Notes under the pieces: model-generated | What the model was told of the DNA's origin: nothing | Database searches by the model: none | What the model saw: the letters and a program-made list of their open reading frames with translations, nothing else | Origin: Prevotella sp. | GTDB taxonomy: Bacteria > Bacteroidota > Bacteroidia > Bacteroidales > Dysgonomonadaceae | Length of the DNA stretch: 64,000 nucleotides | Assembly: GCA_031285625.1 (NCBI GenBank) | Contig: JAITVV010000063.1 | Location: 1-64,000 of the forward strand | Direction: 5' to 3' | Part shown: one piece after another, positions 1-64,000 of the stretch | How the letters are laid out: the number at the start of each line of letters is the position of its first letter | Numbering within the stretch: the first letter of the stretch is position 1 | Program-made: the position numbers and the translations under genes

Positions 1-83
1 TGTATTTGTTATTATTTTATATATCAATAACTTATGTAATATATAAAAAAGAATAAGAATAGAAGAAAATGAATGTTTTATTT

Positions 84-126
84 CTCATAATCAGGGGGTC
101 CCTGGTTCAAGCCCAGGTGGGACCAC
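84..126 (+). other. 3' half of a CAU tRNA (att site remnant)
   Basis: The stretch reads as the anticodon loop CTCATAA (84-90), the 3' anticodon stem, the variable loop, a T arm with stem CCTGG/CCAGG and loop TTCAAGC (101-117), the 3' acceptor strand TGGGACC (118-124) and discriminator A (125). The 5' half (acceptor 5' strand, D arm) is absent; bases 1-83 are AT-rich and cannot fold into it. This is therefore a tRNA fragment of the kind left at an attachment site by a tyrosine recombinase, with the matching recombinase gene just downstream. Whether the parent was tRNA-Ile2 or tRNA-Met cannot be told from the 3' half. Confidence 0.75.
113..126 (+). repeat. Left 14-bp att core direct repeat
   Basis: CCAGGTGGGACCAC, the last bases of the tRNA fragment, recurs exactly at 20707-20720 in the same orientation. 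A short direct repeat of a tRNA 3' end on both sides of an integrase-bearing segment is the usual signature of attL/attR. The length is typical of Bacteroidales integrative elements. The identity is seen directly; the att role is inferred. Confidence 0.6.
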
Positions 127-161
127 GAAAGCCGAAGCCAAAATTCGGTCAAAATTAAGAA

Positions 162-196
162 AAGCCTTCTAAATGTTTAGTTTAGAGGGCTTTTTT
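162..196 (+). terminator. Intrinsic terminator after tRNA fragment
   Basis: Stem AAGCCTTCTAAA (162-173) pairs with TTTAGAGGGCTT (181-192) with one G-T wobble, followed by a T run. It sits 36 bp after the tRNA fragment, where a tRNA terminator is expected. Confidence 0.7.
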
Positions 197-262
197 AGTT
201 TTTATACGCTTCTGATTAGTCATCATTCGAACCCGAAAAAGCCAATCTAAAGTCAAAAACCG

Positions 263-302
263 TTACTAAAACATTACTATTTTTGGAAGCTATTTTTAGT
301 AA
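263..302 (+). repeat. Candidate integrase arm-type sites, left end
   Basis: TTACTAAAACATTAC at 263-277 is repeated exactly at 20629-20643 near the right border. An inverted copy of its first nine bases, TTTTAGTAA, lies at 294-302. Both long copies sit on the element side of the 14-bp core in the same orientation, which fits arm-binding sites for the recombinase. The role is inferred. Confidence 0.4.
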
Positions 303-405
303 TGGATTGCGTTGTAAATATCTAATTTACTATCTGTTGTCATAAGGTTGGCTGTCATTCTTCAAAAAGAAAAAACAAAAATTTGTAATTAAAATTTGAA
401 GAATT

Positions 406-1614
406 ATGAAGTCAACATTCCGTACATTATTCTATGTGAGAAAGAATCAGCCTAAAAAGAATGGTAAATATGCTATTATGGCAAAAATTACTATAAACAC
501 GAAAGTAGCTCAACTCGGAACAAAGTTGGAGATTGCTTTGGGGAATTGGGATGCAAAAGCGGATAAAGCGATTGGTCGTACAAATGAAGTAGCAGAAATT
601 AACAGGGCTCTACACGGTTTATCTTCAAAGATTACCAAAGCTTATAATCGGAGGATGGATGAAAACGGATATGCTTTTCCCGATGAAATAAAAAATGATG
701 TACTAGGATTTGAAGCATCAACTAAGACACTAATCAGTTATTTTACGGAGCATAATAACCAATACAAAATGAAAGTCGGTAAACATACTACTCATAAAAC
801 ATACACCAGATATGAACTTGCTAAAACCCGACTCATTGAATACATGAAAGAAAAACATGGGATTGAAGATATATCTATCAGAGAACTAAACGTTGCATTC
901 ATCGAAAACTTTTACCTGTACCTTATGGATAAATGCGATCTCCATAGTAATACAGCTATGAAGTGTGTACAACGATTCAGACGGGTTATTAATTTTATCA
1001 AAGCTACAGGAGAATCAATAAATGATCCATTTATCAATTTTAGAATCCGATTTCAAGAAACTGACAGGGAAGTTTTGACACAAGATGAGATAGATAGAAT
1101 CTGGAAAAAGAATTTCAGGACTCCTAAACTAAATACCGTTCGTGATATATTTATATTCAGTGTATATACCGGACTAGCCTACGTTGATGTATCCAGTCTG
1201 ATGGAAACCAGCGTACAGAAAGCTTTTGACGGAAATTTATGGATAATGATTAAAAGAACAAAAACGAATGTCAATTCAAACATCCGCTTATTGGATATCC
1301 CTAAACAGATTTTAGAAAAGTATAAAGGGAAACAAAAGGATGGGAAATTATTACCAGTTATATCCAATCAGAAGATAAATGAATACTTGAAAGATATAGG
1401 AGAATTATGCGGTATAGATAAACCTCTTTCATTCCATGTTGCCAGGCATTCGTTTGCTACGACAATAGCCCTGTCCAATGGAGTTCCTATCGAAACGGTA
1501 TCAAAGATGTTAGGGCATCGTAGTATTCGTACTACTCAGATATATGCTAAAATCACAGATTTAAAAATAAGCAAGGATATGAATGATTTGGCGAGAAGGA
1601 TTGATAGAAGATAG
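406..1614 (+). CDS. Tyrosine recombinase / integrase
   Basis: This site-specific recombinase probably excises and integrates the element that begins at its left. The 402 aa show an N-terminal arm-type DNA-binding region (about 1-90), a core-binding SAM-like domain (about 105-205) and a catalytic domain (about 215-395). Visible catalytic motifs are HVARHSF near residue 345, LGHRS near 369 and the tyrosine in IYAKI near 383. The first catalytic arginine position reads TGLAYVD near 255, so Arg is replaced by Ala; loss of this arginine is known in IntDOT-like recombinases of Bacteroidales. The gene points away from the tRNA fragment at 84-126, the common layout for an int gene beside its att site. 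Confidence 0.93.
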   Translation: MKSTFRTLFYVRKNQPKKNGKYAIMAKITINTKVAQLGTKLEIALGNWDAKADKAIGRTNEVAEINRALHGLSSKITKAYNRRMDENGYAFPDEIKNDVLGFEASTKTLISYFTEHNNQYKMKVGKHTTHKTYTRYELAKTRLIEYMKEKHGIEDISIRELNVAFIENFYLYLMDKCDLHSNTAMKCVQRFRRVINFIKATGESINDPFINFRIRFQETDREVLTQDEIDRIWKKNFRTPKLNTVRDIFIFSVYTGLAYVDVSSLMETSVQKAFDGNLWIMIKRTKTNVNSNIRLLDIPKQILEKYKGKQKDGKLLPVISNQKINEYLKDIGELCGIDKPLSFHVARHSFATTIALSNGVPIETVSKMLGHRSIRTTQIYAKITDLKISKDMNDLARRIDRR

Positions 1615-1920
1615 AAGGATAGATATCCAATCATAATATAGCAAAATTAGAGAGGTTGATTTTCAGCCTCTTTTTTTACGCCTTATTTCATCTGAACACA
1701 AAGAAATAAGAAAGAGAACAAAATGGCAAACTCACAGCCCTTTGGGTTTTACCGAAAATCTCCATCTTTCAGATAGTATTTTCTCAAAAAGTTTGCCTTA
1801 TTTATTCCTTTCCAAAAAGAGGTGTTTATCAGTTGAAAAAAGGAAAATATATTTAATACTATCTTTATATAGACAGAACTACTGATAGAATATTATATTT
1901 ATCAATATATCAGATATTCT

Positions 1921-2007
1921 AACTTTCGATAGATAGATTTATCTATCAAAAGTTTTATTGATATATCTATGTTACTATCGTACTTTCATTTGTTCGAAAG
2001 TACGATA
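1921..2007. repeat. Two adjacent long inverted repeats
   Basis: The first pair is 1921-1934 with 1941-1954 (14 bp, one mismatch, loop of 6). The second is TATCGTACTTTC (1976-1987) with GAAAGTACGATA (1996-2007), a perfect 12-bp stem with an 8-bp loop. They share CTTTCGATA-like half-sites, so they could be operators or parts of a transfer origin. No T tract follows either, so they are not obvious terminators. Confidence 0.6.
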
Positions 2008-2213
2008 AAACGAACAATCTAACAATTACATGTATATTTCCACAGATATGTTACGTTGGTACGCTCCAACATAGTAGCGTGCTAACATAACAACGGCAAA
2101 ACATCATTTTTTAAGCTTCCATTTTTTTACATGGTAGTGGTTGGCACTGGTTGGCCATAGTCTAAAACTATATTATCCAACATTCAGATTCTAATTTTGC
2201 AAAGTGGATTTTA

Positions 2214-2286
2214 ATGCACGTCAGTGCATGGCAAGGTATGTTTTGAGTACACTCAAAACGTTTTAAGTGCCTTAAAACACCTTGCC
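2214..2286. other. Two-armed folded DNA, candidate oriT
   Basis: Hairpin ATGCAC/GTGCAT (2214-2219, 2224-2229) is followed by an outer stem GGCAAGGT (2230-2237) / ACCTTGCC (2279-2286). The outer stem encloses two more perfect hairpins: GTTTTGAGT/ACTCAAAAC (2240-2248, 2251-2259) and GTTTTAAG/CTTAAAAC (2260-2267, 2271-2278). All stems are exact. The position 76 bp upstream of a mobilization-type gene makes an origin of transfer the leading guess. A plasmid-like replication origin or a structured RNA leader are alternatives. Confidence 0.5.
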
Positions 2287-2361
2287 CACTCCTCTGAAAG
2301 TCGGGGGAAATTAACTCCGGAGTCGTCAATTTTTGTAAAACAATAAAAACAGCTAAAGTTT

Positions 2362-2802
2362 ATGGAAAGTAACAATCAAAGAAAATGGAAAAAGGGAGGA
2401 CGAAAACCAAAGATAGATCCTGCGGTTTATCGGTATTCTATTAGTTTTAATTCAGAGGAAAATACAAAATTCCTATCCTTATGCGAGCAATCTGGAGCTA
2501 AAAACAAAGCTTATTTTATCACATCCTGTATTTTCAATAGGACATTGCGAGTCGTAAGAATAGACAAAAATCTACATGATTACTATATGAGATTAACAAC
2601 TTTCTTTGGCGAATATAGGGCAGTTGAGGTTAATTATAATCAGGTAGTGAAAGCTTTAAATTCTAATTTTTCAGAAAAAAAAGCGATGGCTTTACTGTAC
2701 AAGTTAGAACAGGCTACCATCAAATTGGTGCAAATTCAGCAAAAGGCTATTGAACTTACAAAGGAATTTGGCGAGAAGTATTTAATAATGAGACAGAAAT
2801 GA
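2362..2802 (+). CDS. Mobilization accessory protein (MobA/MobC-like)
   Basis: The 146-aa basic protein has an N-terminal KGGRKPK stretch followed by YRYSISFNSEENTKF. This is the pattern of small relaxosome accessory proteins of Bacteroidales mobilizable and conjugative elements, whose ribbon-helix-helix-like N terminus binds the transfer origin. The C-terminal half is helical with many Lys, Glu and Gln residues. It lies directly downstream of the folded region at 2214-2286, its likely DNA target. No relaxase follows, so the element would need a relaxase from elsewhere or has lost its own. Family assignment is from sequence pattern; function is inferred. Confidence 0.65.
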   Translation: MESNNQRKWKKGGRKPKIDPAVYRYSISFNSEENTKFLSLCEQSGAKNKAYFITSCIFNRTLRVVRIDKNLHDYYMRLTTFFGEYRAVEVNYNQVVKALNSNFSEKKAMALLYKLEQATIKLVQIQQKAIELTKEFGEKYLIMRQK

Positions 2803-2833
2803 TGATGAATTAAAGTATAGCAAGCGAACTAAA

Positions 2834-2907
2834 AAAGCATGGATGCATTATCTCCAGCAATAGGGGTACTGGTATACCTTACGAACAAGAGTAATGCTCC
2901 ATGCTTT
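2834..2907. repeat. Inverted repeat after the mob-type gene
   Basis: AAAGCATGGA (2834-2843) pairs exactly with TCCATGCTTT (2898-2907). It lies in the gap between the convergent mob-type gene and the rteC remnant. The 54-bp loop and lack of a T tract make a simple terminator unlikely. Confidence 0.45.
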
Positions 2908-2998
2908 ATGTGCATGGACATTATTTCCTTTTCTTTTGTTCGTGAATTTTAAATTACCAGTTTTCTATTCGCTAAAGAAAATGAAATACAATGATCTA

Positions 2999-3632
2999 CT
3001 ATTTATCTTTTCCTCTTATTTTTTTCTTTTTAAAAATACCGTTATCCATATTATCCATTCTTTCGTTTAACTTTTCTATCATTTCATCAAGAAAGAGAGT
3101 ACGGCTTCCCACTCGTCGACGGATGGCCCTAAAGGTATCGTAACTGTCTTTTACCTCAAAGGAGAATAACTCACAAAGTCTTTCAATTAATAAATTGATA
3201 TCGATATCTCCATTCTCGAATTTCTTGGTTTCCAAAGCTCCGTATGCAAATTCTACTAAATCAGCTGCTGTTCCGGTCCAATGGATATTTGTTTTTGCCT
3301 TTTCTTCTTTTGAATTCCTTTGTTTGCTATTATTTTGTAATTGCCATTGTAAAATTCTTAGTTCAATATCAATGAGAGAGATTGCCTTGATTGTATATTT
3401 TAAGGCATTTTTTTTCCTCCTTATCGGATAACCCGTCTTGTATTCCGACAAGTTCCAAACGTACAAAACCAAGATTGTAATAGAGTTTTGTAATGTTTGT
3501 TTCAGTTTGTAATTTGTCTAAAAGTTTTACCGAAAATTCTTCATAAACTTCTGTTAACTCTGTTAATAAATCTTCTCCTTTAGAGGTTTTTGCTAATAGT
3601 AAAAATAACCTTGAACTCATTAATTGTTTCAT
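2999..3632 (-). pseudogene. rteC: rteC-like regulator, frameshifted
   Basis: Two overlapping minus-strand frames together form one RteC-like protein of about 210 aa. The N-terminal part starts at 3632 (MKQLMSSRLF) and reads to DKEEKK. The C-terminal part, in another frame, carries HWTGTAADLVEF, the DIDINLLIERLCELF segment and SRTLFLDEMIEKLNERM, the pattern of the RteC C-terminal domain. The frames meet at a run of eight T at 3408-3415 (eight A on the coding strand), so a one-base slip explains the break. RteC is a DNA-binding activator of excision genes in CTnDOT-type elements. The break may be a real mutation, phase variation or a sequencing error. The reconstructed length is somewhat short for the family. 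Confidence 0.7.
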
Positions 3633-3657
3633 AATCTTATAGTGTTATTTAATGAAT

Positions 3658-3687
3658 ATACAGAAACGATTTTTATCGTTTCTGTAT
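3658..3687. terminator. Perfect 13-bp hairpin
   Basis: ATACAGAAACGAT (3658-3670) pairs exactly with ATCGTTTCTGTAT (3675-3687) around a TTTT loop. It lies downstream of the PUL gene ending at 3797 and 26 bp upstream of the rteC-like start at 3632. It may end the PUL transcript (the minus-strand tail is T-rich but broken) or be an operator for the rteC-like gene. Confidence 0.55.
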
Positions 3688-3796
3688 CAATTATTCAAAC
3701 TAGAAACAATCTCATATTTGCATTATCAGAGTTTATCCTCTTATTTTATAAATACCAGATAGGTCTTACGAATATGTCAATATTAACATGTACACT

Positions 3797-5185
3797 TTAT
3801 TGAGCGAATTTCAATCCTTGAATTTTATTCCATCCTCCTCTGGTAAAATCAGGTATTTCTACAGGAGCAGAATTATTATCGAGAGAAATCTCTGTTAGTG
3901 GAATCAGGCAACACCACTCTGCCAGATCATATACATCCATATCAAGCGGTAAGCCTTTTTGCAAACAATAGATCAGTCGGTAGTCCATGATAAAATCCAT
4001 GCCTCCATGTCCGCCCACTTGTTTGGCTTGTTCTTCTATATCTTTTATTATCGGATGTTTGTACTTCTCCATCAAGGCCTTGCGTACTTCATCCGGAATA
4101 AACTCATGAGTAGTCAAATTCTCATGGTTTTTAGTCAATACCGCGTCCAGCATTTCACTACCCAATGCATAACCTTCCACCGGATATTTATTGGCAAATC
4201 CTTTAGTGCCTGTTAATTGGTACATGCGGTTATAGGGGCGTGGAGAAGTTACATTATGCTCTATCAGGATGGACTTTCCTCTCTCTGTACTGATCAGAGT
4301 GCTGGTATGGTCTCCATTACGGAAATCTTTTACATCTTCTCCTCTTTTCTCTTTCAGGTACTGTGGATTTCCAATGGCTTTGGTGTCCACAGAAACCAGA
4401 TAGTTCAGTTTATCGCCTCGGTGTATATTCATTACCTGACAAACGGGTCCTAATCCGTGGGTCGGATACACATCACCACGGTGTTCTTTATTAAAGTCCA
4501 TACGCCAATCGTTCCAATACTCATCCCAATAAGGTTGAAGCCCATGTATGTAAGCTCCTTCCGCGTGTACTAATTCTCCTAATAGGCCTTGCTGAACTAT
4601 ATTTAATGTTGTGAGTTCAAAAAAGTCATATACACAGTTTTCAAGTTGCATACAATGTTTACGGGTTTGTTCGGATGTATTGATCAAATCCCATATTTCG
4701 CCCATAGTCATAGCTGCCGGCACCTCGATAGCTACATGTTTTCCATCTTTCATAGCCTGCACTCCCATCATAGCATGACTTTGCCAGCCGGTAGCGATAT
4801 AAACGAGGTCTACATCGGGAAGGGCAGTAACCTTACGCCAGACTGCCGTATCTCCGTAAAATTCCCGGGCTTTGGGTAATCCTTTTTCTTCCAGTATTTT
4901 ATTTACTTTCTCTGTGTTTTTCTGTTCCACATCGCACAGGGCTACAATCTCCACTCCCGGGATATGTATAATGCGTTGGACAGCACCGGGCCCACGCATC
5001 CCCAATCCGATGAAAGCAATACGTACAGTCGGTAACGGGGTGGTTTTAAGTTCCAGGACGTCTGTTTGTCCTGCCGGACGTTCAGGTACAGGTGTTTTAA
5101 TTAGACTTGATTGTTCTTTCTGCTGTTGGTTATTACAACTGAATAATAACAAACAGGTGGAAAATAAGATGATAAGTTTTCTCAT
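3797..5185 (-). CDS. GH109 alpha-N-acetylgalactosaminidase lipoprotein
   Basis: This enzyme should release terminal alpha-linked GalNAc by the NAD-dependent elimination/addition mechanism of family GH109. The 462 aa begin with a lipoprotein signal (MRKLIILF, then LLLFSCNN), so it is probably membrane-anchored. A Rossmann fold starts near residue 53 with IAFIGLGMRGPGA, the dinucleotide-binding loop; VALCDVE closes the second strand. The C-terminal part has YPTHGLGPVCQ and GGHGGMDF, typical of GH109 rather than soluble Gfo/Idh/MocA dehydrogenases. It is the last gene of the PUL, 12 bp after the sugar kinase gene, which suggests that released GalNAc is phosphorylated next. An ordinary oxidoreductase is the alternative, made unlikely by the export signal and motifs. 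Confidence 0.9.
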   Translation of the reverse strand: MRKLIILFSTCLLLFSCNNQQQKEQSSLIKTPVPERPAGQTDVLELKTTPLPTVRIAFIGLGMRGPGAVQRIIHIPGVEIVALCDVEQKNTEKVNKILEEKGLPKAREFYGDTAVWRKVTALPDVDLVYIATGWQSHAMMGVQAMKDGKHVAIEVPAAMTMGEIWDLINTSEQTRKHCMQLENCVYDFFELTTLNIVQQGLLGELVHAEGAYIHGLQPYWDEYWNDWRMDFNKEHRGDVYPTHGLGPVCQVMNIHRGDKLNYLVSVDTKAIGNPQYLKEKRGEDVKDFRNGDHTSTLISTERGKSILIEHNVTSPRPYNRMYQLTGTKGFANKYPVEGYALGSEMLDAVLTKNHENLTTHEFIPDEVRKALMEKYKHPIIKDIEEQAKQVGGHGGMDFIMDYRLIYCLQKGLPLDMDVYDLAEWCCLIPLTEISLDNNSAPVEIPDFTRGGWNKIQGLKFAQ

Positions 5186-5197
5186 AATTTATAATTC

Positions 5198-6298
5198 TTA
5201 TATTTTATTGTTGTTGACAAATTCTTTCACAAAAGCGTACATATCACTGAAATTTTCTTCCATAGATAGTAGGAGCTTATATTGTGCATGTGCACGTACC
5301 AGATTATGGGTTTTATTTTTTACTTTATAGTAGTTATCACCATCTATAAAGTCCATAAGGAAGCGTAACACTTGCTCATAAGTTATATATTTGGCAGAAA
5401 ATGCCAGATTCTCTATTTCGGATTGGGTTAAAAAAGAAATGGCCTCAGACAGGTACCCTTCGGTGTAAGCTTTGAATATATCCATTTTCATATACACATT
5501 ATCAAGGATTTTATCATCTTCTTTTCCCGCATTGGTATATGACCGGATAGCATCGCCATAGTCATTCAGGCACATGCTGTTCAACACAGTGTCTAAATCG
5601 ATTACACATAGGACTTCTCCTTTATCATCAAATAGAATATTATTTATTTTTGTGTCATTATGAGTAACTCTTTGAGGAATTTCTCCGGATTTGAACTTGT
5701 CCCATAAGGACAGCATTTCTTCGCGCCGACTCTCTATCCAGCTTATTTCCTGCGAAACCAAAGCCTTTCTTCCGACAGGATCTTTACTCAATACTTCATC
5801 CCACTGCCGTAGACGAAATTCCATGTTATGAAAGCCGGGAAGTATATCGGATAAGGGCTCCTCCATATCAGAAAGCATAGACTGAAATCGTCCGATACCT
5901 TTACCTCCACTGAAGGCTAAATGAGGAGAATCGGCGCATTGATAACTCGTAGTATTATCAATAAAAAGACAAGCTGCCCAATACTCTACGTCTTCATCCT
6001 GATAGTATAATTTTCCATCTACAGATGGAATGATAGTCAATGTTTCCCGTAACGGGTCACCGCCTTTCTCCTCTATTTTCTTCTTTAGATGAGAACTTAC
6101 TTTATAGATATTCTCCATCATAGCAGGTACATCCTTGAAGATTGCTTTATTCTTGCATTGAAGAATATAGTTAGGACTATTTCCCTCTGTTTCTACAAAA
6201 TAGGTATCATTAATCAACCCTTCACCTTGCGGACGAATATCCTTTATGACTCCTTCAAATCTGAAATAGCCACCAATATCTTCTGGTAATGACATCAT
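5198..6298 (-). CDS. NahK-like sugar kinase (APH fold)
   Basis: The 366-aa protein has the aminoglycoside phosphotransferase/choline kinase fold. RPQGEGLINDTYFV near residue 22 corresponds to the nucleotide-binding loop. VTHNDTKINNILFD near 210 is the catalytic loop with its Asp, and CVIDLDTV near 230 holds the metal-binding Asp. There is no signal peptide, so it is cytoplasmic. The length and motifs match N-acetylhexosamine 1-kinase-like proteins, which phosphorylate GalNAc or GlcNAc at C1. Its place directly before the GH109 gene supports GalNAc as substrate. Substrate choice is inference; other small substrates are possible. Confidence 0.75.
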   Translation of the reverse strand: MMSLPEDIGGYFRFEGVIKDIRPQGEGLINDTYFVETEGNSPNYILQCKNKAIFKDVPAMMENIYKVSSHLKKKIEEKGGDPLRETLTIIPSVDGKLYYQDEDVEYWAACLFIDNTTSYQCADSPHLAFSGGKGIGRFQSMLSDMEEPLSDILPGFHNMEFRLRQWDEVLSKDPVGRKALVSQEISWIESRREEMLSLWDKFKSGEIPQRVTHNDTKINNILFDDKGEVLCVIDLDTVLNSMCLNDYGDAIRSYTNAGKEDDKILDNVYMKMDIFKAYTEGYLSEAISFLTQSEIENLAFSAKYITYEQVLRFLMDFIDGDNYYKVKNKTHNLVRAHAQYKLLLSMEENFSDMYAFVKEFVNNNKI

Positions 6299-6335
6299 TA
6301 GTTAAATATATTAGTTGATAAACTGTTTCTTCCGG

Positions 6336-7886
6336 TTATTGTTTTTCATAAGCTCCTTTATCGATGCCAGTCCCGACTATCCTTGTATTATTAATTAAAT
6401 CGAACTCATTTTCCGATGGTATATAGCCGGGATCTCCTGTATCTATACAAGGAGATGCAGTACCAAGTCGAAAATCGAATGATTCAATATCAGCAAACAG
6501 AGGGTCGCTAAAGGATGAAGTCAAATCGTTATTCCTAGCATTTTTATATTGGTCGAAAGACGGATAACTAATTCCTTTCCAGAAAAAATTGAAATTTGGC
6601 GTGCTACAATAGTAATTATTATACGATAATGTCAGATTATCATCCTTATCATATACATACAATATGTTTGAGTTTGAATTGGTCGAGTAAAAGATATTGT
6701 TTTTAACAATAGTATTCGATGAACTTATTATGGCGATCTCTCCCAAATATTTTTTATCTGTTGCTGTTGCATTTCCATAAGTTGTGTTATTTATTATCTG
6801 GCAATCTTTTATTACTCTACCCAGAGGGGACCATCCGGCTAAACCTATTCCAAATCCTTCATTATTGTAACATACATTATTCCTGATAATATTATTGCTT
6901 GCAGAATTGTTAATCACCTCACATCCAATAGTAATACCATACACATTGTTATGTGAAATGTTTTTCTCCACAAGAATGTTTGAACTGCCATCCAGATATA
7001 TACCTGCGCCACCTTCTACGGGACTTTTACAATATGAAACACGGTTTTCGGAAATGACACCATTCCTGGGATAATCAGTGTTAGGATCGCTTGAAATACC
7101 CCAATGTCCAGATGCATTTATACCAATATTTCCAGTATTTGTTACTATATTATTATTAACTAGAAACCCATCAACATTTCCTGTTATTCCGATCGCTTCT
7201 GTCCAGCCTGTACGACAATCCTTAATTGTATTACCTTTAATGATAATATCGTGAATAGATTTCGAAGCATGGTAACCGGCCACAGTTATTGCTCCGGCAT
7301 AAACATTTTCCGGATAAGTTATGGTACTGGTAGCGTACAGATTTCTGAAAGTATTCGATTCCACTTCGATGTGATGGGATGCTTCGTCAGAAGTGTTGGA
7401 AATTTTAAGACCTACGGTATACGAGCCCAAACAATCAGCAAAAACCAAACCTTTTATCTTCAGGTAGCTGACCCCATTCAGCAACATCAGTTGTTTTGCA
7501 GTATTATTTCCGCTTATTACTACTTCTTTATCATTGTAATTTTTAATTACAATATATTTGTCAGGAGTTCCTGATACTTTTACATTTACTTCTTCATAAT
7601 ACGTTCCTTCCATAATGTTAACTACGCATCCAGGCTCTACGGTAGTTACAGCTTTTTGGATAGTACGCCATGGAGAAGCAAGTGTTCCCGGGTTATCATC
7701 ATTGCCGGTTGTCGATACAAAGTAGTTACCCTCTTCGACAGAAGGAGATGGAGGGGTAGGAGCGGGCGGGTTAGCCGGATCTTCTCCGGCAGATGACGAC
7801 TCACAAGAAGCGAGGGCAAACATCATACCCAAACACATCAATATTTTAAAGATTTGTTTTCTTATATGTATATAATTTGTTTTCAT
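6336..7886 (-). CDS. Parallel beta-helix lipoprotein
   Basis: The 516-aa protein has a signal ending at ALASCESS, so it is a likely lipoprotein, then a proline-rich spacer. YFVSTTGNDDNPGTLASPWRT near residue 54 is the entry motif common to secreted right-handed beta-helix proteins. The remaining part is made of short Asn/Ile/Val-rich coils such as IIKGNTIKDC, LVNNNIVTN and NIIRNNVCYNN. Such folds occur in polysaccharide lyases and some glycosidases. Catalytic residues cannot be assigned by eye. It follows the GH2 gene by 21 bp and probably acts on the same polymer. A fragment of a second copy is seen at 13358-13395. Confidence 0.8.
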   Translation of the reverse strand: MKTNYIHIRKQIFKILMCLGMMFALASCESSSAGEDPANPPAPTPPSPSVEEGNYFVSTTGNDDNPGTLASPWRTIQKAVTTVEPGCVVNIMEGTYYEEVNVKVSGTPDKYIVIKNYNDKEVVISGNNTAKQLMLLNGVSYLKIKGLVFADCLGSYTVGLKISNTSDEASHHIEVESNTFRNLYATSTITYPENVYAGAITVAGYHASKSIHDIIIKGNTIKDCRTGWTEAIGITGNVDGFLVNNNIVTNTGNIGINASGHWGISSDPNTDYPRNGVISENRVSYCKSPVEGGAGIYLDGSSNILVEKNISHNNVYGITIGCEVINNSASNNIIRNNVCYNNEGFGIGLAGWSPLGRVIKDCQIINNTTYGNATATDKKYLGEIAIISSSNTIVKNNIFYSTNSNSNILYVYDKDDNLTLSYNNYYCSTPNFNFFWKGISYPSFDQYKNARNNDLTSSFSDPLFADIESFDFRLGTASPCIDTGDPGYIPSENEFDLINNTRIVGTGIDKGAYEKQ

Positions 7887-7907
7887 GATACTCTAATAAA
7901 AAATGAT

Positions 7908-10478
7908 TTATAATAAACTAATATAGACAGAAGCGTTTTCCAGATTTTCAGATTCTACCGTTAGCCGTAATTTACCTATTGCTCCTTTATAGCCTTTTAC
8001 AATAACTAGCATCAGTCCGTTGAAAGCTTCACGTTCAGTTTCGGAAAATGAGACCAAAGAAGTAGGATCACCATTATCGGTGGCAACAATCTCTCCCTCT
8101 CCTTCCAGTTTACATTTTATTTTATGGTTGGCAGTAGGAACAATGTTTCCTTCATTGTCACGAACAGAAACTGTAATAAAAGCCAATTCATTGTCGGTAG
8201 CTTTTATTTTATCCCTATCGGTAGAAAGATGCAATGATGCTGGTTCTCCTGTCGTTTTTATACTTTTGGTTACCCAATGCGCACCATTCTTGTAAGCAAC
8301 AGCTTTTAGCTCTCCGGGAGTATATACGACATCTTCCCATTTGAACCTATATTCATACAGACCTTTCCTTTTCTTACCTAAAGATTTGCCATTCACGAAT
8401 AGTTCGACTTCGTCACCCGAAGAATAAACGAATACAGGAGTAATTTTACCAATCCTGTCAGGAAAATTCCAATGGGGTAGGATATGTACCATTGGTTCTT
8501 CCGGCATCCAGTGGGCTTTATACAGATAGTAGCGGTCTTTAGGAAATCCCGCCAGGTCAACGATACCAAAATAGCTGCTGCGTGATAATGGACGTTCTTT
8601 TTCTATCTTTTCCAATTCTGCCCTTGCTTTTGCCAGGCCTTCTTCATCGAGTGTCGCATGATTCAGCAATACACTGGCATCACTATTGAAAGGAGTCGGT
8701 TCTCCCAGATAATCAAAGCCTGTCCACACAAATTCACCACATATAGCCGGATACTTATCCAACGCTGCAAATTCAGCATCGGCAATCGACCCCCAGCCGG
8801 GCTCTTTCAGGTCGTAAGAAGTGACATGATAGTCCTTTTCCTTTGGAAAATAAATCCCGCGAGAACTAAGCGTAGAACTGGATTCACTGGCATATCCCGA
8901 CAAGTGTTCATGCCCTGGATAGTTAAGGAATGTATCGTAAAAATCAGGACCGCCATAAACTCCCGATGGATAATTCATACCGTGGACGTCTACCTGAAAT
9001 TCTGTACCATTCACTGCGCTTTTACTGGGATAAGAAGCACCAAAAGATACCGGACGGGTTGTATCATAGAGTCTGACTATATCTCTCAGATATGCAGCTA
9101 CTCTCTTTTCAGGATGATATTGTTCTTCCACCTCGTTACCTAAACTCCACATAATGACGGAAGGATGATTCCTGTCTCTGCAAATTAATGCCTCGATATC
9201 TTTCTTATGCCATTCCTGATAATGAACCGAGTAATCGTTTTCGTTCTTACCACTCGCCCAACAATCAAATATTTCATCGAGAACAAGCATACCCATTTTA
9301 TCTGCCAGAGCCAACAATTCAGGTGCAGGAGGATTGTGGGAGGTACGTATAGCATTAGCCCCAAAGCTTTTTAATATTCTTATCTGTCTTTCCATTGCAC
9401 TGGTATTGACTGCTGTGCCTAACGCACCTAAATCATGATGCATACAGACTCCTTTTAACTGGACTCTTTTCCCGTTCAGCAGGAACCCATTATCATACGT
9501 AAACTCTATGGTACGAAAACCGAACGGCACATCATATACATCTGCCAGTTTCTTCCCATCATAAACAGAAACTCTGGCAAGATAAAGATTTCTATTCTCC
9601 AAATCCCACAAATGCGGTTTTTCCACTCTTAATGAAATCTGACTGCTGTCAATGGTGTTAGGTTGGATTGCAATATTACTTTTAGAATTCACTGCAACCT
9701 TCTCTTGAGGTTTACCATCTTTGTCCAGCTTAAATATTTCCACAATGTAACGGCTGTTTACTGCTTTCTTATTGTCATTTGCAATTTGAACTGTAATGGA
9801 TGTAGTGGCATATTGGTCATTAATTTCAGGAGTAGAAACAAACACGCCCCATTGAGGTATATGCAGGCGGTTAGCTTTAACCAGCCTTACATACCTGTAA
9901 ATACCAGCTCCCGGATACCAGCGGGAACCCAATTCTTCTGTATTGACCCTTACTGCAATGATATTCTCCGAATTGAAACGGATATGGGGAGTAAGGTCTA
10001 CTCTGAAAGAGCTATATCCATAAGGACGTTCTCCGATTTTTTCTCCATTAAGATACACTTCAGCATTGGCCATCACACCATCAAAATCAAGAAATAGCAT
10101 TTTATCTTTATCTGCATTTTGCACGCTGAAATGTTTACGATACCAACCGATTGCCCGCCAGGGTAATTTGCCTGTGTATCCGTCCAAATCTTCCCTGAAA
10201 GGCCCTTCGATACCCCAGTCATGAGGGACATCCAGTTTTCTCCAGCCCTTATCATCGAAGGCCATTTCTTTAGGAGAGGGTGAGGCCGGATTTCCATTTG
10301 TATCCGGTTCTTTGACTTTTGTACCATCGGCCTGTAAGCCGTATCTTTTAAATAACCAATCGTTATTGAAACTTATAATCTCCCTGTCCGATTGAGCATG
10401 TATATAATCCGAAAATATAAGGGGCAGTAGTAAAAATAATAAAATGATTCTCAACAATAGTTTATAAATATTCTTCAT
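7908..10478 (-). CDS. GH2 beta-galactosidase
   Basis: This secreted 856-aa exo-enzyme most likely removes terminal beta-galactose from oligosaccharides. A signal peptide (about 1-29, ending IHAQ) precedes a jelly-roll domain with ISFNNDWLFKRYG and KLDVPHDWGIEGPF. Then come an Ig-like domain and a (beta/alpha)8 barrel. The acid/base is in WSLGNEVEEQ near residue 448 and the nucleophile in CGEFVWTGFDYLGEP near 579. C-terminal beta domains include SGDEVELFVNGKSLG and a bacterial Ig-like end. It lies between GH53 and the beta-helix gene in one operon, fitting the GH53 plus GH2 pairing known for galactan degradation. Part of its 5' end is duplicated as a remnant at 13394-13705. GH2 includes other activities, so the substrate is inferred. 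Confidence 0.92.
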   Translation of the reverse strand: MKNIYKLLLRIILLFLLLPLIFSDYIHAQSDREIISFNNDWLFKRYGLQADGTKVKEPDTNGNPASPSPKEMAFDDKGWRKLDVPHDWGIEGPFREDLDGYTGKLPWRAIGWYRKHFSVQNADKDKMLFLDFDGVMANAEVYLNGEKIGERPYGYSSFRVDLTPHIRFNSENIIAVRVNTEELGSRWYPGAGIYRYVRLVKANRLHIPQWGVFVSTPEINDQYATTSITVQIANDNKKAVNSRYIVEIFKLDKDGKPQEKVAVNSKSNIAIQPNTIDSSQISLRVEKPHLWDLENRNLYLARVSVYDGKKLADVYDVPFGFRTIEFTYDNGFLLNGKRVQLKGVCMHHDLGALGTAVNTSAMERQIRILKSFGANAIRTSHNPPAPELLALADKMGMLVLDEIFDCWASGKNENDYSVHYQEWHKKDIEALICRDRNHPSVIMWSLGNEVEEQYHPEKRVAAYLRDIVRLYDTTRPVSFGASYPSKSAVNGTEFQVDVHGMNYPSGVYGGPDFYDTFLNYPGHEHLSGYASESSSTLSSRGIYFPKEKDYHVTSYDLKEPGWGSIADAEFAALDKYPAICGEFVWTGFDYLGEPTPFNSDASVLLNHATLDEEGLAKARAELEKIEKERPLSRSSYFGIVDLAGFPKDRYYLYKAHWMPEEPMVHILPHWNFPDRIGKITPVFVYSSGDEVELFVNGKSLGKKRKGLYEYRFKWEDVVYTPGELKAVAYKNGAHWVTKSIKTTGEPASLHLSTDRDKIKATDNELAFITVSVRDNEGNIVPTANHKIKCKLEGEGEIVATDNGDPTSLVSFSETEREAFNGLMLVIVKGYKGAIGKLRLTVESENLENASVYISLL

Positions 10479-10491
10479 GGCAGGTGGTTTA

Positions 10492-10543
10492 ATGAAGAGG
10501 GTACGTCAAACATTTATTCAGGATTTGGCGCTTCCCTCTTCAT
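10492..10543. repeat. Inverted repeat between GH53 and GH2 genes
   Basis: ATGAAGAGGG (10492-10501) pairs exactly with CCCTCTTCAT (10534-10543). It lies in the gap just upstream of the GH2 start. A similar GAGGGT-containing repeat stands at 13723-13758 beside the decayed GH2 copy, so the spacer seems to have been duplicated with the gene. Its role may be mRNA processing or partial termination. Confidence 0.5.
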
Positions 10544-10549
10544 GATATT

Positions 10550-11590
10550 TTATTCTTTAAATACGTCCATTGCTATAGTTGGCATTCCGTTATTATCGAA
10601 AGCCCCCATTGTATAATTTTTCCAATTGCCATAGGATTGTGGTTCCCAGTAGAATATCCCCAAGCATTTATCATTTGGAATAGCTTTAGCCTTTGTTATC
10701 AGATCACTGAGGAACAATTTACATACTTCGGCTGCATCCCATGGCATACCTACTTCACATATCATCACCTCCGAGCCATACCTACTGATCATATCATTTA
10801 TATTTGCAATGCAGTATGTATTCGCCTGTTGCCATATATCTTTTAGAGGATATAATGACATACCAATAATATCCCATTTTCCGTTGTTGGCTTTTAAGCC
10901 GTCGAATAACGAGCGGAATAAACTGTTATTATCCCCACCTTGCACATGTACAATAACTTTGGCATCAGGGAATATCTCTTTTACTGCATCGTATCCGGCA
11001 TTGTTTAGTTTAGCATAATTTTCCATGCTTACGGATGTTTTTCCATCTTCCCAAAGCATTCCGAAACCGGTTTCGTTACCTACCTGAACCCATTCCGGAG
11101 TAATACTGTGGGATTTCAGTTCATTTAAAACCTCTTTGGTATGATTGGCTACTGCAATTTGCAATTCATCCATGTCCATACCATTCCATGCTGCGGGTTT
11201 GGTTTGCTGAATAGGATCTGCCCACCAGTCGCTATAATGAAAAGCTATCATTAAACGCATGCCCAGACGGTTTGCACGAATTGCTTTTACCAGCATATCG
11301 TCCTTGTTGCACCAACCATCTTTAGGGTTTACCCATACACGTAATCGTATAGAATTCATGCCGAGGTCGCGTAATAGTGATATACATTCAGTTTCACGAC
11401 CTGTTCCACTGTAGAATTTTTTTCCTGCCTTTTCCATTTCGGTAAGCCAGCCAATATCGGCTCCTTTGGCAAAGCCTGTCATATCATAAACCGGTGGTTC
11501 TTTGCCTGGGGATGGGTTTTCATCATCGCTGCAAGCATACAAAGGTGTTGTTAACAGAAGTACGGATATAAGGATGTTTTTTAGTTTCAT
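10550..11590 (-). CDS. GH53 endo-beta-1,4-galactanase lipoprotein
   Basis: This enzyme cuts beta-1,4-galactan main chains, such as pectic galactan. The 346-aa protein starts with a lipoprotein signal (TTPLYACSDDE). The GH53 barrel opens with FAKGADIGWLTEMEKAG, the conserved family entry. SIRLRVWVNP and FHYSDWWADP line the active site. The acid/base Glu is in WVQVGNETG near residue 172 and the nucleophile Glu in MICEVGMPW near 278. It is 15 bp after the SusE gene, consistent with surface display as the endo-acting enzyme of this PUL. Confidence 0.95.
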   Translation of the reverse strand: MKLKNILISVLLLTTPLYACSDDENPSPGKEPPVYDMTGFAKGADIGWLTEMEKAGKKFYSGTGRETECISLLRDLGMNSIRLRVWVNPKDGWCNKDDMLVKAIRANRLGMRLMIAFHYSDWWADPIQQTKPAAWNGMDMDELQIAVANHTKEVLNELKSHSITPEWVQVGNETGFGMLWEDGKTSVSMENYAKLNNAGYDAVKEIFPDAKVIVHVQGGDNNSLFRSLFDGLKANNGKWDIIGMSLYPLKDIWQQANTYCIANINDMISRYGSEVMICEVGMPWDAAEVCKLFLSDLITKAKAIPNDKCLGIFYWEPQSYGNWKNYTMGAFDNNGMPTIAMDVFKE

Positions 11591-11605
11591 GATTAAAAAG
11601 ATAAG

Positions 11606-13303
11606 TTATTCAATTATATATGTTTCTTCTATCAGGTTTACTGTCAATGTATATGTTCCGGGAGCCAGCGAAGTATCATCTCTAATATTACTGCCCAGAT
11701 AATATAATTTACCGTCACTGCCACCAAATTTATGGTTCCATGTGTTATCGATATGTATCTCGAAACCCCATTGGGAAGCAATAGTGATTGTAATACTACC
11801 TGAATATACTCCCGGAGTTTCAGTAGCATTAAGTACTGTCTCAAAATCCCAAACATCATTTAGCCCGGACAAGAATATCTTGTCGCCTATTCTGAGTAAA
11901 TTGTAAGTTAATTCTTTCAACTTAATGTCAAAGAGATAGAGACCCGGAGTAGGTGCCGGCAGATTATTTTCACTTTGCCAAAGTAGTGTTCCCGAATAAG
12001 CATCGCCTTCACCCAGAGTATATTTGTTGTCCCAGTTACCATCTTCTGTATTAATACTATATCCCCATTTTGAATTTACATTTGCAACTCCTGCATAAGC
12101 CAGATTATCTTCGTTATAAATGGAAAGAGTATTATCAAAATTCCAATCACTATTGGTTATTCCATCATCAATACCAGGTAAAAAAACAAATGGACGAATC
12201 GGTTCAGGCTCAGCCAAACCACTTGAAGCCTCGCATGTCCATTCTCTAGGATTGCTCAAATCAACAGTCAATATATGTTTTCCTGCTTCAGCTACTGTAA
12301 CGGTAATCTCTCCTGCTTGCTGGGCAAGTACAATGTTTGTGTTTTCCTGTGCGAAAGCTATGGGTGTATCAATGGTTATTGCCTCATTACTATCTCCGGT
12401 CGACATATTATAAAGATTACCCCTTCCCTGCAATTTAACTTTCAAACTTCCGGCAGCGGCAGCATTGAATGCTAAATACCATTTGGTGTTGGGACGATCG
12501 AATGTCATTTCTCCCTCAATATCACCACTTACTTGTAAGGTAGGAATATATATAGTAGACCATTCTTTCTTAATAGTATTAAATTCTACATAATGACAAC
12601 CTCCGGCGTCTGGGAACCAACAATTCCATTTAGTATCGTTTGACGATATCTGGAATGGTATTCCGGTTTCTCCATCATTACCCCAGATTATACCATCTCC
12701 TCCGCATAAATAAAAGTTGTACCAGTTTACTGCACCCATAAATCCTTTATATATTCCGTTTGCTTCGGGCGAAGACAGTTTCCAGGGTGTATTTTCTTGC
12801 TCTTTATTAAGAATAAAGCCAACAGTCATGTCAATATCATACGAAGTAAGATTTACTGTCATTATATTACTATAGAAGGGCTTTGTATTATTGCTTACAA
12901 CCGATTTTAACCGAATATATACAGGGGTTTCAACACCAGCGGTCATATTCAGGTTCTTAGCTATTGCATTTAATTCGGCTCCTGTATATGCCCTTGATAA
13001 GTTAGTTTCCAATGTCTCAACTAGATTGGCCGAAAAATCATTTGAAGTAGACATTTGTGTATAAACCGATTCAAGATCAGATGAGTCCATTTCCGGGTTA
13101 CTTACAGCAAGTGTACTCTTGGTCCATGTCAAAGACAATACAACTTTACCGACTTCTTCCTGTCGAAGTACAATATTACTTGCGGTAGCAATCAGGTAAT
13201 TACTTTCGTGATCATAGGGGTCTATTTTATCATCATCTTTCTCGCAGCCAGCCAGCAATAGGATTGCTACAAGGCTATGTATAAATTTTATATATGATTT
13301 CAT
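11606..13303 (-). CDS. SusE/SusF-like surface glycan-binding lipoprotein
   Basis: The 565-aa lipoprotein (signal ending LLLAGCEKDDD) probably binds glycan at the cell surface. The N-terminal SusE domain (about residues 25-155) shows the family pattern of VLSLTWTKS, then FSANLVETLETN and LTSYDIDM. Four or so beta-sandwich modules follow, including ITVTVAEAGKHILTVDLSNP and WGFEIHIDNTWNHKFGG, the latter repeated at the C terminus in the style of SusE/F starch-binding modules. It is placed between SusD and the GH53 enzyme, the standard third position in a PUL. Binding specificity cannot be read from sequence. Confidence 0.85.
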   Translation of the reverse strand: MKSYIKFIHSLVAILLLAGCEKDDDKIDPYDHESNYLIATASNIVLRQEEVGKVVLSLTWTKSTLAVSNPEMDSSDLESVYTQMSTSNDFSANLVETLETNLSRAYTGAELNAIAKNLNMTAGVETPVYIRLKSVVSNNTKPFYSNIMTVNLTSYDIDMTVGFILNKEQENTPWKLSSPEANGIYKGFMGAVNWYNFYLCGGDGIIWGNDGETGIPFQISSNDTKWNCWFPDAGGCHYVEFNTIKKEWSTIYIPTLQVSGDIEGEMTFDRPNTKWYLAFNAAAAGSLKVKLQGRGNLYNMSTGDSNEAITIDTPIAFAQENTNIVLAQQAGEITVTVAEAGKHILTVDLSNPREWTCEASSGLAEPEPIRPFVFLPGIDDGITNSDWNFDNTLSIYNEDNLAYAGVANVNSKWGYSINTEDGNWDNKYTLGEGDAYSGTLLWQSENNLPAPTPGLYLFDIKLKELTYNLLRIGDKIFLSGLNDVWDFETVLNATETPGVYSGSITITIASQWGFEIHIDNTWNHKFGGSDGKLYYLGSNIRDDTSLAPGTYTLTVNLIEETYIIE

Positions 13304-13357
13304 ATTGATTAATAATTAATGAGATGAACATTGCGGTACTTTATATTGCCTTCGGGA

Positions 13358-13705
13358 CTAACTGCCGTTACAGCCTTCTGTATTGTACGCCATGGGTAAT
13401 TTGCCTGTGTGTCCGTCCAAATCTTCCCTGAAAAACTATTCAATACCCTAGTCATGAAGTACATCCAGTTTTCTCCGGTCCTTATCATTGAAGGCTATTC
13501 CTTTAGGAGAAGGATTTCCATTTGTGCCCGGTTCTTCGATCTTTGTGCCATCAGCCGTACCGTTTGAACAACCAGTCGTTATCAAAACTGATAGTCCCCG
13601 TATATGATTGGGGATATATTGAGTTTGATAACATAAGCATCAATCTAGTTATGAGTACCTTTAAACTTCTTAATGAAGACTTTTCAGAAAAGAGATTTTT
13701 TTCAT
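13358..13705 (-). pseudogene. Fused remnant of GH2 and beta-helix genes
   Basis: In the gap between susE and susD lies a decayed copy of genes found intact at 6336-10478. From 13705 down to about 13394 the sequence matches the start of the GH2 gene, including a signal-peptide start, the FDNDWLFKRYG motif and the segment corresponding to 10155-10390. At 13395-13358 it jumps to a piece coding PWRTIQKAVTAV, matching PWRTIQKAVTTV of the beta-helix protein (7637-7672). The join falls at a shared CGCCA, so a deletion between short repeats in a duplicated GH2/beta-helix pair explains it. Stops and frame changes make it non-functional. Confidence 0.75.
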
Positions 13706-13722
13706 GGCAGACGACGTTATAA

Positions 13723-13758
13723 AAGAGGGTGCTTTTCATAGAAGGATAAACACCCTCT
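13723..13758 (-). terminator. Hairpin after susD
   Basis: AAGAGGGTG (13723-13731) pairs with CACCCTCT (13751-13758), 28 bp past the susD stop on the minus strand. The strand reads TTTTATAAC after the stem, so it can act as a weak terminator that lowers expression of the downstream enzyme genes relative to susCD. Confidence 0.55.
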
Positions 13759-13785
13759 CACTTTTTACAATGTAAATAACCTTAA

Positions 13786-15330
13786 TTAATATCCAGGATT
13801 CTGTTTAATGATACCTTGACCCGCTATAATTGCCGGCTCCGGTAAAGGAAAACGATGATGATTTTCGTTTACAATAGCTACCTGACCGTAATCGGCACAT
13901 TTTTGAGTCATTGCTTTTACATACGAGCCATCGCGAATAAGATCCTGACGGCGGCAGCCTTCATAATAAAATTCATGAGCACGTTCCATCAATAATTTAT
14001 CAAGGAAATCGCGCGAATCGGAGAAGGATGCCAGAGTATATGGTGTCAGGCCGGCACGGGTTCTCACCTCGTTCAACAGATTGACAGCTTCTTGTGTAAC
14101 TGTATTTCCATCTCTCACAATGGCCTCAGCTAACAGGGTCAACACATCGGCATAACGATATACAATCCAGTCTGTCTGGCACTCAATCCCTACATTGTTA
14201 GTTTCTATTTTATACTTCAATGGAATTACGCCATCCAGTAAAGAGTTGTTTTGTCCTTTATTGGCTTCATTATAGACATTGCCGCTCCAATCTTCATACT
14301 CGGAAATGATAGTCTGTTTGCGCTGGTCATTTCCTTCGAATGTTTTAAAGAACTTCCATGTCATTTTATAACCTCCCCATCCTCCGGCAAATGCTCCGTT
14401 AGGCGATGATTTAAGATTATTGGGTACAACATGCGGATACCATACGTGAACCTGAGAACCGGAAACACAATTGACAGACCATATAGTTTCTGAGTTCTTT
14501 TCATTTGCAAAAGTGAAGATATTAGCGTATGCTGATCCTTCAGCTCCCTTGTCTGTCACTAATGCGTATTTGTATTCTGGCTTTTGTAATTCACGGGCTT
14601 CAGTAATCGCTTTATCCCATTGCTGTGTCTGCATATAGAATTTTAGTAATACTATGTGGCACAAGCCTTTTGTAAACCGCCCATAATCAGCATCACTTTT
14701 CCCATAGCTATATGGCAGAACTTTTGCAGCTTCGGTCAACTCGGTGACAATAAATTCCCTCATCTCTTCTTCGCTTAAACGGGGAAGTATCTTCTCGTCC
14801 AGCGGGTTTTTAAGTGTTTCCATATCTGCCACAATAACAGGGCCATAGAGATCATATAGTAAAAAAGCTAAGAAGCCGCGGCCGCAACGCAGTTCCGCTA
14901 TATATTGGTTCAAGCGGTCCTGGTTCATGTCTACACCGGATATCCGGTCAATCGTAAGTGTCATTCTGCTAATCCCGTTCAAAAAAGTGGTCCAGGGATA
15001 GTAGAGACGTTCTACCTCCTGAACAGGAGGAGTCCAACGGGCAAACTCCAGAGGTTCCCACACCGAGCCGCCCCATGTGCAAAAGCCATAGTCAGATGCC
15101 ATATCAGATATAAGCATAAAACCGTTAGCGACATTAAACATACCTCCATAATTATAGTTGTGAAATGGAGTATAAGCATTCCCGGTAACCAAGTCGCGTA
15201 CATCACGTTCTGTCTTCGGATATATTTGAGGATTAATCTCATCATACATTTCCGATTTTAGCTCGCAACTTTGTAACCCACATATTATGATGGCAATTAG
15301 CCCAATTATATATATATTCTTATTTTTCAT
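13786..15330 (-). CDS. SusD/RagB glycan-binding lipoprotein
   Basis: The 514-aa SusD-family protein caps the SusC channel and binds the imported glycan. It has a lipoprotein signal (ICGLQSCELK), the N-terminal TPR-like helical core and the conserved C-terminal part with ALVTDKGAEG, NEVRTRAGLTPY, LLMERAHEFYYEGCRRQDLIRDG and FPLPEPAIIAGQGIIKQNPGY. The last block is the standard SusD ending. It starts 27 bp after the SusC gene, so the two are co-transcribed and pair as one transporter. Confidence 0.95.
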   Translation of the reverse strand: MKNKNIYIIGLIAIIICGLQSCELKSEMYDEINPQIYPKTERDVRDLVTGNAYTPFHNYNYGGMFNVANGFMLISDMASDYGFCTWGGSVWEPLEFARWTPPVQEVERLYYPWTTFLNGISRMTLTIDRISGVDMNQDRLNQYIAELRCGRGFLAFLLYDLYGPVIVADMETLKNPLDEKILPRLSEEEMREFIVTELTEAAKVLPYSYGKSDADYGRFTKGLCHIVLLKFYMQTQQWDKAITEARELQKPEYKYALVTDKGAEGSAYANIFTFANEKNSETIWSVNCVSGSQVHVWYPHVVPNNLKSSPNGAFAGGWGGYKMTWKFFKTFEGNDQRKQTIISEYEDWSGNVYNEANKGQNNSLLDGVIPLKYKIETNNVGIECQTDWIVYRYADVLTLLAEAIVRDGNTVTQEAVNLLNEVRTRAGLTPYTLASFSDSRDFLDKLLMERAHEFYYEGCRRQDLIRDGSYVKAMTQKCADYGQVAIVNENHHRFPLPEPAIIAGQGIIKQNPGY

Positions 15331-15357
15331 CTTCGTATATTCTTATGTTCTTAGTAA

Positions 15358-18300
15358 TTAGAATGAAATATCTACGCCAAAACTGAAAGATGTCACATTT
15401 GGATACGAATAATTTCCTGTATCGGTTTCAGGGTCCACTCCGTTCCAGTTTGTAATAACAAACGGGTTGTTAACATTCGCGGAAATACGTATGCTGTTTG
15501 CTATTGATTTGGCAACAGGGATTGTATATCCGACTGTAATATTCCGGCATCTCAGATAATTGATTTTCTTGAAATAGTAGTCTCCAACGCCATACGAGCT
15601 TTGAAGGAGGCTTGGAACCGTTGTATTCTGGTTGTCATTCGAATATGAATCCAAAGTGCGCCGTGACAGGTTGGTCAAATTGCCTCCTAATCCAGTTATC
15701 CATGAATCATAATAGCTGGCTCCTCGCAAACGTCCAAACTCGCCATAGAAATAAATATTGAAGTCCAGATTTTTGTATCGGACTGTATTATTAAATCCTA
15801 CGCTACATTTCGGGTCTGAGGTACCCAGGTAAACGATATCATACTGATTCAACAAGTTAGGCGAACCTTCTTCGTCATAAACATTTTTCAGTTTAATCTG
15901 CCCCGGTAATAAAGACGGTTGCCAAGCCGGAGCCGTTTCACCGGCCTGCAATAATCCGTCGGATAAATTGACATAATGAGAACGTATCGGGTCTCTTTCC
16001 GACTCGTAGTAAGCAGGTGTCCAATTCGGGTCACGTTCGTACCAGTTATCTTTGTTGGTAGAGAAAGTGAAATCGGTACTCCATGTCCAGTCTTTATTTG
16101 TAATATTCACGGTATTCAGTGTCAACTCAAACCCGCGGCCTTGTGTTTTGCCCATATTCGCTGCAATCTTATTAATCTCATTATACGCAGGCAGAGGTTT
16201 GTTGTTAACCAACAAATCAGAGATTATCCGGTTGTAATATTCCATAGTCAATGCAATCCGGTTATCCAGGAAGCCTAATTCTAAGCCAACATTGAATTCG
16301 CTAGTAGTTTCCCAGGTTAATTTTCTGTTTCCCAGTTTTGTTGTTGCAGTACCCGTATATCCGTCGTTCCCGAATACCCAGCCGGCAATCACACCGTAAG
16401 CATCTGTCATATAGTTTCCAATATTGGAGTTCCCGGTTTGTCCGTAACTGGCCCTCAATTTACCATTCGAGAGAATATTGGAAAACGGCTTCATAAATTC
16501 TTCATCACTGAACCGCCAACCTAACGATACAGAAGGAAAATAACCCCAGCGGTAATCCGGATGGAAATTTGCAGCACCGTCGGCACGGACAGTAGCCGTC
16601 AACAAGTATCTACCCAGATATGAATAGTTCAACCTGGCGAAATAAGAACCCAAAGAATTATTATAAGCAGAAGAATTTACAAATGGTTTAGCACTGCCTC
16701 CTGCCCACAAACTATTATAAAGGAAACCATCGGTAGAGAAATCTTCATTACCAGCAAATACACTTTCTACATTAAATTGTTGGTAGGAATACCCTACTAA
16801 TGCTGTCAGGTTATGGCTACCAAATTCTTTTGTATAGTTTGCCGTTAATTCCATAAGGTAATCCATATTATCCCTTTGCAGAATATTGGCTATTCCGCCT
16901 TTTGCATATCCGGCTATCGTAGTAGTAGGTACATAACTCTTGTTTTTGTCATACCTGCGGTCAAAACCTAAATTCGCTTTCAGAATTAAACCTTTTATGG
17001 GTTCTACTTGAACATAACCACTGGCAAGTACCCGGTCATTTGTCGTTTTATCCGTAATCTCCAGTAAAGAAACAGGATTCGGATACTGCGCCATATCCGG
17101 GAATATTGAATAATCACCATTTTCATCCCGGACAGGAACACTCGGGTCGAAGCGTAAGGCCGATGTTATAATACCCGCTCTTTCAAAGTCACTATCCCCC
17201 AACTGGGAATTATCATACTGATTCCGGCTCAGGTGGAATGAGAATCCGGTTTTCACATACTTAGAAATTTCCTGATCCAAATTTACTTTCATGGTAAACC
17301 TGTCCATTGCGTTATTTCTAACAATACCTTTCTGGTTAAAGTAATTTAAGGATGCTGCGTATTGTGTTTTCTCAGATCCACCGGTTAAAGATACATTATG
17401 GGATTGTTGTATTCCGGTACGTGTTATTTCATCCAGCCAATCTGTAGTTTGTGCAGCTGCAATTTCCGCATCAGTATATCTTGGAATATAAGGATCGTTT
17501 GCAGGTGCGGGTTTACCACCATATATTCCTTGTCCCGTCTTATGCAACCATGTTTCGTGAACAAACCGGTTTCTCTGTGTCATATATTCCTGGGCATCCA
17601 GCATTTTATAATTGTTCCTGACGTTTTGCACTGTCACGTTTCCGGAATAAGTAACTTTAGGTGCTCCGCTTTTACCTCTTTTAGTCGTAATAATGATAAC
17701 CCCATGACCGGCGCGTGACCCGTAAATGGCTGTTGCACTTGCATCTTTTAGGACTTCAATAGATTCTATATCATTGGGGTTGATAGATGCTAATATATTA
17801 TCGACAGTTCCGGTTTTATAGTAATTCCTATCCGAATCCAGAGTCCAAGAAGTGGAAACTGGAAAACCATCAATGATAAAAAGAGGGTCATTCCCTGCAT
17901 TAATGGATGTTGCTCCACGAATACGGAATGTCGCACCACCACCTACTTGTGCACTGTTCTGAAATACCTGCAATCCGGCAGCTTTGCCTGCCAGGGCATG
18001 AGAGACGGTTGATATGGTTCCGACAGGAGTGTCGGTCATCTTTACCGATGATATAGCACCGGTAAGGTCACGTTTTTTCTGTACTCCGTAACCCACAACG
18101 ACTACTTCATCAAGGCTTTGGGCTTCTTCATTCAATACAATCTGGAACTGTGTCTGTCCTTTTATATCAATGTTCTGACTCAAAAATCCAACGTATGAAA
18201 CAAGTAAAGTTCCGGTTTCAGGGACTGATAAAGAGAATTTCCCATTGAGATCAGTCATAGTTCCGTTTGTGGTACCTTTGACACTTACATTTGCTCCGAT

Positions 18301-18735
18301 AATAGGCTCTCCTGCTTGGTCGGTTACTGTTCCTGAGATATTTTTCTTTACTTGTTTGAATAGAGATATGTGTTTATTGGTGATACGATAAGATATATCC
18401 GTACCCTTAAATAGTTCGTCCAATACAGCTTTGATATCTTTATCTTTTACTGATATTGAACGCTGATTATTTTTGTCTATTTCTTGTGTATTATAGACAA
18501 ATTTATATCCGGTTTCTTGTTCAATTGTATTGAATATTTGTTCATAAGAAGCATTCTTAAGGTCTAGTGAGACAGCATTTGATTGGGCTATCACAAAATT
18601 TGTCGAAAAGAAAAAAAAGCTAATACAGATAATTAAAATACGAGTAAGCTGTTTTTTTTCGCAAGAAATTGAGTTATAGAACCCTAAATGGACATTATTT
18701 TTTCTCTTATGCCCAATAAGTAACTTATTATTCAT
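15358..18735 (-). CDS. SusC/RagA TonB-dependent transporter with STN domain
   Basis: The 1125-aa outer-membrane transporter imports the oligosaccharides made by the surface enzymes. After a long N-terminal extension and signal (ending FVIAQ near residue 51) comes an STN domain (about 55-125, VSLDLKNASYEQIF to ISLFKQ), which relays ligand occupancy to FecR. A carboxypeptidase-like domain follows (ISGTVTDQAGEPIIGANV), then the plug with EVVVVGYG and ALAGKAAGLQV, and a 22-strand barrel ending in FSFGVDISF. The STN domain together with the upstream FecR and sigma genes shows that transport and transcription are linked. A possible nearer start could shorten the unusual first 30 residues. Confidence 0.96.
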   Translation of the reverse strand: MNNKLLIGHKRKNNVHLGFYNSISCEKKQLTRILIICISFFFFSTNFVIAQSNAVSLDLKNASYEQIFNTIEQETGYKFVYNTQEIDKNNQRSISVKDKDIKAVLDELFKGTDISYRITNKHISLFKQVKKNISGTVTDQAGEPIIGANVSVKGTTNGTMTDLNGKFSLSVPETGTLLVSYVGFLSQNIDIKGQTQFQIVLNEEAQSLDEVVVVGYGVQKKRDLTGAISSVKMTDTPVGTISTVSHALAGKAAGLQVFQNSAQVGGGATFRIRGATSINAGNDPLFIIDGFPVSTSWTLDSDRNYYKTGTVDNILASINPNDIESIEVLKDASATAIYGSRAGHGVIIITTKRGKSGAPKVTYSGNVTVQNVRNNYKMLDAQEYMTQRNRFVHETWLHKTGQGIYGGKPAPANDPYIPRYTDAEIAAAQTTDWLDEITRTGIQQSHNVSLTGGSEKTQYAASLNYFNQKGIVRNNAMDRFTMKVNLDQEISKYVKTGFSFHLSRNQYDNSQLGDSDFERAGIITSALRFDPSVPVRDENGDYSIFPDMAQYPNPVSLLEITDKTTNDRVLASGYVQVEPIKGLILKANLGFDRRYDKNKSYVPTTTIAGYAKGGIANILQRDNMDYLMELTANYTKEFGSHNLTALVGYSYQQFNVESVFAGNEDFSTDGFLYNSLWAGGSAKPFVNSSAYNNSLGSYFARLNYSYLGRYLLTATVRADGAANFHPDYRWGYFPSVSLGWRFSDEEFMKPFSNILSNGKLRASYGQTGNSNIGNYMTDAYGVIAGWVFGNDGYTGTATTKLGNRKLTWETTSEFNVGLELGFLDNRIALTMEYYNRIISDLLVNNKPLPAYNEINKIAANMGKTQGRGFELTLNTVNITNKDWTWSTDFTFSTNKDNWYERDPNWTPAYYESERDPIRSHYVNLSDGLLQAGETAPAWQPSLLPGQIKLKNVYDEEGSPNLLNQYDIVYLGTSDPKCSVGFNNTVRYKNLDFNIYFYGEFGRLRGASYYDSWITGLGGNLTNLSRRTLDSYSNDNQNTTVPSLLQSSYGVGDYYFKKINYLRCRNITVGYTIPVAKSIANSIRISANVNNPFVITNWNGVDPETDTGNYSYPNVTSFSFGVDISF

Positions 18736-18748
18736 ATTTTTGTATGTT

Positions 18749-18833
18749 AAAAATTTGATACTTGGCAGTTATAGAAGACTGCCGGTTGACAATTTACGTT
18801 TGGGGGTGTTTGCGTCATCCCCAAATGTTTTTT
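18749..18833 (+). ncRNA. Candidate antisense small RNA in fecR-susC gap
   Basis: On the strand opposite to the PUL genes there is a possible -7 box TATTTTTG (18735-18742). It is followed by a hairpin GGCAGT/ACTGCC (18764-18783) and a strong intrinsic terminator (18796-18833). The expected product is about 85 nt, divergent from the susC start codon and complementary to the susC leader. No clear -33 TTTG is seen. Small antisense RNAs of this kind (DonS type) are known next to ECF-sigma/FecR-controlled susC genes in Bacteroides. The promoter and product are inferred. Confidence 0.4.
18796..18833 (+). terminator. Strong plus-strand terminator upstream of susC
   Basis: A 13-bp stem (18796-18808 with 18816-18828, two wobbles) with a 7-nt loop is followed by six T on the plus strand. 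The minus strand has no T run after it. It thus faces against fecR and susC and ends an antisense transcript, or it folds in the susC leader. Confidence 0.7.
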
Positions 18834-18899
18834 AGGAATTACGGACTCTTCATGATGTTTTTCTTTTAAGGTTTAACAATGCTTTTCTAGTTTATTTAG

Positions 18900-19796
18900 T
18901 TAATTAAGGTAAATCTCTCCACGTTTCTTTTCTATTCTATATTTTGCTGATATCTGAAGTATTGAAAGTATTTCATCTAACGTTTCTTTTTCATTAAATA
19001 CAGCATTGAATGTCTTTTTTTGCATAGCTTGGTTTCCAATGTGTATCTTAACATGGAATGCCCTTTCCAGTTCTTGTGTAATCTCGGCTAAAGTGTTATT
19101 CTCAAAACGGAATTCTCCTGTAAACCATGACATAACATTATCCATGCGTATCGGCAAGATATCAATTTCTCCTTTTGATATTGAATATATTGCCTGTTGA
19201 TTAGGCATAAGGATTTTAGCAGACTCGGAGTATTGACCGTCTTCGTATAATGCGACCTTGCCTTCGAGTAGAGATATTTTAATTTCATCGCTTTGAGCAT
19301 CTGTTATTACATTAAAAGATGTTCCTAACACTTTAATCTGTAATTTCCCTAAATCCACAATAAAGGGCTTCTGTTCATCTTTATGTACTTGAAAAAATGC
19401 TTCTCCGGAGATATCTACTTTCCTATTTTCACCATCGAATGAACGGGGATAAGTAAGACGGGCATTGGCATTCAGCCACACTATACTGCTATCCGAAAGC
19501 ACAACTTTAGTCTTAGCGTCCGCCACGGCTGTTACTTCGTACCAGATTAATTCCGGTTTAGCATTATCTGTATTTAAGAAATGATAGGAAGAAACAATAA
19601 GAAGAGCTACAGAAGCAGCAATCGAAAACCATTTCCATACTGAAGATATACTTTTTCTTAAAGGTATATCTCCAATACCTACTCGTTCTTGTAACCGTAT
19701 ATAGTTTACTTCCGAATCATATTCAGGCGATTTGAATCGAATCCGGTTTATCAGATCGTCTTTTTTGTGTTCCTGTATATTATTATCATCTTTCAT
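18900..19796 (-). CDS. FecR-family anti-sigma factor
   Basis: The 298-aa inner-membrane regulator holds the ECF sigma factor inactive until the STN domain of SusC signals. A short cytoplasmic N-terminal part (about 1-48) is followed by one membrane helix (WKWFSIAASVALLIVSSY, about 50-69). A periplasmic FecR domain comes next (VVLSDSSIVWLNANARLTYP, VDISGEAFFQVHKDEQKPF, LGTSFNVI). The C-terminal domain is STN-like (ITQELERAFHVKIHI to YRIEKKRGEIYLN). It is divergent from the sigma gene, with 161 bp between starts, and lies upstream of susC in the same direction. Confidence 0.93.
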   Translation of the reverse strand: MKDDNNIQEHKKDDLINRIRFKSPEYDSEVNYIRLQERVGIGDIPLRKSISSVWKWFSIAASVALLIVSSYHFLNTDNAKPELIWYEVTAVADAKTKVVLSDSSIVWLNANARLTYPRSFDGENRKVDISGEAFFQVHKDEQKPFIVDLGKLQIKVLGTSFNVITDAQSDEIKISLLEGKVALYEDGQYSESAKILMPNQQAIYSISKGEIDILPIRMDNVMSWFTGEFRFENNTLAEITQELERAFHVKIHIGNQAMQKKTFNAVFNEKETLDEILSILQISAKYRIEKKRGEIYLN

Positions 19797-19883
19797 GGTA
19801 GCGCTTTTATTATAAGATGACAGTGGTTGGTAAAAACTACGGGTTGATATCTAGTTTTTTTACAATTTTTCTAACTTTTTCTC

Positions 19884-19891
19884 TAACTTTG
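19884..19891 (+). promoter_or_regulatory. -7 box of the sigma gene promoter
   Basis: TAACTTTG matches the Bacteroidota -7 consensus TAnnTTTG. It is 66 bp before the ECF sigma start, with a T-rich -33 region (TTTTTT near 19855-19860). This fits constitutive low expression of the sigma factor. Confidence 0.5.
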
Positions 19892-19957
19892 CTGAAAAGT
19901 ATGTAAATGTAGGGTATACAGAAATTACATACCTTAAATAAAAAGCTGTAAAAGAAA

Positions 19958-20500
19958 ATGGAGCTGGAGTACTTGTTAGATAAAATCATAGAAGGGGATG
20001 AGAATGCTCTGCGATTGCTATTTGAAAGGTATTCACTGAGATTATTTCAGCTTGCTTATTATTATTTACAGGCAAAAGAGCCTGCCGAAGAAACGGTATT
20101 GGATGTATTTACTATCTTCTGGAAGAAAAGACAATCTTTAGGTCATATTAAAAATATTGAATCTTACTTATACACTTCTGTCAAAAACCAGGCATTACAT
20201 TATATTCGCCGGGATTATTATTCTGATAAAACGAGTATTAATTTATATGAAGTAGAACTGATTCCTGAAAATAATGATCCAGAGAGTACCCTGCTCGACA
20301 GGGAGTATGAGCACCTTATACAAGAGGCCATAGATTCATTACCTCCGAAATGCAAAGAGGTGTTTCGTCTTGTTTTATCTGACAAGCTAAAGAACAGGGA
20401 GATAGCTGAGCTGTTATCTATCAGTGAAAGCACTGTGAATGAACATATTGCTTTAGCTTACAAACGTATATCATTATATGTGAGGAAACGTTATAAATAA
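19958..20500 (+). CDS. ECF-type RNA polymerase sigma factor
   Basis: The 180-aa sigma-70-family factor should drive the susC promoter once released by FecR. Region 2 spans about residues 8-70 (LLFERYSLRLFQLAYYYL, AEETVLDVFTIFWKKR). Region 4 spans about 120-172 (LPPKCKEVFRLVLSDKLKNREIAELLSISESTVNEHIALAYKRI), including the DNA-recognition helix. There is no region 3, as expected for ECF factors. It is divergent from FecR. It is the last gene before the right border of the putative element, so the PUL is carried with its own control. Confidence 0.95.
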   Translation: MELEYLLDKIIEGDENALRLLFERYSLRLFQLAYYYLQAKEPAEETVLDVFTIFWKKRQSLGHIKNIESYLYTSVKNQALHYIRRDYYSDKTSINLYEVELIPENNDPESTLLDREYEHLIQEAIDSLPPKCKEVFRLVLSDKLKNREIAELLSISESTVNEHIALAYKRISLYVRKRYK

Positions 20501-20628
20501 TATCATTTATTTTATATATTTAAAATAGAAAACCGTCTAAAAAACATATAATTTTCGTATATTTGAATCATAAAAGAATGCCAGTCAACATCAAGCCAAA
20601 AGTGGTATTTGAGAGACATTTGAACACA

Positions 20629-20643
20629 TTACTAAAACATTAC
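20629..20643 (+). repeat. Right copy of the arm-type repeat
   Basis: TTACTAAAACATTAC is identical to 263-277 and in the same orientation. It lies 64 bp inside the right core repeat, whereas the left copy lies 137 bp inside the left core. Confidence 0.4.
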
Positions 20644-20706
20644 GACTGAAATTGAGTAATGATGTAAACGGTTGAAATAATAACATTTAGAAAATATAAA
20701 GTGGAA

Positions 20707-20720
20707 CCAGGTGGGACCAC
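20707..20720 (+). repeat. Right 14-bp att core direct repeat
   Basis: CCAGGTGGGACCAC equals the tRNA 3' end at 113-126. No other tRNA sequence precedes it, so only the last 14 bases of the tRNA remain on this side. A terminator begins 13 bp later, as after a tRNA gene. This is the expected attR, with the host tRNA terminator still in place. Confidence 0.6.
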
Positions 20721-20732
20721 AAATAAGTATCG

Positions 20733-20768
20733 AAAACCCTTGTAAGACAAGCTCTTGCGAGGGTTTTT
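20733..20768 (+). terminator. Strong intrinsic terminator after attR
   Basis: AAAACCCTTGTAAGA (20733-20747) pairs with TCTTGCGAGGGTTTT (20753-20767) in a 15-bp stem with two wobbles, ending in five T. It probably is the original terminator of the chromosomal tRNA gene. On the minus strand it may also end the HTH gene at 20816. Confidence 0.75.
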
Positions 20769-20815
20769 CATTTTCTGACTTCTCTTTAAAACTGAAAATT
20801 GTAAGAATATACAAA

Positions 20816-21772
20816 TTACAACCAATCAACATATTCCCTTTGCTTCTTAAAGTACTCAGCCTGAGCAACCTCATTTGATCCGCTGATTAAGGTAGAATAT
20901 TTTTTCATAGACAAAAACCATTCCTTGTGTGCTTCGCATATCTCAGGCTTGGTTAGTACTATTCTATTGAAAAAGTTGAGAGAAAAAGAGGAAGTTATTT
21001 TCCCGTTCCACTCATAATATACACTGTTTACATCAATATTAAAACTGGATAGATAAAAATAATTATTCGATTCAGAGTTAGTGGCACTTGTTCTCATCAT
21101 TTTTTCTGCGAAGTAGAGTATTTGATGAATATCTTTCTTTATTATTTTTATTTCCTCTTTGTTTATTAACTCCAGATCATGAAAATAACGAACTAGTTTT
21201 AAAGGGGTCAGAAATACATTTGGATCTAAAATAAACGAATTGTTTTTTAATCTTCTTGTTTTAACGTTTATATTACTTCTCAATTCTTCCAATTCGGCAG
21301 GAATTTCAACTTCCGAAAATTTAGGTTTTACGACGCCTCTGTCTCTCCAATGAAGCCACAGATAATAAGCTAGCTTAAACAAATTTTTATGATGGACACT
21401 GAATTCTGCCGGGAAGTAATTCAAGGCAAATATTGCACTTGAGGATTTATCAGTAAAACGGTTATCCACATCTGCTTTATACTTTCTCATTTTATCCAAA
21501 AAACCTTCTGTTGGATCTTTGTTGATTTTTAGATCTATGACTACCTTGCTATTATTGATTTTTAATGCTACAAGTTCGTCCAAAGAAAAATCCAATAGTT
21601 CTGACAAGATAATAAGTTCTTCGAAATAGAATGACATTTTTCCGCCTAATCTTCTGTATGCAGATTCCCGGCTAATGTCAAGTACCTCTGATAAATAATC
21701 AACAGGTTTGATATGAGAAGGTATTAGTTCCAGTATTTTATTGATAATTATTGTTTTTATATCTTTATTCAT
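20816..21772 (-). CDS. HTH-domain protein, paralog A
   Basis: The 318-aa protein has an N-terminal helix-turn-helix (about residues 20-65: YLSEVLDISRESAYRRLGGKMSFYFEELIILSELL) of lambda-repressor-like type. About 250 residues follow without a recognised domain, rich in aromatic and charged residues (LAYYLWLHWRDRG, KKYSTLISGSNEVAQ). It is a likely transcription regulator with a sensory C-terminal region. The upstream gene at 21765-22759 is a paralog over its whole length. Both are divergent from the secreted-protein genes starting at 23125, which they may control. No signal peptide is seen. Confidence 0.7.
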   Translation of the reverse strand: MNKDIKTIIINKILELIPSHIKPVDYLSEVLDISRESAYRRLGGKMSFYFEELIILSELLDFSLDELVALKINNSKVVIDLKINKDPTEGFLDKMRKYKADVDNRFTDKSSSAIFALNYFPAEFSVHHKNLFKLAYYLWLHWRDRGVVKPKFSEVEIPAELEELRSNINVKTRRLKNNSFILDPNVFLTPLKLVRYFHDLELINKEEIKIIKKDIHQILYFAEKMMRTSATNSESNNYFYLSSFNIDVNSVYYEWNGKITSSFSLNFFNRIVLTKPEICEAHKEWFLSMKKYSTLISGSNEVAQAEYFKKQREYVDWL

Positions 21773-22759
21773 AAGAATAATCCTTGTTTGTGATGTTTTT
21801 TATATAGCTACGTTGTTGATTTATAAATTTTATCTGTAAAATCTCATTACATCCGCTTATTAATGTCGAATATTTCTTAAGAGAATTAAACCAAGAAAGG
21901 TATGTCTTACATATTCTTGCATTAGTAGACCTGATATTTATTCCATAAGATATCCATAAGTTTATTGCCTCTTTATCATCATATTTGGAATATAGTCCTG
22001 ACGAATCAATCTGAGTACTGGATAAATAGATGTAATTTGTGTATCCTTCTATCCGATCTCCCTGTTTTATAATATACTCCATTACATCAATAAATTATAC
22101 AGGTCTTTTTGTAATAGAAGCATCTCACTATCCGAAATAAGCTGTCTGTTATAATAGTATTGAATTTCCCTAACTGTGTTTCTCAAAAAATAAATATCCA
22201 ATATATATGTATGGTTTCCCGATCTTTTATATGTCTTAAGTTTTTTTTGCTTAGCAAGAAGACTATCGGATAATACAATATCTGAGAGGCTGAAGCCCAA
22301 TGGTTTCAGTTGCGTCTGATGTATCCATCTATAGTAATAAAACTTAAACAAATAATCAAAATTAACAGATGTCAGAATCATCAAGCGGTTTGCAGTAACC
22401 ATTACTTCCAACTTTTTTGCCTTACTTGTTTTATCCAAGTTATGGATATATGCAGAAAGAAAATCCAGAAAGGTTTGTTGTGGATTGAATAGCTTATCTG
22501 ATTGAGACTGGAATAAGATAGGCTGTTGTCCCGCTTCATTATTCAAACTAGTATAAACTATTTCGTCCAAGGAAATAAATAACCTGGAAGATATCTTTAT
22601 CAGATCCTCTAGAGTAAAAGAGACTTCTCCCTTTATTCTCCTGTATATTGATTCTTTGCTGATACCAAGTACATCATGCAAGAAATCGACAGGGTTTAGA
22701 TACGATGGTATCTTTGCTAAGATTTTAGCAGTTATTTTTCTCCTTAATTCTGTCTCCAT
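21765..22759 (-). pseudogene. HTH-domain protein, paralog B, split in two frames
   Basis: Two minus-strand frames together equal one protein like the neighbour at 20816-21772. The first (22759-22082, 225 aa) has the HTH FLHDVLGISKESIYRRIKGEVSFTLEDLI and ends at NLLM. The second (22082-21765, 105 aa) begins MEYIIKQGD and carries SLKKYSTLISGCNE, matching MKKYSTLISGSNE of the paralog. Stop and start overlap as TAATG (22084-22080). Either a one-base frameshift has split the gene, or the two parts are made separately by coupled re-initiation. The alignment with the unsplit paralog favours a frameshift. The second part overlaps the start of paralog A by 8 bp. Confidence 0.65.
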
Positions 22760-23124
22760 TTATTTTATCTATAAAATCAAAAGATGATGCGGACACAAAA
22801 ATATCATTATTTTCTTCAACTAAAACAATCGAGAAAATCAGTAGTAGCAACAAAACGGGCACTATATATAATGTAAAATAAAGCAAAAATCTTAATCATT
22901 ACCAATTGAAACACAGAAAAATATTGATAAATTTTCAATTATAACATTTTTGTTTGTCAGATACTTGAAAATATCTCATTTTATATTTAATTCTTTTTCA
23001 TTATTATCTTTTCCTAAAGCTCTAACTTTGTATCATTCAAAGACAATTTTATTCAAAAGCATAAGTCAACAAGTTCAAAGTAAATCTTACACAGATTTTT
23101 AATAGACAACATTATCTAAATAAA
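22760..23124. promoter_or_regulatory. Divergent promoter region
   Basis: This 365-bp AT-rich gap separates the HTH genes from the surface-protein genes. TAACTTTG at 23023-23030 is a good -7 box for the plus-strand genes, with a T-rich -33 area near 22991-22999 and a leader of about 90 nt. No convincing operator repeat is visible. Confidence 0.5.
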
Positions 23125-24270
23125 ATGCGTAACTATATTTTTCTAAAAGTACTAACTGATAAGTTTTTTCTGTTTGTACTGTTACTTGCTTCAACTATGT
23201 CTATATACAGCCAGGTTACAATAGGTTCAGATTCTCCCCCTAGACCGGGGGCCTTACTAGAACTGAAAATAAACGAAAACGATAGGGCTAATGCTAACAA
23301 AGGCATCTTACTTCCTCGTGTAAACCTTAAAGTAAAAAATCAGCTTTATCCTATGTTCGATGAAAATGATCAGACATATACCGACAGCGAAAAAAAGATC
23401 CATACCGGCCTGATGGTATATAATATGACTAATAGCTTGCTCGAAGATTTATGTCCGGGACCATATATTTGGGATGGTAACAATTGGGACAGATTATGGA
23501 AACCCTGTTCAGATGCATTCAAGATAGAATGTACTAATATTTATGTAACAGGATATATTGACAAAGATATGAGTGCGACTACTCCGGTCGTACAAATACC
23601 ATATAAAATATCAGGCACGATGCAAGGTACATATACTGTGCCTGCAGGCACAATAGGAAGCTATGGTAATGTAGTAGCCAAGGTAGAAAAGCAGACACTA
23701 ACATCTACGTCAGGATTTATCAATGTGAAATTTTCGGGAGCCCCTACTGTCATTGAAGACTTAATTCCTTTTTCTATCCAGATAGCGAATAGTACATGCT
23801 CTATCTACCTGTCAACCATAAAACCTCCGTCCGATTGTCCTGATGGCACTACCGCAAGGGGCTTTGTTTTCGAGCAAAATTCAAAATGGTATGTCGTGAC
23901 TTCCGGTATTTATAATAATTATAAAGTCGCTCAGACGATACAATGTGATACGGAAGAAGAAGCACTAAGCCATCCTGAGGCACTCCAATATTGCGGAGAT
24001 AAGAATGATAATAGATGTGTGAGACTCTTTAAAAGAGATGGTACACATGCCGGAAATGTAAATATGACAACCCGTAGTTCCGGCTGGTTAGAAGGTATTC
24101 TCGAATTTTACCTGGGATGTCAGATGAATATTATTGCTTATAGCGGCAGTAGAATACAATGTATCGAGTTTGGCAGAGGATATATTGGAGCAGTAAATGT
24201 TTCGGGAGGCAGAGGATATTTGGGATTTACATCCCAGATAGCAACTATGTCAACTAAGCCTTTGAGATAA
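23125..24270 (+). CDS. Secreted VTIG-module protein
   Basis: The 381-aa protein has a signal peptide (about 1-29, ending SIYSQ). Its N-terminal module reads VTIGSDSPPRPGALLELK, KGILLPRVNL, HTGLMVYNMT and GPYIWDGNNW. The same order of motifs occurs in the proteins at 24319 and 38926 in this window. The middle is Ig-like (about 145-230). The C-terminal part (about 245-381) is cysteine-containing with no recognised domain. It is the first of three co-directional genes. A cell-surface structural or binding protein is likely; function is unknown. Confidence 0.7.
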   Translation: MRNYIFLKVLTDKFFLFVLLLASTMSIYSQVTIGSDSPPRPGALLELKINENDRANANKGILLPRVNLKVKNQLYPMFDENDQTYTDSEKKIHTGLMVYNMTNSLLEDLCPGPYIWDGNNWDRLWKPCSDAFKIECTNIYVTGYIDKDMSATTPVVQIPYKISGTMQGTYTVPAGTIGSYGNVVAKVEKQTLTSTSGFINVKFSGAPTVIEDLIPFSIQIANSTCSIYLSTIKPPSDCPDGTTARGFVFEQNSKWYVVTSGIYNNYKVAQTIQCDTEEEALSHPEALQYCGDKNDNRCVRLFKRDGTHAGNVNMTTRSSGWLEGILEFYLGCQMNIIAYSGSRIQCIEFGRGYIGAVNVSGGRGYLGFTSQIATMSTKPLR

Positions 24271-24318
24271 AAAGTTTATAGCAAATGCGTTTATTATAAT
24301 AAGATAAAACCAAAACGA

Positions 24319-24974
24319 ATGAAACTATTAAAAACAATAATTTGTAGCCTTGTCTTCATATTCTTCTTATGTATCAGTGGAGGGTTGAAAGCTCAGGTAA
24401 CGATTGGTTCAGGCATTGAACCAAACAAAGGAGCATTATTAGACCTGAAAGAAAAAACTCCGGTCGATCCGGCGGTTGATAATTCTACTGCTAATAAAGG
24501 TATAGGGTTGCCAAGAGTAAATCTGACCTCATTAACTACTCTTACCGACATTAGTGACGCTGTTGGTAAGGAGCTACAACATACTGGCCTAATGGTTTAC
24601 AATATCAATACCGTTGTAGCAAGTAATATTTCGCCAGGAATATATGTATGGGATGGGATACAATGGGTCAAAGGCAATACTGAAACAGTAGCCAGTAATG
24701 AATTCTATTATATGCCGTCGTTTAATCTACCATTATCGACAGTAGGTACACAATATTATCCTATATACTGGAATATATAACCCAATTTACAAAAGCAGGC
24801 TTACCTGTTCATCCGGCGGATAAAATAGAGTTTAGAATAACCTATAATGACCCGTCACTGATTACCAATATTTCTTTTCCTGCCGAATATGGAAATGAAT
24901 ATATGAAATATGATGTAATAAGTACCACAGCCCCTGTTGGTTCATTCACAAATATTATTATCGTAGTAAAATAA
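24319..24974 (+). pseudogene. Secreted VTIG-module protein, frameshifted
   Basis: The first frame codes 153 aa: a signal (ending GGLKAQ), VTIGSGIEPNKGALLDLKE, KGIGLPRVNL, HTGLMVYNIN and GIYVWDGIQW, closing at PIYWNI (stop 24778-24780). Translation then continues without interruption in the -1 frame from about 24774: YITQFTKAGLPVHPADKIEF and on to TNIIIVVK, with a stop at 24972-24974. The joined product is about 218 aa, and the extension looks like a beta-rich C-terminal half of an Ig-like domain. A one-base loss in about 24765-24780 or a sequencing error explains it. The next gene starts 4 bp later, as expected for the full-length reading. Confidence 0.65.
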
Positions 24975-24978
24975 GTTA

Positions 24979-26787
24979 ATGAACATGATAAAAAGAATTA
25001 TATATATAGTTTCCGCGCTTATATTCTTATGTACTGGAGAAATAAATGCACAACGTGAAACATATAACTGGATATTCGGAGATAAGGCTGGCCTTACATG
25101 GAATACTACCCGTGATTTTACTGGTATCTATGTGTATGGAGGGACTGGTTCGGTGACTCTCAACGGTATGCCAACCAATATCACTTCTCCTTTGACTGCT
25201 ACACAGGGATGTTTTACCCTGTCTGACAGGAAAGGAAAGCTATTGCTCTTTTCTAATGGCTCTAAATTATATAATGCTAACAAGGTAATAATGAATCCGA
25301 CCACAGATATGGTCGGGAACATAGACAATGCCCAGTCAGGTATACTTTTCCCTTATCCGGACAATCCAGATAAATATGTGGCCGTGACAACCGGCAGGTG
25401 GAGCAATGACTTTCTTGGCTATACCATAATAGATATGAAAGGTAACTCCGGACTAGGAAATATAGAGTCAATGAACAATTCTTTCCCTGCTGGTCGTAAG
25501 GGAAAAGTCGGCTCCAGCATTACGAGTACCAGACATGCTAATGGCGTGGACTATTGGGTTATAGCTCCAGGTAAAGGAACTCCATCTTATATAAACATCT
25601 GGCGTTTCACCCCGGATGGAATAGCTCCCCCTCAGTCTTTTCAGCTTCCTGCTAACGTAGAAGAAAACAAAGCAAACGGATACTTTAAGATTTCTCCCGA
25701 CGGAAAACATTTCGTTTGGGGAACCTTCAGCGACAGTAAACTGTTTTTTGGAAATTTTGATAATGCTACAGGAACCTTTAGCAATATAAGACATATCACA
25801 AGCTCGGCTGGAGGCAATGAGTTCTATGGGGTTGAATTTTCAATGTCGGGGAAATATATGTATGTAAGTAAGACAGCAAGTGGGTTAGTTTCAGAATTTC
25901 TTCTATATGTGTTTGATTTCGATGCGCTTATAAATTCATCGAACCCTCAGAATTATTATCAGACCCAAATGAAGCGGATATCTTTTCCCTCCACAAGTGG
26001 TATGCCTGCGGCACTTCAGCTGGGACCCGATGGCAGAATGTATATATCCGGATATCCATATTTTTCGTCTCCTGCCTCTTTTTACGTAATAGAAAATCCC
26101 GAACAATATAATAACTTGAAAATTTACAGACTGGATAATTTTCTTACAGGATCTCCCTATTTTGGCCTGCCTTCGTTTGCTGCTTCATGGTTTGAACTCA
26201 AGATCGGGGGTGAAACAGAATTTTGTTTAGATAATGTTGAAAGAGAATATACTCTTGTAATATCGAAAGGAGTCGGTAGTGAACAGCTTGCATACACACA
26301 GTGGAACTTTGGCGACGGATCGACTTTAATAAAAGATTATAATGTGACTGATGGTAATATACAATCCTATATGCATGCTTACAATACTGCCGGAAATTAT
26401 ACCATTACTGTAACAAGCCATAAAGCAAATGGTGAAGAAATAACAGCAATGGGCAGACAGACACTGAATATTAAAGTTCTTGACGTGCCTTCATTCACTG
26501 TTACGGCAAATGACGTATGTATAGGCGAGTCGGGAACAATGACAGTAAATATAACAGGTAATGATTTTACTATAAACTGGTATAATAGCATGGCTAGTAT
26601 AACTCCCATCGGTACAGGTAAAACATGTTCTACGGGAATGCTAAATGCCGAGGGGACAGTCACATTCTATGTGGAGGTTGTAAATACCTTAGGATGTAGT
26701 TCCGGAAGAGTAGCCGTAAATGTAACGGTAAAATCCTGTGGAAACAACTTTATCCCTGTAAATCCGCATATAAGGATTACTCATTAA
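24979..26787 (+). CDS. Secreted propeller-like and PKD protein
   Basis: The 602-aa protein has a signal peptide (about 1-24, ending EINAQ). Residues about 28-410 resemble the N-terminal region of Flavobacteriia-type surface proteins: YNWIFGDKAGLTWN, QGCFTLSDRKGKLLLFSNG and YFKISPDGKHFVWG suggest propeller blades. A PKD domain follows (about 430-505, YTQWNFGDGSTLI, YNTAGNYTITVTSHK). An Ig-like repeat (about 508-590) precedes the end NPHIRITH. There is no clear type IX secretion C-terminal domain. It is the third gene of the surface-protein set and probably an adhesin or surface-layer component. Confidence 0.75.
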   Translation: MNMIKRIIYIVSALIFLCTGEINAQRETYNWIFGDKAGLTWNTTRDFTGIYVYGGTGSVTLNGMPTNITSPLTATQGCFTLSDRKGKLLLFSNGSKLYNANKVIMNPTTDMVGNIDNAQSGILFPYPDNPDKYVAVTTGRWSNDFLGYTIIDMKGNSGLGNIESMNNSFPAGRKGKVGSSITSTRHANGVDYWVIAPGKGTPSYINIWRFTPDGIAPPQSFQLPANVEENKANGYFKISPDGKHFVWGTFSDSKLFFGNFDNATGTFSNIRHITSSAGGNEFYGVEFSMSGKYMYVSKTASGLVSEFLLYVFDFDALINSSNPQNYYQTQMKRISFPSTSGMPAALQLGPDGRMYISGYPYFSSPASFYVIENPEQYNNLKIYRLDNFLTGSPYFGLPSFAASWFELKIGGETEFCLDNVEREYTLVISKGVGSEQLAYTQWNFGDGSTLIKDYNVTDGNIQSYMHAYNTAGNYTITVTSHKANGEEITAMGRQTLNIKVLDVPSFTVTANDVCIGESGTMTVNITGNDFTINWYNSMASITPIGTGKTCSTGMLNAEGTVTFYVEVVNTLGCSSGRVAVNVTVKSCGNNFIPVNPHIRITH

Positions 26788-27150
26788 CAGGTTAAACGCT
26801 GAATCCTTTAATTGTTATAAATATGAGTTGTTTTGAGTCTTACATAGCAATTAATTTGTAGTTTGTAAAGTTTGTGTAGAAAATCCGGTAAGCCGTGAGG
26901 CCCACCGGATTTTGGTTACTGGAAGAAGAACTTTAGAATGTTCTGACATAGGATTAACTGAATAATTCCCAATCCCTTTCACTTAAATAAATTAGGCCAG
27001 ATCTCCCGAAAATAGGAATCAAGCCTAAACATTTAATGTGGTGGCTGTCCGGGAGTAGGAAATTATTCTCCAAACTCCCTCAACAACCAATTACCAATCA
27101 CCTAATCATCCCACATGATTACTAAATCTTTATATTAGCAAATCCATTAT
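26788..27150. other. Intergenic gap with terminator
   Basis: No gene is seen. The only clear signal is the hairpin at 26880-26917. The remainder up to 27150 holds minor inverted repeats around GGGAGT/ACTCCC near 27050-27080. Confidence 0.5.
26880..26917 (+). terminator. Terminator of the surface-protein genes
   Basis: AAAATCCGGT (26880-26889) pairs exactly with ACCGGATTTT (26904-26913), with an inner GCC/GGC pair. It lies 93 bp after the stop at 26787. The T tract is interrupted by GG, so it is moderate in strength. Confidence 0.6.
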
Positions 27151-28836
27151 TTAATTAGTACAGCTTATTATTAAATTGTTATCTGAAGGGATCAATCTGA
27201 ATACAAAGTCTGAGTTATTTCCTTTTACAATACTACCCTTTTCGCATGCAATATTATATTTAAATCCACGGAATTCTGCACTTATTGATGATTCCCTAAA
27301 ATCCTTAAAAGGTAATCTTTCTATTCTTTCTTGTGGTATTTTCAATTCCAGCATCCATATAAATCTTTTATCTTTAATACCATTACATGATACTTCTATC
27401 TTATTTTCATGGAATTCTAAAACAAAATTGTCGCCATCTTTATCTTTAGACTCAACTCTCAATACATTTTTTGAAGGTTCGCGGACAACAGGGTTTGTAA
27501 GAATTACATCTTTCTTATTCCCTTCTTTATCTACCTTTATAAATCTAAGCCCTGTCTTATCTTCGGGTGTACTCCAATAGAAACGGTCGATTACCGGAAG
27601 TGTATAATAAAAGAACTGGTTGCCTGTACCTGGTGTATCCAAGTATTCCGATTTGAAGTTTTCATCAAATAGATGAATATCTCTGAAACAGAATCCATCA
27701 TTTTCCCAAAACAAATTTGCCCTATAGAAACGGCTGTTATACCATACCGATTTGTTACCCTGATTACGCACATCAGCAAGGGTCGTAATAGCAGTAGCAG
27801 GTGTATGAGAGAATTGCTCTTTAAACCATTTGCCTGATTCTTCTAAGGTTTCTACCCTGATCTTACCAGCTGTGCGTAATGAATCGAATATAGGAAATTG
27901 CATTTCCAATCCGTCACCCATTCCTTCCCAGGTAAACGAATTCTCTTGTCCTGCCTGTGTATAGTTGAAAGCCAAACATGGCTCATTAGTAATGGATTCA
28001 AGAAAATATTCAACCCACTTCCTACTTTTTCCCGAATCATGGTATACAGGCTCAAGAGATATAACCCCCTGATAATTAGTCCCGACTCCGGCATCGTACT
28101 GATACATAGGATCGCTTCCCAGCATGCGGAAAATAGGTACCGGGATTTGTCCTGTTTCTGTCTGTGCCGGCATATAAGCATTATTTTTACTTGGATAATA
28201 CGCCTGATTCCAATAACCTCCCCACAATGTATAACCGTCTGTACCAACCTGATCTTTGCAGTTACATGAAGCAACTATCGCGTATTTATCATACATATAT
28301 TGCAATGTATGAGAGTCTATAAACCATGAGCCTACCGATTTAGGATATTTACCATATATTTCCTTAAATTTTGCCATATACACATCAACAAGCTTCTCCC
28401 TCTCGGCTTTTGTATATCCGGGTGTGAAAGCAATATTTGCAGTTGAAACCCAAGAGTGTTCGCCACGCCATTTTATTCCGGCAGCTTCAACATGTGGCTG
28501 CGTGATTTCCCACCATGCCCCTATCTCGGATTCCGCACGAAGTTGAGTCTTCATCAATTCCTGATACTTAGGATTGATAAGCGCATCGAACTGAAACAAA
28601 AATGTAGTAGGGAAATTATATTTATTAGACAGGGCTATCTGTTTTTGTACAGCATCGAACATGAGGTTATCGGAATCCTTCACACGATAGTCAGTCTGTC
28701 GGATAAAGTTGATAATATTAATAATCCGGGGAGCTTTTTCAGTAGGTTCTTTTACACTTTTCTTTTCTGTACAACCTGATAATAGTATCGGAAATACCAG
28801 TAAGAGGTATAAAAAATTAATTCCTTTTGCTTTCAT
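27151..28836 (-). CDS. Secreted PUL enzyme of unrecognised family
   Basis: The 561-aa lipoprotein (signal ending LLSGCTEK) is the enzyme-like gene of the second PUL. The first 300 residues look like a beta/alpha barrel: FPTTFLFQFDALIN, EIGAWWEITQPHVEAAG, FKEIYGKYPKSVGSWFIDSHTL and CLAFNYTQAGQE contain conserved-looking Glu, His, Asp and Trp residues in the style of GH57/GH38-like or polysaccharide-deacetylase-like folds. The last 180 residues are beta-rich. I cannot name a CAZy family. Its place downstream of SusCD supports a carbohydrate substrate. Confidence 0.55.
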   Translation of the reverse strand: MKAKGINFLYLLLVFPILLSGCTEKKSVKEPTEKAPRIINIINFIRQTDYRVKDSDNLMFDAVQKQIALSNKYNFPTTFLFQFDALINPKYQELMKTQLRAESEIGAWWEITQPHVEAAGIKWRGEHSWVSTANIAFTPGYTKAEREKLVDVYMAKFKEIYGKYPKSVGSWFIDSHTLQYMYDKYAIVASCNCKDQVGTDGYTLWGGYWNQAYYPSKNNAYMPAQTETGQIPVPIFRMLGSDPMYQYDAGVGTNYQGVISLEPVYHDSGKSRKWVEYFLESITNEPCLAFNYTQAGQENSFTWEGMGDGLEMQFPIFDSLRTAGKIRVETLEESGKWFKEQFSHTPATAITTLADVRNQGNKSVWYNSRFYRANLFWENDGFCFRDIHLFDENFKSEYLDTPGTGNQFFYYTLPVIDRFYWSTPEDKTGLRFIKVDKEGNKKDVILTNPVVREPSKNVLRVESKDKDGDNFVLEFHENKIEVSCNGIKDKRFIWMLELKIPQERIERLPFKDFRESSISAEFRGFKYNIACEKGSIVKGNNSDFVFRLIPSDNNLIISCTN

Positions 28837-28897
28837 AATCTTATTTTAAAATTTCTTTTATAATTCTTTTACACTAAAAATTAGAGGATATTCACAA

Positions 28898-29113
28898 TCA
28901 TGTTTTTATAGTTAAAGTTCCGTCTTTTTCTACCTGAGCAGGATACTGCTTATTATTCACAGATATATTGTAACGTTTTGGAAATTGTAACCTTGTAAGT
29001 TTAAATACATAATTGCCCTGAGATAAGACTTTCCATGAATATATTTTTGATTTCCAATCTTTAATTTCCAATTTGATGGTATTGCGATTTTCAGTATCAA
29101 TAACCAGTGTCAT
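28898..29113 (-). pseudogene. Short remnant of a secreted enzyme
   Basis: The 71-aa frame MTLVIDTENRNTIKLEIKD to VEKDGTLTIKT reads like the last beta domain of a glycosidase. It has no signal peptide, and a stop lies four codons upstream in frame. It sits between susD and the 561-aa enzyme gene, so it is probably what is left of a deleted PUL gene. A real small protein cannot be excluded. Confidence 0.35.
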
Positions 29114-29203
29114 CAGTTCTCTGGTTTAAACTTTACAAGGAATATATTCAAATAAATTAGTCAAGCAAAAAATATTTTATATAAAATGCGATATGGCTAA
29201 TTA

Positions 29204-29237
29204 AATCTGGTCTGTTTTTGATTCAACAGACCAGATT
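29204..29237 (-). terminator. Hairpin after second susD
   Basis: AATCTGGTCTGTT (29204-29216) pairs exactly with AACAGACCAGATT (29225-29237), 10 bp past the susD stop on the minus strand. The following bases are TTTAATTAG. It probably ends or weakens the susCD transcript. Confidence 0.65.
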
Positions 29238-29246
29238 ATTAAAAAA

Positions 29247-30869
29247 TTATTTATAATTAGGATTTTGCACTAATGAATCTTTACTTTTGATTATCTCTGC
29301 CCGAGGAATTGGTAACAAATAATGTTGAGGAAGGAAATTCCTTTCCAGAACCATAATTGGATTATATGTAAATGTTCCATCACTTTCCTTAACCACTTCA
29401 ACTCCTTTCGCATCAATATTTTCGTAGGTTTCAGCTATAAGCCATCTACGTAAATCGAAATAACGATGATTTTCGAAAGATAGCTCAATACGGCGTTCAT
29501 TGCGTAATTTTTCGAGCAGTCTTACTCCTGTTTCTGTTACAAGTGGCATTTCCACCCCTTTGCGGCTCCTTACTTTATTTATAGCCACTCTACATTCGTC
29601 TTCGTTCCCTAAATAATATTGTGCTTCAGCATAATTCAAATAGAATTCAGCTAACCTGAAATACACCCATGGTTGGGTATTTGTCTCGCTAAGCGACTGG
29701 TTCTCATCTATAAATTTGTAAAGATAATAGCCTGTCAAAGATGTATTCCAGCTACCAACATCTCCCTGCGAGCTATCTCTTCCTTTGGGTATAAATACCT
29801 CTACTGCACGTCCTCTGTACATTGCTCCATTATACAATATGGATGCATAAAAACGTGGATCGCGTCCTTCGTATGGATTTGCCGGATCATAGCCCGAACC
29901 TGCTTCTGCAGGTTTTTTACCGGTTACCTTCATTTCGTAATCATCCACAAGATTTTGTAAAGGGCAGTTGCCTCCCCAACCATCATAGCCGTTAGGAGAG
30001 TTATATAAATTCATCCTGTGCCCGTTTACTTTTGTATATTCTCTCCTGAATATTACCTCTTTATTGCTTTCGAAAAATATTGATCTGTAATCTGAAGCCA
30101 GTTCGTAACCCTGAAGCTGAAGTATTTCGAGTGAGGCGTCACGAGCTTTTTGCCATTTGGATTGTTCATTATTAGGATTATTCAAAGGACTGGCAGCATA
30201 CAACAGTACTCTGGCTTTTAGAGCCTTGCAGGCATCTGCACATGCTCTACCCGAATTAGTACCTTCCATTTTATCCGGTAAGCGTGTTATTGCATCATTC
30301 AGATCAGACAGTATAAATTCGACACATTCATCGTATGTGTTTCTGGTTACAGAATAGTCTTCTTCTCCCATCGAATAAGATCGTGTAATAATAGGTACTC
30401 CTCCAAAACGCCAGATAAGATTGGAATAAATAAATGCACGGATAAACTTCATTTCTCCTGTCAATCTAGACTTTAAATCCTCAGATACAGTGGCCTTATC
30501 TATTTTCTCGAAATAAATATTAACGTTGCGTAAATATTCATAGGCTTTTTCCCAATAGTTGAAATTGGAAAAGCGTCCCGAATCGAAAGTTGTAATATTA
30601 TCGGCGGTCATTTCTCCCCTTGATACTATTATAGAACTCTCCTTCCCATGCCGAGTGTATGTCTCGTCTGTAGTGGAAGACATCATAGCCTCTTCAAAGC
30701 CCGTAGGATAAGCATTGTAACAAGCGTTGACATAGGCTGTCAATAAAGCCTCCTCATTAAAAACATCTTCCTCTGTCATTTTATCAAGTGGTTTCCTGTC
30801 CAGAAAATCGTCACAGGAGATAAAAATCGACGACAGCAAAATAAGACTGATATATGTTATTTTCTTCAT
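29247..30869 (-). CDS. SusD/RagB lipoprotein of second PUL
   Basis: The 540-aa lipoprotein (signal ending FISCDDFLDRKPLD, a common SusD start) binds the glycan at the SusC mouth. Family blocks include AYVNACYNAYPTGFEEA, FIRAFIYSNLIWRFGGVPII, ALKARVLLYAASPLNNP, NEWRRIELSFENHRYFDLRRW-like text near residue 465 and the ending LLPIPRAEIIKS. It begins 10 bp after the SusC gene. The AASPLNNP and SFENHRYFDLRRW motifs place it in the main SusD family. Confidence 0.95.
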   Translation of the reverse strand: MKKITYISLILLSSIFISCDDFLDRKPLDKMTEEDVFNEEALLTAYVNACYNAYPTGFEEAMMSSTTDETYTRHGKESSIIVSRGEMTADNITTFDSGRFSNFNYWEKAYEYLRNVNIYFEKIDKATVSEDLKSRLTGEMKFIRAFIYSNLIWRFGGVPIITRSYSMGEEDYSVTRNTYDECVEFILSDLNDAITRLPDKMEGTNSGRACADACKALKARVLLYAASPLNNPNNEQSKWQKARDASLEILQLQGYELASDYRSIFFESNKEVIFRREYTKVNGHRMNLYNSPNGYDGWGGNCPLQNLVDDYEMKVTGKKPAEAGSGYDPANPYEGRDPRFYASILYNGAMYRGRAVEVFIPKGRDSSQGDVGSWNTSLTGYYLYKFIDENQSLSETNTQPWVYFRLAEFYLNYAEAQYYLGNEDECRVAINKVRSRKGVEMPLVTETGVRLLEKLRNERRIELSFENHRYFDLRRWLIAETYENIDAKGVEVVKESDGTFTYNPIMVLERNFLPQHYLLPIPRAEIIKSKDSLVQNPNYK

Positions 30870-30879
30870 TTCCGTTTAT

Positions 30880-33800
30880 TTAAAAAGTTATGTTTACACC
30901 TGCATTAAAAATTCTGACTTGTGGGTAATATGTTCCTTTACCATCGCTGCTTTCAGGGTCTATCACTTTTATCTTATCTAAAGTCAAAAGATTGTATCCG
31001 CTTAAGTATACCCTGCAATTTGAAATATTAAGCTTCTGAAACCATTTTTTTGGTAAGGTATATCCTATCTCAACATTTTTAAGACGAAGGAAAGATGCAT
31101 CTTTCAGATAAAAGTCAGAACCATACGATTCCATGCTATTGATACTTCCTCCGGCTCTAGGATTTGATCCGTTCGGATTATCCGTAGTCCACCTGTCTTT
31201 TGCCTGTTCCATATAAAAATTACCTGTTTGATCCATCCTGGAATAAATGGCTTGCTTTGCCCGTGCCTGTCCTTGCAACAAGACGCTCACATCCAGATTT
31301 CTCCATTCTGCTCCTAAGTTCAGACCAAACACTATTTCAGGGAAATTTGTCAGATCTTGTCTTACCCTATCCATAGAATTAATAATTCCATTATCATCTA
31401 CGTCTTTGAATATCAAGTCCCCAGGTCTTGCACCTTCCATATGTGGATATGAGTCTACATGAGCCTGATCTTTGAAAATACCTATTACCTCATAATATAA
31501 TCCTGCACCCAAAGGCTGACCTTCTTCTTTCATATAGTCGTATCCTTCCCCCCAAGGAGTTTCATCCATGTAGATTACTTTATTGCGTGCATATAAGAAA
31601 TTTCCAGAAGCATTAAAATTCACTTGTCCAATTTTACTTCTATGATTTACCTGAAACTCTACACCTTTATTCTGTACTTTTCCAATATTTTCGTCAGGAA
31701 GGTCTTTCAATCCTGTATATTGGGGAATGGAGGCATTGCGGCGTCTTAATATACTTGAGCGTTTGGTTTTAAACAGGTCGAATTCAAAGCCCAACAGCCC
31801 GTTCCAGAAATTACCATCCAGTCCAATATTATATGTATCAGCAACTTCCCAAGTAATATCCATATTAGGAAATCCTTCCTGATACACACCTTGTACAACT
31901 GTATTTCCAAAAACATAATTTCTTCCGGTTGCGTATTTTAATAGATACTGGAATGCTCCTACATTATCGTTACCTTGCTGTCCGTAAGACGCTCTCAATT
32001 TCAGATTATTTATCCATTCTATATTATCTTTTATAAAGTTCTCTTCAGAAAGCCTCCATCCAAGCGATACTCCGGGAAAGAATCCCCATCTTTTGCCTGA
32101 GGCAAAGATATAGGAACCATCATTTCTGAAATTGAACTGAGCCATATATTTTCCGGCATAATCATATGCTAATCTACCGAAATAACTCCTACGGGCCTGT
32201 TCAAAAGCGCTTCCTCCCACATCAAGATATTCTTTATTGGTGCTTCCGGCAAAGAGTTGGTCAATAGCTGTAGACAGATAGTTGGAACGCCATGCCCAAA
32301 AGTCGTTTCCTTTATTTTCGTTCTGCTCGTAACCTAACATTAAATCAACTCCATGCAGAGAATTGAAAGTTCTTTTGTAGTTTATCTTAGCATTCAACGT
32401 AAATGATGTTCTAGGCACATAGTCTTGTCTGAGTTCGGCAAAATCGCGTCCTCCATTTTTCTTTTTTTCATAGACGTTCGTCGCTTCATCCCATACATAG
32501 TAATAGAAAGGTGTCTTCCATTCTTTCTTCTCCATGCCTTCTTTATCAAAAGCCATATAACCGTCGACAGACAGCCCCTCTGTCAACCAAGACAAATCTA
32601 AAGTAGCAGAAAACGTACTATTAAAAACAGATTTATTGTATTTTCTATATCCGGTTTCACTGGTAACTAACGTCACAGGATTTCCGATATCCATCCCGGC
32701 TGTTGGTAATCCATTAGGATAACGAGCCAGAGATGTAGGGAAAGAACGTGTTAATGTGTAAAAAATAGTTCCGCTATCGTAACCTGAATAATGCTGGTCT
32801 TCAATTCTTCCGGCAAGGTCAACCGATACCTTCAGATGTTTTGTTATTTGAGCATCAATATTTGACCTGACATTATATTGTTTATAATAAGTATCACTCT
32901 TCTTATATATTGCATCCTGATCCGAATATCCTCCTCCTATAAAATATTTAACTCGATCATTACCTCCTCTTATAGACAGGTTATGCTTTTGCTGTAAAGT
33001 ATTTTTTCTAAGAGTTTGGTCAAACCAATCTGTATTAGGATAATGGACAGGGTCTGAGCCATTGCGAAATTTTTCGATTTCTTCGGCTGTATATCTTGGT
33101 GTACGGCCTTCATACTCTTCCACTTCATTAAATACCTGAGCAAATGTTGCTGCATCAGCCATCTTCGGCAAACGAGTCGGTTGCTGAACTCCTACATTAT
33201 ATGAATAGTTTATTGTAGGCTTACCTTCTTTACCGCGCTTTGTGGTAATGAGTATAACACCATTAGCCGAACGCGATCCATAAATAGCAGCCGATGCGTC
33301 TTTCAATACTGTGATACTCTCTATATCATCCGGATTGATTCTATCCCAGTTTCCACTTCTATTGGCAATTCCATCTATAAGAATCAAAGGATCCGTATTT
33401 CCGCTTGTACTCTTACCTCTGATACTGATAGATGCCCCATCTGAACCCGGCTCTCCGTTTCTCACATTCATAATTACCCCGGAGATTCTACCTTGCAATG
33501 ATTGCCCGATATTCATTGACGGGCTTTTTACAATATCCTCTCCTTTTGTTGTTGATATGGATCCGGTTACCAATCCTTTCTTTTGTGTTCCGTAACCAAC
33601 AACCATGACTTCATTTAGCTGCTGGTTATCTTCTTTAAGAATCACATTTATTTCTTTTTTCTCTTTAGTCTGTATTTCCTGGGCAATGTATCCTACATAA
33701 GAGAATACCAAAGTCGAATTACTATCTGTTACATCTATGATGAATTTACCATCCATATCAGTAATTGTACCTTGTGTAGTACCTTTTACCACCACGGAAA

Positions 33801-34008
33801 CCCCAATAAGAGGCTCGCTATTTTCATCTGTTACTGTTCCTGTCACTGTTCGTTTTTGCTGTTGGCTAAGCTCCTGCAAACCACTGTTAGCATAAGTACA
33901 CAATGGAGAAACCAGCAACATAGCTAATGTTAGTATTATAGCTGAAAAAGAAGAGGATATATATATTCTCTGCCTTTTCGCTTTAAATAAGAGTTTTTTA
34001 TGTTTCAT
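30880..34008 (-). CDS. SusC/RagA TonB-dependent transporter of second PUL
   Basis: The 1042-aa transporter has a signal peptide (ending CTYANS), a carboxypeptidase-like domain (VTGTVTDENSEPLIGVSV to FSYVGYIAQE), a plug (NEVMVVGYGTQKKG, IGQSLQGRISGV, LILIDGIANRSG, ITVLKDASAAIYGSRSANG) and a barrel ending NAGVNITF. Unlike the first SusC it has no STN domain, in keeping with control by the AraC protein upstream rather than by a sigma/FecR pair. Confidence 0.96.
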   Translation of the reverse strand: MKHKKLLFKAKRQRIYISSSFSAIILTLAMLLVSPLCTYANSGLQELSQQQKRTVTGTVTDENSEPLIGVSVVVKGTTQGTITDMDGKFIIDVTDSNSTLVFSYVGYIAQEIQTKEKKEINVILKEDNQQLNEVMVVGYGTQKKGLVTGSISTTKGEDIVKSPSMNIGQSLQGRISGVIMNVRNGEPGSDGASISIRGKSTSGNTDPLILIDGIANRSGNWDRINPDDIESITVLKDASAAIYGSRSANGVILITTKRGKEGKPTINYSYNVGVQQPTRLPKMADAATFAQVFNEVEEYEGRTPRYTAEEIEKFRNGSDPVHYPNTDWFDQTLRKNTLQQKHNLSIRGGNDRVKYFIGGGYSDQDAIYKKSDTYYKQYNVRSNIDAQITKHLKVSVDLAGRIEDQHYSGYDSGTIFYTLTRSFPTSLARYPNGLPTAGMDIGNPVTLVTSETGYRKYNKSVFNSTFSATLDLSWLTEGLSVDGYMAFDKEGMEKKEWKTPFYYYVWDEATNVYEKKKNGGRDFAELRQDYVPRTSFTLNAKINYKRTFNSLHGVDLMLGYEQNENKGNDFWAWRSNYLSTAIDQLFAGSTNKEYLDVGGSAFEQARRSYFGRLAYDYAGKYMAQFNFRNDGSYIFASGKRWGFFPGVSLGWRLSEENFIKDNIEWINNLKLRASYGQQGNDNVGAFQYLLKYATGRNYVFGNTVVQGVYQEGFPNMDITWEVADTYNIGLDGNFWNGLLGFEFDLFKTKRSSILRRRNASIPQYTGLKDLPDENIGKVQNKGVEFQVNHRSKIGQVNFNASGNFLYARNKVIYMDETPWGEGYDYMKEEGQPLGAGLYYEVIGIFKDQAHVDSYPHMEGARPGDLIFKDVDDNGIINSMDRVRQDLTNFPEIVFGLNLGAEWRNLDVSVLLQGQARAKQAIYSRMDQTGNFYMEQAKDRWTTDNPNGSNPRAGGSINSMESYGSDFYLKDASFLRLKNVEIGYTLPKKWFQKLNISNCRVYLSGYNLLTLDKIKVIDPESSDGKGTYYPQVRIFNAGVNITF

Positions 34009-34385
34009 AGTTTTATATTATTTTTAGAATTGTATTTTTCACAATTAATTATCTGGTAAATATGTCGAGACACTCGAATCTTATTATAATATCATGTAAT
34101 TAGTTTTTTCTTATATCATAGGCAACTATGTTTTGGGTTAACAATAAAGGCAAGCTCTGAGGTAATAATATTTACCACAACAAAATTAGATTTTGAACAT
34201 ATACACAGATTTCGTGTTTTGATACTAACATTTAATATTTTGATATATTTATAAATGCTAATAGATCAGCAGTTTTTCTATCATTTCTATCACATGAATT
34301 TATAATATTGAGATAAAATTTATCAAGCAGTTTATATTCTGCTAAAGAATTATTCATATGTTAATATTATTCAAAATCATAATAT
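34009..34385. other. Leader and promoter region of second susC
   Basis: This 377-bp AT-rich gap carries no gene. TAATTTTG on the minus strand (34181-34188) fits the -7 consensus and would leave a leader of about 170 nt, but no clear -33 element is seen. GGTAATA-ATATTTACC (34161-34176) is a near-palindrome that could bind the AraC protein. Confidence 0.35.
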
Positions 34386-35279
34386 TCAAATTTCTTTTCC
34401 TTGTGTTATTTCCCTGTATTTGATTGGTGTCAAACCAACTTTTTTCTTAAAAAGAGTACAGAAATAATCAGGGTTTTCGAAACCTACTTCATAAGCAATT
34501 TCCTGACTGGACAGGTCAGTATTAGTTAATAATTCCTTGCATTTTTGCACTTTCAATTCAATAAGGAATTGAGATGGAGGAAATCCGGTGTATTGTTTAA
34601 ATAATTTTCGAAACCATGAATACCCCATATTAACCTGACTGGCTATTTCTTCCGGAGTAATATTATTACTAAAATTTTCATACATAATAATTTTAGCCCG
34701 ATTGATTTGTTTTACAACTCTCAGATCTTCAAAGGAAGCATGCTTATTCTGTGAATATGCAAATCCCAATAAGTAATTTACAATCCCGGCAAGCATTTGT
34801 TGGAAGCCTGTATTCTGCTCTCTCGATATATTTATGGCCTGATTGAAAAGCTGTATAATATCATCCCTGATACCTATATTAAAGACAGGCTTATCTTTGC
34901 GAAAAAAACCATTTTCAATCCTATTATCAATATTAATTCCCTTAAATCCTATCCAGTATTCATCCCATCCTGTCAATGAATCGGGCTTATAACTATGCCA
35001 TTCACCGGGAAAAAGAAGAAACATATTACCTTCTTTGATATTGGTCAATTTTTGGCTCTTCGAAATAAAGCTTCCCCTTCCTCTTACGATATAGATCAGT
35101 TGATATTCATCCAGAATACGTCCGCGCTCTGTTGAAAAAAGATAGCGGGTAGGATGATTTCCGGGAGGATAAGGCGAATTCTTCTTTATATGCTGAAAGC
35201 CTACTGAACTAACTGTTAGTCCCCATAAAATATCTTGGTCACTTGCTATTAAGTATTTAATATGAGATGTGTTTTTCAT
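34386..35279 (-). CDS. AraC-family transcription regulator
   Basis: The 297-aa regulator has an N-terminal cupin-like ligand domain (about 1-160, LIYIVRGRGSFISKSQ, EGNMFLLFPGEWHSYKPD, WDEYWIGFKG). Two C-terminal helix-turn-helix motifs follow (about 190-290: NNITPEEIASQVNMGYSWFRKLFKQYTG and SSQEIAYEVGFENPDYFCTLFKKKVG). It lies upstream of susC in the same direction and is the likely activator of the second PUL, sensing a sugar in the cytoplasm. Confidence 0.92.
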   Translation of the reverse strand: MKNTSHIKYLIASDQDILWGLTVSSVGFQHIKKNSPYPPGNHPTRYLFSTERGRILDEYQLIYIVRGRGSFISKSQKLTNIKEGNMFLLFPGEWHSYKPDSLTGWDEYWIGFKGINIDNRIENGFFRKDKPVFNIGIRDDIIQLFNQAINISREQNTGFQQMLAGIVNYLLGFAYSQNKHASFEDLRVVKQINRAKIIMYENFSNNITPEEIASQVNMGYSWFRKLFKQYTGFPPSQFLIELKVQKCKELLTNTDLSSQEIAYEVGFENPDYFCTLFKKKVGLTPIKYREITQGKEI

Positions 35280-35587
35280 ATGTTATCATTTTTTTGAATA
35301 GGTATTATAAACAGGTAATATGCAGATCACTTATAACACTATAAGACAAACAAATACAAATGTAAAGCATTACATTATAGAGGAATTTAAGAATACCAAA
35401 ATGATAAATCTTTGTATCAAAAAGTCAAATACTCCAGATGTGATAAATAAGAAATAAATACCCTGATGCAGTATGAAGGTTTCAGCAAGATGACAACAGT
35501 GAAGTTTTTTAATATGATAAAAATTCCCAAAAAGAAAGCCTTCTAAATTTTAGTTTAGAAGGCTTAAGATATATTCTTAATAAAATA
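35280..35587. other. Intergenic gap with terminator
   Basis: No gene is seen. The stretch holds the AraC gene's upstream region and, near its right end, the terminator at 35536-35565. Confidence 0.5.
35536..35565 (-). terminator. Terminator of isocitrate dehydrogenase gene
   Basis: AAGCCTTCTAAA (35536-35547) pairs exactly with TTTAGAAGGCTT (35554-35565), 23 bp past the icd stop. The T tract on the minus strand is short. The stem is almost the same as the terminator at 162-192. Confidence 0.7.
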
Positions 35588-36817
35588 TTACACTACACCC
35601 AGTTTCGTTTTTAATCCTTGTGCAATAGTATTCAGGAAATCTTCTGTATTGAGATAATCACCCCTGTGCATGGTATCACCATATACAAGCAAAGCAAGAT
35701 CTTTAGTCATTTTACCCCTTTCTACAGTCTCGATACATACCTCCTCCAGTTTTCGGGTAAAATCTACAAGAGCCCAGTTTTCATCAAGTTTTCCTCTATG
35801 CGCCAAACCTCTTGTCCATGCAAAAATAGATGCTATCGGATTTGTCGATGTTTCTTTTCCTTGCTGGTATTGGCGGTAATGACGGGTTACTGTTCCGTGC
35901 GCAGCTTCAGCTTCCATTGTTTTTCCATCAGGAGTAAGAAGTACAGATGTCATTAATCCCAATGAGCCGAATCCTTGAGCCACTGTATCTGACTGAACAT
36001 CACCATCGTAATTTTTACATGCCCAGACAAATCCACCGTCCCATTTCAATGCAGCAGCCACCATATCATCTATTAATCGATGCTCATATGTAAGTCCTGC
36101 TTTTTCGTATGCTTCTCTATATTCTTTTTCATATACTTCCTGAAATATATCCTTGAAGCGTCCGTCATAAGCTTTTAGTATCGTATTTTTTGTTGACAGA
36201 TATAGCGGGTATTTTTTCTGCAGTGCCAGTTTGAAGCAGGAGTGCGCAAATCCATAGATAGACTCATCTGTATTGTACATAGCCATAGCAACGCCGTCTC
36301 CATTGTAATCATACACAATATGGGTTTGAGGTTCTCCTCCTTCAGGGGTGAAAGTTATGGTAAGTTTTCCCTTACCTTTGGTAACAAAATCGGTTGCCTT
36401 ATACTGATCGGCATGGGCATGACGTCCTATTACAATCGGTTTTGTCCATGTAGTTACCAGACGTGGTATATTGCTCATAATAATAGGCTCCCGGAAAACC
36501 GTTCCTCCAATAATATTACGAATAGTTCCATTTGGTGATTTCCACATCTTTTTCAGTCCGAATTCTTCTACTCTGGCTTCATCAGGAGTAATGGTCGCAC
36601 ATTTTACAGCCACATGGTATTTTTTTGTAGCTTCGGCACTGTCAATAGTTACCTGATCGTTAGTTGCATCGCGATTCTGAATACTCAAATCATAATATTT
36701 GAGGTCAATATCCAGGTAAGGTAATATCAGTTTATCTTTAATATATCGCCATATTATCCGTGTCATTTCATCCCCGTCCATTTCCACTACAGGGTTTGTC
36801 ACTTTTATCTTTTGCAT
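35588..36817 (-). CDS. icd: NADP-dependent isocitrate dehydrogenase
   Basis: This TCA-cycle enzyme converts isocitrate to 2-oxoglutarate and CO2 with NADP. The 409-aa length and sequence match the homodimeric, eukaryote-like type. Visible blocks are [16 protein letters not shown] at the start, the substrate loop [51 protein letters not shown] with metal-binding Asp residues, and [12 protein letters not shown] near the cofactor. It is cytosolic. It follows the esterase gene by 25 bp but the functions are unrelated. Confidence 0.97.
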
Positions 36818-36842
36818 ATCGTTATTAAATTTAAGTGATACA

Positions 36843-37721
36843 TTATTGTTTCTTTTGTATATCCTTCAGCCACATTTCAAGCAAGGATAACATTTCTATA
36901 TGATATTTGAAGTTCTCTCTCATACCCCATCCATGGCCTCCTTCGGGAAAGATATACATAGTAGCGGGAATATTATTATTTTTCAGTGCTTCGTAGTATT
37001 TTATACTATTTGCCGGCTGTACACTTCCATCATCGTCACTCAGAAGCAATATGGTTGGAGGAGTATTCACATTAACCTGTTTCTCATTCGAGAAGGTATA
37101 AATATCCGTTTGGGAAGGGTTACTACCCAGCAAATTCATCTTGGAACCTCCATGAGTCGCAACTTCCATAGTTATAACAGGATAGAATAAGATTGTAAAA
37201 TCGGGCCGGGTACTTGTACCTGATTTGGCAAAATGAGTGGAAGTTGTTGCTGCCAAATGTCCTCCGGCAGAAAAACCAGCTATGCCAACCTTATTTTTAT
37301 CTATATTCAATTCCGCAGCATGATCACGAATATAGCGCACAGCCTGCTGCGCATCATCCAAAGGAACTTCCTTATGTTGATTAGGCATCCGGTACTTAAG
37401 TATAATACCTGCTATCCCTTGTTTGTTAAGCCATTGGGCAAACTGTACACCTTCATGCTGAAAAGCAAGGCCGGCATACCCGCCACCCGGGCAAATAAGC
37501 ACAGCCATTTGTGTATTTATCGACTTTTCTGGTAGATAGATAGTCAAATCCGGTACAGATACATTCCTAACTCCACCATTTTCATGTTTTTCCGGTTCGG
37601 ATATTTCATTACTGGTTGGCGGATTTCCCTCCCATAGTTTCACTACTTTCTGTGCATTCATATTTACAGATATTAAAAGGAAGAGAATACAACCAAATAT
37701 AACTTTGGATAAATTAATCAT
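36843..37721 (-). CDS. Secreted alpha/beta-hydrolase esterase
   Basis: The 292-aa protein has a signal peptide (about 1-23, ending VNMNAQ). The oxyanion motif is [11 protein letters not shown] near residue 79, the nucleophile Ser is in [14 protein letters not shown] near 149, an acid follows in LLSDDDGSV and the His is in EGGHGWGM near 262. This is the layout of BD-FAE/acetyl-xylan-esterase-like enzymes, which remove acyl groups from plant glycans or other esters. It is not in a PUL, so the substrate is open. Confidence 0.85.
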
Positions 37722-37825
37722 TACTCATCAGTTTAGAGGACGACATTTTTCAAAGATAGAAAAATTCAAGGTTATATCAAAGACACAATAAGAAAGATAT
37801 ATCAATTCATTTGTAGATTTTTGAC

Positions 37826-37833
37826 TATCTTTG
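37826..37833 (+). promoter_or_regulatory. -7 box of trpS promoter
   Basis: TATCTTTG matches TAnnTTTG exactly and lies 33 bp before the trpS start. Confidence 0.55.
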
Positions 37834-37865
37834 TGCCTTAAAAAATGAAAATATAAAATTTAAAT

Positions 37866-38855
37866 ATGGAAACAGTTTTAAGTGGTATAAGATCCACAGG
37901 AAGACTGCACCTAGGCAACTATTTTGGTGCACTCAGAAATTTTACAAGAATGCAATATGAAAACAAATGTTTCTTTTTTATTGCTGACTATCATTCACTG
38001 ACTACTCATCCCGACCCTAAAGCACTGCATGAGAATGTCAAGAGTGTATTGGTTGATTATCTTGCAGCAGGTATCGATCCTGAAGCATCAACAATATATA
38101 TTCAAAGCGATATGCCCGAGGTATGTGAGCTATACTTATTATTGAATATGCATGCATATCTGGGTGAGTTGTCGAAAACTGTTTCGTTTAAAGAGAAAGC
38201 CAGAAAACATCAGGATAACGTGAATGCTGGTTTACTTACTTACCCTACCCTTATGGCGGCAGATATATTAATACATAATGCCGATAAAGTTCCTGTAGGA
38301 AAAGATCAGGAACAACATCTTGAGATGACCCGTAAGTTTGCTCGCCGCTTCAATAACCTATATGGAGTAGAATACTTTAAAGAACCCGTTGCATATAACT
38401 TTGGGGAGGAGCTTATTAAGATACCAGGACTTGATGGCAGCGGCAAGATGGGAAAATCTGAAGGTAATTGTATTTATCTGGATGAAGATCCTAAAAGTAT
38501 TGAAAAGAAGGTAAAACGTGCCCTGACAGATGAAGGTCCTAAAGCCCTAAATTCAGAAAAACCAGATTATATAGAGAATCTGTTTACCATCCTTAATGTT
38601 GTCTCTACAAAAGAGGTTGTTCAACATTTTGAAGATAAATGGAATACTTGTGAAATACGCTATGGAGATCTAAAGAAACAACTGGCAGAGGATATTATAA
38701 AAGTAACGACTCCTATAAGAGAGCGCATTATTGAGATACAAAATGATGATGCCTACCTGCATAAAGTGGTAACTGAAGGTGCTGAAAAGGCTAGAGAAAG
38801 TGCCCGTAAAACAGTAGCGGAAGTACGCGAAATAATGGGATTCAAGAAGTTCTGA
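37866..38855 (+). CDS. trpS: Tryptophanyl-tRNA synthetase
   Basis: The enzyme charges tRNA-Trp. The 329 aa have the class I signature as GRLHLGNYFGAL near residue 11 (HIGH motif as HLGN) and KMGKSEGN near 194 (KMSKS motif). MAADILIHNADKVPVGKDQEQH is the Trp-binding and family-specific block. The length is normal. It is a single-gene unit between its own promoter and a terminator. Confidence 0.97.
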   Translation: METVLSGIRSTGRLHLGNYFGALRNFTRMQYENKCFFFIADYHSLTTHPDPKALHENVKSVLVDYLAAGIDPEASTIYIQSDMPEVCELYLLLNMHAYLGELSKTVSFKEKARKHQDNVNAGLLTYPTLMAADILIHNADKVPVGKDQEQHLEMTRKFARRFNNLYGVEYFKEPVAYNFGEELIKIPGLDGSGKMGKSEGNCIYLDEDPKSIEKKVKRALTDEGPKALNSEKPDYIENLFTILNVVSTKEVVQHFEDKWNTCEIRYGDLKKQLAEDIIKVTTPIRERIIEIQNDDAYLHKVVTEGAEKARESARKTVAEVREIMGFKKF

Positions 38856-38880
38856 ATTCCGGATAAATCAAAAATAAAAA

Positions 38881-38913
38881 AGAAGGGCTTTCAAATGAAA
38901 GCCCTTCTTTTTT
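38881..38913. terminator. Bidirectional terminator after trpS
   Basis: AGAAGGGCTTTC (38881-38892) pairs exactly with GAAAGCCCTTCT (38897-38908), with T on the right and A on the left. It can end both trpS and the convergent gene ending at 38926. Confidence 0.85.
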
Positions 38914-38925
38914 ATATAATCTGAA

Positions 38926-40698
38926 CTATTTATTCTCCTGTACATATTTTATAGCCCAAGCCATTGCGTTAGCATAGAATGCACTATTATATACTGTCTG
39001 AGCAGGTGAACCATATGGATATTTAGGGGTAGGCCTTCCCTGATTATCATTTGTACAAGGCCAGATTGTAGTAGATGGGGTAGCCCTATCACCGGCTGAG
39101 AAACCACCATCACCTATCCATAAAAAATTGTTATACACAAAGATTTCTCCGTTTGAACTTAAAGATGTTGCCCCTGCAGGTATACTATTTACCCTGAATG
39201 TAGTACCGGCATCATCACCCCAATACTTACCTCTAACATCTCCAAACGGACCATTAAGTAAAGTATTATCTATATTAGGGAACATATATAATGCTCCACC
39301 TCCACCACCATAGCTCATTGTAACTGAACTACCACAAATTGCATTTATCATTGCCGCATCAGCAACACCATTATCCTGGGTCATAGCTATAAGAACACCT
39401 TTTTTATTCTGCACAAAGTCTACTAAAGCTGCATTATCAGTTGCATTTGTGTGGAAGTTATATCCTATTACAATGATATCAGGGTTATTACTGTTTATTC
39501 TGGCAGCAACTGTTCCTGTTGTATATCCTGCATCTGCAATGGTTATATTTTGCGTAGGGAACGTTCCGTTAGACCCAAAGTTAGCACTTGATTCCAGTAT
39601 AGCTCTTGAACTTTGCACTGTTGTTGCAGTTGCAGGCTGGTATGTACCCCATCCAAAGCCTAAAATTTTCATAGATCTATAGCTTACTGTAATATTTTTG
39701 TCACACGTAACATCCGCACCGGCAGTTTCTCCTGTAATGGTAATTGGTAGAGTACCAGCTTGAGTTGGCTTACCAGAAGAGAGTAAAGTCACTGTTTGAA
39801 GTCCGGTAGTACCCGCAGGCCATTGCCCACTACGGCTAAAATGCATACCTGCAGCTTCTGCAGTAAATGTATAATTACCATGACCAGTAACGTCTACCTG
39901 TACAGTAATATAGTGTGTCGAATTAAGATCAGAATTGATAATATAGTTTCCTGATATTGTTGTTGAAGCACAATTTATGGTATATGTTGCCTTGTCGATA
40001 GCCGGGGCAACCGGAATCTTAGGTAAGCTTGCAGGATCGCAACCAAGTATTACATTTTCATCATTGAATGAAAAATTTAACTGATCAGAATAAGTAGTAC
40101 CGCCCATAATAGGGGTTCCTGCTCCTGCTAGTTTCAGAAGATAACTACCAACATCAAGAAATGTACCATTAGTAGAAAACGAATATCCATTTCCTGTAGT
40201 TGCAATTATATTGTATGTACCTGCTTTGGTCACTGTGGCTGGTACAGTAATATATGAGGCACTCCCGTCAAGAGGTGTTCCCTGACGATAATTTGTTGGA
40301 ATATAATCGGGCTCACCACCGTTTGGGAATACCCGAAATTGTGTACAATCGAAAGTAGCTTCTGCAGGACCTATATCACCACAAAGACTTTTAAATTCTT
40401 TCCCGTTCCAGACCATAACACAACCTGTAGTTGTATTAAATATAACCATCCCATCAGCTCTGGTCTTTTCCGTTGTTGGTAACTGATTAATGTTTGAAGT
40501 TAAAACACTTATTTCCGCTGTACTTAATTGCGGCAATCGAAAACCTTTAGGTCCGGAAGTATTTTCGGAAATGAGTTCTAAAACCGATATATCTAAAGGT
40601 TCTTTTTCATTTCCAATTGTGACCTGTCCCGATAAATTAATTAACCCTCCCAGTATCAGAAATAGGTTTGTCAAGAGAAGCGTTAGTTTTGTTGTCAT
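38926..40698 (-). CDS. Large secreted VTIG-module protein
   Basis: The 590-aa protein has a signal peptide (about 1-25, ending NLSGQ). VTIGNEKEPLDISVLEL, KGFRLPQLS, DGMVIFNTTTGC and VMVWNGKEF form the same N-terminal module as at 23125 and 24319. Ig-like repeats follow (about 130-340), some of them duplicates (TCDKNITVSY, TINCASTTISGNY). The last 250 residues start MKILGFGWGTYQ and look like a flavodoxin or amidotransferase-like fold (PDIIVIGYNFHTNATDN, FVQNKKGVLIAMTQDNG) of unknown role. It is alone, without partner genes. Surface location is likely. Confidence 0.7.
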   Translation of the reverse strand: MTTKLTLLLTNLFLILGGLINLSGQVTIGNEKEPLDISVLELISENTSGPKGFRLPQLSTAEISVLTSNINQLPTTEKTRADGMVIFNTTTGCVMVWNGKEFKSLCGDIGPAEATFDCTQFRVFPNGGEPDYIPTNYRQGTPLDGSASYITVPATVTKAGTYNIIATTGNGYSFSTNGTFLDVGSYLLKLAGAGTPIMGGTTYSDQLNFSFNDENVILGCDPASLPKIPVAPAIDKATYTINCASTTISGNYIINSDLNSTHYITVQVDVTGHGNYTFTAEAAGMHFSRSGQWPAGTTGLQTVTLLSSGKPTQAGTLPITITGETAGADVTCDKNITVSYRSMKILGFGWGTYQPATATTVQSSRAILESSANFGSNGTFPTQNITIADAGYTTGTVAARINSNNPDIIVIGYNFHTNATDNAALVDFVQNKKGVLIAMTQDNGVADAAMINAICGSSVTMSYGGGGGALYMFPNIDNTLLNGPFGDVRGKYWGDDAGTTFRVNSIPAGATSLSSNGEIFVYNNFLWIGDGGFSAGDRATPSTTIWPCTNDNQGRPTPKYPYGSPAQTVYNSAFYANAMAWAIKYVQENK

Positions 40699-41082
40699 AA
40701 TCTTTTGTCTATTTTGAGTTCATTAATACCATAATAATCAGGCATCAATCCCCATTATTGGTTATCCATATGAAAGAATCAATATAGGAACAACCAATAA
40801 AACCCAATGGTTCAATCAGTTTGAACTATTGAGTGTTTTTCTTTAGACGATTCAAAAGCTTGTGAAATCTTCTTAATACCAGAACAAACTATCAAGTTAG
40901 GGCAAATAGTTACTGGAGTCTGAAAAGAGAATTTTATGCTTATTGCTCGTTGTCTTTGTCTTGCCTTTTATCAGATTGCAAAAATATATAAAAAACTGCA
41001 ATAAACAACAGTTAGAATGTTAAACTTGTTAGAACGACACATAGAATGAAATATCATTCTAACAAATTTAACAAATTAGATA
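40699..41082. other. Intergenic gap with hairpin
   Basis: No gene is seen. It holds the upstream region of the VTIG-module gene and the long inverted repeat at 41019-41072. Confidence 0.5.
41019..41072 (-). terminator. Inverted repeat after GH127-like gene
   Basis: GTTAAACTTGTTAGAACG (41019-41036) pairs with CATTCTAACAAATTTAAC (41055-41072). The two exceptions are G-U wobbles in the minus-strand transcript. The stem begins 10 bp past the stop at 41083. There is no T tract, so it may protect the mRNA end rather than terminate. A second copy of GTTAGAATG (41011-41019) allows an alternative fold. Confidence 0.5.
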
Positions 41083-43122
41083 TCAATACACTAAAGGAAA
41101 TTGAGAAATTCTTAATGTTGTACATCCATATGGTATCAGTGTGATTTCCTCGGGTTCTCCCTCCCCTGCTCCGCTCCACGAGTGAGGAATAGGACCAGCC
41201 ATTTCATTATACAATCCCCATGTTGGTATTATTTTAGCGTTTACTTTCAATTCGATAGGTGCATTACTCAAATTCCATGGATAATCCGATTTTATCTTTT
41301 CATTATCAATATTCGTCCTGATAAGTTCATTGGCCTTTTTAAAATCAAGACGATGGAGTCCATAATTCCATTTGGTTGTAGGTCGTACTTCCCAGTATGA
41401 TTCGCCGTATCTGTTTTGCTCTGCATCGCTAACTTCTTTCTTTTGCCAGTCTTCACCAATCTTAAGCGCATATACCAAAGGACCTCTCTCTATCGATACC
41501 GAATTCTCATGCCAACCCTCTTCCACTTTTACTTCCATTGGCATCTCCAGTTCTACATAGTCCCCTTTCTTCCAGTCACGGTTTATTATTTCTATTTTTC
41601 CTCCATCTGCCGTTTTATAGGAAACTCCATTTATTGTAATTGAAGCTCCCTTGGTCCAACCTGGTATTCTTATATGGAACGGAAAGTTAACAGAACGTAC
41701 CTTTTTGTCTAAAATATCAATCGTAAACCGTATTTTATTATCCATTGGATAATATGTATTTTCTGTGATGCAAACATCTATATTGTTTGCTACCTTAGCG
41801 GTTACCTCCGAAGGTGAAAATATAAGTGCTGCCAGGCCGCCGTCAGGTGTTGCATACCATAGATTCTGGGTAAACTTAGGCCAGCCCTGATGCATATTTG
41901 AGAAACAGCAAGGATATCCGGTTAATGTACCATATAGAAGATCTGTACCCGCATGGCTGTCATCTTCGTAAAAATTGCGGCGATGGCGGGTAAGCATAAC
42001 CTGATTTGCCTGCTGGAAGTATTGCTTGTGCATAAAATCATCGGTAACCTGAGTAGGTAGTGCATTGAAAGCAATCTTCTCTATATGATCTACCATCGAC
42101 AAATCTCCGGTTATTTCTATCATTTTTTCTAGCGAGTACATCATCTCTACAATGGCACAAAGTTCAACACCCTGTGTGGGATTGTTGCCGTGCAGGGGTT
42201 CATCACCACCATACATGCCCTGCGCTTGACCATTAAACTTCTTGATATCTGCAAACCCCTTTGTTAAGGCCTCTTTGTATTTTTTATCTCCGCTCTGCTG
42301 GTAATAAATAATTGGTTCTTTTAACCCTTGGGCTAGGTTTACACAATGAATACTGCCTTGGCAAGCCATATGGTTTGTTTCCAAAAACATATGGGTAAAA
42401 TCATGTCCCTGCTTATGTAGCAGATTGCCCAAGTCTAAAAGAAAAGTATCACCAGTAATATTATATAGCCAATACACTGCCTGTAAATTATCACACTCCC
42501 GGTATTCAGCCCAGAATGTCCACTTACCAAGAGGTTGATTGGGCAATGTTTCCAGTTGATACTTAAAATACTTTGTCATAAAGTCTACAACACGTTTGTC
42601 TCCTGTTGCAGAATAGTATTGTTGCAATATTTTTAGCACGACCATACGTGGCCACCAGTCGGCAGAGTTATCCCGTTGGATACCTTCTTCTCCCGGATAA
42701 TCTTTAGCAGGCCCAAAGAATCCGTTTGGTTGCTGGCTTTTTAATGCCCACTCTACCCATGGTTGTACTTTGTTTTTCAGTTCCTTATCATCGAGTATAT
42801 ATGCCAGAGGCAACAAGCCATCTATCCAGTAAGGGCCTCTTTCCCACTGATCGCCATCACCACCAAGCCATCCATTACGTTCACCCATTACCAAGGGATA
42901 GAGTGTATCCATATGCCCTGTAGCTCCTGTCTTTTGTCTTTTCAACATTTCCAAAAGCCACCCTTTAGCTTTGACAGAACCTAATGGCAGTTCCATATAG
43001 GGCTTAGTAACAAGAGGTGGTCGGTTGTTCAAATAATTTGTGTTGCTCTGGGCATTGATTAGCAAAGCTACCATACATAAAGTAATTGTTAATAATATTT
43101 TTTTCATGGTAATAATTTTCAA
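41083..43122 (-). CDS. GH127-like glycosidase (beta-L-arabinofuranosidase type)
   Basis: The 679-aa secreted protein (signal ending ALLINAQ) has the (alpha/alpha)6 barrel of the DUF1680/GH127 clan. Blocks are WIDGLLPLAYILDDKELK, GFFGPAKDYPG and the cysteine/zinc site: GVELCAIVEMM near residue 320 gives Glu and Cys, and GYPCCFSNMHQGWPK near 402 gives the Cys pair, the nucleophile among them. C-terminal beta domains follow. The family removes beta-L-arabinofuranose or related sugars, but many GH127/146-like members have other targets. It is the last gene of the cluster. Confidence 0.85.
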   Translation of the reverse strand: MKIITMKKILLTITLCMVALLINAQSNTNYLNNRPPLVTKPYMELPLGSVKAKGWLLEMLKRQKTGATGHMDTLYPLVMGERNGWLGGDGDQWERGPYWIDGLLPLAYILDDKELKNKVQPWVEWALKSQQPNGFFGPAKDYPGEEGIQRDNSADWWPRMVVLKILQQYYSATGDKRVVDFMTKYFKYQLETLPNQPLGKWTFWAEYRECDNLQAVYWLYNITGDTFLLDLGNLLHKQGHDFTHMFLETNHMACQGSIHCVNLAQGLKEPIIYYQQSGDKKYKEALTKGFADIKKFNGQAQGMYGGDEPLHGNNPTQGVELCAIVEMMYSLEKMIEITGDLSMVDHIEKIAFNALPTQVTDDFMHKQYFQQANQVMLTRHRRNFYEDDSHAGTDLLYGTLTGYPCCFSNMHQGWPKFTQNLWYATPDGGLAALIFSPSEVTAKVANNIDVCITENTYYPMDNKIRFTIDILDKKVRSVNFPFHIRIPGWTKGASITINGVSYKTADGGKIEIINRDWKKGDYVELEMPMEVKVEEGWHENSVSIERGPLVYALKIGEDWQKKEVSDAEQNRYGESYWEVRPTTKWNYGLHRLDFKKANELIRTNIDNEKIKSDYPWNLSNAPIELKVNAKIIPTWGLYNEMAGPIPHSWSGAGEGEPEEITLIPYGCTTLRISQFPLVY

Positions 43123-43214
43123 TTTGAATAATAAGGTACTGCATTACTACAGTACCTTTCAATAACCATAAACGCTCCTTACTTATCCCAAAGCTACCTA
43201 AATTAACTCGGGTA

Positions 43215-45191
43215 TTATTCTATAACAGCAGCAAAACCACCGTTTCTGGCCATCTTTATTTGTATTTTGTCACCTGCTTTTACCTGTGTATCTTTTTTGC
43301 GGTAGTCCATTGCCTGACGACCAGCATTAATTCCATCTTCAAAAGAGGTCATTTTATATGACTTACCAGTAGTAAGAAAATCCAGATTAATCTCAAATTG
43401 TCTACTGTTATTATTCGTCATGCCTCCTATAAACCATTTATTACCTTTACGTTTCGCCACAATTGCATACTCGCCGGCTTGTGCTTCCAAAGCACGGGTC
43501 TCGTCCCACGTAACAGGTACACCGGTTAAGAATTCGGTACAGTCTTCATTACGATAATACAAAGTCGGATTATCGGCAAGCATTTGTAATCCACTTTCGA
43601 AAATGACGAACAAGGCTAACTGATAGGCCCTTGTACCTATACTGGCAGAGTTAGGACGGGTACCACAATATCTATCCGGCTGCATACTTATCATTGCTCC
43701 GGGTGTATAATCCATCGGTCCAACAGCATTACGCATAAATGGAAAATAGATGCTATTGTCAGGAGTACAGCCACCCATTTGTTCCATACCTCTAACACCC
43801 TCATAAGACAATACATTAGGATATTTATATTCTAATCCGGCCGGCTTGAATGAGCCATGATAATCTACCAGAATATTGTATTTGGCAGCTTCTTTGGCGA
43901 TGCGCTCATAGTAGTTGACCATCCACTGATCGCTTCTGTCCATGAAGTCGATTTTGACTCCTTTTACGCCCCATTCACTAAATGTTTTGAATATATCAAT
44001 GTTATTCTCTACAACCAACCATGTTAGCCAAAGTATAATACCGACATTCTTTTCTTTTCCATAACGAATCAGTTCATGCACATCTACCTTTGGATTGGGT
44101 GTATATGGATCACGTGTACTCATAGCCCACCCTTCGTCCATAATGATATATTCTATACCATATTTAGAAGCAAAATCTATATAATATTTATAAGTATCCA
44201 GATTAAAACCTGCCTCAAAGTTCACATCCGGCCCATAAGGAGAGGCTTCATTCCACCATTCCCAGCTTACCTGTCCCGGTTTGATCCACGACACATCCGG
44301 TAATTGATTTTTAGTTGCCAAACGGTATGTCATCGTATTTTCCACAAGCTGTTTATCATCTTTTGTAATTACAAAATAGCGCCATGGATAGTTTCTCTTT
44401 CCTGCTGTTTTAGCTATATAATCAGCCTCTTTTACTATTTTCAGACTGCGGTCTCCATCTTCACCAAATTCGAGAGGCGCTTTAGGAAACACAGAATGTG
44501 CGCCATTTGTTCCTGTGCTTTTCAAAAACATGCATGGATAATCAGACAGGTCTGATTCTGATATGAGTATTTTATATTTCTTTTTAGTGTCGATCAATAT
44601 TGGCAATACCGACATCTTATCTGCCAATTTCCATTCGTTGCTCTGTATATGTGTATATGGCTCTTCATATGCAGTTTTAAATCCTCCGGGTTGTTGCAGA
44701 TGAAGCAAATAATTGTCAGGGAAGTTTATCATAAATTCTTCTCCCAGAACTTCCGCATCACCATTCTTATTAGTGATAAAGCGATAAGCAATACCGTCAT
44801 CAAATGCCCGGAATTCAACTGAATAATCTCCTTTAAAATTTAGTAAAAGAGAGTTGTACTGATTTTTTACAGAAGAATACTTTAAAGGAACAACCGGAGT
44901 TAGTACCTCATTTATTTTATTATTTTTTTGTCCTGTTAGTTTTGGGTTTTGCCCCAATACCTCATTGTGCAGACTTAATTGCATAAAGTTATCTTTCAGC
45001 AATACCTCGCTATTATATGCTATTGTATAATATATCTTATCCGAGATATTAAGAGATACTTTTATTTCCCCATTGGGAGACAATAATTCCGCTTTTTTCT
45101 GGGCATTCAAGCTGAATGAAAGAATTAGAAATAATAATAAAAAGTGTTGTTTCATGATTATCTTCATTAATGTTGGGTTACTAAGCAACAA
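43215..45191 (-). CDS. GH97 alpha-glycosidase
   Basis: The 658-aa secreted enzyme (signal within about 1-30, ending LNAQ) has the GH97 layout: an N-terminal beta-sandwich (LLSPNGEIKVSLNI), a barrel (WEWWNEASPYGPDVNFE, YGIEYIIMDEGWA) and a C-terminal beta domain. GVKIDFMDRSDQ near residue 413 puts an Asp where retaining GH97 alpha-galactosidases have their nucleophile, whereas SusB-type inverting alpha-glucosidases lack it. SYEGVRGMEQ near 463 supplies a Glu. So alpha-galactosidase-like retaining action is more likely than alpha-glucosidase. The first in-frame ATG is used; MKQHFLLLF (codon 14) may be the real start. Confidence 0.88.
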   Translation of the reverse strand: MLLSNPTLMKIIMKQHFLLLFLILSFSLNAQKKAELLSPNGEIKVSLNISDKIYYTIAYNSEVLLKDNFMQLSLHNEVLGQNPKLTGQKNNKINEVLTPVVPLKYSSVKNQYNSLLLNFKGDYSVEFRAFDDGIAYRFITNKNGDAEVLGEEFMINFPDNYLLHLQQPGGFKTAYEEPYTHIQSNEWKLADKMSVLPILIDTKKKYKILISESDLSDYPCMFLKSTGTNGAHSVFPKAPLEFGEDGDRSLKIVKEADYIAKTAGKRNYPWRYFVITKDDKQLVENTMTYRLATKNQLPDVSWIKPGQVSWEWWNEASPYGPDVNFEAGFNLDTYKYYIDFASKYGIEYIIMDEGWAMSTRDPYTPNPKVDVHELIRYGKEKNVGIILWLTWLVVENNIDIFKTFSEWGVKGVKIDFMDRSDQWMVNYYERIAKEAAKYNILVDYHGSFKPAGLEYKYPNVLSYEGVRGMEQMGGCTPDNSIYFPFMRNAVGPMDYTPGAMISMQPDRYCGTRPNSASIGTRAYQLALFVIFESGLQMLADNPTLYYRNEDCTEFLTGVPVTWDETRALEAQAGEYAIVAKRKGNKWFIGGMTNNNSRQFEINLDFLTTGKSYKMTSFEDGINAGRQAMDYRKKDTQVKAGDKIQIKMARNGGFAAVIE

Positions 45192-45317
45192 TAATTCTAT
45201 CTGCTTTTAAATACACAGATAGAATATTGCGCTTCCAATGAACTAAAATATTACCAAATTATCTTTTTCTTTATGGTTGACCATAACGGACATTTATTAC
45301 TTAGACTCTTTTCTTAA

Positions 45318-46793
45318 TTATTTTATTGCATTTAACATATCTAGCCTACCTTCATTTACCTGTTTCAGGATCAATTCTCCAAACAGCGTATTCTGCCATG
45401 CAAACCATGATCTGGTAAAATTTGCAGGATCGTCTTTATGGAAAGACTCATGCATAAAACCCGTTCCGGCTTCTGTTTCCATAAGCATCTTTATACAAGA
45501 TTGTATTTCTTTCTCATCCGTACTGGTAAATGCTTTCATCATGATACTCATTGGCCATATCATGTCGTATCCGATATGTGGGCCGCCTATTCCTTCTCCT
45601 GCCGTACCTTTGAAAAAATACGGATTATCTTTACTCCACACATACTTACGTGTATTTTGGTAGATAGGATCATTTACGTCCATATCTCCCAGATAAGGCA
45701 TAGCCAATAAGCTAGGTACATTGGCATCATCCATCAGATACTGGTTACCAAAACCATCTACTTCAAAAGCATAAATACGACCATATTCCGAGTGATTAAA
45801 GATAGCATATTTCTTTAATGCGACCTCTACCTCTTCAGCCAGATTTTTACATTTCACTGCCAAATCCGCTTTTTTATTCACAGTTTCCAATACTTCTGCA
45901 GCCTTACGTAATGATGTAACAGCAAAGAAATTAGATGGAACCAAAAACTGGAATGTAGTTGCATCATCGGATGGACGGAAACAAGAAACGATGAGCCCTA
46001 CAGGGTTAACCGGATTGCCAAGCCCACCATTATTCATCGTATCCAGCTGACGTTCTGTTACCCGTTGAAACTTATAAGGTCCAGAGCCATCTTTACGTTG
46101 TTGCTCAAGGAATGTCTGCAAAACCAGTTGAATAGCTTGTAGCCATTCTTCATCGAAAATACTGGTATCACCTGTCGTTTTCCAGTAGTGATATGCTAAA
46201 CGAATCGGGTAACAAAGTGAGTCGATCTCCCATTTACGTTCGTGTAACTCCAATTTCATATCTGTCATATCTGACATCCATTGATGATCCGGATTCGGGT
46301 CATGCGGATCAAGGAACGCATTTGCATACGGATCAATGATGATACACTTGAACTGACGACGGATGACTCCGGCTAGCATTGCTTTCAGCTCAGGGTCACT
46401 ATTTGCCAATTGTACATAGGGCCATACCTGTGCTCCCGAGTCACGAAGCCACATAGCATGGATATCACCTGTATATACGACCGTATCATCTTTCCCATCT
46501 GTTTTACGATAACGAACTGTTGTATCCAACGTGTTAGGGAAACAGTTTTCAAACATCCATCCTAGTTTAGGATTCTTAAGAAGTTTTTTAATGCGGACAA
46601 TCTCATTTTCAACAGCCTTAGATTTAAACAATCTTTTGTCCACCGCCGGACGATTACTTTTATAATCTGTAGGTACATTACAATGCACAATTGTATTATC
46701 CTTAGGAACAGTTATTTCATGTGCCTGAAGCTCACCGCTAATCAAAAATATTGCTGCAGCTACAGCACATAATCCAATGTTTCTTTTTCTCAT
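45318..46793 (-). CDS. GH125 exo-alpha-1,6-mannosidase
   Basis: The 491-aa secreted enzyme (signal ending ELQAHE) matches GH125. FENCFPNTLDTTV, GDIHAMWLRDSGAQVWPY near residue 108, HQWMSDMTDMKLELHERKWEIDSLCYPI, and GTGFMHESFHKDDP near 445 are the family's active-site blocks with acidic residues for an inverting mechanism. The enzyme removes terminal alpha-1,6-mannose. It follows the GH76 gene by 20 bp; together they would cut and trim alpha-1,6-mannan. Confidence 0.93.
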   Translation of the reverse strand: MRKRNIGLCAVAAAIFLISGELQAHEITVPKDNTIVHCNVPTDYKSNRPAVDKRLFKSKAVENEIVRIKKLLKNPKLGWMFENCFPNTLDTTVRYRKTDGKDDTVVYTGDIHAMWLRDSGAQVWPYVQLANSDPELKAMLAGVIRRQFKCIIIDPYANAFLDPHDPNPDHQWMSDMTDMKLELHERKWEIDSLCYPIRLAYHYWKTTGDTSIFDEEWLQAIQLVLQTFLEQQRKDGSGPYKFQRVTERQLDTMNNGGLGNPVNPVGLIVSCFRPSDDATTFQFLVPSNFFAVTSLRKAAEVLETVNKKADLAVKCKNLAEEVEVALKKYAIFNHSEYGRIYAFEVDGFGNQYLMDDANVPSLLAMPYLGDMDVNDPIYQNTRKYVWSKDNPYFFKGTAGEGIGGPHIGYDMIWPMSIMMKAFTSTDEKEIQSCIKMLMETEAGTGFMHESFHKDDPANFTRSWFAWQNTLFGELILKQVNEGRLDMLNAIK

Positions 46794-46813
46794 ATAATTA
46801 GATATTAGTTATT

Positions 46814-47998
46814 TCATTTATTAATTGCTGCCAGCCTTGCATACATTTCTACCATTGCTGCTTGTGTGAGTAACCATTTTTTATCATCTTTCTGTTTTCC
46901 GCTCCAGTCTGTACTGAACAATCCATGCGTATCCCGCATGCTATTCCAGGCAAAATTGAGATTCTTCTGGAAAGTATCTATATAAGTTCTATCATTATCC
47001 AAATGGTACAATTCGGCAAATCCTCTGAACATAACAGCAATAAACCAAATATCACTTTTCTTCAACAACATGAATTGTTCTCCTTCTGCAGAAGTAAAGT
47101 TTGCAAAAAAGTGATTATGAGCTGATTTTGCTATATTTTGAGCATCAGAAAGGTATATCTTATCTTTTGTCAGTTTATATAATAATGCAGCCGACTGCAT
47201 CATCTGTCCGCTATTGTAAGGATATTTTGCCTCTCCAATCTTTCCATCCAGCCTTATATTATCATAGTACAAATAATCGGAAGAATCCTGCAAGTGTTTT
47301 TTTGTCCATTCATATAGATCTTTACCCTGATAGAAATAAACACTATCCTTTGTGGCTTCAAACAGTTTAAGTGCAAAAACAGAACCCGGAGCATTTGAAC
47401 AAGTATTTTTCGATTCTTTTTTCTGCTCACACCAATAAATGCCTCCATCGAGATTATCATCTATTCCACTGGCTACAAATGTCCATATCAATTTTGCCTT
47501 ATCCAGATACTTTTGTTCTTTGGTCATCATGTAGGTATCCGTAAAGTCTATACCGAGCCATACATTATCGTCATAGAACCGATCCGACTCAGGAGCTGTA
47601 TTTATATATGATGCATATGCGGGAGGATTTCTTTTCTGGTCAAAGTATTCTTCCAACCCGGGCAATACTTTCGTATCAAGTATTTCCTGATATTTCTTGT
47701 CATTCGTAGCTTCAAACAATGCATTCACAGCAGAGAAAGTTCCGGAATAAGGCCATAGATAAGAATACTGATTAGCACTATTCGCCTGTTCCTGTGAGGC
47801 TAGATAAGTTGCAGTAAATGTATTATCAAACGGATAATTTTCACGCAACAGATTTGTATTCGGAGCAGAATAATTCTGATACAAAGAGTCTAATGTTAAT
47901 CGGGCTCTCTGCAAATTTTCACTATTCTCCTCCTTTCTATTACAGCTCAAAAGTATACCGGCACAAATTGTAAATAATAAAATATGCGTTTTTTTCAT
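46814..47998 (-). CDS. GH76 endo-alpha-1,6-mannanase lipoprotein
   Basis: The 394-aa lipoprotein (signal ending ILLSCNRKEE) has an (alpha/alpha)6 fold. YDDNVWLGIDF near residue 143 contains the pair of Asp residues that are catalytic in GH76. YLWPYSGTFSAVNAL, GGIYWCEQKK and YNSGQMMQSAALLYK are further family blocks. It should cut alpha-1,6-mannan backbones, as in fungal cell-wall mannan. It is the first gene of the cluster, next to the divergent hybrid regulator. Confidence 0.9.
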   Translation of the reverse strand: MKKTHILLFTICAGILLSCNRKEENSENLQRARLTLDSLYQNYSAPNTNLLRENYPFDNTFTATYLASQEQANSANQYSYLWPYSGTFSAVNALFEATNDKKYQEILDTKVLPGLEEYFDQKRNPPAYASYINTAPESDRFYDDNVWLGIDFTDTYMMTKEQKYLDKAKLIWTFVASGIDDNLDGGIYWCEQKKESKNTCSNAPGSVFALKLFEATKDSVYFYQGKDLYEWTKKHLQDSSDYLYYDNIRLDGKIGEAKYPYNSGQMMQSAALLYKLTKDKIYLSDAQNIAKSAHNHFFANFTSAEGEQFMLLKKSDIWFIAVMFRGFAELYHLDNDRTYIDTFQKNLNFAWNSMRDTHGLFSTDWSGKQKDDKKWLLTQAAMVEMYARLAAINK

Positions 47999-48170
47999 TT
48001 CATTTTATGTTTTTCAATTCTTATAGTTGGACTTAACAAATATATCTTCTTTTTAAGATTTGTAATATTTCCCAAAAAGCAAACTAAATACATGTCTTAA
48101 AATCATACTATATTGTCTCGGATCTATATATTTGATTACATTGTAAATGGCTTATTATCTTGTAAATATT

Positions 48171-48178
48171 TATCTTTG
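48171..48178 (+). promoter_or_regulatory. -7 box of hybrid regulator promoter
   Basis: TATCTTTG matches TAnnTTTG and lies 38 bp before the start at 48216. Confidence 0.5.
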
Positions 48179-48215
48179 TCCTGATATTATATAAAATTGA
48201 GACCTAATCATACTT

Positions 48216-51200
48216 ATGAGAAGTTACAAGCTAAGTATTCTTTTTTTTCTGGCTGCTTTCATATTTATACTGAATGTAAAAGCATATAACCTGCGACAAA
48301 TATCTAATCAGGATGGTTTATCAAACAGTGCTATCTTATCCATGTGTCAGGATAAGGATGGTTTTATGTGGTTTGGTTCATGCGATGGGCTAAATATGTT
48401 TAATGGTTTGAATATTCAGGTATATAAGCCTACTAATGATAGAAATAATTTATCCGGGAACCTTATAGAAAATGTCATTGAGGCAGAGAATGGTATTTTG
48501 TGGGTACATACCAACTACGGACTGAACAGGTTTGATAAAAAAAGGAATCAAATAAAATCATACAATCAGTTTAAAGGACGATACCTGATACAGAAGGACA
48601 GCAATAATCGTATATATATAATAAATGAGAATGGCATCCACTATTATAATGAAAATAGCGATTCTTTCAAGAGAATAGAATTGGAGAATCTATCCTATAA
48701 GGATATTCTGGATTTTATTGTTCTGGATGACCATATCCAACTATTTACAAGTAATAAGATTAATCCGGCCTATAGAATTGATGAAAATAATGACGATATC
48801 CGATTAGTACAAGATAAGCCTTTTGAACATACGGAGAATCTCTTATTTTGTTTTCACGAAAGGGATTTCCCTGATATAACATACTTTATAGATGATACAT
48901 ACACGCTTTATGAATATCATGTAAAAGACCGGAAGAAGTATTATATATTTAATTTGAAAAATGAGATTGTTAAGAATGGAGAAATATCATCAATAATAAA
49001 ATATCATAATGATTATTTTATTGGCTTCAAAACAAACGGATTACTACGTCTAATCAATATGCCTGACAAATTAGATAACTACCGAATTGAAGATGTGGGT
49101 ATAAAATCAGGGATATTTTGCTTAGCTAAAGATAAATACCAGAATTTAGTATGGGTAGGGACTGATGGACAGGGGGTGTATATGTACTCTAATGACTCAT
49201 ATTCTATCAGATCTGTCATGTTTAACTCTTTTGCAAGGAATATAGAGAAGCCTGTGAGGGCTATACTACTAGATAAAGAGAAAACATTGTGGATAGGGAC
49301 AAAAGGTGATGGAATAGTAAAAATAAAAGATTATGATTCAAAGCAAGTCCCTACAAAATATTTATCGGAATATAGTAATGCTACAAATACGTCCCTTGTT
49401 GATAATTCCGTATACGCATTTGCCAAGAGCAATAAAAACATACTTTGGATCGGATGCGAAACAGGCTTAAACTATTATTCATATAGAGATAGATCGATAA
49501 AAACGATTCAACTCACTGCAAATGGAGAACCTGTTAAGTATGTACATTCGATCTGTGAATTAAACGATACTACCCTCTGGCTGGCAACAGTCGGGACCGG
49601 TATTGTTAAAGCTACGATATCAGGATCATCGGATACTCCTGTATTAAAAAATGCAGAAAGAATCAGGATTCGAGGAGGAAAAGACTCAGAAAATTATTTC
49701 TTCACCATATATAAAGAGGATGAATCCACTCTATGGTTTGGCAACAGAGGGCGTGGTGCTTTCAAGTTGGACGTAAATACATCCAGGTTAGATACTGTTA
49801 TATTTGATAACGGGATAAATCAAACCCTGAATGACATATTTTCCATAAAGAAAGATTCGAATGGAAATTTCTGGTTTGGCACCAGTTTTGGAGTCGTTAA
49901 GTACTCTCCTTACAAAAGGGAAACTGTTTTTAATGAAAGAAACGGATTTCCAAATAATACTATACACGGTATATTATCAGATAATCAAAATAATTTATGG
50001 TTTAGTACTAACCGTGGAATAATCAAATTCAATATAGAGCAGGATAACTTTCAGATATATTCCCATCTGAATGGACTACAGATTATAGAGTATAGTGATG
50101 GAGCATACTTTAAAGATGAAGATTCAGGTACTTTATTCTTTGGTGGAGTGAATGGCTTCACTTCCATAGCAGAAACAGGCTCGGTACAAGAAGAATATTT
50201 ACCCCCAATTCATTTTGATAACCTTATGATATTTGGAAAAGAGAAAAATATATTCGACTTTTTAGATAAGGAGACTCTGGAGTTGAACTATGATCAGAAT
50301 TTTTTCTCTATTTCATTCACAGCCTTGGATTATATTAATGGCAATAACTACACATATTACTATAAACTGGAAGACCTGAGCACACAATGGATCGATAATG
50401 GCACATCGAATAATCTATCATTTACCAGCTTGTCTCCGGGAACCTATACTTTATATATCAAATATATCAATCGATTAACCGGGAAAGAGAGCGCTGTGGA
50501 CTCCATCATTATAAAAATACGGCCACCATGGTATATGTCTGTATGGGCATACATAATTTATGGCATTCTTATTTTATCCGTTATTGCACTATTTATACGA
50601 GCTGCTATTATTCGTGATAAGAAGAAGAAGTATAAAGCTATAATGAAAATGAAGCAACAGCATAAGGAAGAAGTGCAAGAATCAAAACTACGCTTCTTTA
50701 CGAATATTGCTCATGAATTCTGTACCCCATTAACATTAATATATGGCCCTTGCAGCCGCATATTATCACATAATGGATCTGATAAGTTCGTAAAGAAATA
50801 CACACAGCTTATCCAACGAAATGCAGAACGGCTAAATGATCTTATTCAGGATCTTATTGAATTCAGAAGAATAGAGACAGGTAATAAAACGCCCCAAATA
50901 GAGTCGTTATCTATTACAGAGATTGTAAATGATGTTGCAGACTCTTTCAATGATCTGGCTGATTCGAGGAATATTCGCTTTGTCAGGAATATACAAGACT
51001 CTCTTATCTGGAATTCAGATAAAGGTTTTGTATATACTATATTAACTAATCTTGTTTCTAATGCCTTTAAGTATACATCAATCAATGGCTTTATTCAGAT
51101 AGATACTGCAATACAGGAGGACAGATCCCTTATGATGGTTGTATCTAATACAGGGAAAGGGATAAAAGCTGAAAATCTGACTAAAATATTTGATCGTTAC

Positions 51201-52235
51201 AGCATATTGGATAGCTTTGAAAACAGGGAAGGGAATAATGCATCACGTAATGGATTAGGGCTAGCTATATCCTACAATATGGTTAAATTACTGGATGGAA
51301 CAATAGAAGTGAATAGTATCCTAAATGAACGGACAGACTTTATTGTCAAGTTACCGGAAAAGGATCTATCAATAGTAAACCCAGAGATTATCAGACCTGA
51401 AATTAATTTAAGGAGAGAATATGAACCGGCTATAGAAGTACCTAAATATACCTATGATAAATTTAAACCCACTATTCTGATAATAGATGACGATGTGGAA
51501 ATTCTTTGGTTTATCAGTGAAATATTTACTGATGAATACAATGTAATTCCATTAAATAAACCGCTGGACATAGAAGACATGCTTTCTAAAATACATCCCA
51601 ATATTATTATCTGCGATGTAATGATGCCCGGCATGGATGGTATTACTCTGGCCAAAGAAATAAAAGCGAATAAGAAAACGGCACATATCCCTATGATCTT
51701 GATATCCGCCAAACATACAATAGAAGAGCAGATAGAGGGATTAGCCTCCGGAGCCGAAATGTATATTGCCAAACCTTTCAATACCGATTATCTGCGAACA
51801 TCCGTCGCCCATCTCATTTCGAGGAAAGAAATGCTTAAGGACTACTTCAACTCACCATTAAGCGCTTTCGATCTGGCAGAGGGGAAGTTAACTCATAGGG
51901 AAAATACCAAGTTTGTGCAGGATATACACGATATTATAGAAAAAAATATAATGAATAACAAGCTGTCTGCACAATTCATAGCATCAGAACTAAATATGAG
52001 CCCTCGTCATTTGTACCGCAGGCTAAATGAGATTAATAGCGATAGTCCGGCTGATATGATAAGGGAAAGCCGGCTACATATTGCACGTAATTTGCTATTG
52101 AGCACGAAACTGACTATAGACGAAGTTATTTACAAGTCAGGATTCTCCAACAGGGCTACCTTCTTCAGGCAATTTGCTTCAAAATATGGTTGTACCCCTA
52201 AAGAGTATAGAGAAAGAGAAACCTTAGATATATAA
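48216..52235 (+). CDS. Hybrid two-component system regulator (HTCS)
   Basis: The 1339-aa single-chain sensor and regulator probably controls the GH76-GH125-GH97-GH127 cluster. A signal/anchor (about 1-24) leads to a periplasmic two-propeller sensor (repeats like QDKDGFMWFGSCDGLNMF, DKEKTLWIGTKGDGIVK, DSNGNFWFGTSFGVV) and a Y_Y_Y domain (about 670-770). A membrane helix lies at about 778-800. The kinase has its phospho-His in FFTNIAHEFCTPL near 833; Cys replaces the usual Arg of HEFRTPL. The ATPase has VSNAFKYT and GLGLAISYNMV. The receiver (about 1087-1205) has DDD, CDVMMPGMDG and a Lys in AKPFN. An AraC HTH closes it. Confidence 0.96.
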   Translation: MRSYKLSILFFLAAFIFILNVKAYNLRQISNQDGLSNSAILSMCQDKDGFMWFGSCDGLNMFNGLNIQVYKPTNDRNNLSGNLIENVIEAENGILWVHTNYGLNRFDKKRNQIKSYNQFKGRYLIQKDSNNRIYIINENGIHYYNENSDSFKRIELENLSYKDILDFIVLDDHIQLFTSNKINPAYRIDENNDDIRLVQDKPFEHTENLLFCFHERDFPDITYFIDDTYTLYEYHVKDRKKYYIFNLKNEIVKNGEISSIIKYHNDYFIGFKTNGLLRLINMPDKLDNYRIEDVGIKSGIFCLAKDKYQNLVWVGTDGQGVYMYSNDSYSIRSVMFNSFARNIEKPVRAILLDKEKTLWIGTKGDGIVKIKDYDSKQVPTKYLSEYSNATNTSLVDNSVYAFAKSNKNILWIGCETGLNYYSYRDRSIKTIQLTANGEPVKYVHSICELNDTTLWLATVGTGIVKATISGSSDTPVLKNAERIRIRGGKDSENYFFTIYKEDESTLWFGNRGRGAFKLDVNTSRLDTVIFDNGINQTLNDIFSIKKDSNGNFWFGTSFGVVKYSPYKRETVFNERNGFPNNTIHGILSDNQNNLWFSTNRGIIKFNIEQDNFQIYSHLNGLQIIEYSDGAYFKDEDSGTLFFGGVNGFTSIAETGSVQEEYLPPIHFDNLMIFGKEKNIFDFLDKETLELNYDQNFFSISFTALDYINGNNYTYYYKLEDLSTQWIDNGTSNNLSFTSLSPGTYTLYIKYINRLTGKESAVDSIIIKIRPPWYMSVWAYIIYGILILSVIALFIRAAIIRDKKKKYKAIMKMKQQHKEEVQESKLRFFTNIAHEFCTPLTLIYGPCSRILSHNGSDKFVKKYTQLIQRNAERLNDLIQDLIEFRRIETGNKTPQIESLSITEIVNDVADSFNDLADSRNIRFVRNIQDSLIWNSDKGFVYTILTNLVSNAFKYTSINGFIQIDTAIQEDRSLMMVVSNTGKGIKAENLTKIFDRYSILDSFENREGNNASRNGLGLAISYNMVKLLDGTIEVNSILNERTDFIVKLPEKDLSIVNPEIIRPEINLRREYEPAIEVPKYTYDKFKPTILIIDDDVEILWFISEIFTDEYNVIPLNKPLDIEDMLSKIHPNIIICDVMMPGMDGITLAKEIKANKKTAHIPMILISAKHTIEEQIEGLASGAEMYIAKPFNTDYLRTSVAHLISRKEMLKDYFNSPLSAFDLAEGKLTHRENTKFVQDIHDIIEKNIMNNKLSAQFIASELNMSPRHLYRRLNEINSDSPADMIRESRLHIARNLLLSTKLTIDEVIYKSGFSNRATFFRQFASKYGCTPKEYRERETLDI

Positions 52236-52238
52236 AAA

Positions 52239-52264
52239 AACTCAGGTAAAGATTTACCTGAGTT
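52239..52264. terminator. Bidirectional terminator after HTCS
   Basis: AACTCAGGTAAA (52239-52250) pairs with TTTACCTGAGTT (52253-52264). The run of A on the left gives a T tail for the minus-strand ompH gene; the plus-strand side is AT-rich. It separates the accessory region from the core genes. Confidence 0.8.
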
Positions 52265-52292
52265 CCATATATTTTATTTACTATCTGAAATC

Positions 52293-52793
52293 TTAATTCG
52301 TAATTCCAAGTTTAGCTTTTACCTTAGGACCTGCATCAACAGCGTTGCTGCCGAAGTGTAACAAAGCCCCCGCATTAAGGATATAAGTATAGCCATTTTC
52401 ATCACCTACAGTTTTAATAGCACCTCTTAGCTTTTCTTGCAGAGGAGTAATTAAAGTCTGTTGCTCTTTTTCGTATTCCTGTTGGCTTGTTTGTAAAAAA
52501 GTCTGATATCTTGTCTGAAGATCTTCTAGTTGTTTATTTCTGTCAAGGATAATGGCTTCAGTCAGATTTGCAGTATCACCTCTGAATGCTTCAAGCTTAT
52601 CGTTGTATTCTTTTTCAAGAGCAGCAATATTCTTTCTTATCGTCTCGCTTTTTGTGGCTAATTTTGATTCTACGTCTTTTAATTCAGGCATCTTAGAAAA
52701 TACCTCTTCCGCGTTGACAAATGCAATTTTATCTTGAGCAAACATCGCTAATGGAGCTACTACAAGTAATAGTAAAAATAGTTTCTTAAACAT
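52293..52793 (-). CDS. OmpH/Skp-family periplasmic chaperone
   Basis: The 166-aa protein has a signal peptide (about 1-19, ending AMFAQ), then DKIAFVNAEEVFSKMPE, the family start. A long coiled-coil stretch (about 45-120, IRKNIAALEKEYNDKLEAF, QTRYQTFLQTSQQEYEKE) makes the tentacles that hold unfolded outer-membrane proteins. YTYILNAGALLHFG and VKAKLGI end the body domain. It is the second of two tandem paralogs after bamA. Confidence 0.92.
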   Translation of the reverse strand: MFKKLFLLLLVVAPLAMFAQDKIAFVNAEEVFSKMPELKDVESKLATKSETIRKNIAALEKEYNDKLEAFRGDTANLTEAIILDRNKQLEDLQTRYQTFLQTSQQEYEKEQQTLITPLQEKLRGAIKTVGDENGYTYILNAGALLHFGSNAVDAGPKVKAKLGITN

Positions 52794-52852
52794 AGTTATA
52801 AGTTAATTTATTTATTTGGTTAATCATTTATTTCTGTGACAAATATATATAA

Positions 52853-53368
52853 TTATTTTGAATATCCGAGTTTCGCTAAGACTTCATTACTTATATCTAT
52901 TCTGGGGGAAGCGAATATAACACTTTCGGCAGATGCCCTGTCTAGGACTAGTTGATATCCTTTAGCCTCAGAAATCTCCTTTATTGCATTGTATATATCA
53001 TCCTGTATAGGTTTCACAAGAGCTTCTCTTTTTTTGAATAACTCACCTTCAGGTCCGAAATATTTACGGTTCAGTTCCTGTAAACTCTTTTCTTTCTCTA
53101 CGATTTCGTTCTCGCGTTTTGTCTTCTGCTCACCTGACAAGAAAACAAGATCAGACTGATATGACTTATACATATTCTTCACATCCTGCTGTACTTTCTC
53201 AACTTCTCCCTGCCACTTTTTAGACATTACATCCAACTGCTCCTGAGCTGTTTCATAGCTACTGATATTCTTCAATATATAATCCATATCTATCAGGGCA
53301 AACTTCTGTGCATAGCTACCAGCCGCAATTCCGATAAATAATGCAAATAGTAAAAATATTCTTTTCAT
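52853..53368 (-). CDS. OmpH/Skp-family periplasmic chaperone
   Basis: The 171-aa protein starts best at 53368 (MKRIFLLFALFIGIAAGSYAQ), which gives a normal signal peptide; an upstream in-frame ATG at 53404 would add 12 unlikely residues. KFALIDMDYILKNISSYE opens the body, a coiled coil spans about 40-115, and KGYQLVLDRASAESVIFASP with VLAKLGY closes it. It lies between bamA and the second ompH gene, the usual order in Bacteroidales, and probably hands precursors to BamA. Confidence 0.92.
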   Translation of the reverse strand: MKRIFLLFALFIGIAAGSYAQKFALIDMDYILKNISSYETAQEQLDVMSKKWQGEVEKVQQDVKNMYKSYQSDLVFLSGEQKTKRENEIVEKEKSLQELNRKYFGPEGELFKKREALVKPIQDDIYNAIKEISEAKGYQLVLDRASAESVIFASPRIDISNEVLAKLGYSK

Positions 53369-53445
53369 AACTGTTAATTTTAGTGTGATATATCTATTAG
53401 ACACACGACTAACATTTTAGTTTACTTTTCTGTGTATAAATAATG

Positions 53446-56121
53446 TTAAAACTCTTGTCCTATGATAAAGTGGAACTGGCTGCCGCTTCTATCACGTGAT
53501 CCGTTGATAGGGTCAAATCCATATGCCCAGTCGATACCCATCAGCCCGATCATAGGAAGCATTATACGTGCTCCAAAACCGGCAGAGCGTTTCAGATCGA
53601 ATGGATTAAATCTGCTTAGGTCATTCCATGCATTACCAGCTTCAACAAAGCCTAAGATATAGATTGTTGATGAAGGTTCCAGGATTAGAGGATATCTTAG
53701 TTCCATAGCCAAACGAGAATATGCACTGGCCTGAGTTCCTAATGAACCATTCTCATATCCGCGAAGACCAATTGTTTCGGTAGCATATGTACTTGAATAT
53801 CCTGACATACCATCACCCCCCATATAGAACGTTTCGAATGGTGACTTTTTGTGCTTATTGAAATAACCCACAAAACCATATTCCGCACGAGTCATCAACA
53901 CCGGTGTTTTTGTAGCTGATGATAAAGATGTAAATGTCTTAGCTTTGAATTTCCATTTATGATATTCGATCCATTTAAATTTCTCACTGGATTCATAATA
54001 ATTATCAATAAGTTTCATTGAAGCATAATCTTTTCCATCCCAAAGAGAGAACGGAGGAGTTACTTGCAAACTTAATGATATATCTGTACCGCGACGGGTA
54101 TATATAGGATTGTCGATAGAGCGTCTGCTTAGTGTCAAATTCAGGCTTAAGTTGTTTGCTACCCCATCCTTCACAATGAAGTATGCCCAGTCCTTCATAC
54201 TGTATCTCTGATATGAAAGTTCTGCCTGAATTGTAAAGTAGTCATCCGGCCAAGTTAAACGTTTACCATAACCTATAGATGCGCCTATCATTGTTATCGA
54301 CTTGTTAGGGTCAGATGCAAAACTGTAGTCTCCGCCATAGCCATTTCCATAACCACTACCATATCCGTAGCCATACCCATACCCGTAACCATAGCCGCTA
54401 TTACCAAGATATCTGCTATTGATATCCGTTTGGCGTGAATAATATAGTCCTACCGATAATGAATTAGGGCGTTTACCTCCAAACCATGGGTCGAAGAATG
54501 AAACAGAGTAAGATTGATAATATTTAGCATTTGTTTGTGCACTTAATGTCAGAGTTTGTCCCTCTCCTTGTGGAATAATACCTTTATAAGAACCCGGGTT
54601 CAACAAGTTCTTTAAAGAGAAGTTTGTAAACTTCAAACTCAATTTCCCGATGATACCTGTTTGTCCCCATCCGGCAGAAAATTCAACCTGGTCATTAGCT
54701 TTAGATACCAGTGGCAAGCCCACATCTACTGTTCCCGATTCCGGATCCGGATCTATTTTAGGATTGCTTAATTGTTCCGGGTCGAAGTGTCCCATTTGTG
54801 CAACCTCACGTATAGAGCGGATAATATCATCGCGGCTATACAAGGCTCCTGGTCTTATTCTTAACTCACGACGCACTACATCTTCATATACGCGGTCGTT
54901 ACCTGTAATAGTTACATTACGTATTGTAGCTACCGGACCTTCAGTTATACGTATTTCCAAATCAATAGAGTCATTCTCTATATTAACCTCTACAGGATCA
55001 GCATTGGAGAATAAGTAACCATGATTTTGGTAAAATACATTCATTACAGCACCATCTTCTACCAGAAGGCGTTCTGTCAGCTTTTTCTGGTTGTATACAT
55101 CCCCCGGCTTCATATTCAACTGTGCTTGTAGTTGCCATGTAGGATAAATCGTATTACCAACCCATTTTATATCTTTTACAAAGTATTGTTTTCCTTCTTC
55201 AACCTTTATCTCAATATTCATTTTATCCGGTTTTCCTTCTGCTGTAGCCGGATACACAGTATCCCAAAGAATAGTAGCATCACGATATCCTAATTCATTG
55301 TATTTAGATATCAGATTTTCTTTATCTTCTTCGTAGCTTTCAGGAACATATTTGGTTGAACGCAGGAAGTTAGCCAGCCATGCTTTGAAATTACTCTTAT
55401 GCCTGGTTTTCTTCATTGCTTTTTCAAGCGTTCTGGCACTAACCTCTTGGTTTCCTTCAATTTCAATACGGTTAACCTTTGTCTTATTCTTTTTCAACAC
55501 ATCTATGTTAAGAATAACATGGTTTTCTTTTGACAAATCAGGTGTTTCGGTAAGAGTGATCTCTGCTTTATTGAAACCTTTTTCGTCAAAATATTTCTTT
55601 ATGATCGTTTTAGCTCTGTCCATCTGGTATGGGGTTATCTGCAGATTCTTCACCATACCTACCTTTGCTGCAATATCCTGACGTTCCGATTTTTTCATTC
55701 CGGTATATACAATATCAGAAATACGAGGACGTTCTTTCAGGTTGATATCCAGCCATATCTTATTCCCGTCTATCTTTGTTGCTGCTATCTTTATATCCGA
55801 AAACAGACCTTGTTTCCAAAAACGTCTGACAGCATTGGTTATTTCGGGTCCCGGAACCTCGATAACATCTCCGACCTGTAATTGGGCAAACCCAAATAAT
55901 GTATAGTCTTCGTACATAGGATTTACCAATCCGGAGATTTTAAGGTCTGCTATCTCATATCTTTTACTTGTATTATATGAAATTACAGGTAAATCTTGTA
56001 CATTCGCCTCAAGGGCTTTATTTACATTTTTAATCTCTGTACTGTCCACATCTTGAGCCTGCATCCCAACGGAAACAAAACAAAAAATGAGAGTTAGAAA
56101 AAGTAAACCTTTATTGAACAT
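53446..56121 (-). CDS. bamA: BamA outer-membrane assembly factor
   Basis: This essential 891-aa protein inserts beta-barrels into the outer membrane. A signal peptide (about 1-22, ending GMQAQ) is followed by five POTRA domains (about 48-470; for example RRFWKQGLFSDIKIAATKID and KNKTKVNRIEIEGNQEVS). The 16-strand barrel ends IIGQEF. LRGYENGSLG is the conserved loop-6 R-G-(F/Y) motif, and VEAGNAW is also typical. A low-complexity Gly-Tyr loop (54335-54398) is unusual. The gene is followed by two ompH genes and preceded by uppS. Confidence 0.96.
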   Translation of the reverse strand: MFNKGLLFLTLIFCFVSVGMQAQDVDSTEIKNVNKALEANVQDLPVISYNTSKRYEIADLKISGLVNPMYEDYTLFGFAQLQVGDVIEVPGPEITNAVRRFWKQGLFSDIKIAATKIDGNKIWLDINLKERPRISDIVYTGMKKSERQDIAAKVGMVKNLQITPYQMDRAKTIIKKYFDEKGFNKAEITLTETPDLSKENHVILNIDVLKKNKTKVNRIEIEGNQEVSARTLEKAMKKTRHKSNFKAWLANFLRSTKYVPESYEEDKENLISKYNELGYRDATILWDTVYPATAEGKPDKMNIEIKVEEGKQYFVKDIKWVGNTIYPTWQLQAQLNMKPGDVYNQKKLTERLLVEDGAVMNVFYQNHGYLFSNADPVEVNIENDSIDLEIRITEGPVATIRNVTITGNDRVYEDVVRRELRIRPGALYSRDDIIRSIREVAQMGHFDPEQLSNPKIDPDPESGTVDVGLPLVSKANDQVEFSAGWGQTGIIGKLSLKFTNFSLKNLLNPGSYKGIIPQGEGQTLTLSAQTNAKYYQSYSVSFFDPWFGGKRPNSLSVGLYYSRQTDINSRYLGNSGYGYGYGYGYGYGSGYGNGYGGDYSFASDPNKSITMIGASIGYGKRLTWPDDYFTIQAELSYQRYSMKDWAYFIVKDGVANNLSLNLTLSRRSIDNPIYTRRGTDISLSLQVTPPFSLWDGKDYASMKLIDNYYESSEKFKWIEYHKWKFKAKTFTSLSSATKTPVLMTRAEYGFVGYFNKHKKSPFETFYMGGDGMSGYSSTYATETIGLRGYENGSLGTQASAYSRLAMELRYPLILEPSSTIYILGFVEAGNAWNDLSRFNPFDLKRSAGFGARIMLPMIGLMGIDWAYGFDPINGSRDRSGSQFHFIIGQEF
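54335..54398 (-). repeat. In-frame Gly-Tyr microsatellite in bamA
   Basis: About ten tandem six-base units (coding GY, with some GS and GN) make a run GYGYGYGYGYGY and variants in a barrel loop. Slippage would change loop length in steps of two residues without a frameshift. Confidence 0.75.
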
Positions 56122-56184
56122 ATGCTGGTCTATAGTTATTAACTAGTTATATTGTTATTTTGTGTCGTTTTATCCGATTGGTTG

Positions 56185-56931
56185 TCAGTTACCTGAAACC
56201 TGCTCACTTGTTTTTCCAAAACGACGTTCTCTATTCTGAAAATCTAAGACAGCCTTGTATAATGATTCCTCATTAAACTCAGGCCAAAGTTCATCTGTAA
56301 AATAAAGTTCGGAATAAGCAATCTGCCAAAGCAGAAAGTTACTTATCCGTAATTCTCCTCCTGTTCTAATCAGTATATCAGGATCGGGGATACCCTTTGT
56401 TGCAAGATATTGAGGGATAAGGGACTCATCAATGTCCTCTTCTTTAATTTTCCCCTCTTTCAGATCATGAGCAATACTCTTCATTGCTTTTGTCAATTCC
56501 CATTTTGAAGAATAGCTGAGTGCCAGAATAACAGTTGTTCCTGTACATTTAGCTGTTTCGGCTAAACAGAAATCCAACGCTTTCTGAGTATCGGCAGGTA
56601 AGCGCTCTATATCACCTATAACTTTAACCCGGATATTGTTCTTTATCAGATCTGGTGTTTCATTTGCTACAGCTTGTATCATCAACGCCATAAGCGCTTT
56701 TACTTCTTCTACCGGTCTGTTCCAGTTTTCGGTAGAAAATGTATAGAGCGTAATATAAGAAATTTCAGCTTTTGCAGCAGCTTCAATAGCCCTGCGTACA
56801 GCAGTTATCCCTTCCTTGTGCCCAAAGGCCCGGTCAAGATTTTGACGTTTAGCCCAACGTCCGTTACCATCCATGATGACAGCTACATGTTGAGGTACTC
56901 TACTCTTATCTATTTGGTCAAAAAATGACAT
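56185..56931 (-). CDS. uppS: Undecaprenyl diphosphate synthase
   Basis: The 248-aa cis-prenyltransferase makes the C55 lipid carrier for peptidoglycan and surface glycans. HVAVIMDGNGRWAKRQ near residue 15 has the catalytic Asp. TLYTFSTENWNRP near 60 is the second family block. DILIRTGGELRISNFLLWQIAYSELYF and WPEF close the signature. It lies between the PorG-like gene and bamA, as is usual in this order. Confidence 0.97.
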   Translation of the reverse strand: MSFFDQIDKSRVPQHVAVIMDGNGRWAKRQNLDRAFGHKEGITAVRRAIEAAAKAEISYITLYTFSTENWNRPVEEVKALMALMIQAVANETPDLIKNNIRVKVIGDIERLPADTQKALDFCLAETAKCTGTTVILALSYSSKWELTKAMKSIAHDLKEGKIKEEDIDESLIPQYLATKGIPDPDILIRTGGELRISNFLLWQIAYSELYFTDELWPEFNEESLYKAVLDFQNRERRFGKTSEQVSGN

Positions 56932-56951
56932 CTATATGTTGTTTTATTTAA

Positions 56952-57659
56952 TTAATCAGAATTTAAACAAGGACATACCCGAGCTCCGAAATCCCATGTT
57001 ATGGTTATCATTGTCAAAGAGTACCAGTCATTATTTTTAAAGATACCTCCTTTTATATTATAAGGACTATCTAAATCAAATTTTCCATTTTTCTCTGTAA
57101 CATCGAAAGAGTCACTGAATAGTTTTCTGAATGAAAATTCAAATCCGATATTCAACCGATCTTTCATCTTATACTTCAAACCTACTCCGATAGGTATATT
57201 TGCATCCAGAAATTTTTTCTTTCCCGAGGCAAATGTTAATCCTACTCCGGTGAATACATATGGTGTCATGCGCTTCGCCCCTAGATACCCGAATTTGTCG
57301 CTATAATTGAAGAAATTAAATTCAATCTGGCTACCTAACTCATAAAACATTCTACTAAAGGAGGCTTGCTGCTCTAATGGGAATTTATTACCAGAATCTC
57401 TAGTATCACCCGACACTTTACCTATGACAAAATTATTTTTCACAGACCATCTTAAGTCTTTGTTATATCTGAATATAACTCCGGCTGACAATCCCGGATT
57501 TTGATATAATTTTGTTTTATTGGCATCTCCCATGTAGAAAGATGTTCCCGCCATACCACCAATCTCGTACTTATAATCATCCTGCGCATTGAGAGTGATA
57601 GACGAGAAGAGAGAAGCTACAATAAGCGGAAAAATAAACAATAAATTCTCTTTTCTCAT
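56952..57659 (-). CDS. PorG-like outer-membrane barrel (DUF6089-type)
   Basis: With the start at 57659 (MRKENLLFIFPLIVASLFSS) the protein has 235 aa and a clear signal ending TLNAQ; an ATG six codons upstream is less likely. YEIGGMAGTSFYMGDANKTKLYQNPGL and MTPYVFTGVGLTFASGKKK are blocks of the DUF6089/PorG family, an eight-strand barrel. In organisms with type IX secretion PorG is part of the machine; most Bacteroidales keep the gene next to uppS and bamA. Role here is not certain. Confidence 0.8.
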   Translation of the reverse strand: MRKENLLFIFPLIVASLFSSITLNAQDDYKYEIGGMAGTSFYMGDANKTKLYQNPGLSAGVIFRYNKDLRWSVKNNFVIGKVSGDTRDSGNKFPLEQQASFSRMFYELGSQIEFNFFNYSDKFGYLGAKRMTPYVFTGVGLTFASGKKKFLDANIPIGVGLKYKMKDRLNIGFEFSFRKLFSDSFDVTEKNGKFDLDSPYNIKGGIFKNNDWYSLTMITITWDFGARVCPCLNSD

Positions 57660-57734
57660 TTCAAAACCATTATTCAATATCTATCTAACGCAAAAAAACA
57701 GATCATAAGTATATTACCGGCAAACTTTAAGTAT

Positions 57735-59114
57735 TTAAGGAATGAGTTTGTTTAAACGGCCTTTCCAAATTTCTCTAACAGGTGTTGAACCTGCATCGGA
57801 TACTCCACCGAATACCCATATATAATTTTCATCATCAATCACTATAGATTGTCCCGATGCTTTTGGCATCTTAGAGTCAACAGGCTCCTTAGCAGAAGCA
57901 GCTACCCATTTGTATCCTAGGCTTGAACTTTTGTATAATACATTTTTAGTGAGAGCATACATGTAACCATCATATAAGAAAGAACTTATTCCTACATTTG
58001 CAGTAAAAGCAAAATTCTCCTGGGTAGGCATGATCTCCAACTTATTCTCTCCTTCACGTATAGTCCAGCTTAGATTTGTTTGCGCATTTGAGAACAGTTT
58101 TCCTCCTGTTGTAACCAGAAGATTATTATTCAGATTGCTTCTATCATAGATAGTAACCGAAGAAAAACCTGTTACAGGGAAGTTTACAGGAACTTCGTTA
58201 GACAAAGGATTATAGCTTAAATTCTCCACCACCTCCAATGTATTCATATCGGATGTCTTGGCAAAGTAGTATTTACCCGCATTCTCTGTAACAACTAAAA
58301 GCAAGTCTTTTGCTTCTGTTGCCGCAGGTAATACACCTATTATAGAGTATACATTTGTATTTCTCGCATTCCATGTTACACCGTCAGTTGAGCTATATGA
58401 TTTTTTAGCAGCATCTACGGCATAGAAAGTATTATTAAATAGTGTTATATTATCCAGTATAACTGTTGCCGGCAAAGTGGATATCATTGTTTGCTTTGTC
58501 CAGACCGATACATTTGACTTATCTGCCGTATATAAAGAGAAGCTACCGTTCTCGATAGTGAAAGTATAAAATGTGTTCTCTTTCAATATCGTTCTCTGCT
58601 TACCTATTGTTGAAGGTTGTGTTCCTGCACTTTTCCAGGTTAAAGTATCAGGATCCACCTTATGTATTCTTATATCAATAGTATATTCTCTAGTGTTTGT
58701 TCCATTAGCAGCTGTAACCTTAATTTTAGGTTTCAAAGAAAAATCGATAGAATCTGAACCGTTCCAGTCCGCAACAGAATCTGGGTAAATTAATTGAAGT
58801 TTACTAGGGCTTGAAGAGTTTGAGTACGTTAATGTAGTCGCAAATTTCTTCAGAGCTGTTTTGTATGGTAATGAATCTTGGTTGTAGATCAAAGCTTTCA
58901 TCTGATCTATAGAAAACATAGCTTTGGCCATTATCGGATAGTTGACCGAATCTACGGATGTTACCGGTATAGCTGATACTTTGAAAGAATATATTTGTGC
59001 ATCGGCAGATAATCCGGTAGCAGTATACTCATTATCATCGTTATTACAAGAACTTAGTATAGCAACCGAAAATATCGAAAGAAATAGTAGTCGAATAACT
59101 TGCTTCAATTTCAT
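57735..59114 (-). CDS. DUF6242-like lipoprotein
   Basis: The 459-aa lipoprotein has a signal ending AILSSCNNDDNEY. The first 150 residues are a beta domain (IYSFKVSAIPVTSVDSVNYPI, TREYTIDIRIHKVDPDTLTW). The remaining part resembles a propeller with repeats of Kelch-like character (NTFYAVDAAKKSYSSTDGVTWNAR, DGYMYALTKNVLYKSSSLGYKWV, ENYIWVFGGVSDAG). This fits the DUF6242 family of Bacteroidales. Function is unknown; surface or periplasmic side of the outer membrane is likely. Confidence 0.7.
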   Translation of the reverse strand: MKLKQVIRLLFLSIFSVAILSSCNNDDNEYTATGLSADAQIYSFKVSAIPVTSVDSVNYPIMAKAMFSIDQMKALIYNQDSLPYKTALKKFATTLTYSNSSSPSKLQLIYPDSVADWNGSDSIDFSLKPKIKVTAANGTNTREYTIDIRIHKVDPDTLTWKSAGTQPSTIGKQRTILKENTFYTFTIENGSFSLYTADKSNVSVWTKQTMISTLPATVILDNITLFNNTFYAVDAAKKSYSSTDGVTWNARNTNVYSIIGVLPAATEAKDLLLVVTENAGKYYFAKTSDMNTLEVVENLSYNPLSNEVPVNFPVTGFSSVTIYDRSNLNNNLLVTTGGKLFSNAQTNLSWTIREGENKLEIMPTQENFAFTANVGISSFLYDGYMYALTKNVLYKSSSLGYKWVAASAKEPVDSKMPKASGQSIVIDDENYIWVFGGVSDAGSTPVREIWKGRLNKLIP

Positions 59115-59192
59115 TTGTTTTAAACAGTTTTATTCAATATCAATGTGCAAAAATAGAAAGAATTTCGGCTTACGCGTCAATAAATCTAATAT

Positions 59193-60254
59193 TTATATAA
59201 TTTTATAGTTAGACAAACAGATATGAACCTGCCTTGAAGTGCCCCAATCACATTCTTTTATTGTATGTCCGGTAATGACCGGAGCCTTTACACCATCTCC
59301 AAAACGGATACCGGATATTTCAATAAGCGCTTCATCCCACAATTGTTTATCAATAAGGGTTTGAAGTAATTCCCGCCCACCTTCGACTAGTACTGATGTA
59401 ATTTTGCGTCTTTTAAGAATTGAGAATATGTTGTATAGTAAATTTTCATTAAAAAGCACAGATACAAAAGTTACATTTTTGATGGCGGAGACGGATTCTC
59501 GTTCAGTAAAAACAATGGTCTCTACATTTCCATCAAAAACTGTATAGTCCAAGGGAATACGTCCTTGCCTATCCAACACTATACGTATCGGATTTTTTCC
59601 ATACCAGTACCGGGTCGTCAATGATGGATTATCCTTTATAGCAGTATTTGTGCCAATCATAATGGATGGTACTTCCGACCTTTTCTTATGCACTAGTATT
59701 CGTGAAAACTCATTCGAGATTGGTGTTGGTTCCGGCTTCTCCCCATCACAGCGAACCTTATCGATAAAGCCATCTCGAGTTTGTGCCCACTTCAAATAAA
59801 TATAAGGGCGATCCTTAGTCTGTGCAGTAAAGAACTCTTTATTCAAGTTCAATGCTTCTTGCTCAAGTATTCCTATAGAAACTTCAACACCGGCATCCTG
59901 CAACATTTTCACTCCTCTTCCTGCTACTGCAGGGTAAGGATCGAGACAGGCAATAACGACACGGGGTATCCGGCTTTCAATAATCAGCTGGGCACATGGT
60001 GGCGTCTTACCATGGTGAGCACAAGGTTCTAACGAAACATAGATCGTTGATTCTTTCAATAAAGATTTATCTTTTACACTAGCTATAGCATTCACCTCTG
60101 CATGCGCCTTACCATATTCACGATGAAACCCTTCTCCAATAATTTTATCATTATGAACTACTACCGCACCCACCATCGGATTAGGACTAACATATCCTCT
60201 TCCATTAAGTGCCAGTTGCAAGCAGCGATACATATATTTCTCGTCAATAATCAT
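59193..60254 (-). CDS. ribD: Bifunctional riboflavin deaminase/reductase
   Basis: The 353-aa enzyme performs the second and third steps of riboflavin synthesis. The N-terminal deaminase has the zinc site HAEVNAI near residue 51 and EPCAHHGKTPPC near 77. The C-terminal reductase (about 150-350) has YIYLKWAQTRDG, MIGTNTAIKDNPSLTTR and VEGGRELLQTLI. NPMVGAVVV at the start is typical. No FMN riboswitch is seen upstream. It is 72 bp from the next gene. Confidence 0.96.
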   Translation of the reverse strand: MIIDEKYMYRCLQLALNGRGYVSPNPMVGAVVVHNDKIIGEGFHREYGKAHAEVNAIASVKDKSLLKESTIYVSLEPCAHHGKTPPCAQLIIESRIPRVVIACLDPYPAVAGRGVKMLQDAGVEVSIGILEQEALNLNKEFFTAQTKDRPYIYLKWAQTRDGFIDKVRCDGEKPEPTPISNEFSRILVHKKRSEVPSIMIGTNTAIKDNPSLTTRYWYGKNPIRIVLDRQGRIPLDYTVFDGNVETIVFTERESVSAIKNVTFVSVLFNENLLYNIFSILKRRKITSVLVEGGRELLQTLIDKQLWDEALIEISGIRFGDGVKAPVITGHTIKECDWGTSRQVHICLSNYKII

Positions 60255-60326
60255 GCTTTCGAGTTTCTACAAAGAGAAACGCAATTATTTCAGGGTTATT
60301 TTATTTTAAGTATTTTTTATGAAATA

Positions 60327-60704
60327 TTATTTTGCTGCTATGACTTCAATTTCAACTAATGCGCCTTTAGGTAAATCCTTTACAGCGAATGCCGAACGCG
60401 CCGGATAAGTTCCTGAAAACTGGGTCGCATAAACTTCATTCATACTGGCAAAATGTGCTATATCATTTAGTAAAACAGTTGTTTTTACGATATTATCAGT
60501 AGTAAGTCCTACTTCGGCAAGGATGGCTTTTATATTTTTGAAACATTGTTCGGTTTGTTCTTTTGCTCCTCCTTCTACAAAATCTCCGGTAGCCGGATCA
60601 ATTGGAATCTGTCCCGAGATAAATACCATTCCGTTTACTTCTATAGCCTGGCTATATGGTCCTATTGCTGCAGGGGCATTGTTGGTTGAAATTACTTTTT
60701 TCAT
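60327..60704 (-). CDS. ridA: RidA family enamine/imine deaminase
   Basis: The 125-aa cytosolic trimeric enzyme hydrolyses reactive 2-aminoacrylate and similar imines made by PLP enzymes. APAAIGPYSQAIEVNG opens the sequence, and YPARSAFAVKDLPKGALVEIEVIA contains the substrate-binding Arg and the Glu near the C terminus. Full-length for the family. Confidence 0.95.
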   Translation of the reverse strand: MKKVISTNNAPAAIGPYSQAIEVNGMVFISGQIPIDPATGDFVEGGAKEQTEQCFKNIKAILAEVGLTTDNIVKTTVLLNDIAHFASMNEVYATQFSGTYPARSAFAVKDLPKGALVEIEVIAAK

Positions 60705-60716
60705 AATTCTATATAT

Positions 60717-61113
60717 TTAATCTGGTTTCTTAATATGTATCTGTATTGGTAATTTTTGATAAACACGGACTGATTTTCCTTTATGTTTGCCAGGAGTCCA
60801 TTTTGGCATGCCCTGCATTGCTTTCTTGAAAGCGTTATTAATCGCATCTCCTCTTTCGCTTTTAACTTCTATATTTGAAAGAGATCCGTCAGTTTCTACA
60901 ATAAATTTGATATTTATTCTTCCTTGTCTGAGATAAGCTTCTTCTGGCATTTCCGATAGATCTACATTACTATAAATATAGCGGTTCATTTCACTTTCCC
61001 CTCCGGGAAAAGAAGGCATTTGCTCTACAAATGTATATACTGTCCTGCTTATTTTGTGCATTACAAGACATAAAGCCTATCCAACATATAAATAGCAGGA
61101 AATACTTGCTCAT
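60717..61113 (-). pseudogene. TonB C-terminal domain lipoprotein, frameshifted
   Basis: The gene starts best at 61113, where its ATG overlaps the rlmB stop as ATGA. That frame gives a lipoprotein signal MSKYFLLFICWIGFMSCNAQ followed by NKQDS. Near 61040 the sequence shifts frame to VYTFVEQMPSFPGGESEMNRY, and the TonB C-terminal domain then runs to the stop (INIKFIVETDGSLSNIEVKS, MPKWTPGKHKGKSVRVY). Without the frameshift the product would be a secreted 130-aa protein, a common small energy-transducer-like lipoprotein. The later ATG at 61061 makes a protein without a signal. A one- or two-base indel, real or a sequencing error, is implied. Confidence 0.7.
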
Positions 61114-61850
61114 TTCAGACCCTTTTGTCGTATTACCTCATAAATTAGTACGCCAGCTGCTACAGACACATTAAGCGAGCCAATGGTACCAAATTGAGGA
61201 ATCACCACAAGATTGTCTGCAATCCGGAGATTATCATTAGATACACCTGTATCCTCTGCCCCCATAACGAACGCAACAGGGCCAGAATAGTCTACCTCAG
61301 TGTAATTATCTGCCCCTCGCTCTGTGGCAGCAACAACTTTAACTCCACTATTTTTAAGAAACTGGATTGCAGCAGTAAGACTTTGTTCTTTACAAACAGG
61401 TATTTTAAGTAATGCTCCGGCCGAAGTTTTTACAGCATCAGCATTCACTGTAACGCTTCCTTTTGCGGGAATAACGATGGCATCGACCCCTGCGACTTCG
61501 CATGTACGGGCAATAGCTCCGAAATTACGAACATCGGTAATGCCATCCAGAACAAGAATAAAAGGATCTTTTCCTTTTTCGTATAAGAAAGGGATAATAT
61601 CTTCGATCCGCTCATAAGTGATAGCGGAAAGAAAAGCAATAACACCCTGATGATTCTTGCGGGTAAAGCGGTCGAGGCGTTCCATTGGTACCCGTTGCAC
61701 AGGAATATCATGAGACTTCAAGGCAACAAATAATTCTTTTGAAAGGTCGCCTTGTAATTCACGACGAACAATCACTTTATCTATTTCTTTCCCGGCTTCA
61801 ATGGCTTCTAATACAGCCCGTATTCCGAAAATCATTTCTTTTTCTTTCAT
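61110..61850 (-). CDS. rlmB: 23S rRNA (Gm2251) 2'-O-methyltransferase
   Basis: The 246-aa SpoU/TrmH-family methyltransferase has an N-terminal substrate-binding domain (IFGIRAVLEAIEAGKEIDKV) and the knotted SPOUT domain. ITDVRNFGAIARTCEVAGVDA is motif 1, VAFVMGAEDTGVS is motif 2 and IGSLNVSVAAGVLIYE is motif 3. Sequence and length match RlmB rather than TrmH. Its stop overlaps the start of the next gene by four bases. Confidence 0.94.
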   Translation of the reverse strand: MKEKEMIFGIRAVLEAIEAGKEIDKVIVRRELQGDLSKELFVALKSHDIPVQRVPMERLDRFTRKNHQGVIAFLSAITYERIEDIIPFLYEKGKDPFILVLDGITDVRNFGAIARTCEVAGVDAIVIPAKGSVTVNADAVKTSAGALLKIPVCKEQSLTAAIQFLKNSGVKVVAATERGADNYTEVDYSGPVAFVMGAEDTGVSNDNLRIADNLVVIPQFGTIGSLNVSVAAGVLIYEVIRQKGLK

Positions 61851-61874
61851 TCTGCTTTATTTAAGGTCACAGAC

Positions 61875-63548
61875 CTAATTATTTTGAGATTTATTACTTA
61901 TACGAGCCAATTTACTCTTTCTATACCCATATGCAAAATAGATAATCAAGCCTATTGCCAACCAGATCATAAACATCACCCAGTTTGTCCAGCCCAATTC
62001 TGTCATTAAATATAAATTTGTAAGGATTCCCATAATAGGAAGTAATGAAAATTTATATTTAAATGCTGCTATTGATAATCCAAGCCATACCAAACCAAAA
62101 ACGAGTAAAAGAGGCTTTCCGCTAATGATATCAATATAATCTGTCTTACTGACAAACAAATATACTGCAACTATGAATAAAATAAAAATGATATACTGTC
62201 CATTTATGTATGGAACCTTGAATTTAGCCTTCTTGCTTTCCCCTTTGTGATCAAGAAATAACACTCCGGCACATACAAGAATAAATGCAAAAAATGTACC
62301 TACACTAGTCAAGTCTACCACAAATTGCATATCCAGAAAAAGAGATGGGATACAAACTAAAACACCTGTCATTATGGTTGAAAAAGAAGGAGTTTTGTAC
62401 TTAGGGTGTATCTTGGAAAACTTAGGCCAAAGCAGGCCATCGCGGCTCATTGTCATCCATATGCGCGGCTGCCCTATCTGAAATACAAGTATAGCGCTGG
62501 TAATTGCAATAATAGCAGTAAAGGATATTACTCCTGCTACAAAATCCATATCCACCAACTGAAATACATATGCCAGAGGATCGTCGACACCTAATTCTTT
62601 ATAGCTGACCATACCTGTAAGGACAAGTGCTATAGCTACATATAATATTGTACAGATACCTAAGCAATACAACATGGCGCGCGGCATATCCCTTTGGGGA
62701 TTCTTGCTTTCTTCGGCTGTGGTAGATATAGAATCAAATCCGATAAAGGCAAAGAAAACAGCAGCTACGCCACCCAGCACTCCTTGTATACCATTGGGAG
62801 CAAAAGGAGACCAGTTTTCAGGCTTTACAAAAAATGCCCCGATAAGGATAACTGCAAGGATGATTCCTATTTTAAGAAATACAAGCAGATTATTTACCAT
62901 TTTTGATTCCTTGATTCCTAAAAAAACGAGAAAAGTAAGTGCAGTTACTACAAGTCCGGCAGGGAGATTAACTAATATTTTTGTTCCGAATAGTTCCGGA
63001 GCATTTTGATAGATTTGTGCTGCCTTTAAAGTATGTGCGGGTAAATCTGCACCACCCTGCAGTACAGCATTGTATGCCTTATGTGCAGTGGAGTAACCTA
63101 TAGCAAGCCAGTCGGGCCAGGCAACTCCAAACCCCTGCAAAAGAGTAGTAAAATATTCAGACCAGGAGATAGCTATCACCATATTGGAAACTGCATATTC
63201 AAGTATCAACGCCCAACCTATTACCCATGCAAATATTTCACCTAACGACACATAAGTATATGTATAAGCACTACCGCTTACTGAAATCATAGATGCAAAC
63301 TGGGCATAGCACAGTGCTGTAAACACACAGGCTATAGCTACAAAAACGAAAAGGAGAGACACTGCAGGCCCTCCATGAAAAGCAGCACGCCCAATAGTGC
63401 TGAAAATACCAGCACCTACTATAGCAGCAATACCAAAAAGTGTCAGATCCCTGACACCTAATACTCTTTTCATTCCTGAACTGATGGAATCGCCTTCATC
63501 GGAGATACTATCAATACTCTTTTTACGTATAAAGGAATTTAAACTCAT
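61875..63548 (-). CDS. APC-family amino acid permease
   Basis: The 557-aa inner-membrane protein has 12 or more hydrophobic helices. LFGIAAIVGAGIFSTIG near residue 38 is the unwound first helix that binds the amino acid. FFAFIGFDSISTTAEESKNPQRDMPRAM is typical of the cationic/YfnA-like group. It likely imports or exchanges amino acids. Its start directly follows the stop of the next upstream gene (TAAATG). Confidence 0.93.
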   Translation of the reverse strand: MSLNSFIRKKSIDSISDEGDSISSGMKRVLGVRDLTLFGIAAIVGAGIFSTIGRAAFHGGPAVSLLFVFVAIACVFTALCYAQFASMISVSGSAYTYTYVSLGEIFAWVIGWALILEYAVSNMVIAISWSEYFTTLLQGFGVAWPDWLAIGYSTAHKAYNAVLQGGADLPAHTLKAAQIYQNAPELFGTKILVNLPAGLVVTALTFLVFLGIKESKMVNNLLVFLKIGIILAVILIGAFFVKPENWSPFAPNGIQGVLGGVAAVFFAFIGFDSISTTAEESKNPQRDMPRAMLYCLGICTILYVAIALVLTGMVSYKELGVDDPLAYVFQLVDMDFVAGVISFTAIIAITSAILVFQIGQPRIWMTMSRDGLLWPKFSKIHPKYKTPSFSTIMTGVLVCIPSLFLDMQFVVDLTSVGTFFAFILVCAGVLFLDHKGESKKAKFKVPYINGQYIIFILFIVAVYLFVSKTDYIDIISGKPLLLVFGLVWLGLSIAAFKYKFSLLPIMGILTNLYLMTELGWTNWVMFMIWLAIGLIIYFAYGYRKSKLARISNKSQNN

Positions 63549-64000
63549 TTATAATTGTTCTATATTAATAGATTTTTCAGAACCCGGCATTATATGAATT
63601 GAACCTATTTTGGCAGACGAAGCTTTCTTAATAATATATGCCAGTTTACGTGAAGCTTTGTTTATTTCTGTCCAATTCCAAAGATCAGGATTGGCCATTT
63701 CCGGATATGTTGAATACCAGTTATTTGCCCTTACCTGACTATTATGTTTTATAGTAGAGTACTCAAGCTTGTTATTCCAAACCTTACCAAAATATAATTG
63801 TATTAATCCCCAGCCCTCTGAACTATAGCGAAAAGTATAACCATTACAATATTCCGGATCTAAGTTCACTTTTCTAAATATAACCTTTCCTCCAAAATCA
63901 GGAGAATATATATTAAAGTGGCCTGCACGTTTTTCTGTTTCTATTTTATGCTCTATTTCTTCCAATGTCGGATATTTTACAATTTCTTCTCCATAGCTGG
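63549..64000 (-). CDS. Unknown protein, partial at right edge
   Basis: The frame is open to the window edge (SYGEEIVKYPTLEEIEHKIE at the start), so the gene begins beyond 64000. The visible 150 residues end with ASSAKIGSIHIMPGSEKSINIEQL. Aromatic-rich segments GYTFRYSSEGWGLIQLYFGKVWNN and WYSTYPEMANPDLWNW are seen. No family is recognised. It is adjacent to the permease gene without a gap. Confidence 0.6.
   Translation of the reverse strand, partial: SYGEEIVKYPTLEEIEHKIETEKRAGHFNIYSPDFGGKVIFRKVNLDPEYCNGYTFRYSSEGWGLIQLYFGKVWNNKLEYSTIKHNSQVRANNWYSTYPEMANPDLWNWTEINKASRKLAYIIKKASSAKIGSIHIMPGSEKSINIEQL

Follow-up and report, generated by a model that had tools for sequence, protein, structure and literature searches.

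A compact tRNA-Met-associated element of Dysgonomonas carrying a complete PUL, and sister elements with a different PUL on a similar chassis

ICEs of the CTnDOT/ERL type encode RteC, MobA/B and IntDOT, an integrase with a TGL motif that lacks the arginine usually following it. The element described here lies in a Dysgonomonas genome, in a window (the whole stretch of DNA analysed, 64 kb) whose base 1 is also base 1 of its contig. Like CTnDOT/ERL elements, it has an RteC-family gene and a MobA/MobC-type accessory protein, and its tyrosine recombinase, like IntDOT, was seen in alignment to have the TGL motif without the arginine. Unlike CTnDOT/ERL elements, it has a tRNA-Met target and an RteC split over two frames, and no rteA/rteB, excision operon or tra genes were present among the ORFs scanned.

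PULs on mobile elements are already known. In gut Bacteroidetes, 47 SusC + SusD loci were placed on mobile elements (PMC6907783), and ICEs or mobilizable plasmids carry loci for porphyran, agarose and carrageenan (PMC8845570). Such elements share with ours a SusC/SusD locus and enzymes inside a mobile element. The window element differs from the PUL-carrying elements of gut Bacteroidetes in measuring about 20.6 kb with no relaxase or coupling protein recognised; together with its sister elements it differs further in that closely similar chassis hold unrelated PULs in different species. The new feature is the compact chassis with exchangeable PULs.

Borders, integrase and target tRNA

The features of the element ends were as follows.

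113..20720, whole element, about 20.6 kb (Dysgonomonas, contig G000:C4)
1..112, right end of another element lying upstream (contig C4 starts at base 1)
84..126, + strand, 43-bp 3' fragment of tRNA-Met(CAT) beginning in the anticodon loop, 100% identical to tRNA positions 33-75
113..126, + strand, left att core attL CCAGGTGGGACCAC, exact 14-bp repeat, the tRNA-Met(CAT) 3' end
263..277, + strand, left arm-type repeat TTACTAAAACATTAC, beginning 150 bp from the core start
406..1614, + strand, tyrosine recombinase (integrase), 402 aa, aligned end to end with the copies of Dysgonomonas sp. 25 and sp. 511
20558..20706, conserved right-hand end, with 89% identity to sp. 25
20629..20643, + strand, right arm-type repeat TTACTAAAACATTAC, beginning 78 bp ahead of the right core
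20707..20720, + strand, right att core attR CCAGGTGGGACCAC, exact copy of the 14-bp left core

The preliminary description had reported a 14-bp tRNA-3'-end repeat at both borders and an integrase module at one; the repeat was exact at 113-126 and 20707-20720, and the module is the tyrosine recombinase at 406-1614. The start of the element, given there as 84, was moved to the core at 113, and 84-126 was read as the junction of the other, upstream element. The 13-mer CCAGGTGGGACCA occurred three times in the 4.84-Mb genome, at both borders and at the 3' end of an intact tRNA-Met(CAT) (C79:1474-1548); the assembly does not join C79 to C4. A search of the window for tRNA genes found none. The sequence CCARGTGGGACCAC was present in 22 of the 25 genus genomes examined and closed an intact tRNA-Met in 21 of these 22, as had been expected of a repeat derived from the target tRNA.

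Only 34 of 63,932 distinct 14-mers in the window recurred more than 5 kb apart, so that chance is an improbable source for a repeat that coincides with a tRNA end and has an integrase next to it. The shortness of the repeat, taken alone, would suit an old chromosomal PUL with an accidental 14-bp match. We consider this vanishingly improbable, since the 13-mer has its three copies in the genome and sp. 25 and sp. 511 contradict it: both have the conserved right end next to the same core with a different cargo, and sp. 511 also has another flank.

A tyrosine integrase and att direct repeats equal to a tRNA 3' end place the unit among tRNA-targeting integrative elements, and the full-length integrase separates it from a CIME, which has att sites without one. 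The arm repeats begin 150 and 78 bp from their cores, compared with 152 and 79 bp in the longer ICE of strain G015 (below); the sp. 25 and sp. 511 elements each have a right arm repeat that differs from the left one by a single base. No excision factors were recognised among the 13 larger ORFs of the element that were scanned. The integrase would excise the unit and insert it at tRNA-Met. The tRNA would stay usable after insertion because attL restores its 3' end; it is intact in sp. 25.

Mobilization region, rteC and a longer ICE

Downstream of the integrase the following features were assigned.

2173..2361, conserved non-coding block resembling an oriT (putative), upstream of mobC
2362..2802, + strand, MobC/MobA-type accessory mobilization protein (PF19514; NCBIfam Bacteroid_MobA over cut-off)
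2803..2830, apparent deletion junction, the end of mobC lying against the stop of the coupling-protein gene known from the ICE, with neither relaxase nor coupling protein present
2999..3472, − strand, C-terminal half frame of rteC
3369..3632, − strand, N-terminal half of rteC in another frame, the frame change being marked by a common A8 run (read as T8 on the + strand, at about 3408-3415)

The mobilization-type gene noted earlier is mobC (2362-2802), the sole mobilization protein recognised; the 13 ORFs scanned in 113-20720 include no recognisable relaxase. The unit is neither a self-transmissible ICE, as genes for a relaxase, a coupling protein and type IV secretion were all missing from those 13 ORFs and, by comparison with the longer ICE below, relaxase and coupling protein are lacking, nor an IME defined by its own relaxase. 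The conserved oriT-like block is a candidate for an oriT that a helper might use.

A longer ICE, in which relaxase and coupling protein are present, was found in D. mossii DSM 22836 and a relative, G015 (L150-L154, L165-L168). It shares with the window element the RteC module (86-90% nucleotide identity), the oriT-like block, MobC and a PUL beside RteC, and in G015 also the arm spacing. It differs in having the relaxase and coupling protein and a third, mannan-like PUL; its integrase is about 50% identical in amino acids to that of the window, and in G015 it spans 72.6 kb between 15-bp tRNA 3'-end repeats, the tRNA being read as tRNA-Val-like. Homology between window and ICE picks up again at the coupling-protein stop, immediately past mobC. 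Judged from this alignment, the window element looks like an ICE of the D. mossii/G015 type minus its transfer genes. Identity of the D. mossii ICE cargo with the published PUL 17 was unsupported, as the GH families seen in that cargo (GH26, GH2, GH3 and GH30) are absent from those given in section 4 of PMC8040265; CE1-type esterases occur in both.

As no relaxase was recognised in the element, transfer would need a helper. With relaxase and coupling protein gone, a co-resident related ICE would act in trans on the oriT-like block. Related relaxases were found in all six genomes searched; the best match was 52% in the element's own genome and 50% in sp. 511, so that a fitting helper is hypothetical.

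The rteC gene, described at first as a remnant, is a two-frame gene common to the sister elements. Among RteC loci examined, 11 of 24 were split at the A-run. Comparison of the N-half with the RteC N-terminus established no homology. No SusC/SusD pair was recognised beside other two-frame rteC genes (blastp against 30 proteins, five places), where one weak SusC-type match (25%) was obtained, in L236.

Cargo and sister elements

The remainder of the element is occupied by the PUL.

3797..5185, − strand, GH109 family, alpha-N-acetylgalactosaminidase type
5198..6298, − strand, N-acetylhexosamine 1-kinase-like (NahK-like), APH family
6336..7886, − strand, right-handed beta-helix protein
7908..10478, − strand, GH2 beta-galactosidase, GalB type (NCBIfam over cut-off)
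10550..11590, − strand, GH53 endo-beta-1,4-galactanase
11606..13303, − strand, SusE-like surface glycan-binding protein
13786..15330, − strand, SusD
15358..18735, − strand, SusC-type TonB-dependent transporter with N-terminal STN signalling domain
18900..19796, − strand, FecR anti-sigma factor
19958..20500, + strand, ECF-type sigma factor

This gene content agrees with that first described (sigma/FecR, SusCDE, GH53, GH2, GH109, kinase, beta-helix). Adjacent susC and susD homologues, co-located CAZymes (GH53, GH2, GH109) and a dedicated regulator (FecR and ECF sigma, with the STN domain on SusC) identify it as a PUL. It would be switched on by a SusC-STN/FecR/ECF-sigma relay and, because GH53, GH2, GH109 and the NahK-like kinase occur together, would digest a glycan containing galactose and N-acetylgalactosamine. 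Relatives were sought with positions 10550-20500 as query against the 25 genus genomes. Beyond the element's own genome, the longest of the strongest matches listed were about 2.5 kb at 64-67%, shorter ones being higher. The same PUL at the same place without the integrase module, which would have spoken against a mobile unit, was not seen among the matches listed for this query.

The chassis recurs at the same tRNA-Met end in Dysgonomonas sp. 25 and sp. 511, there with a different complete PUL of fructan type, and these sister copies confirm the borders. Identity between window and sp. 25 was 85.5% at the left end, 86.5% in int, 92.6% in the oriT-like block, 97.1% in the first 69 nt of mobC, 80.1% in the RteC region and 89.4% at the right end, against an rpoB-region baseline of 80.2%; within 1615-2172 just 332 bases could be aligned. 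In both sisters RteC lies inverted on the opposite side of the PUL relative to the window, and mobC is truncated past 23 codons. The sp. 25 cargo comprises a hybrid two-component sensor, PfkB kinase, MFS protein, two GH32, SusC/D and a DUF4960 protein. We take it to resemble the levan/fructan PUL of B. thetaiotaomicron, from which it differs in sitting on a tRNA-targeting element. No repeats longer than 10-11 bp that might serve cargo exchange were found at the PUL slot.

The sp. 25 and sp. 511 elements aligned at 99.2% identity across 17.9 kb and at 99.7% across 1.1 kb, the sp. 511 element spanning two contigs joined only through comparison with sp. 25. Their rpoB regions were 81.6% identical over 4.45 kb, and the fructan-PUL unit therefore moved recently. 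The match stops exactly at the right core, beyond which the flanks diverge. The earlier expectation that everything between the borders would move as one unit is supported by this near-identical element in two species, not by movement of the window copy. Among 393 genomes of the order no close donor of the fructan PUL was found; four matched at E <= 1e-100, and matches other than the sp. 511 element were 64-75% identical.

The integrated-element reading draws on the att cores equal to the tRNA-Met 3' end, the full-length integrase, the chassis common to sisters with another PUL and the recent movement of that sister element between two species. On these grounds 113-20720 is probably an integrated, cut-down conjugative element with a complete PUL, which would be driven by its integrase at tRNA-Met and helped in trans by an ICE. 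Several observations above count against this reading: the lack of recognised excision factors, the modest relaxase matches, the moved and inverted RteC and cut mobC of the sisters, the poorly aligned stretch 1615-2172, the one-base arm difference in the sisters, the two-contig state of the sp. 511 element and the missing link between C79 and C4. The missing relaxase and coupling protein might instead mark a fossil, once mobile, whose window copy is now immobilised and whose PUL is simply chromosomal. Decay does occur elsewhere: what is left in D. macrotermitis is the tRNA fragment plus about 380 bp of the same left end, with an integrase stub of 29 codons, and in G015 about 113 bp of left end survive, next to unrelated kinds of genes. 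We hold the fossil reading to be unlikely, as the window integrase is full length (94% amino acid identity to sp. 25), both ends with their arms are present, and the sister element, also without a relaxase among its annotated genes (annotation run on sp. 25), is nonetheless near-identical in two species.

The tRNA-Met site and its significance

By eye, two other element types were recognised at the same tRNA-Met, one with the 14-bp core adjoining the tRNA (own genome, G015, G020, sp. 511) and one ending in a 43-45-bp tRNA copy like that at 84-126. Two tandem left ends lie on one contig in sp. 511 and likewise in G015. Such arrays raise the alternative that neighbouring tRNA-Met elements, not its own integrase, move the PUL unit in cis as a passenger. 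That the sp. 25 element begins directly on the intact tRNA-Met with its own integrase makes this a quite improbable explanation.

No site of exactly the proposed empty form, an intact tRNA running straight into the terminator at 20733, was found; for a sister element an equivalent was. In sp. 511 the core is followed by a terminator resembling that directly 3' of the intact tRNA-Met in sp. 521. Contig C43 has a second copy of window positions 1-127, differing by one mismatch, and there the next feature is a terminator similar to the ones that follow tRNA-Met in G003 and G019; C43 was rejected as a simple empty site because its right flank is unlike 20721 onward and its core contains the mismatch. 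Extension of the element past 20721 was rejected also, 20815-26917 being about 80% identical to G018:C189 in another setting. Also counting against the integrated-element explanation, the window shares the 54 bp next to the right core with sp. 25 alone. The 14.8 kb fetched beyond these 54 bp in sp. 25 showed no tRNA-Met fragment but did contain an integrase gene, some 9 kb in. Immediate matches among the tRNA-Met downstream flanks compared were confined to G003/G019 and G014/G017, and chromosomal synteny 3' of tRNA-Met was dismissed, the window matching G003 at two genes and few flanks being alike. Searches of a plasmid collection gave five records covering at most 12% of the query, and of viral contigs one locus (integrase, 53%).

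Because the sister elements hold a different PUL in much the same frame, the comparison suggests that PUL loci may spread as swappable packages between related gut bacteria. More tentatively, and with somewhat less than even confidence, we propose a Dysgonomonas PUL-shuttle lineage that shed its transfer genes, kept integrase, oriT and frameshifted rteC, exchanges whole self-regulated PULs beside rteC and rides resident ICEs across species. If true, tRNA-Met would be a hot spot at which sugar diets are acquired. The elements offer a natural case of whole glycan-use programmes (sensor, importer and enzymes) as different cargo on closely similar compact chassis, and the sequences reveal one recent move across species (99.2-99.7% for the element against 81.6% for the rpoB region). 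How PULs spread among Bacteroidetes species can thereby be addressed in existing sequenced strains through PCR and read mapping.

Attachment cores and probable movement of the element

The window was taken as bases 1-64000 of contig C4, in a source genome of 4.84 Mb in 96 contigs. The 14-mer CCAGGTGGGACCAC was located at window 113-126 and again at 20707-20720. The preliminary description had placed a 14-bp tRNA-3'-end repeat at both borders of the PUL element, and this repeat proved to be exact. The 13-mer CCAGGTGGGACCA has three copies in the entire source genome, the third being the 3' end of an intact tRNA-Met(CAT) on contig C79. Among the 25 genus genomes, the source genome included, CCARGTGGGACCAC was present in 22 and formed the end of an intact tRNA-Met in 21 of these; in D. 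mossii DSM 22836 it was found on a 3' tRNA fragment only. Close to each end of the element lies a copy of one 15-bp arm repeat; the two copies begin 150 bp and 78 bp away from the cores. Among approximately 20,000 random pairs of stretches of the same length, 4 shared any 15-mer. The elements of Dysgonomonas sp. 25 and sp. 511 show a one-base difference between their left and right arms. Insertion of the element into tRNA-Met by its own integrase is well supported.

The left end and integrase of the window type were found directly on an intact tRNA-Met in sp. 25, with one base different in the core (CCAAG for CCAGG); in sp. 511 they are preceded by a different element that shares the core. The right end, approximately 150 bp ahead of the core, is conserved in both. 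The sp. 511 element is split over two contigs, which were ordered by aligning them with sp. 25. Identity between the two elements was 99.2% across 17.9 kb and 99.7% across 1.1 kb, and the match stops at the final base of the right core. Past this core, sp. 511 has a terminator resembling the one directly 3' of tRNA-Met in sp. 521, and the sp. 25 flank differs from it. The rpoB regions of the two hosts share 81.6% identity (4.45 kb). We read these observations as recent horizontal movement of this sister element as a unit. The borders proposed in the preliminary description were thereby confirmed in two further genomes.

Window 1-127 is duplicated in the source genome at G000:C43:7853-7979 (locus L090) with a single mismatch, in the core; one copy of this element end stands ahead of the PUL element and the other ahead of a different terminator. 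The 54 bp past the right core (window 20721-20774) were 96% identical to the sp. 25 flank, with no match in the other 23 of the 24 relatives searched. Inspection by eye showed another type of element, sharing this core and containing a GGGGTATA-like motif within its left end, that adjoins tRNA-Met directly in four of the 25 genomes (G000:C79, G015:C1, G020:C433 and G024:C14). Tandem element arrays at tRNA-Met were likewise seen by eye in sp. 511 and genome G015.

The two-frame rteC gene

The rteC gene is spread over two open frames, which meet at an A8 run, in each of five cases: the window, sp. 25, sp. 511, D. mossii and G015. Loci with two-frame rteC were:

Window 2999-3632, minus strand: two-frame rteC
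L065, L069, L150, L152, L202, L203, L215, L216, L227, L229: other two-frame rteC loci

The dN/dS ratio (NG86, six pairs; sequences of the window, sp. 25, D. mossii and G015) lay between 0.03 and 0.07 in the C-half and between 0.12 and 0.47 in the N-half, and both halves are under purifying selection in these four sequences. RteC matches numbered 86 in the 25 genus genomes, many of them unbroken and full length. Twenty-four of the partial loci were examined (the loci of five named genomes, plus 2, plus 17); 11 have this arrangement of frames around a run of A7-A9, and 13 lack it. The 11 include close relatives and represent fewer than 11 independent cases. N-half conservation stops at the A-run in five aligned sequences, and no match of the N-half to the RteC N-terminus was obtained. 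At two loci the C frame opens just 13 nt ahead of the run. With a shift of +1 or -2, an ordinary -1 slip does not fit; transcriptional slippage that drops a single A would. Among open-licence papers listed for RteC with frameshifting, or for frameshifting together with slippage in conjugative elements of Bacteroidetes, no title deals with such a gene. Programmed frameshifting or transcriptional slippage is possible in this mobile-element regulator.

Longer conjugative elements and proposed transfer by a helper

Contig C2 of D. mossii and contig C6 of G015 carry longer integrative and conjugative elements (ICEs), which look like a fuller parental form of the window element. Compared with each other they are 70-93% identical piece by piece, with 92-93% across 41 kb. 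They encode MobC (68% aa), a relaxase (PF03432), a coupling protein (TraG/TrwB domains) and RteC, and the ORFs that separate integrase from mobC probably form a transfer block. The PUL that follows RteC contains:

Domains on the G015 copy: esterase with CBM48, GH2, carboxylesterase, GH30, AraC regulator
Domains on the G015 copy, continued: SSF symporter, SusC (by blastp), SusD, GH26
PUL end, domains on the D. mossii copy: GH2 and GH3

A 15-bp repeat brackets 72.6 kb in G015 and is read as the end of a tRNA-Val-like 3' fragment; it is one of five repeats of at least 14 bp that link this left end with sequence farther right, and ARAGORN found no tRNA gene at its site. In place of the arm repeat of the window element, this ICE has a different repeat of 19 bp, at 152 and 79 bp from the core. 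Beside the D. mossii PUL (L167:14769-19955) is a protein of 1729 aa that has Eco57I methylase and helicase domains, and an ORF of similar size lies within the ICE repeats of G015.

One block of the oriT-like region upstream of mobC is nearly identical in the cut-down elements and the ICEs; most of it is absent from genome G012 in the same alignment. Window homology to the ICE skips from the mobC end to the coupling-protein stop, as if relaxase and coupling protein had been lost in one deletion. The window element has no recognised relaxase and its transfer would therefore depend on a helper. Related relaxases were present in all six genomes searched; the best match reached 66% in sp. 25, 52% in the window genome and 50% in sp. 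511, plus another fragment at 70% that contains a stop.

PUL cargo and distribution of the chassis

The cargo of the cut-down elements was as follows:

Window element: GH109, N-acetylhexosamine-1-kinase-like kinase, beta-helix protein, GH2 (GalB), GH53
Window element, continued: SusE-like, SusD, SusC with STN domain, FecR, ECF sigma
sp. 25 element: hybrid two-component sensor, PfkB kinase, MFS transporter, two GH32, SusC, SusD, DUF4960 protein

The sp. 25 cargo is a fructan-type PUL, matched by that of sp. 511 at 99% identity. Chassis pieces (the element without its PUL) were 80-97% identical between the window and sp. 25 where alignable, with 332 of 558 bases alignable in window 1615-2172; the rpoB regions of these two hosts share 80.2% identity. 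RteC in sp. 25 and sp. 511 lies on the opposite side of the PUL relative to the window element.

The GH109 cargo gene may be of chromosomal origin. A comparison of window 3797-5101 and 35625-37679 with genome G003 (locus L084) placed a GH109 homologue (75%) adjoining isocitrate-dehydrogenase-like and esterase-like homologues, whose window counterparts lie at 35588-37721, approximately 15 kb right of the element.

Window 110-3640 was matched in 13 of 393 genomes sampled from the order (E <= 1e-20). High-identity chassis matches were seen in Dysgonomonas only, and the matches outside this genus were 66-74% identical over parts of the integrase. D. macrotermitis and G015 hold only left-end remnants of the window-type element. 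For nine loci whose integrases are more distantly related (52-65% aa), stretches of limited length were compared by blastp with 21 proteins of the window and sp. 25, and this revealed no SusC/SusD pair. The SusC-type matches at L070, L088, L129 and L131 were weak, and none of these four loci has a complete integrase of the type.

That PULs occur on mobile elements is already established (PMC6907783, PMC8845570, PMC7264248, PMC13188876); no paper on integrative and conjugative elements in Dysgonomonas was found in the open-licence literature. The present element lineage was seen to carry three PUL types across five genomes.
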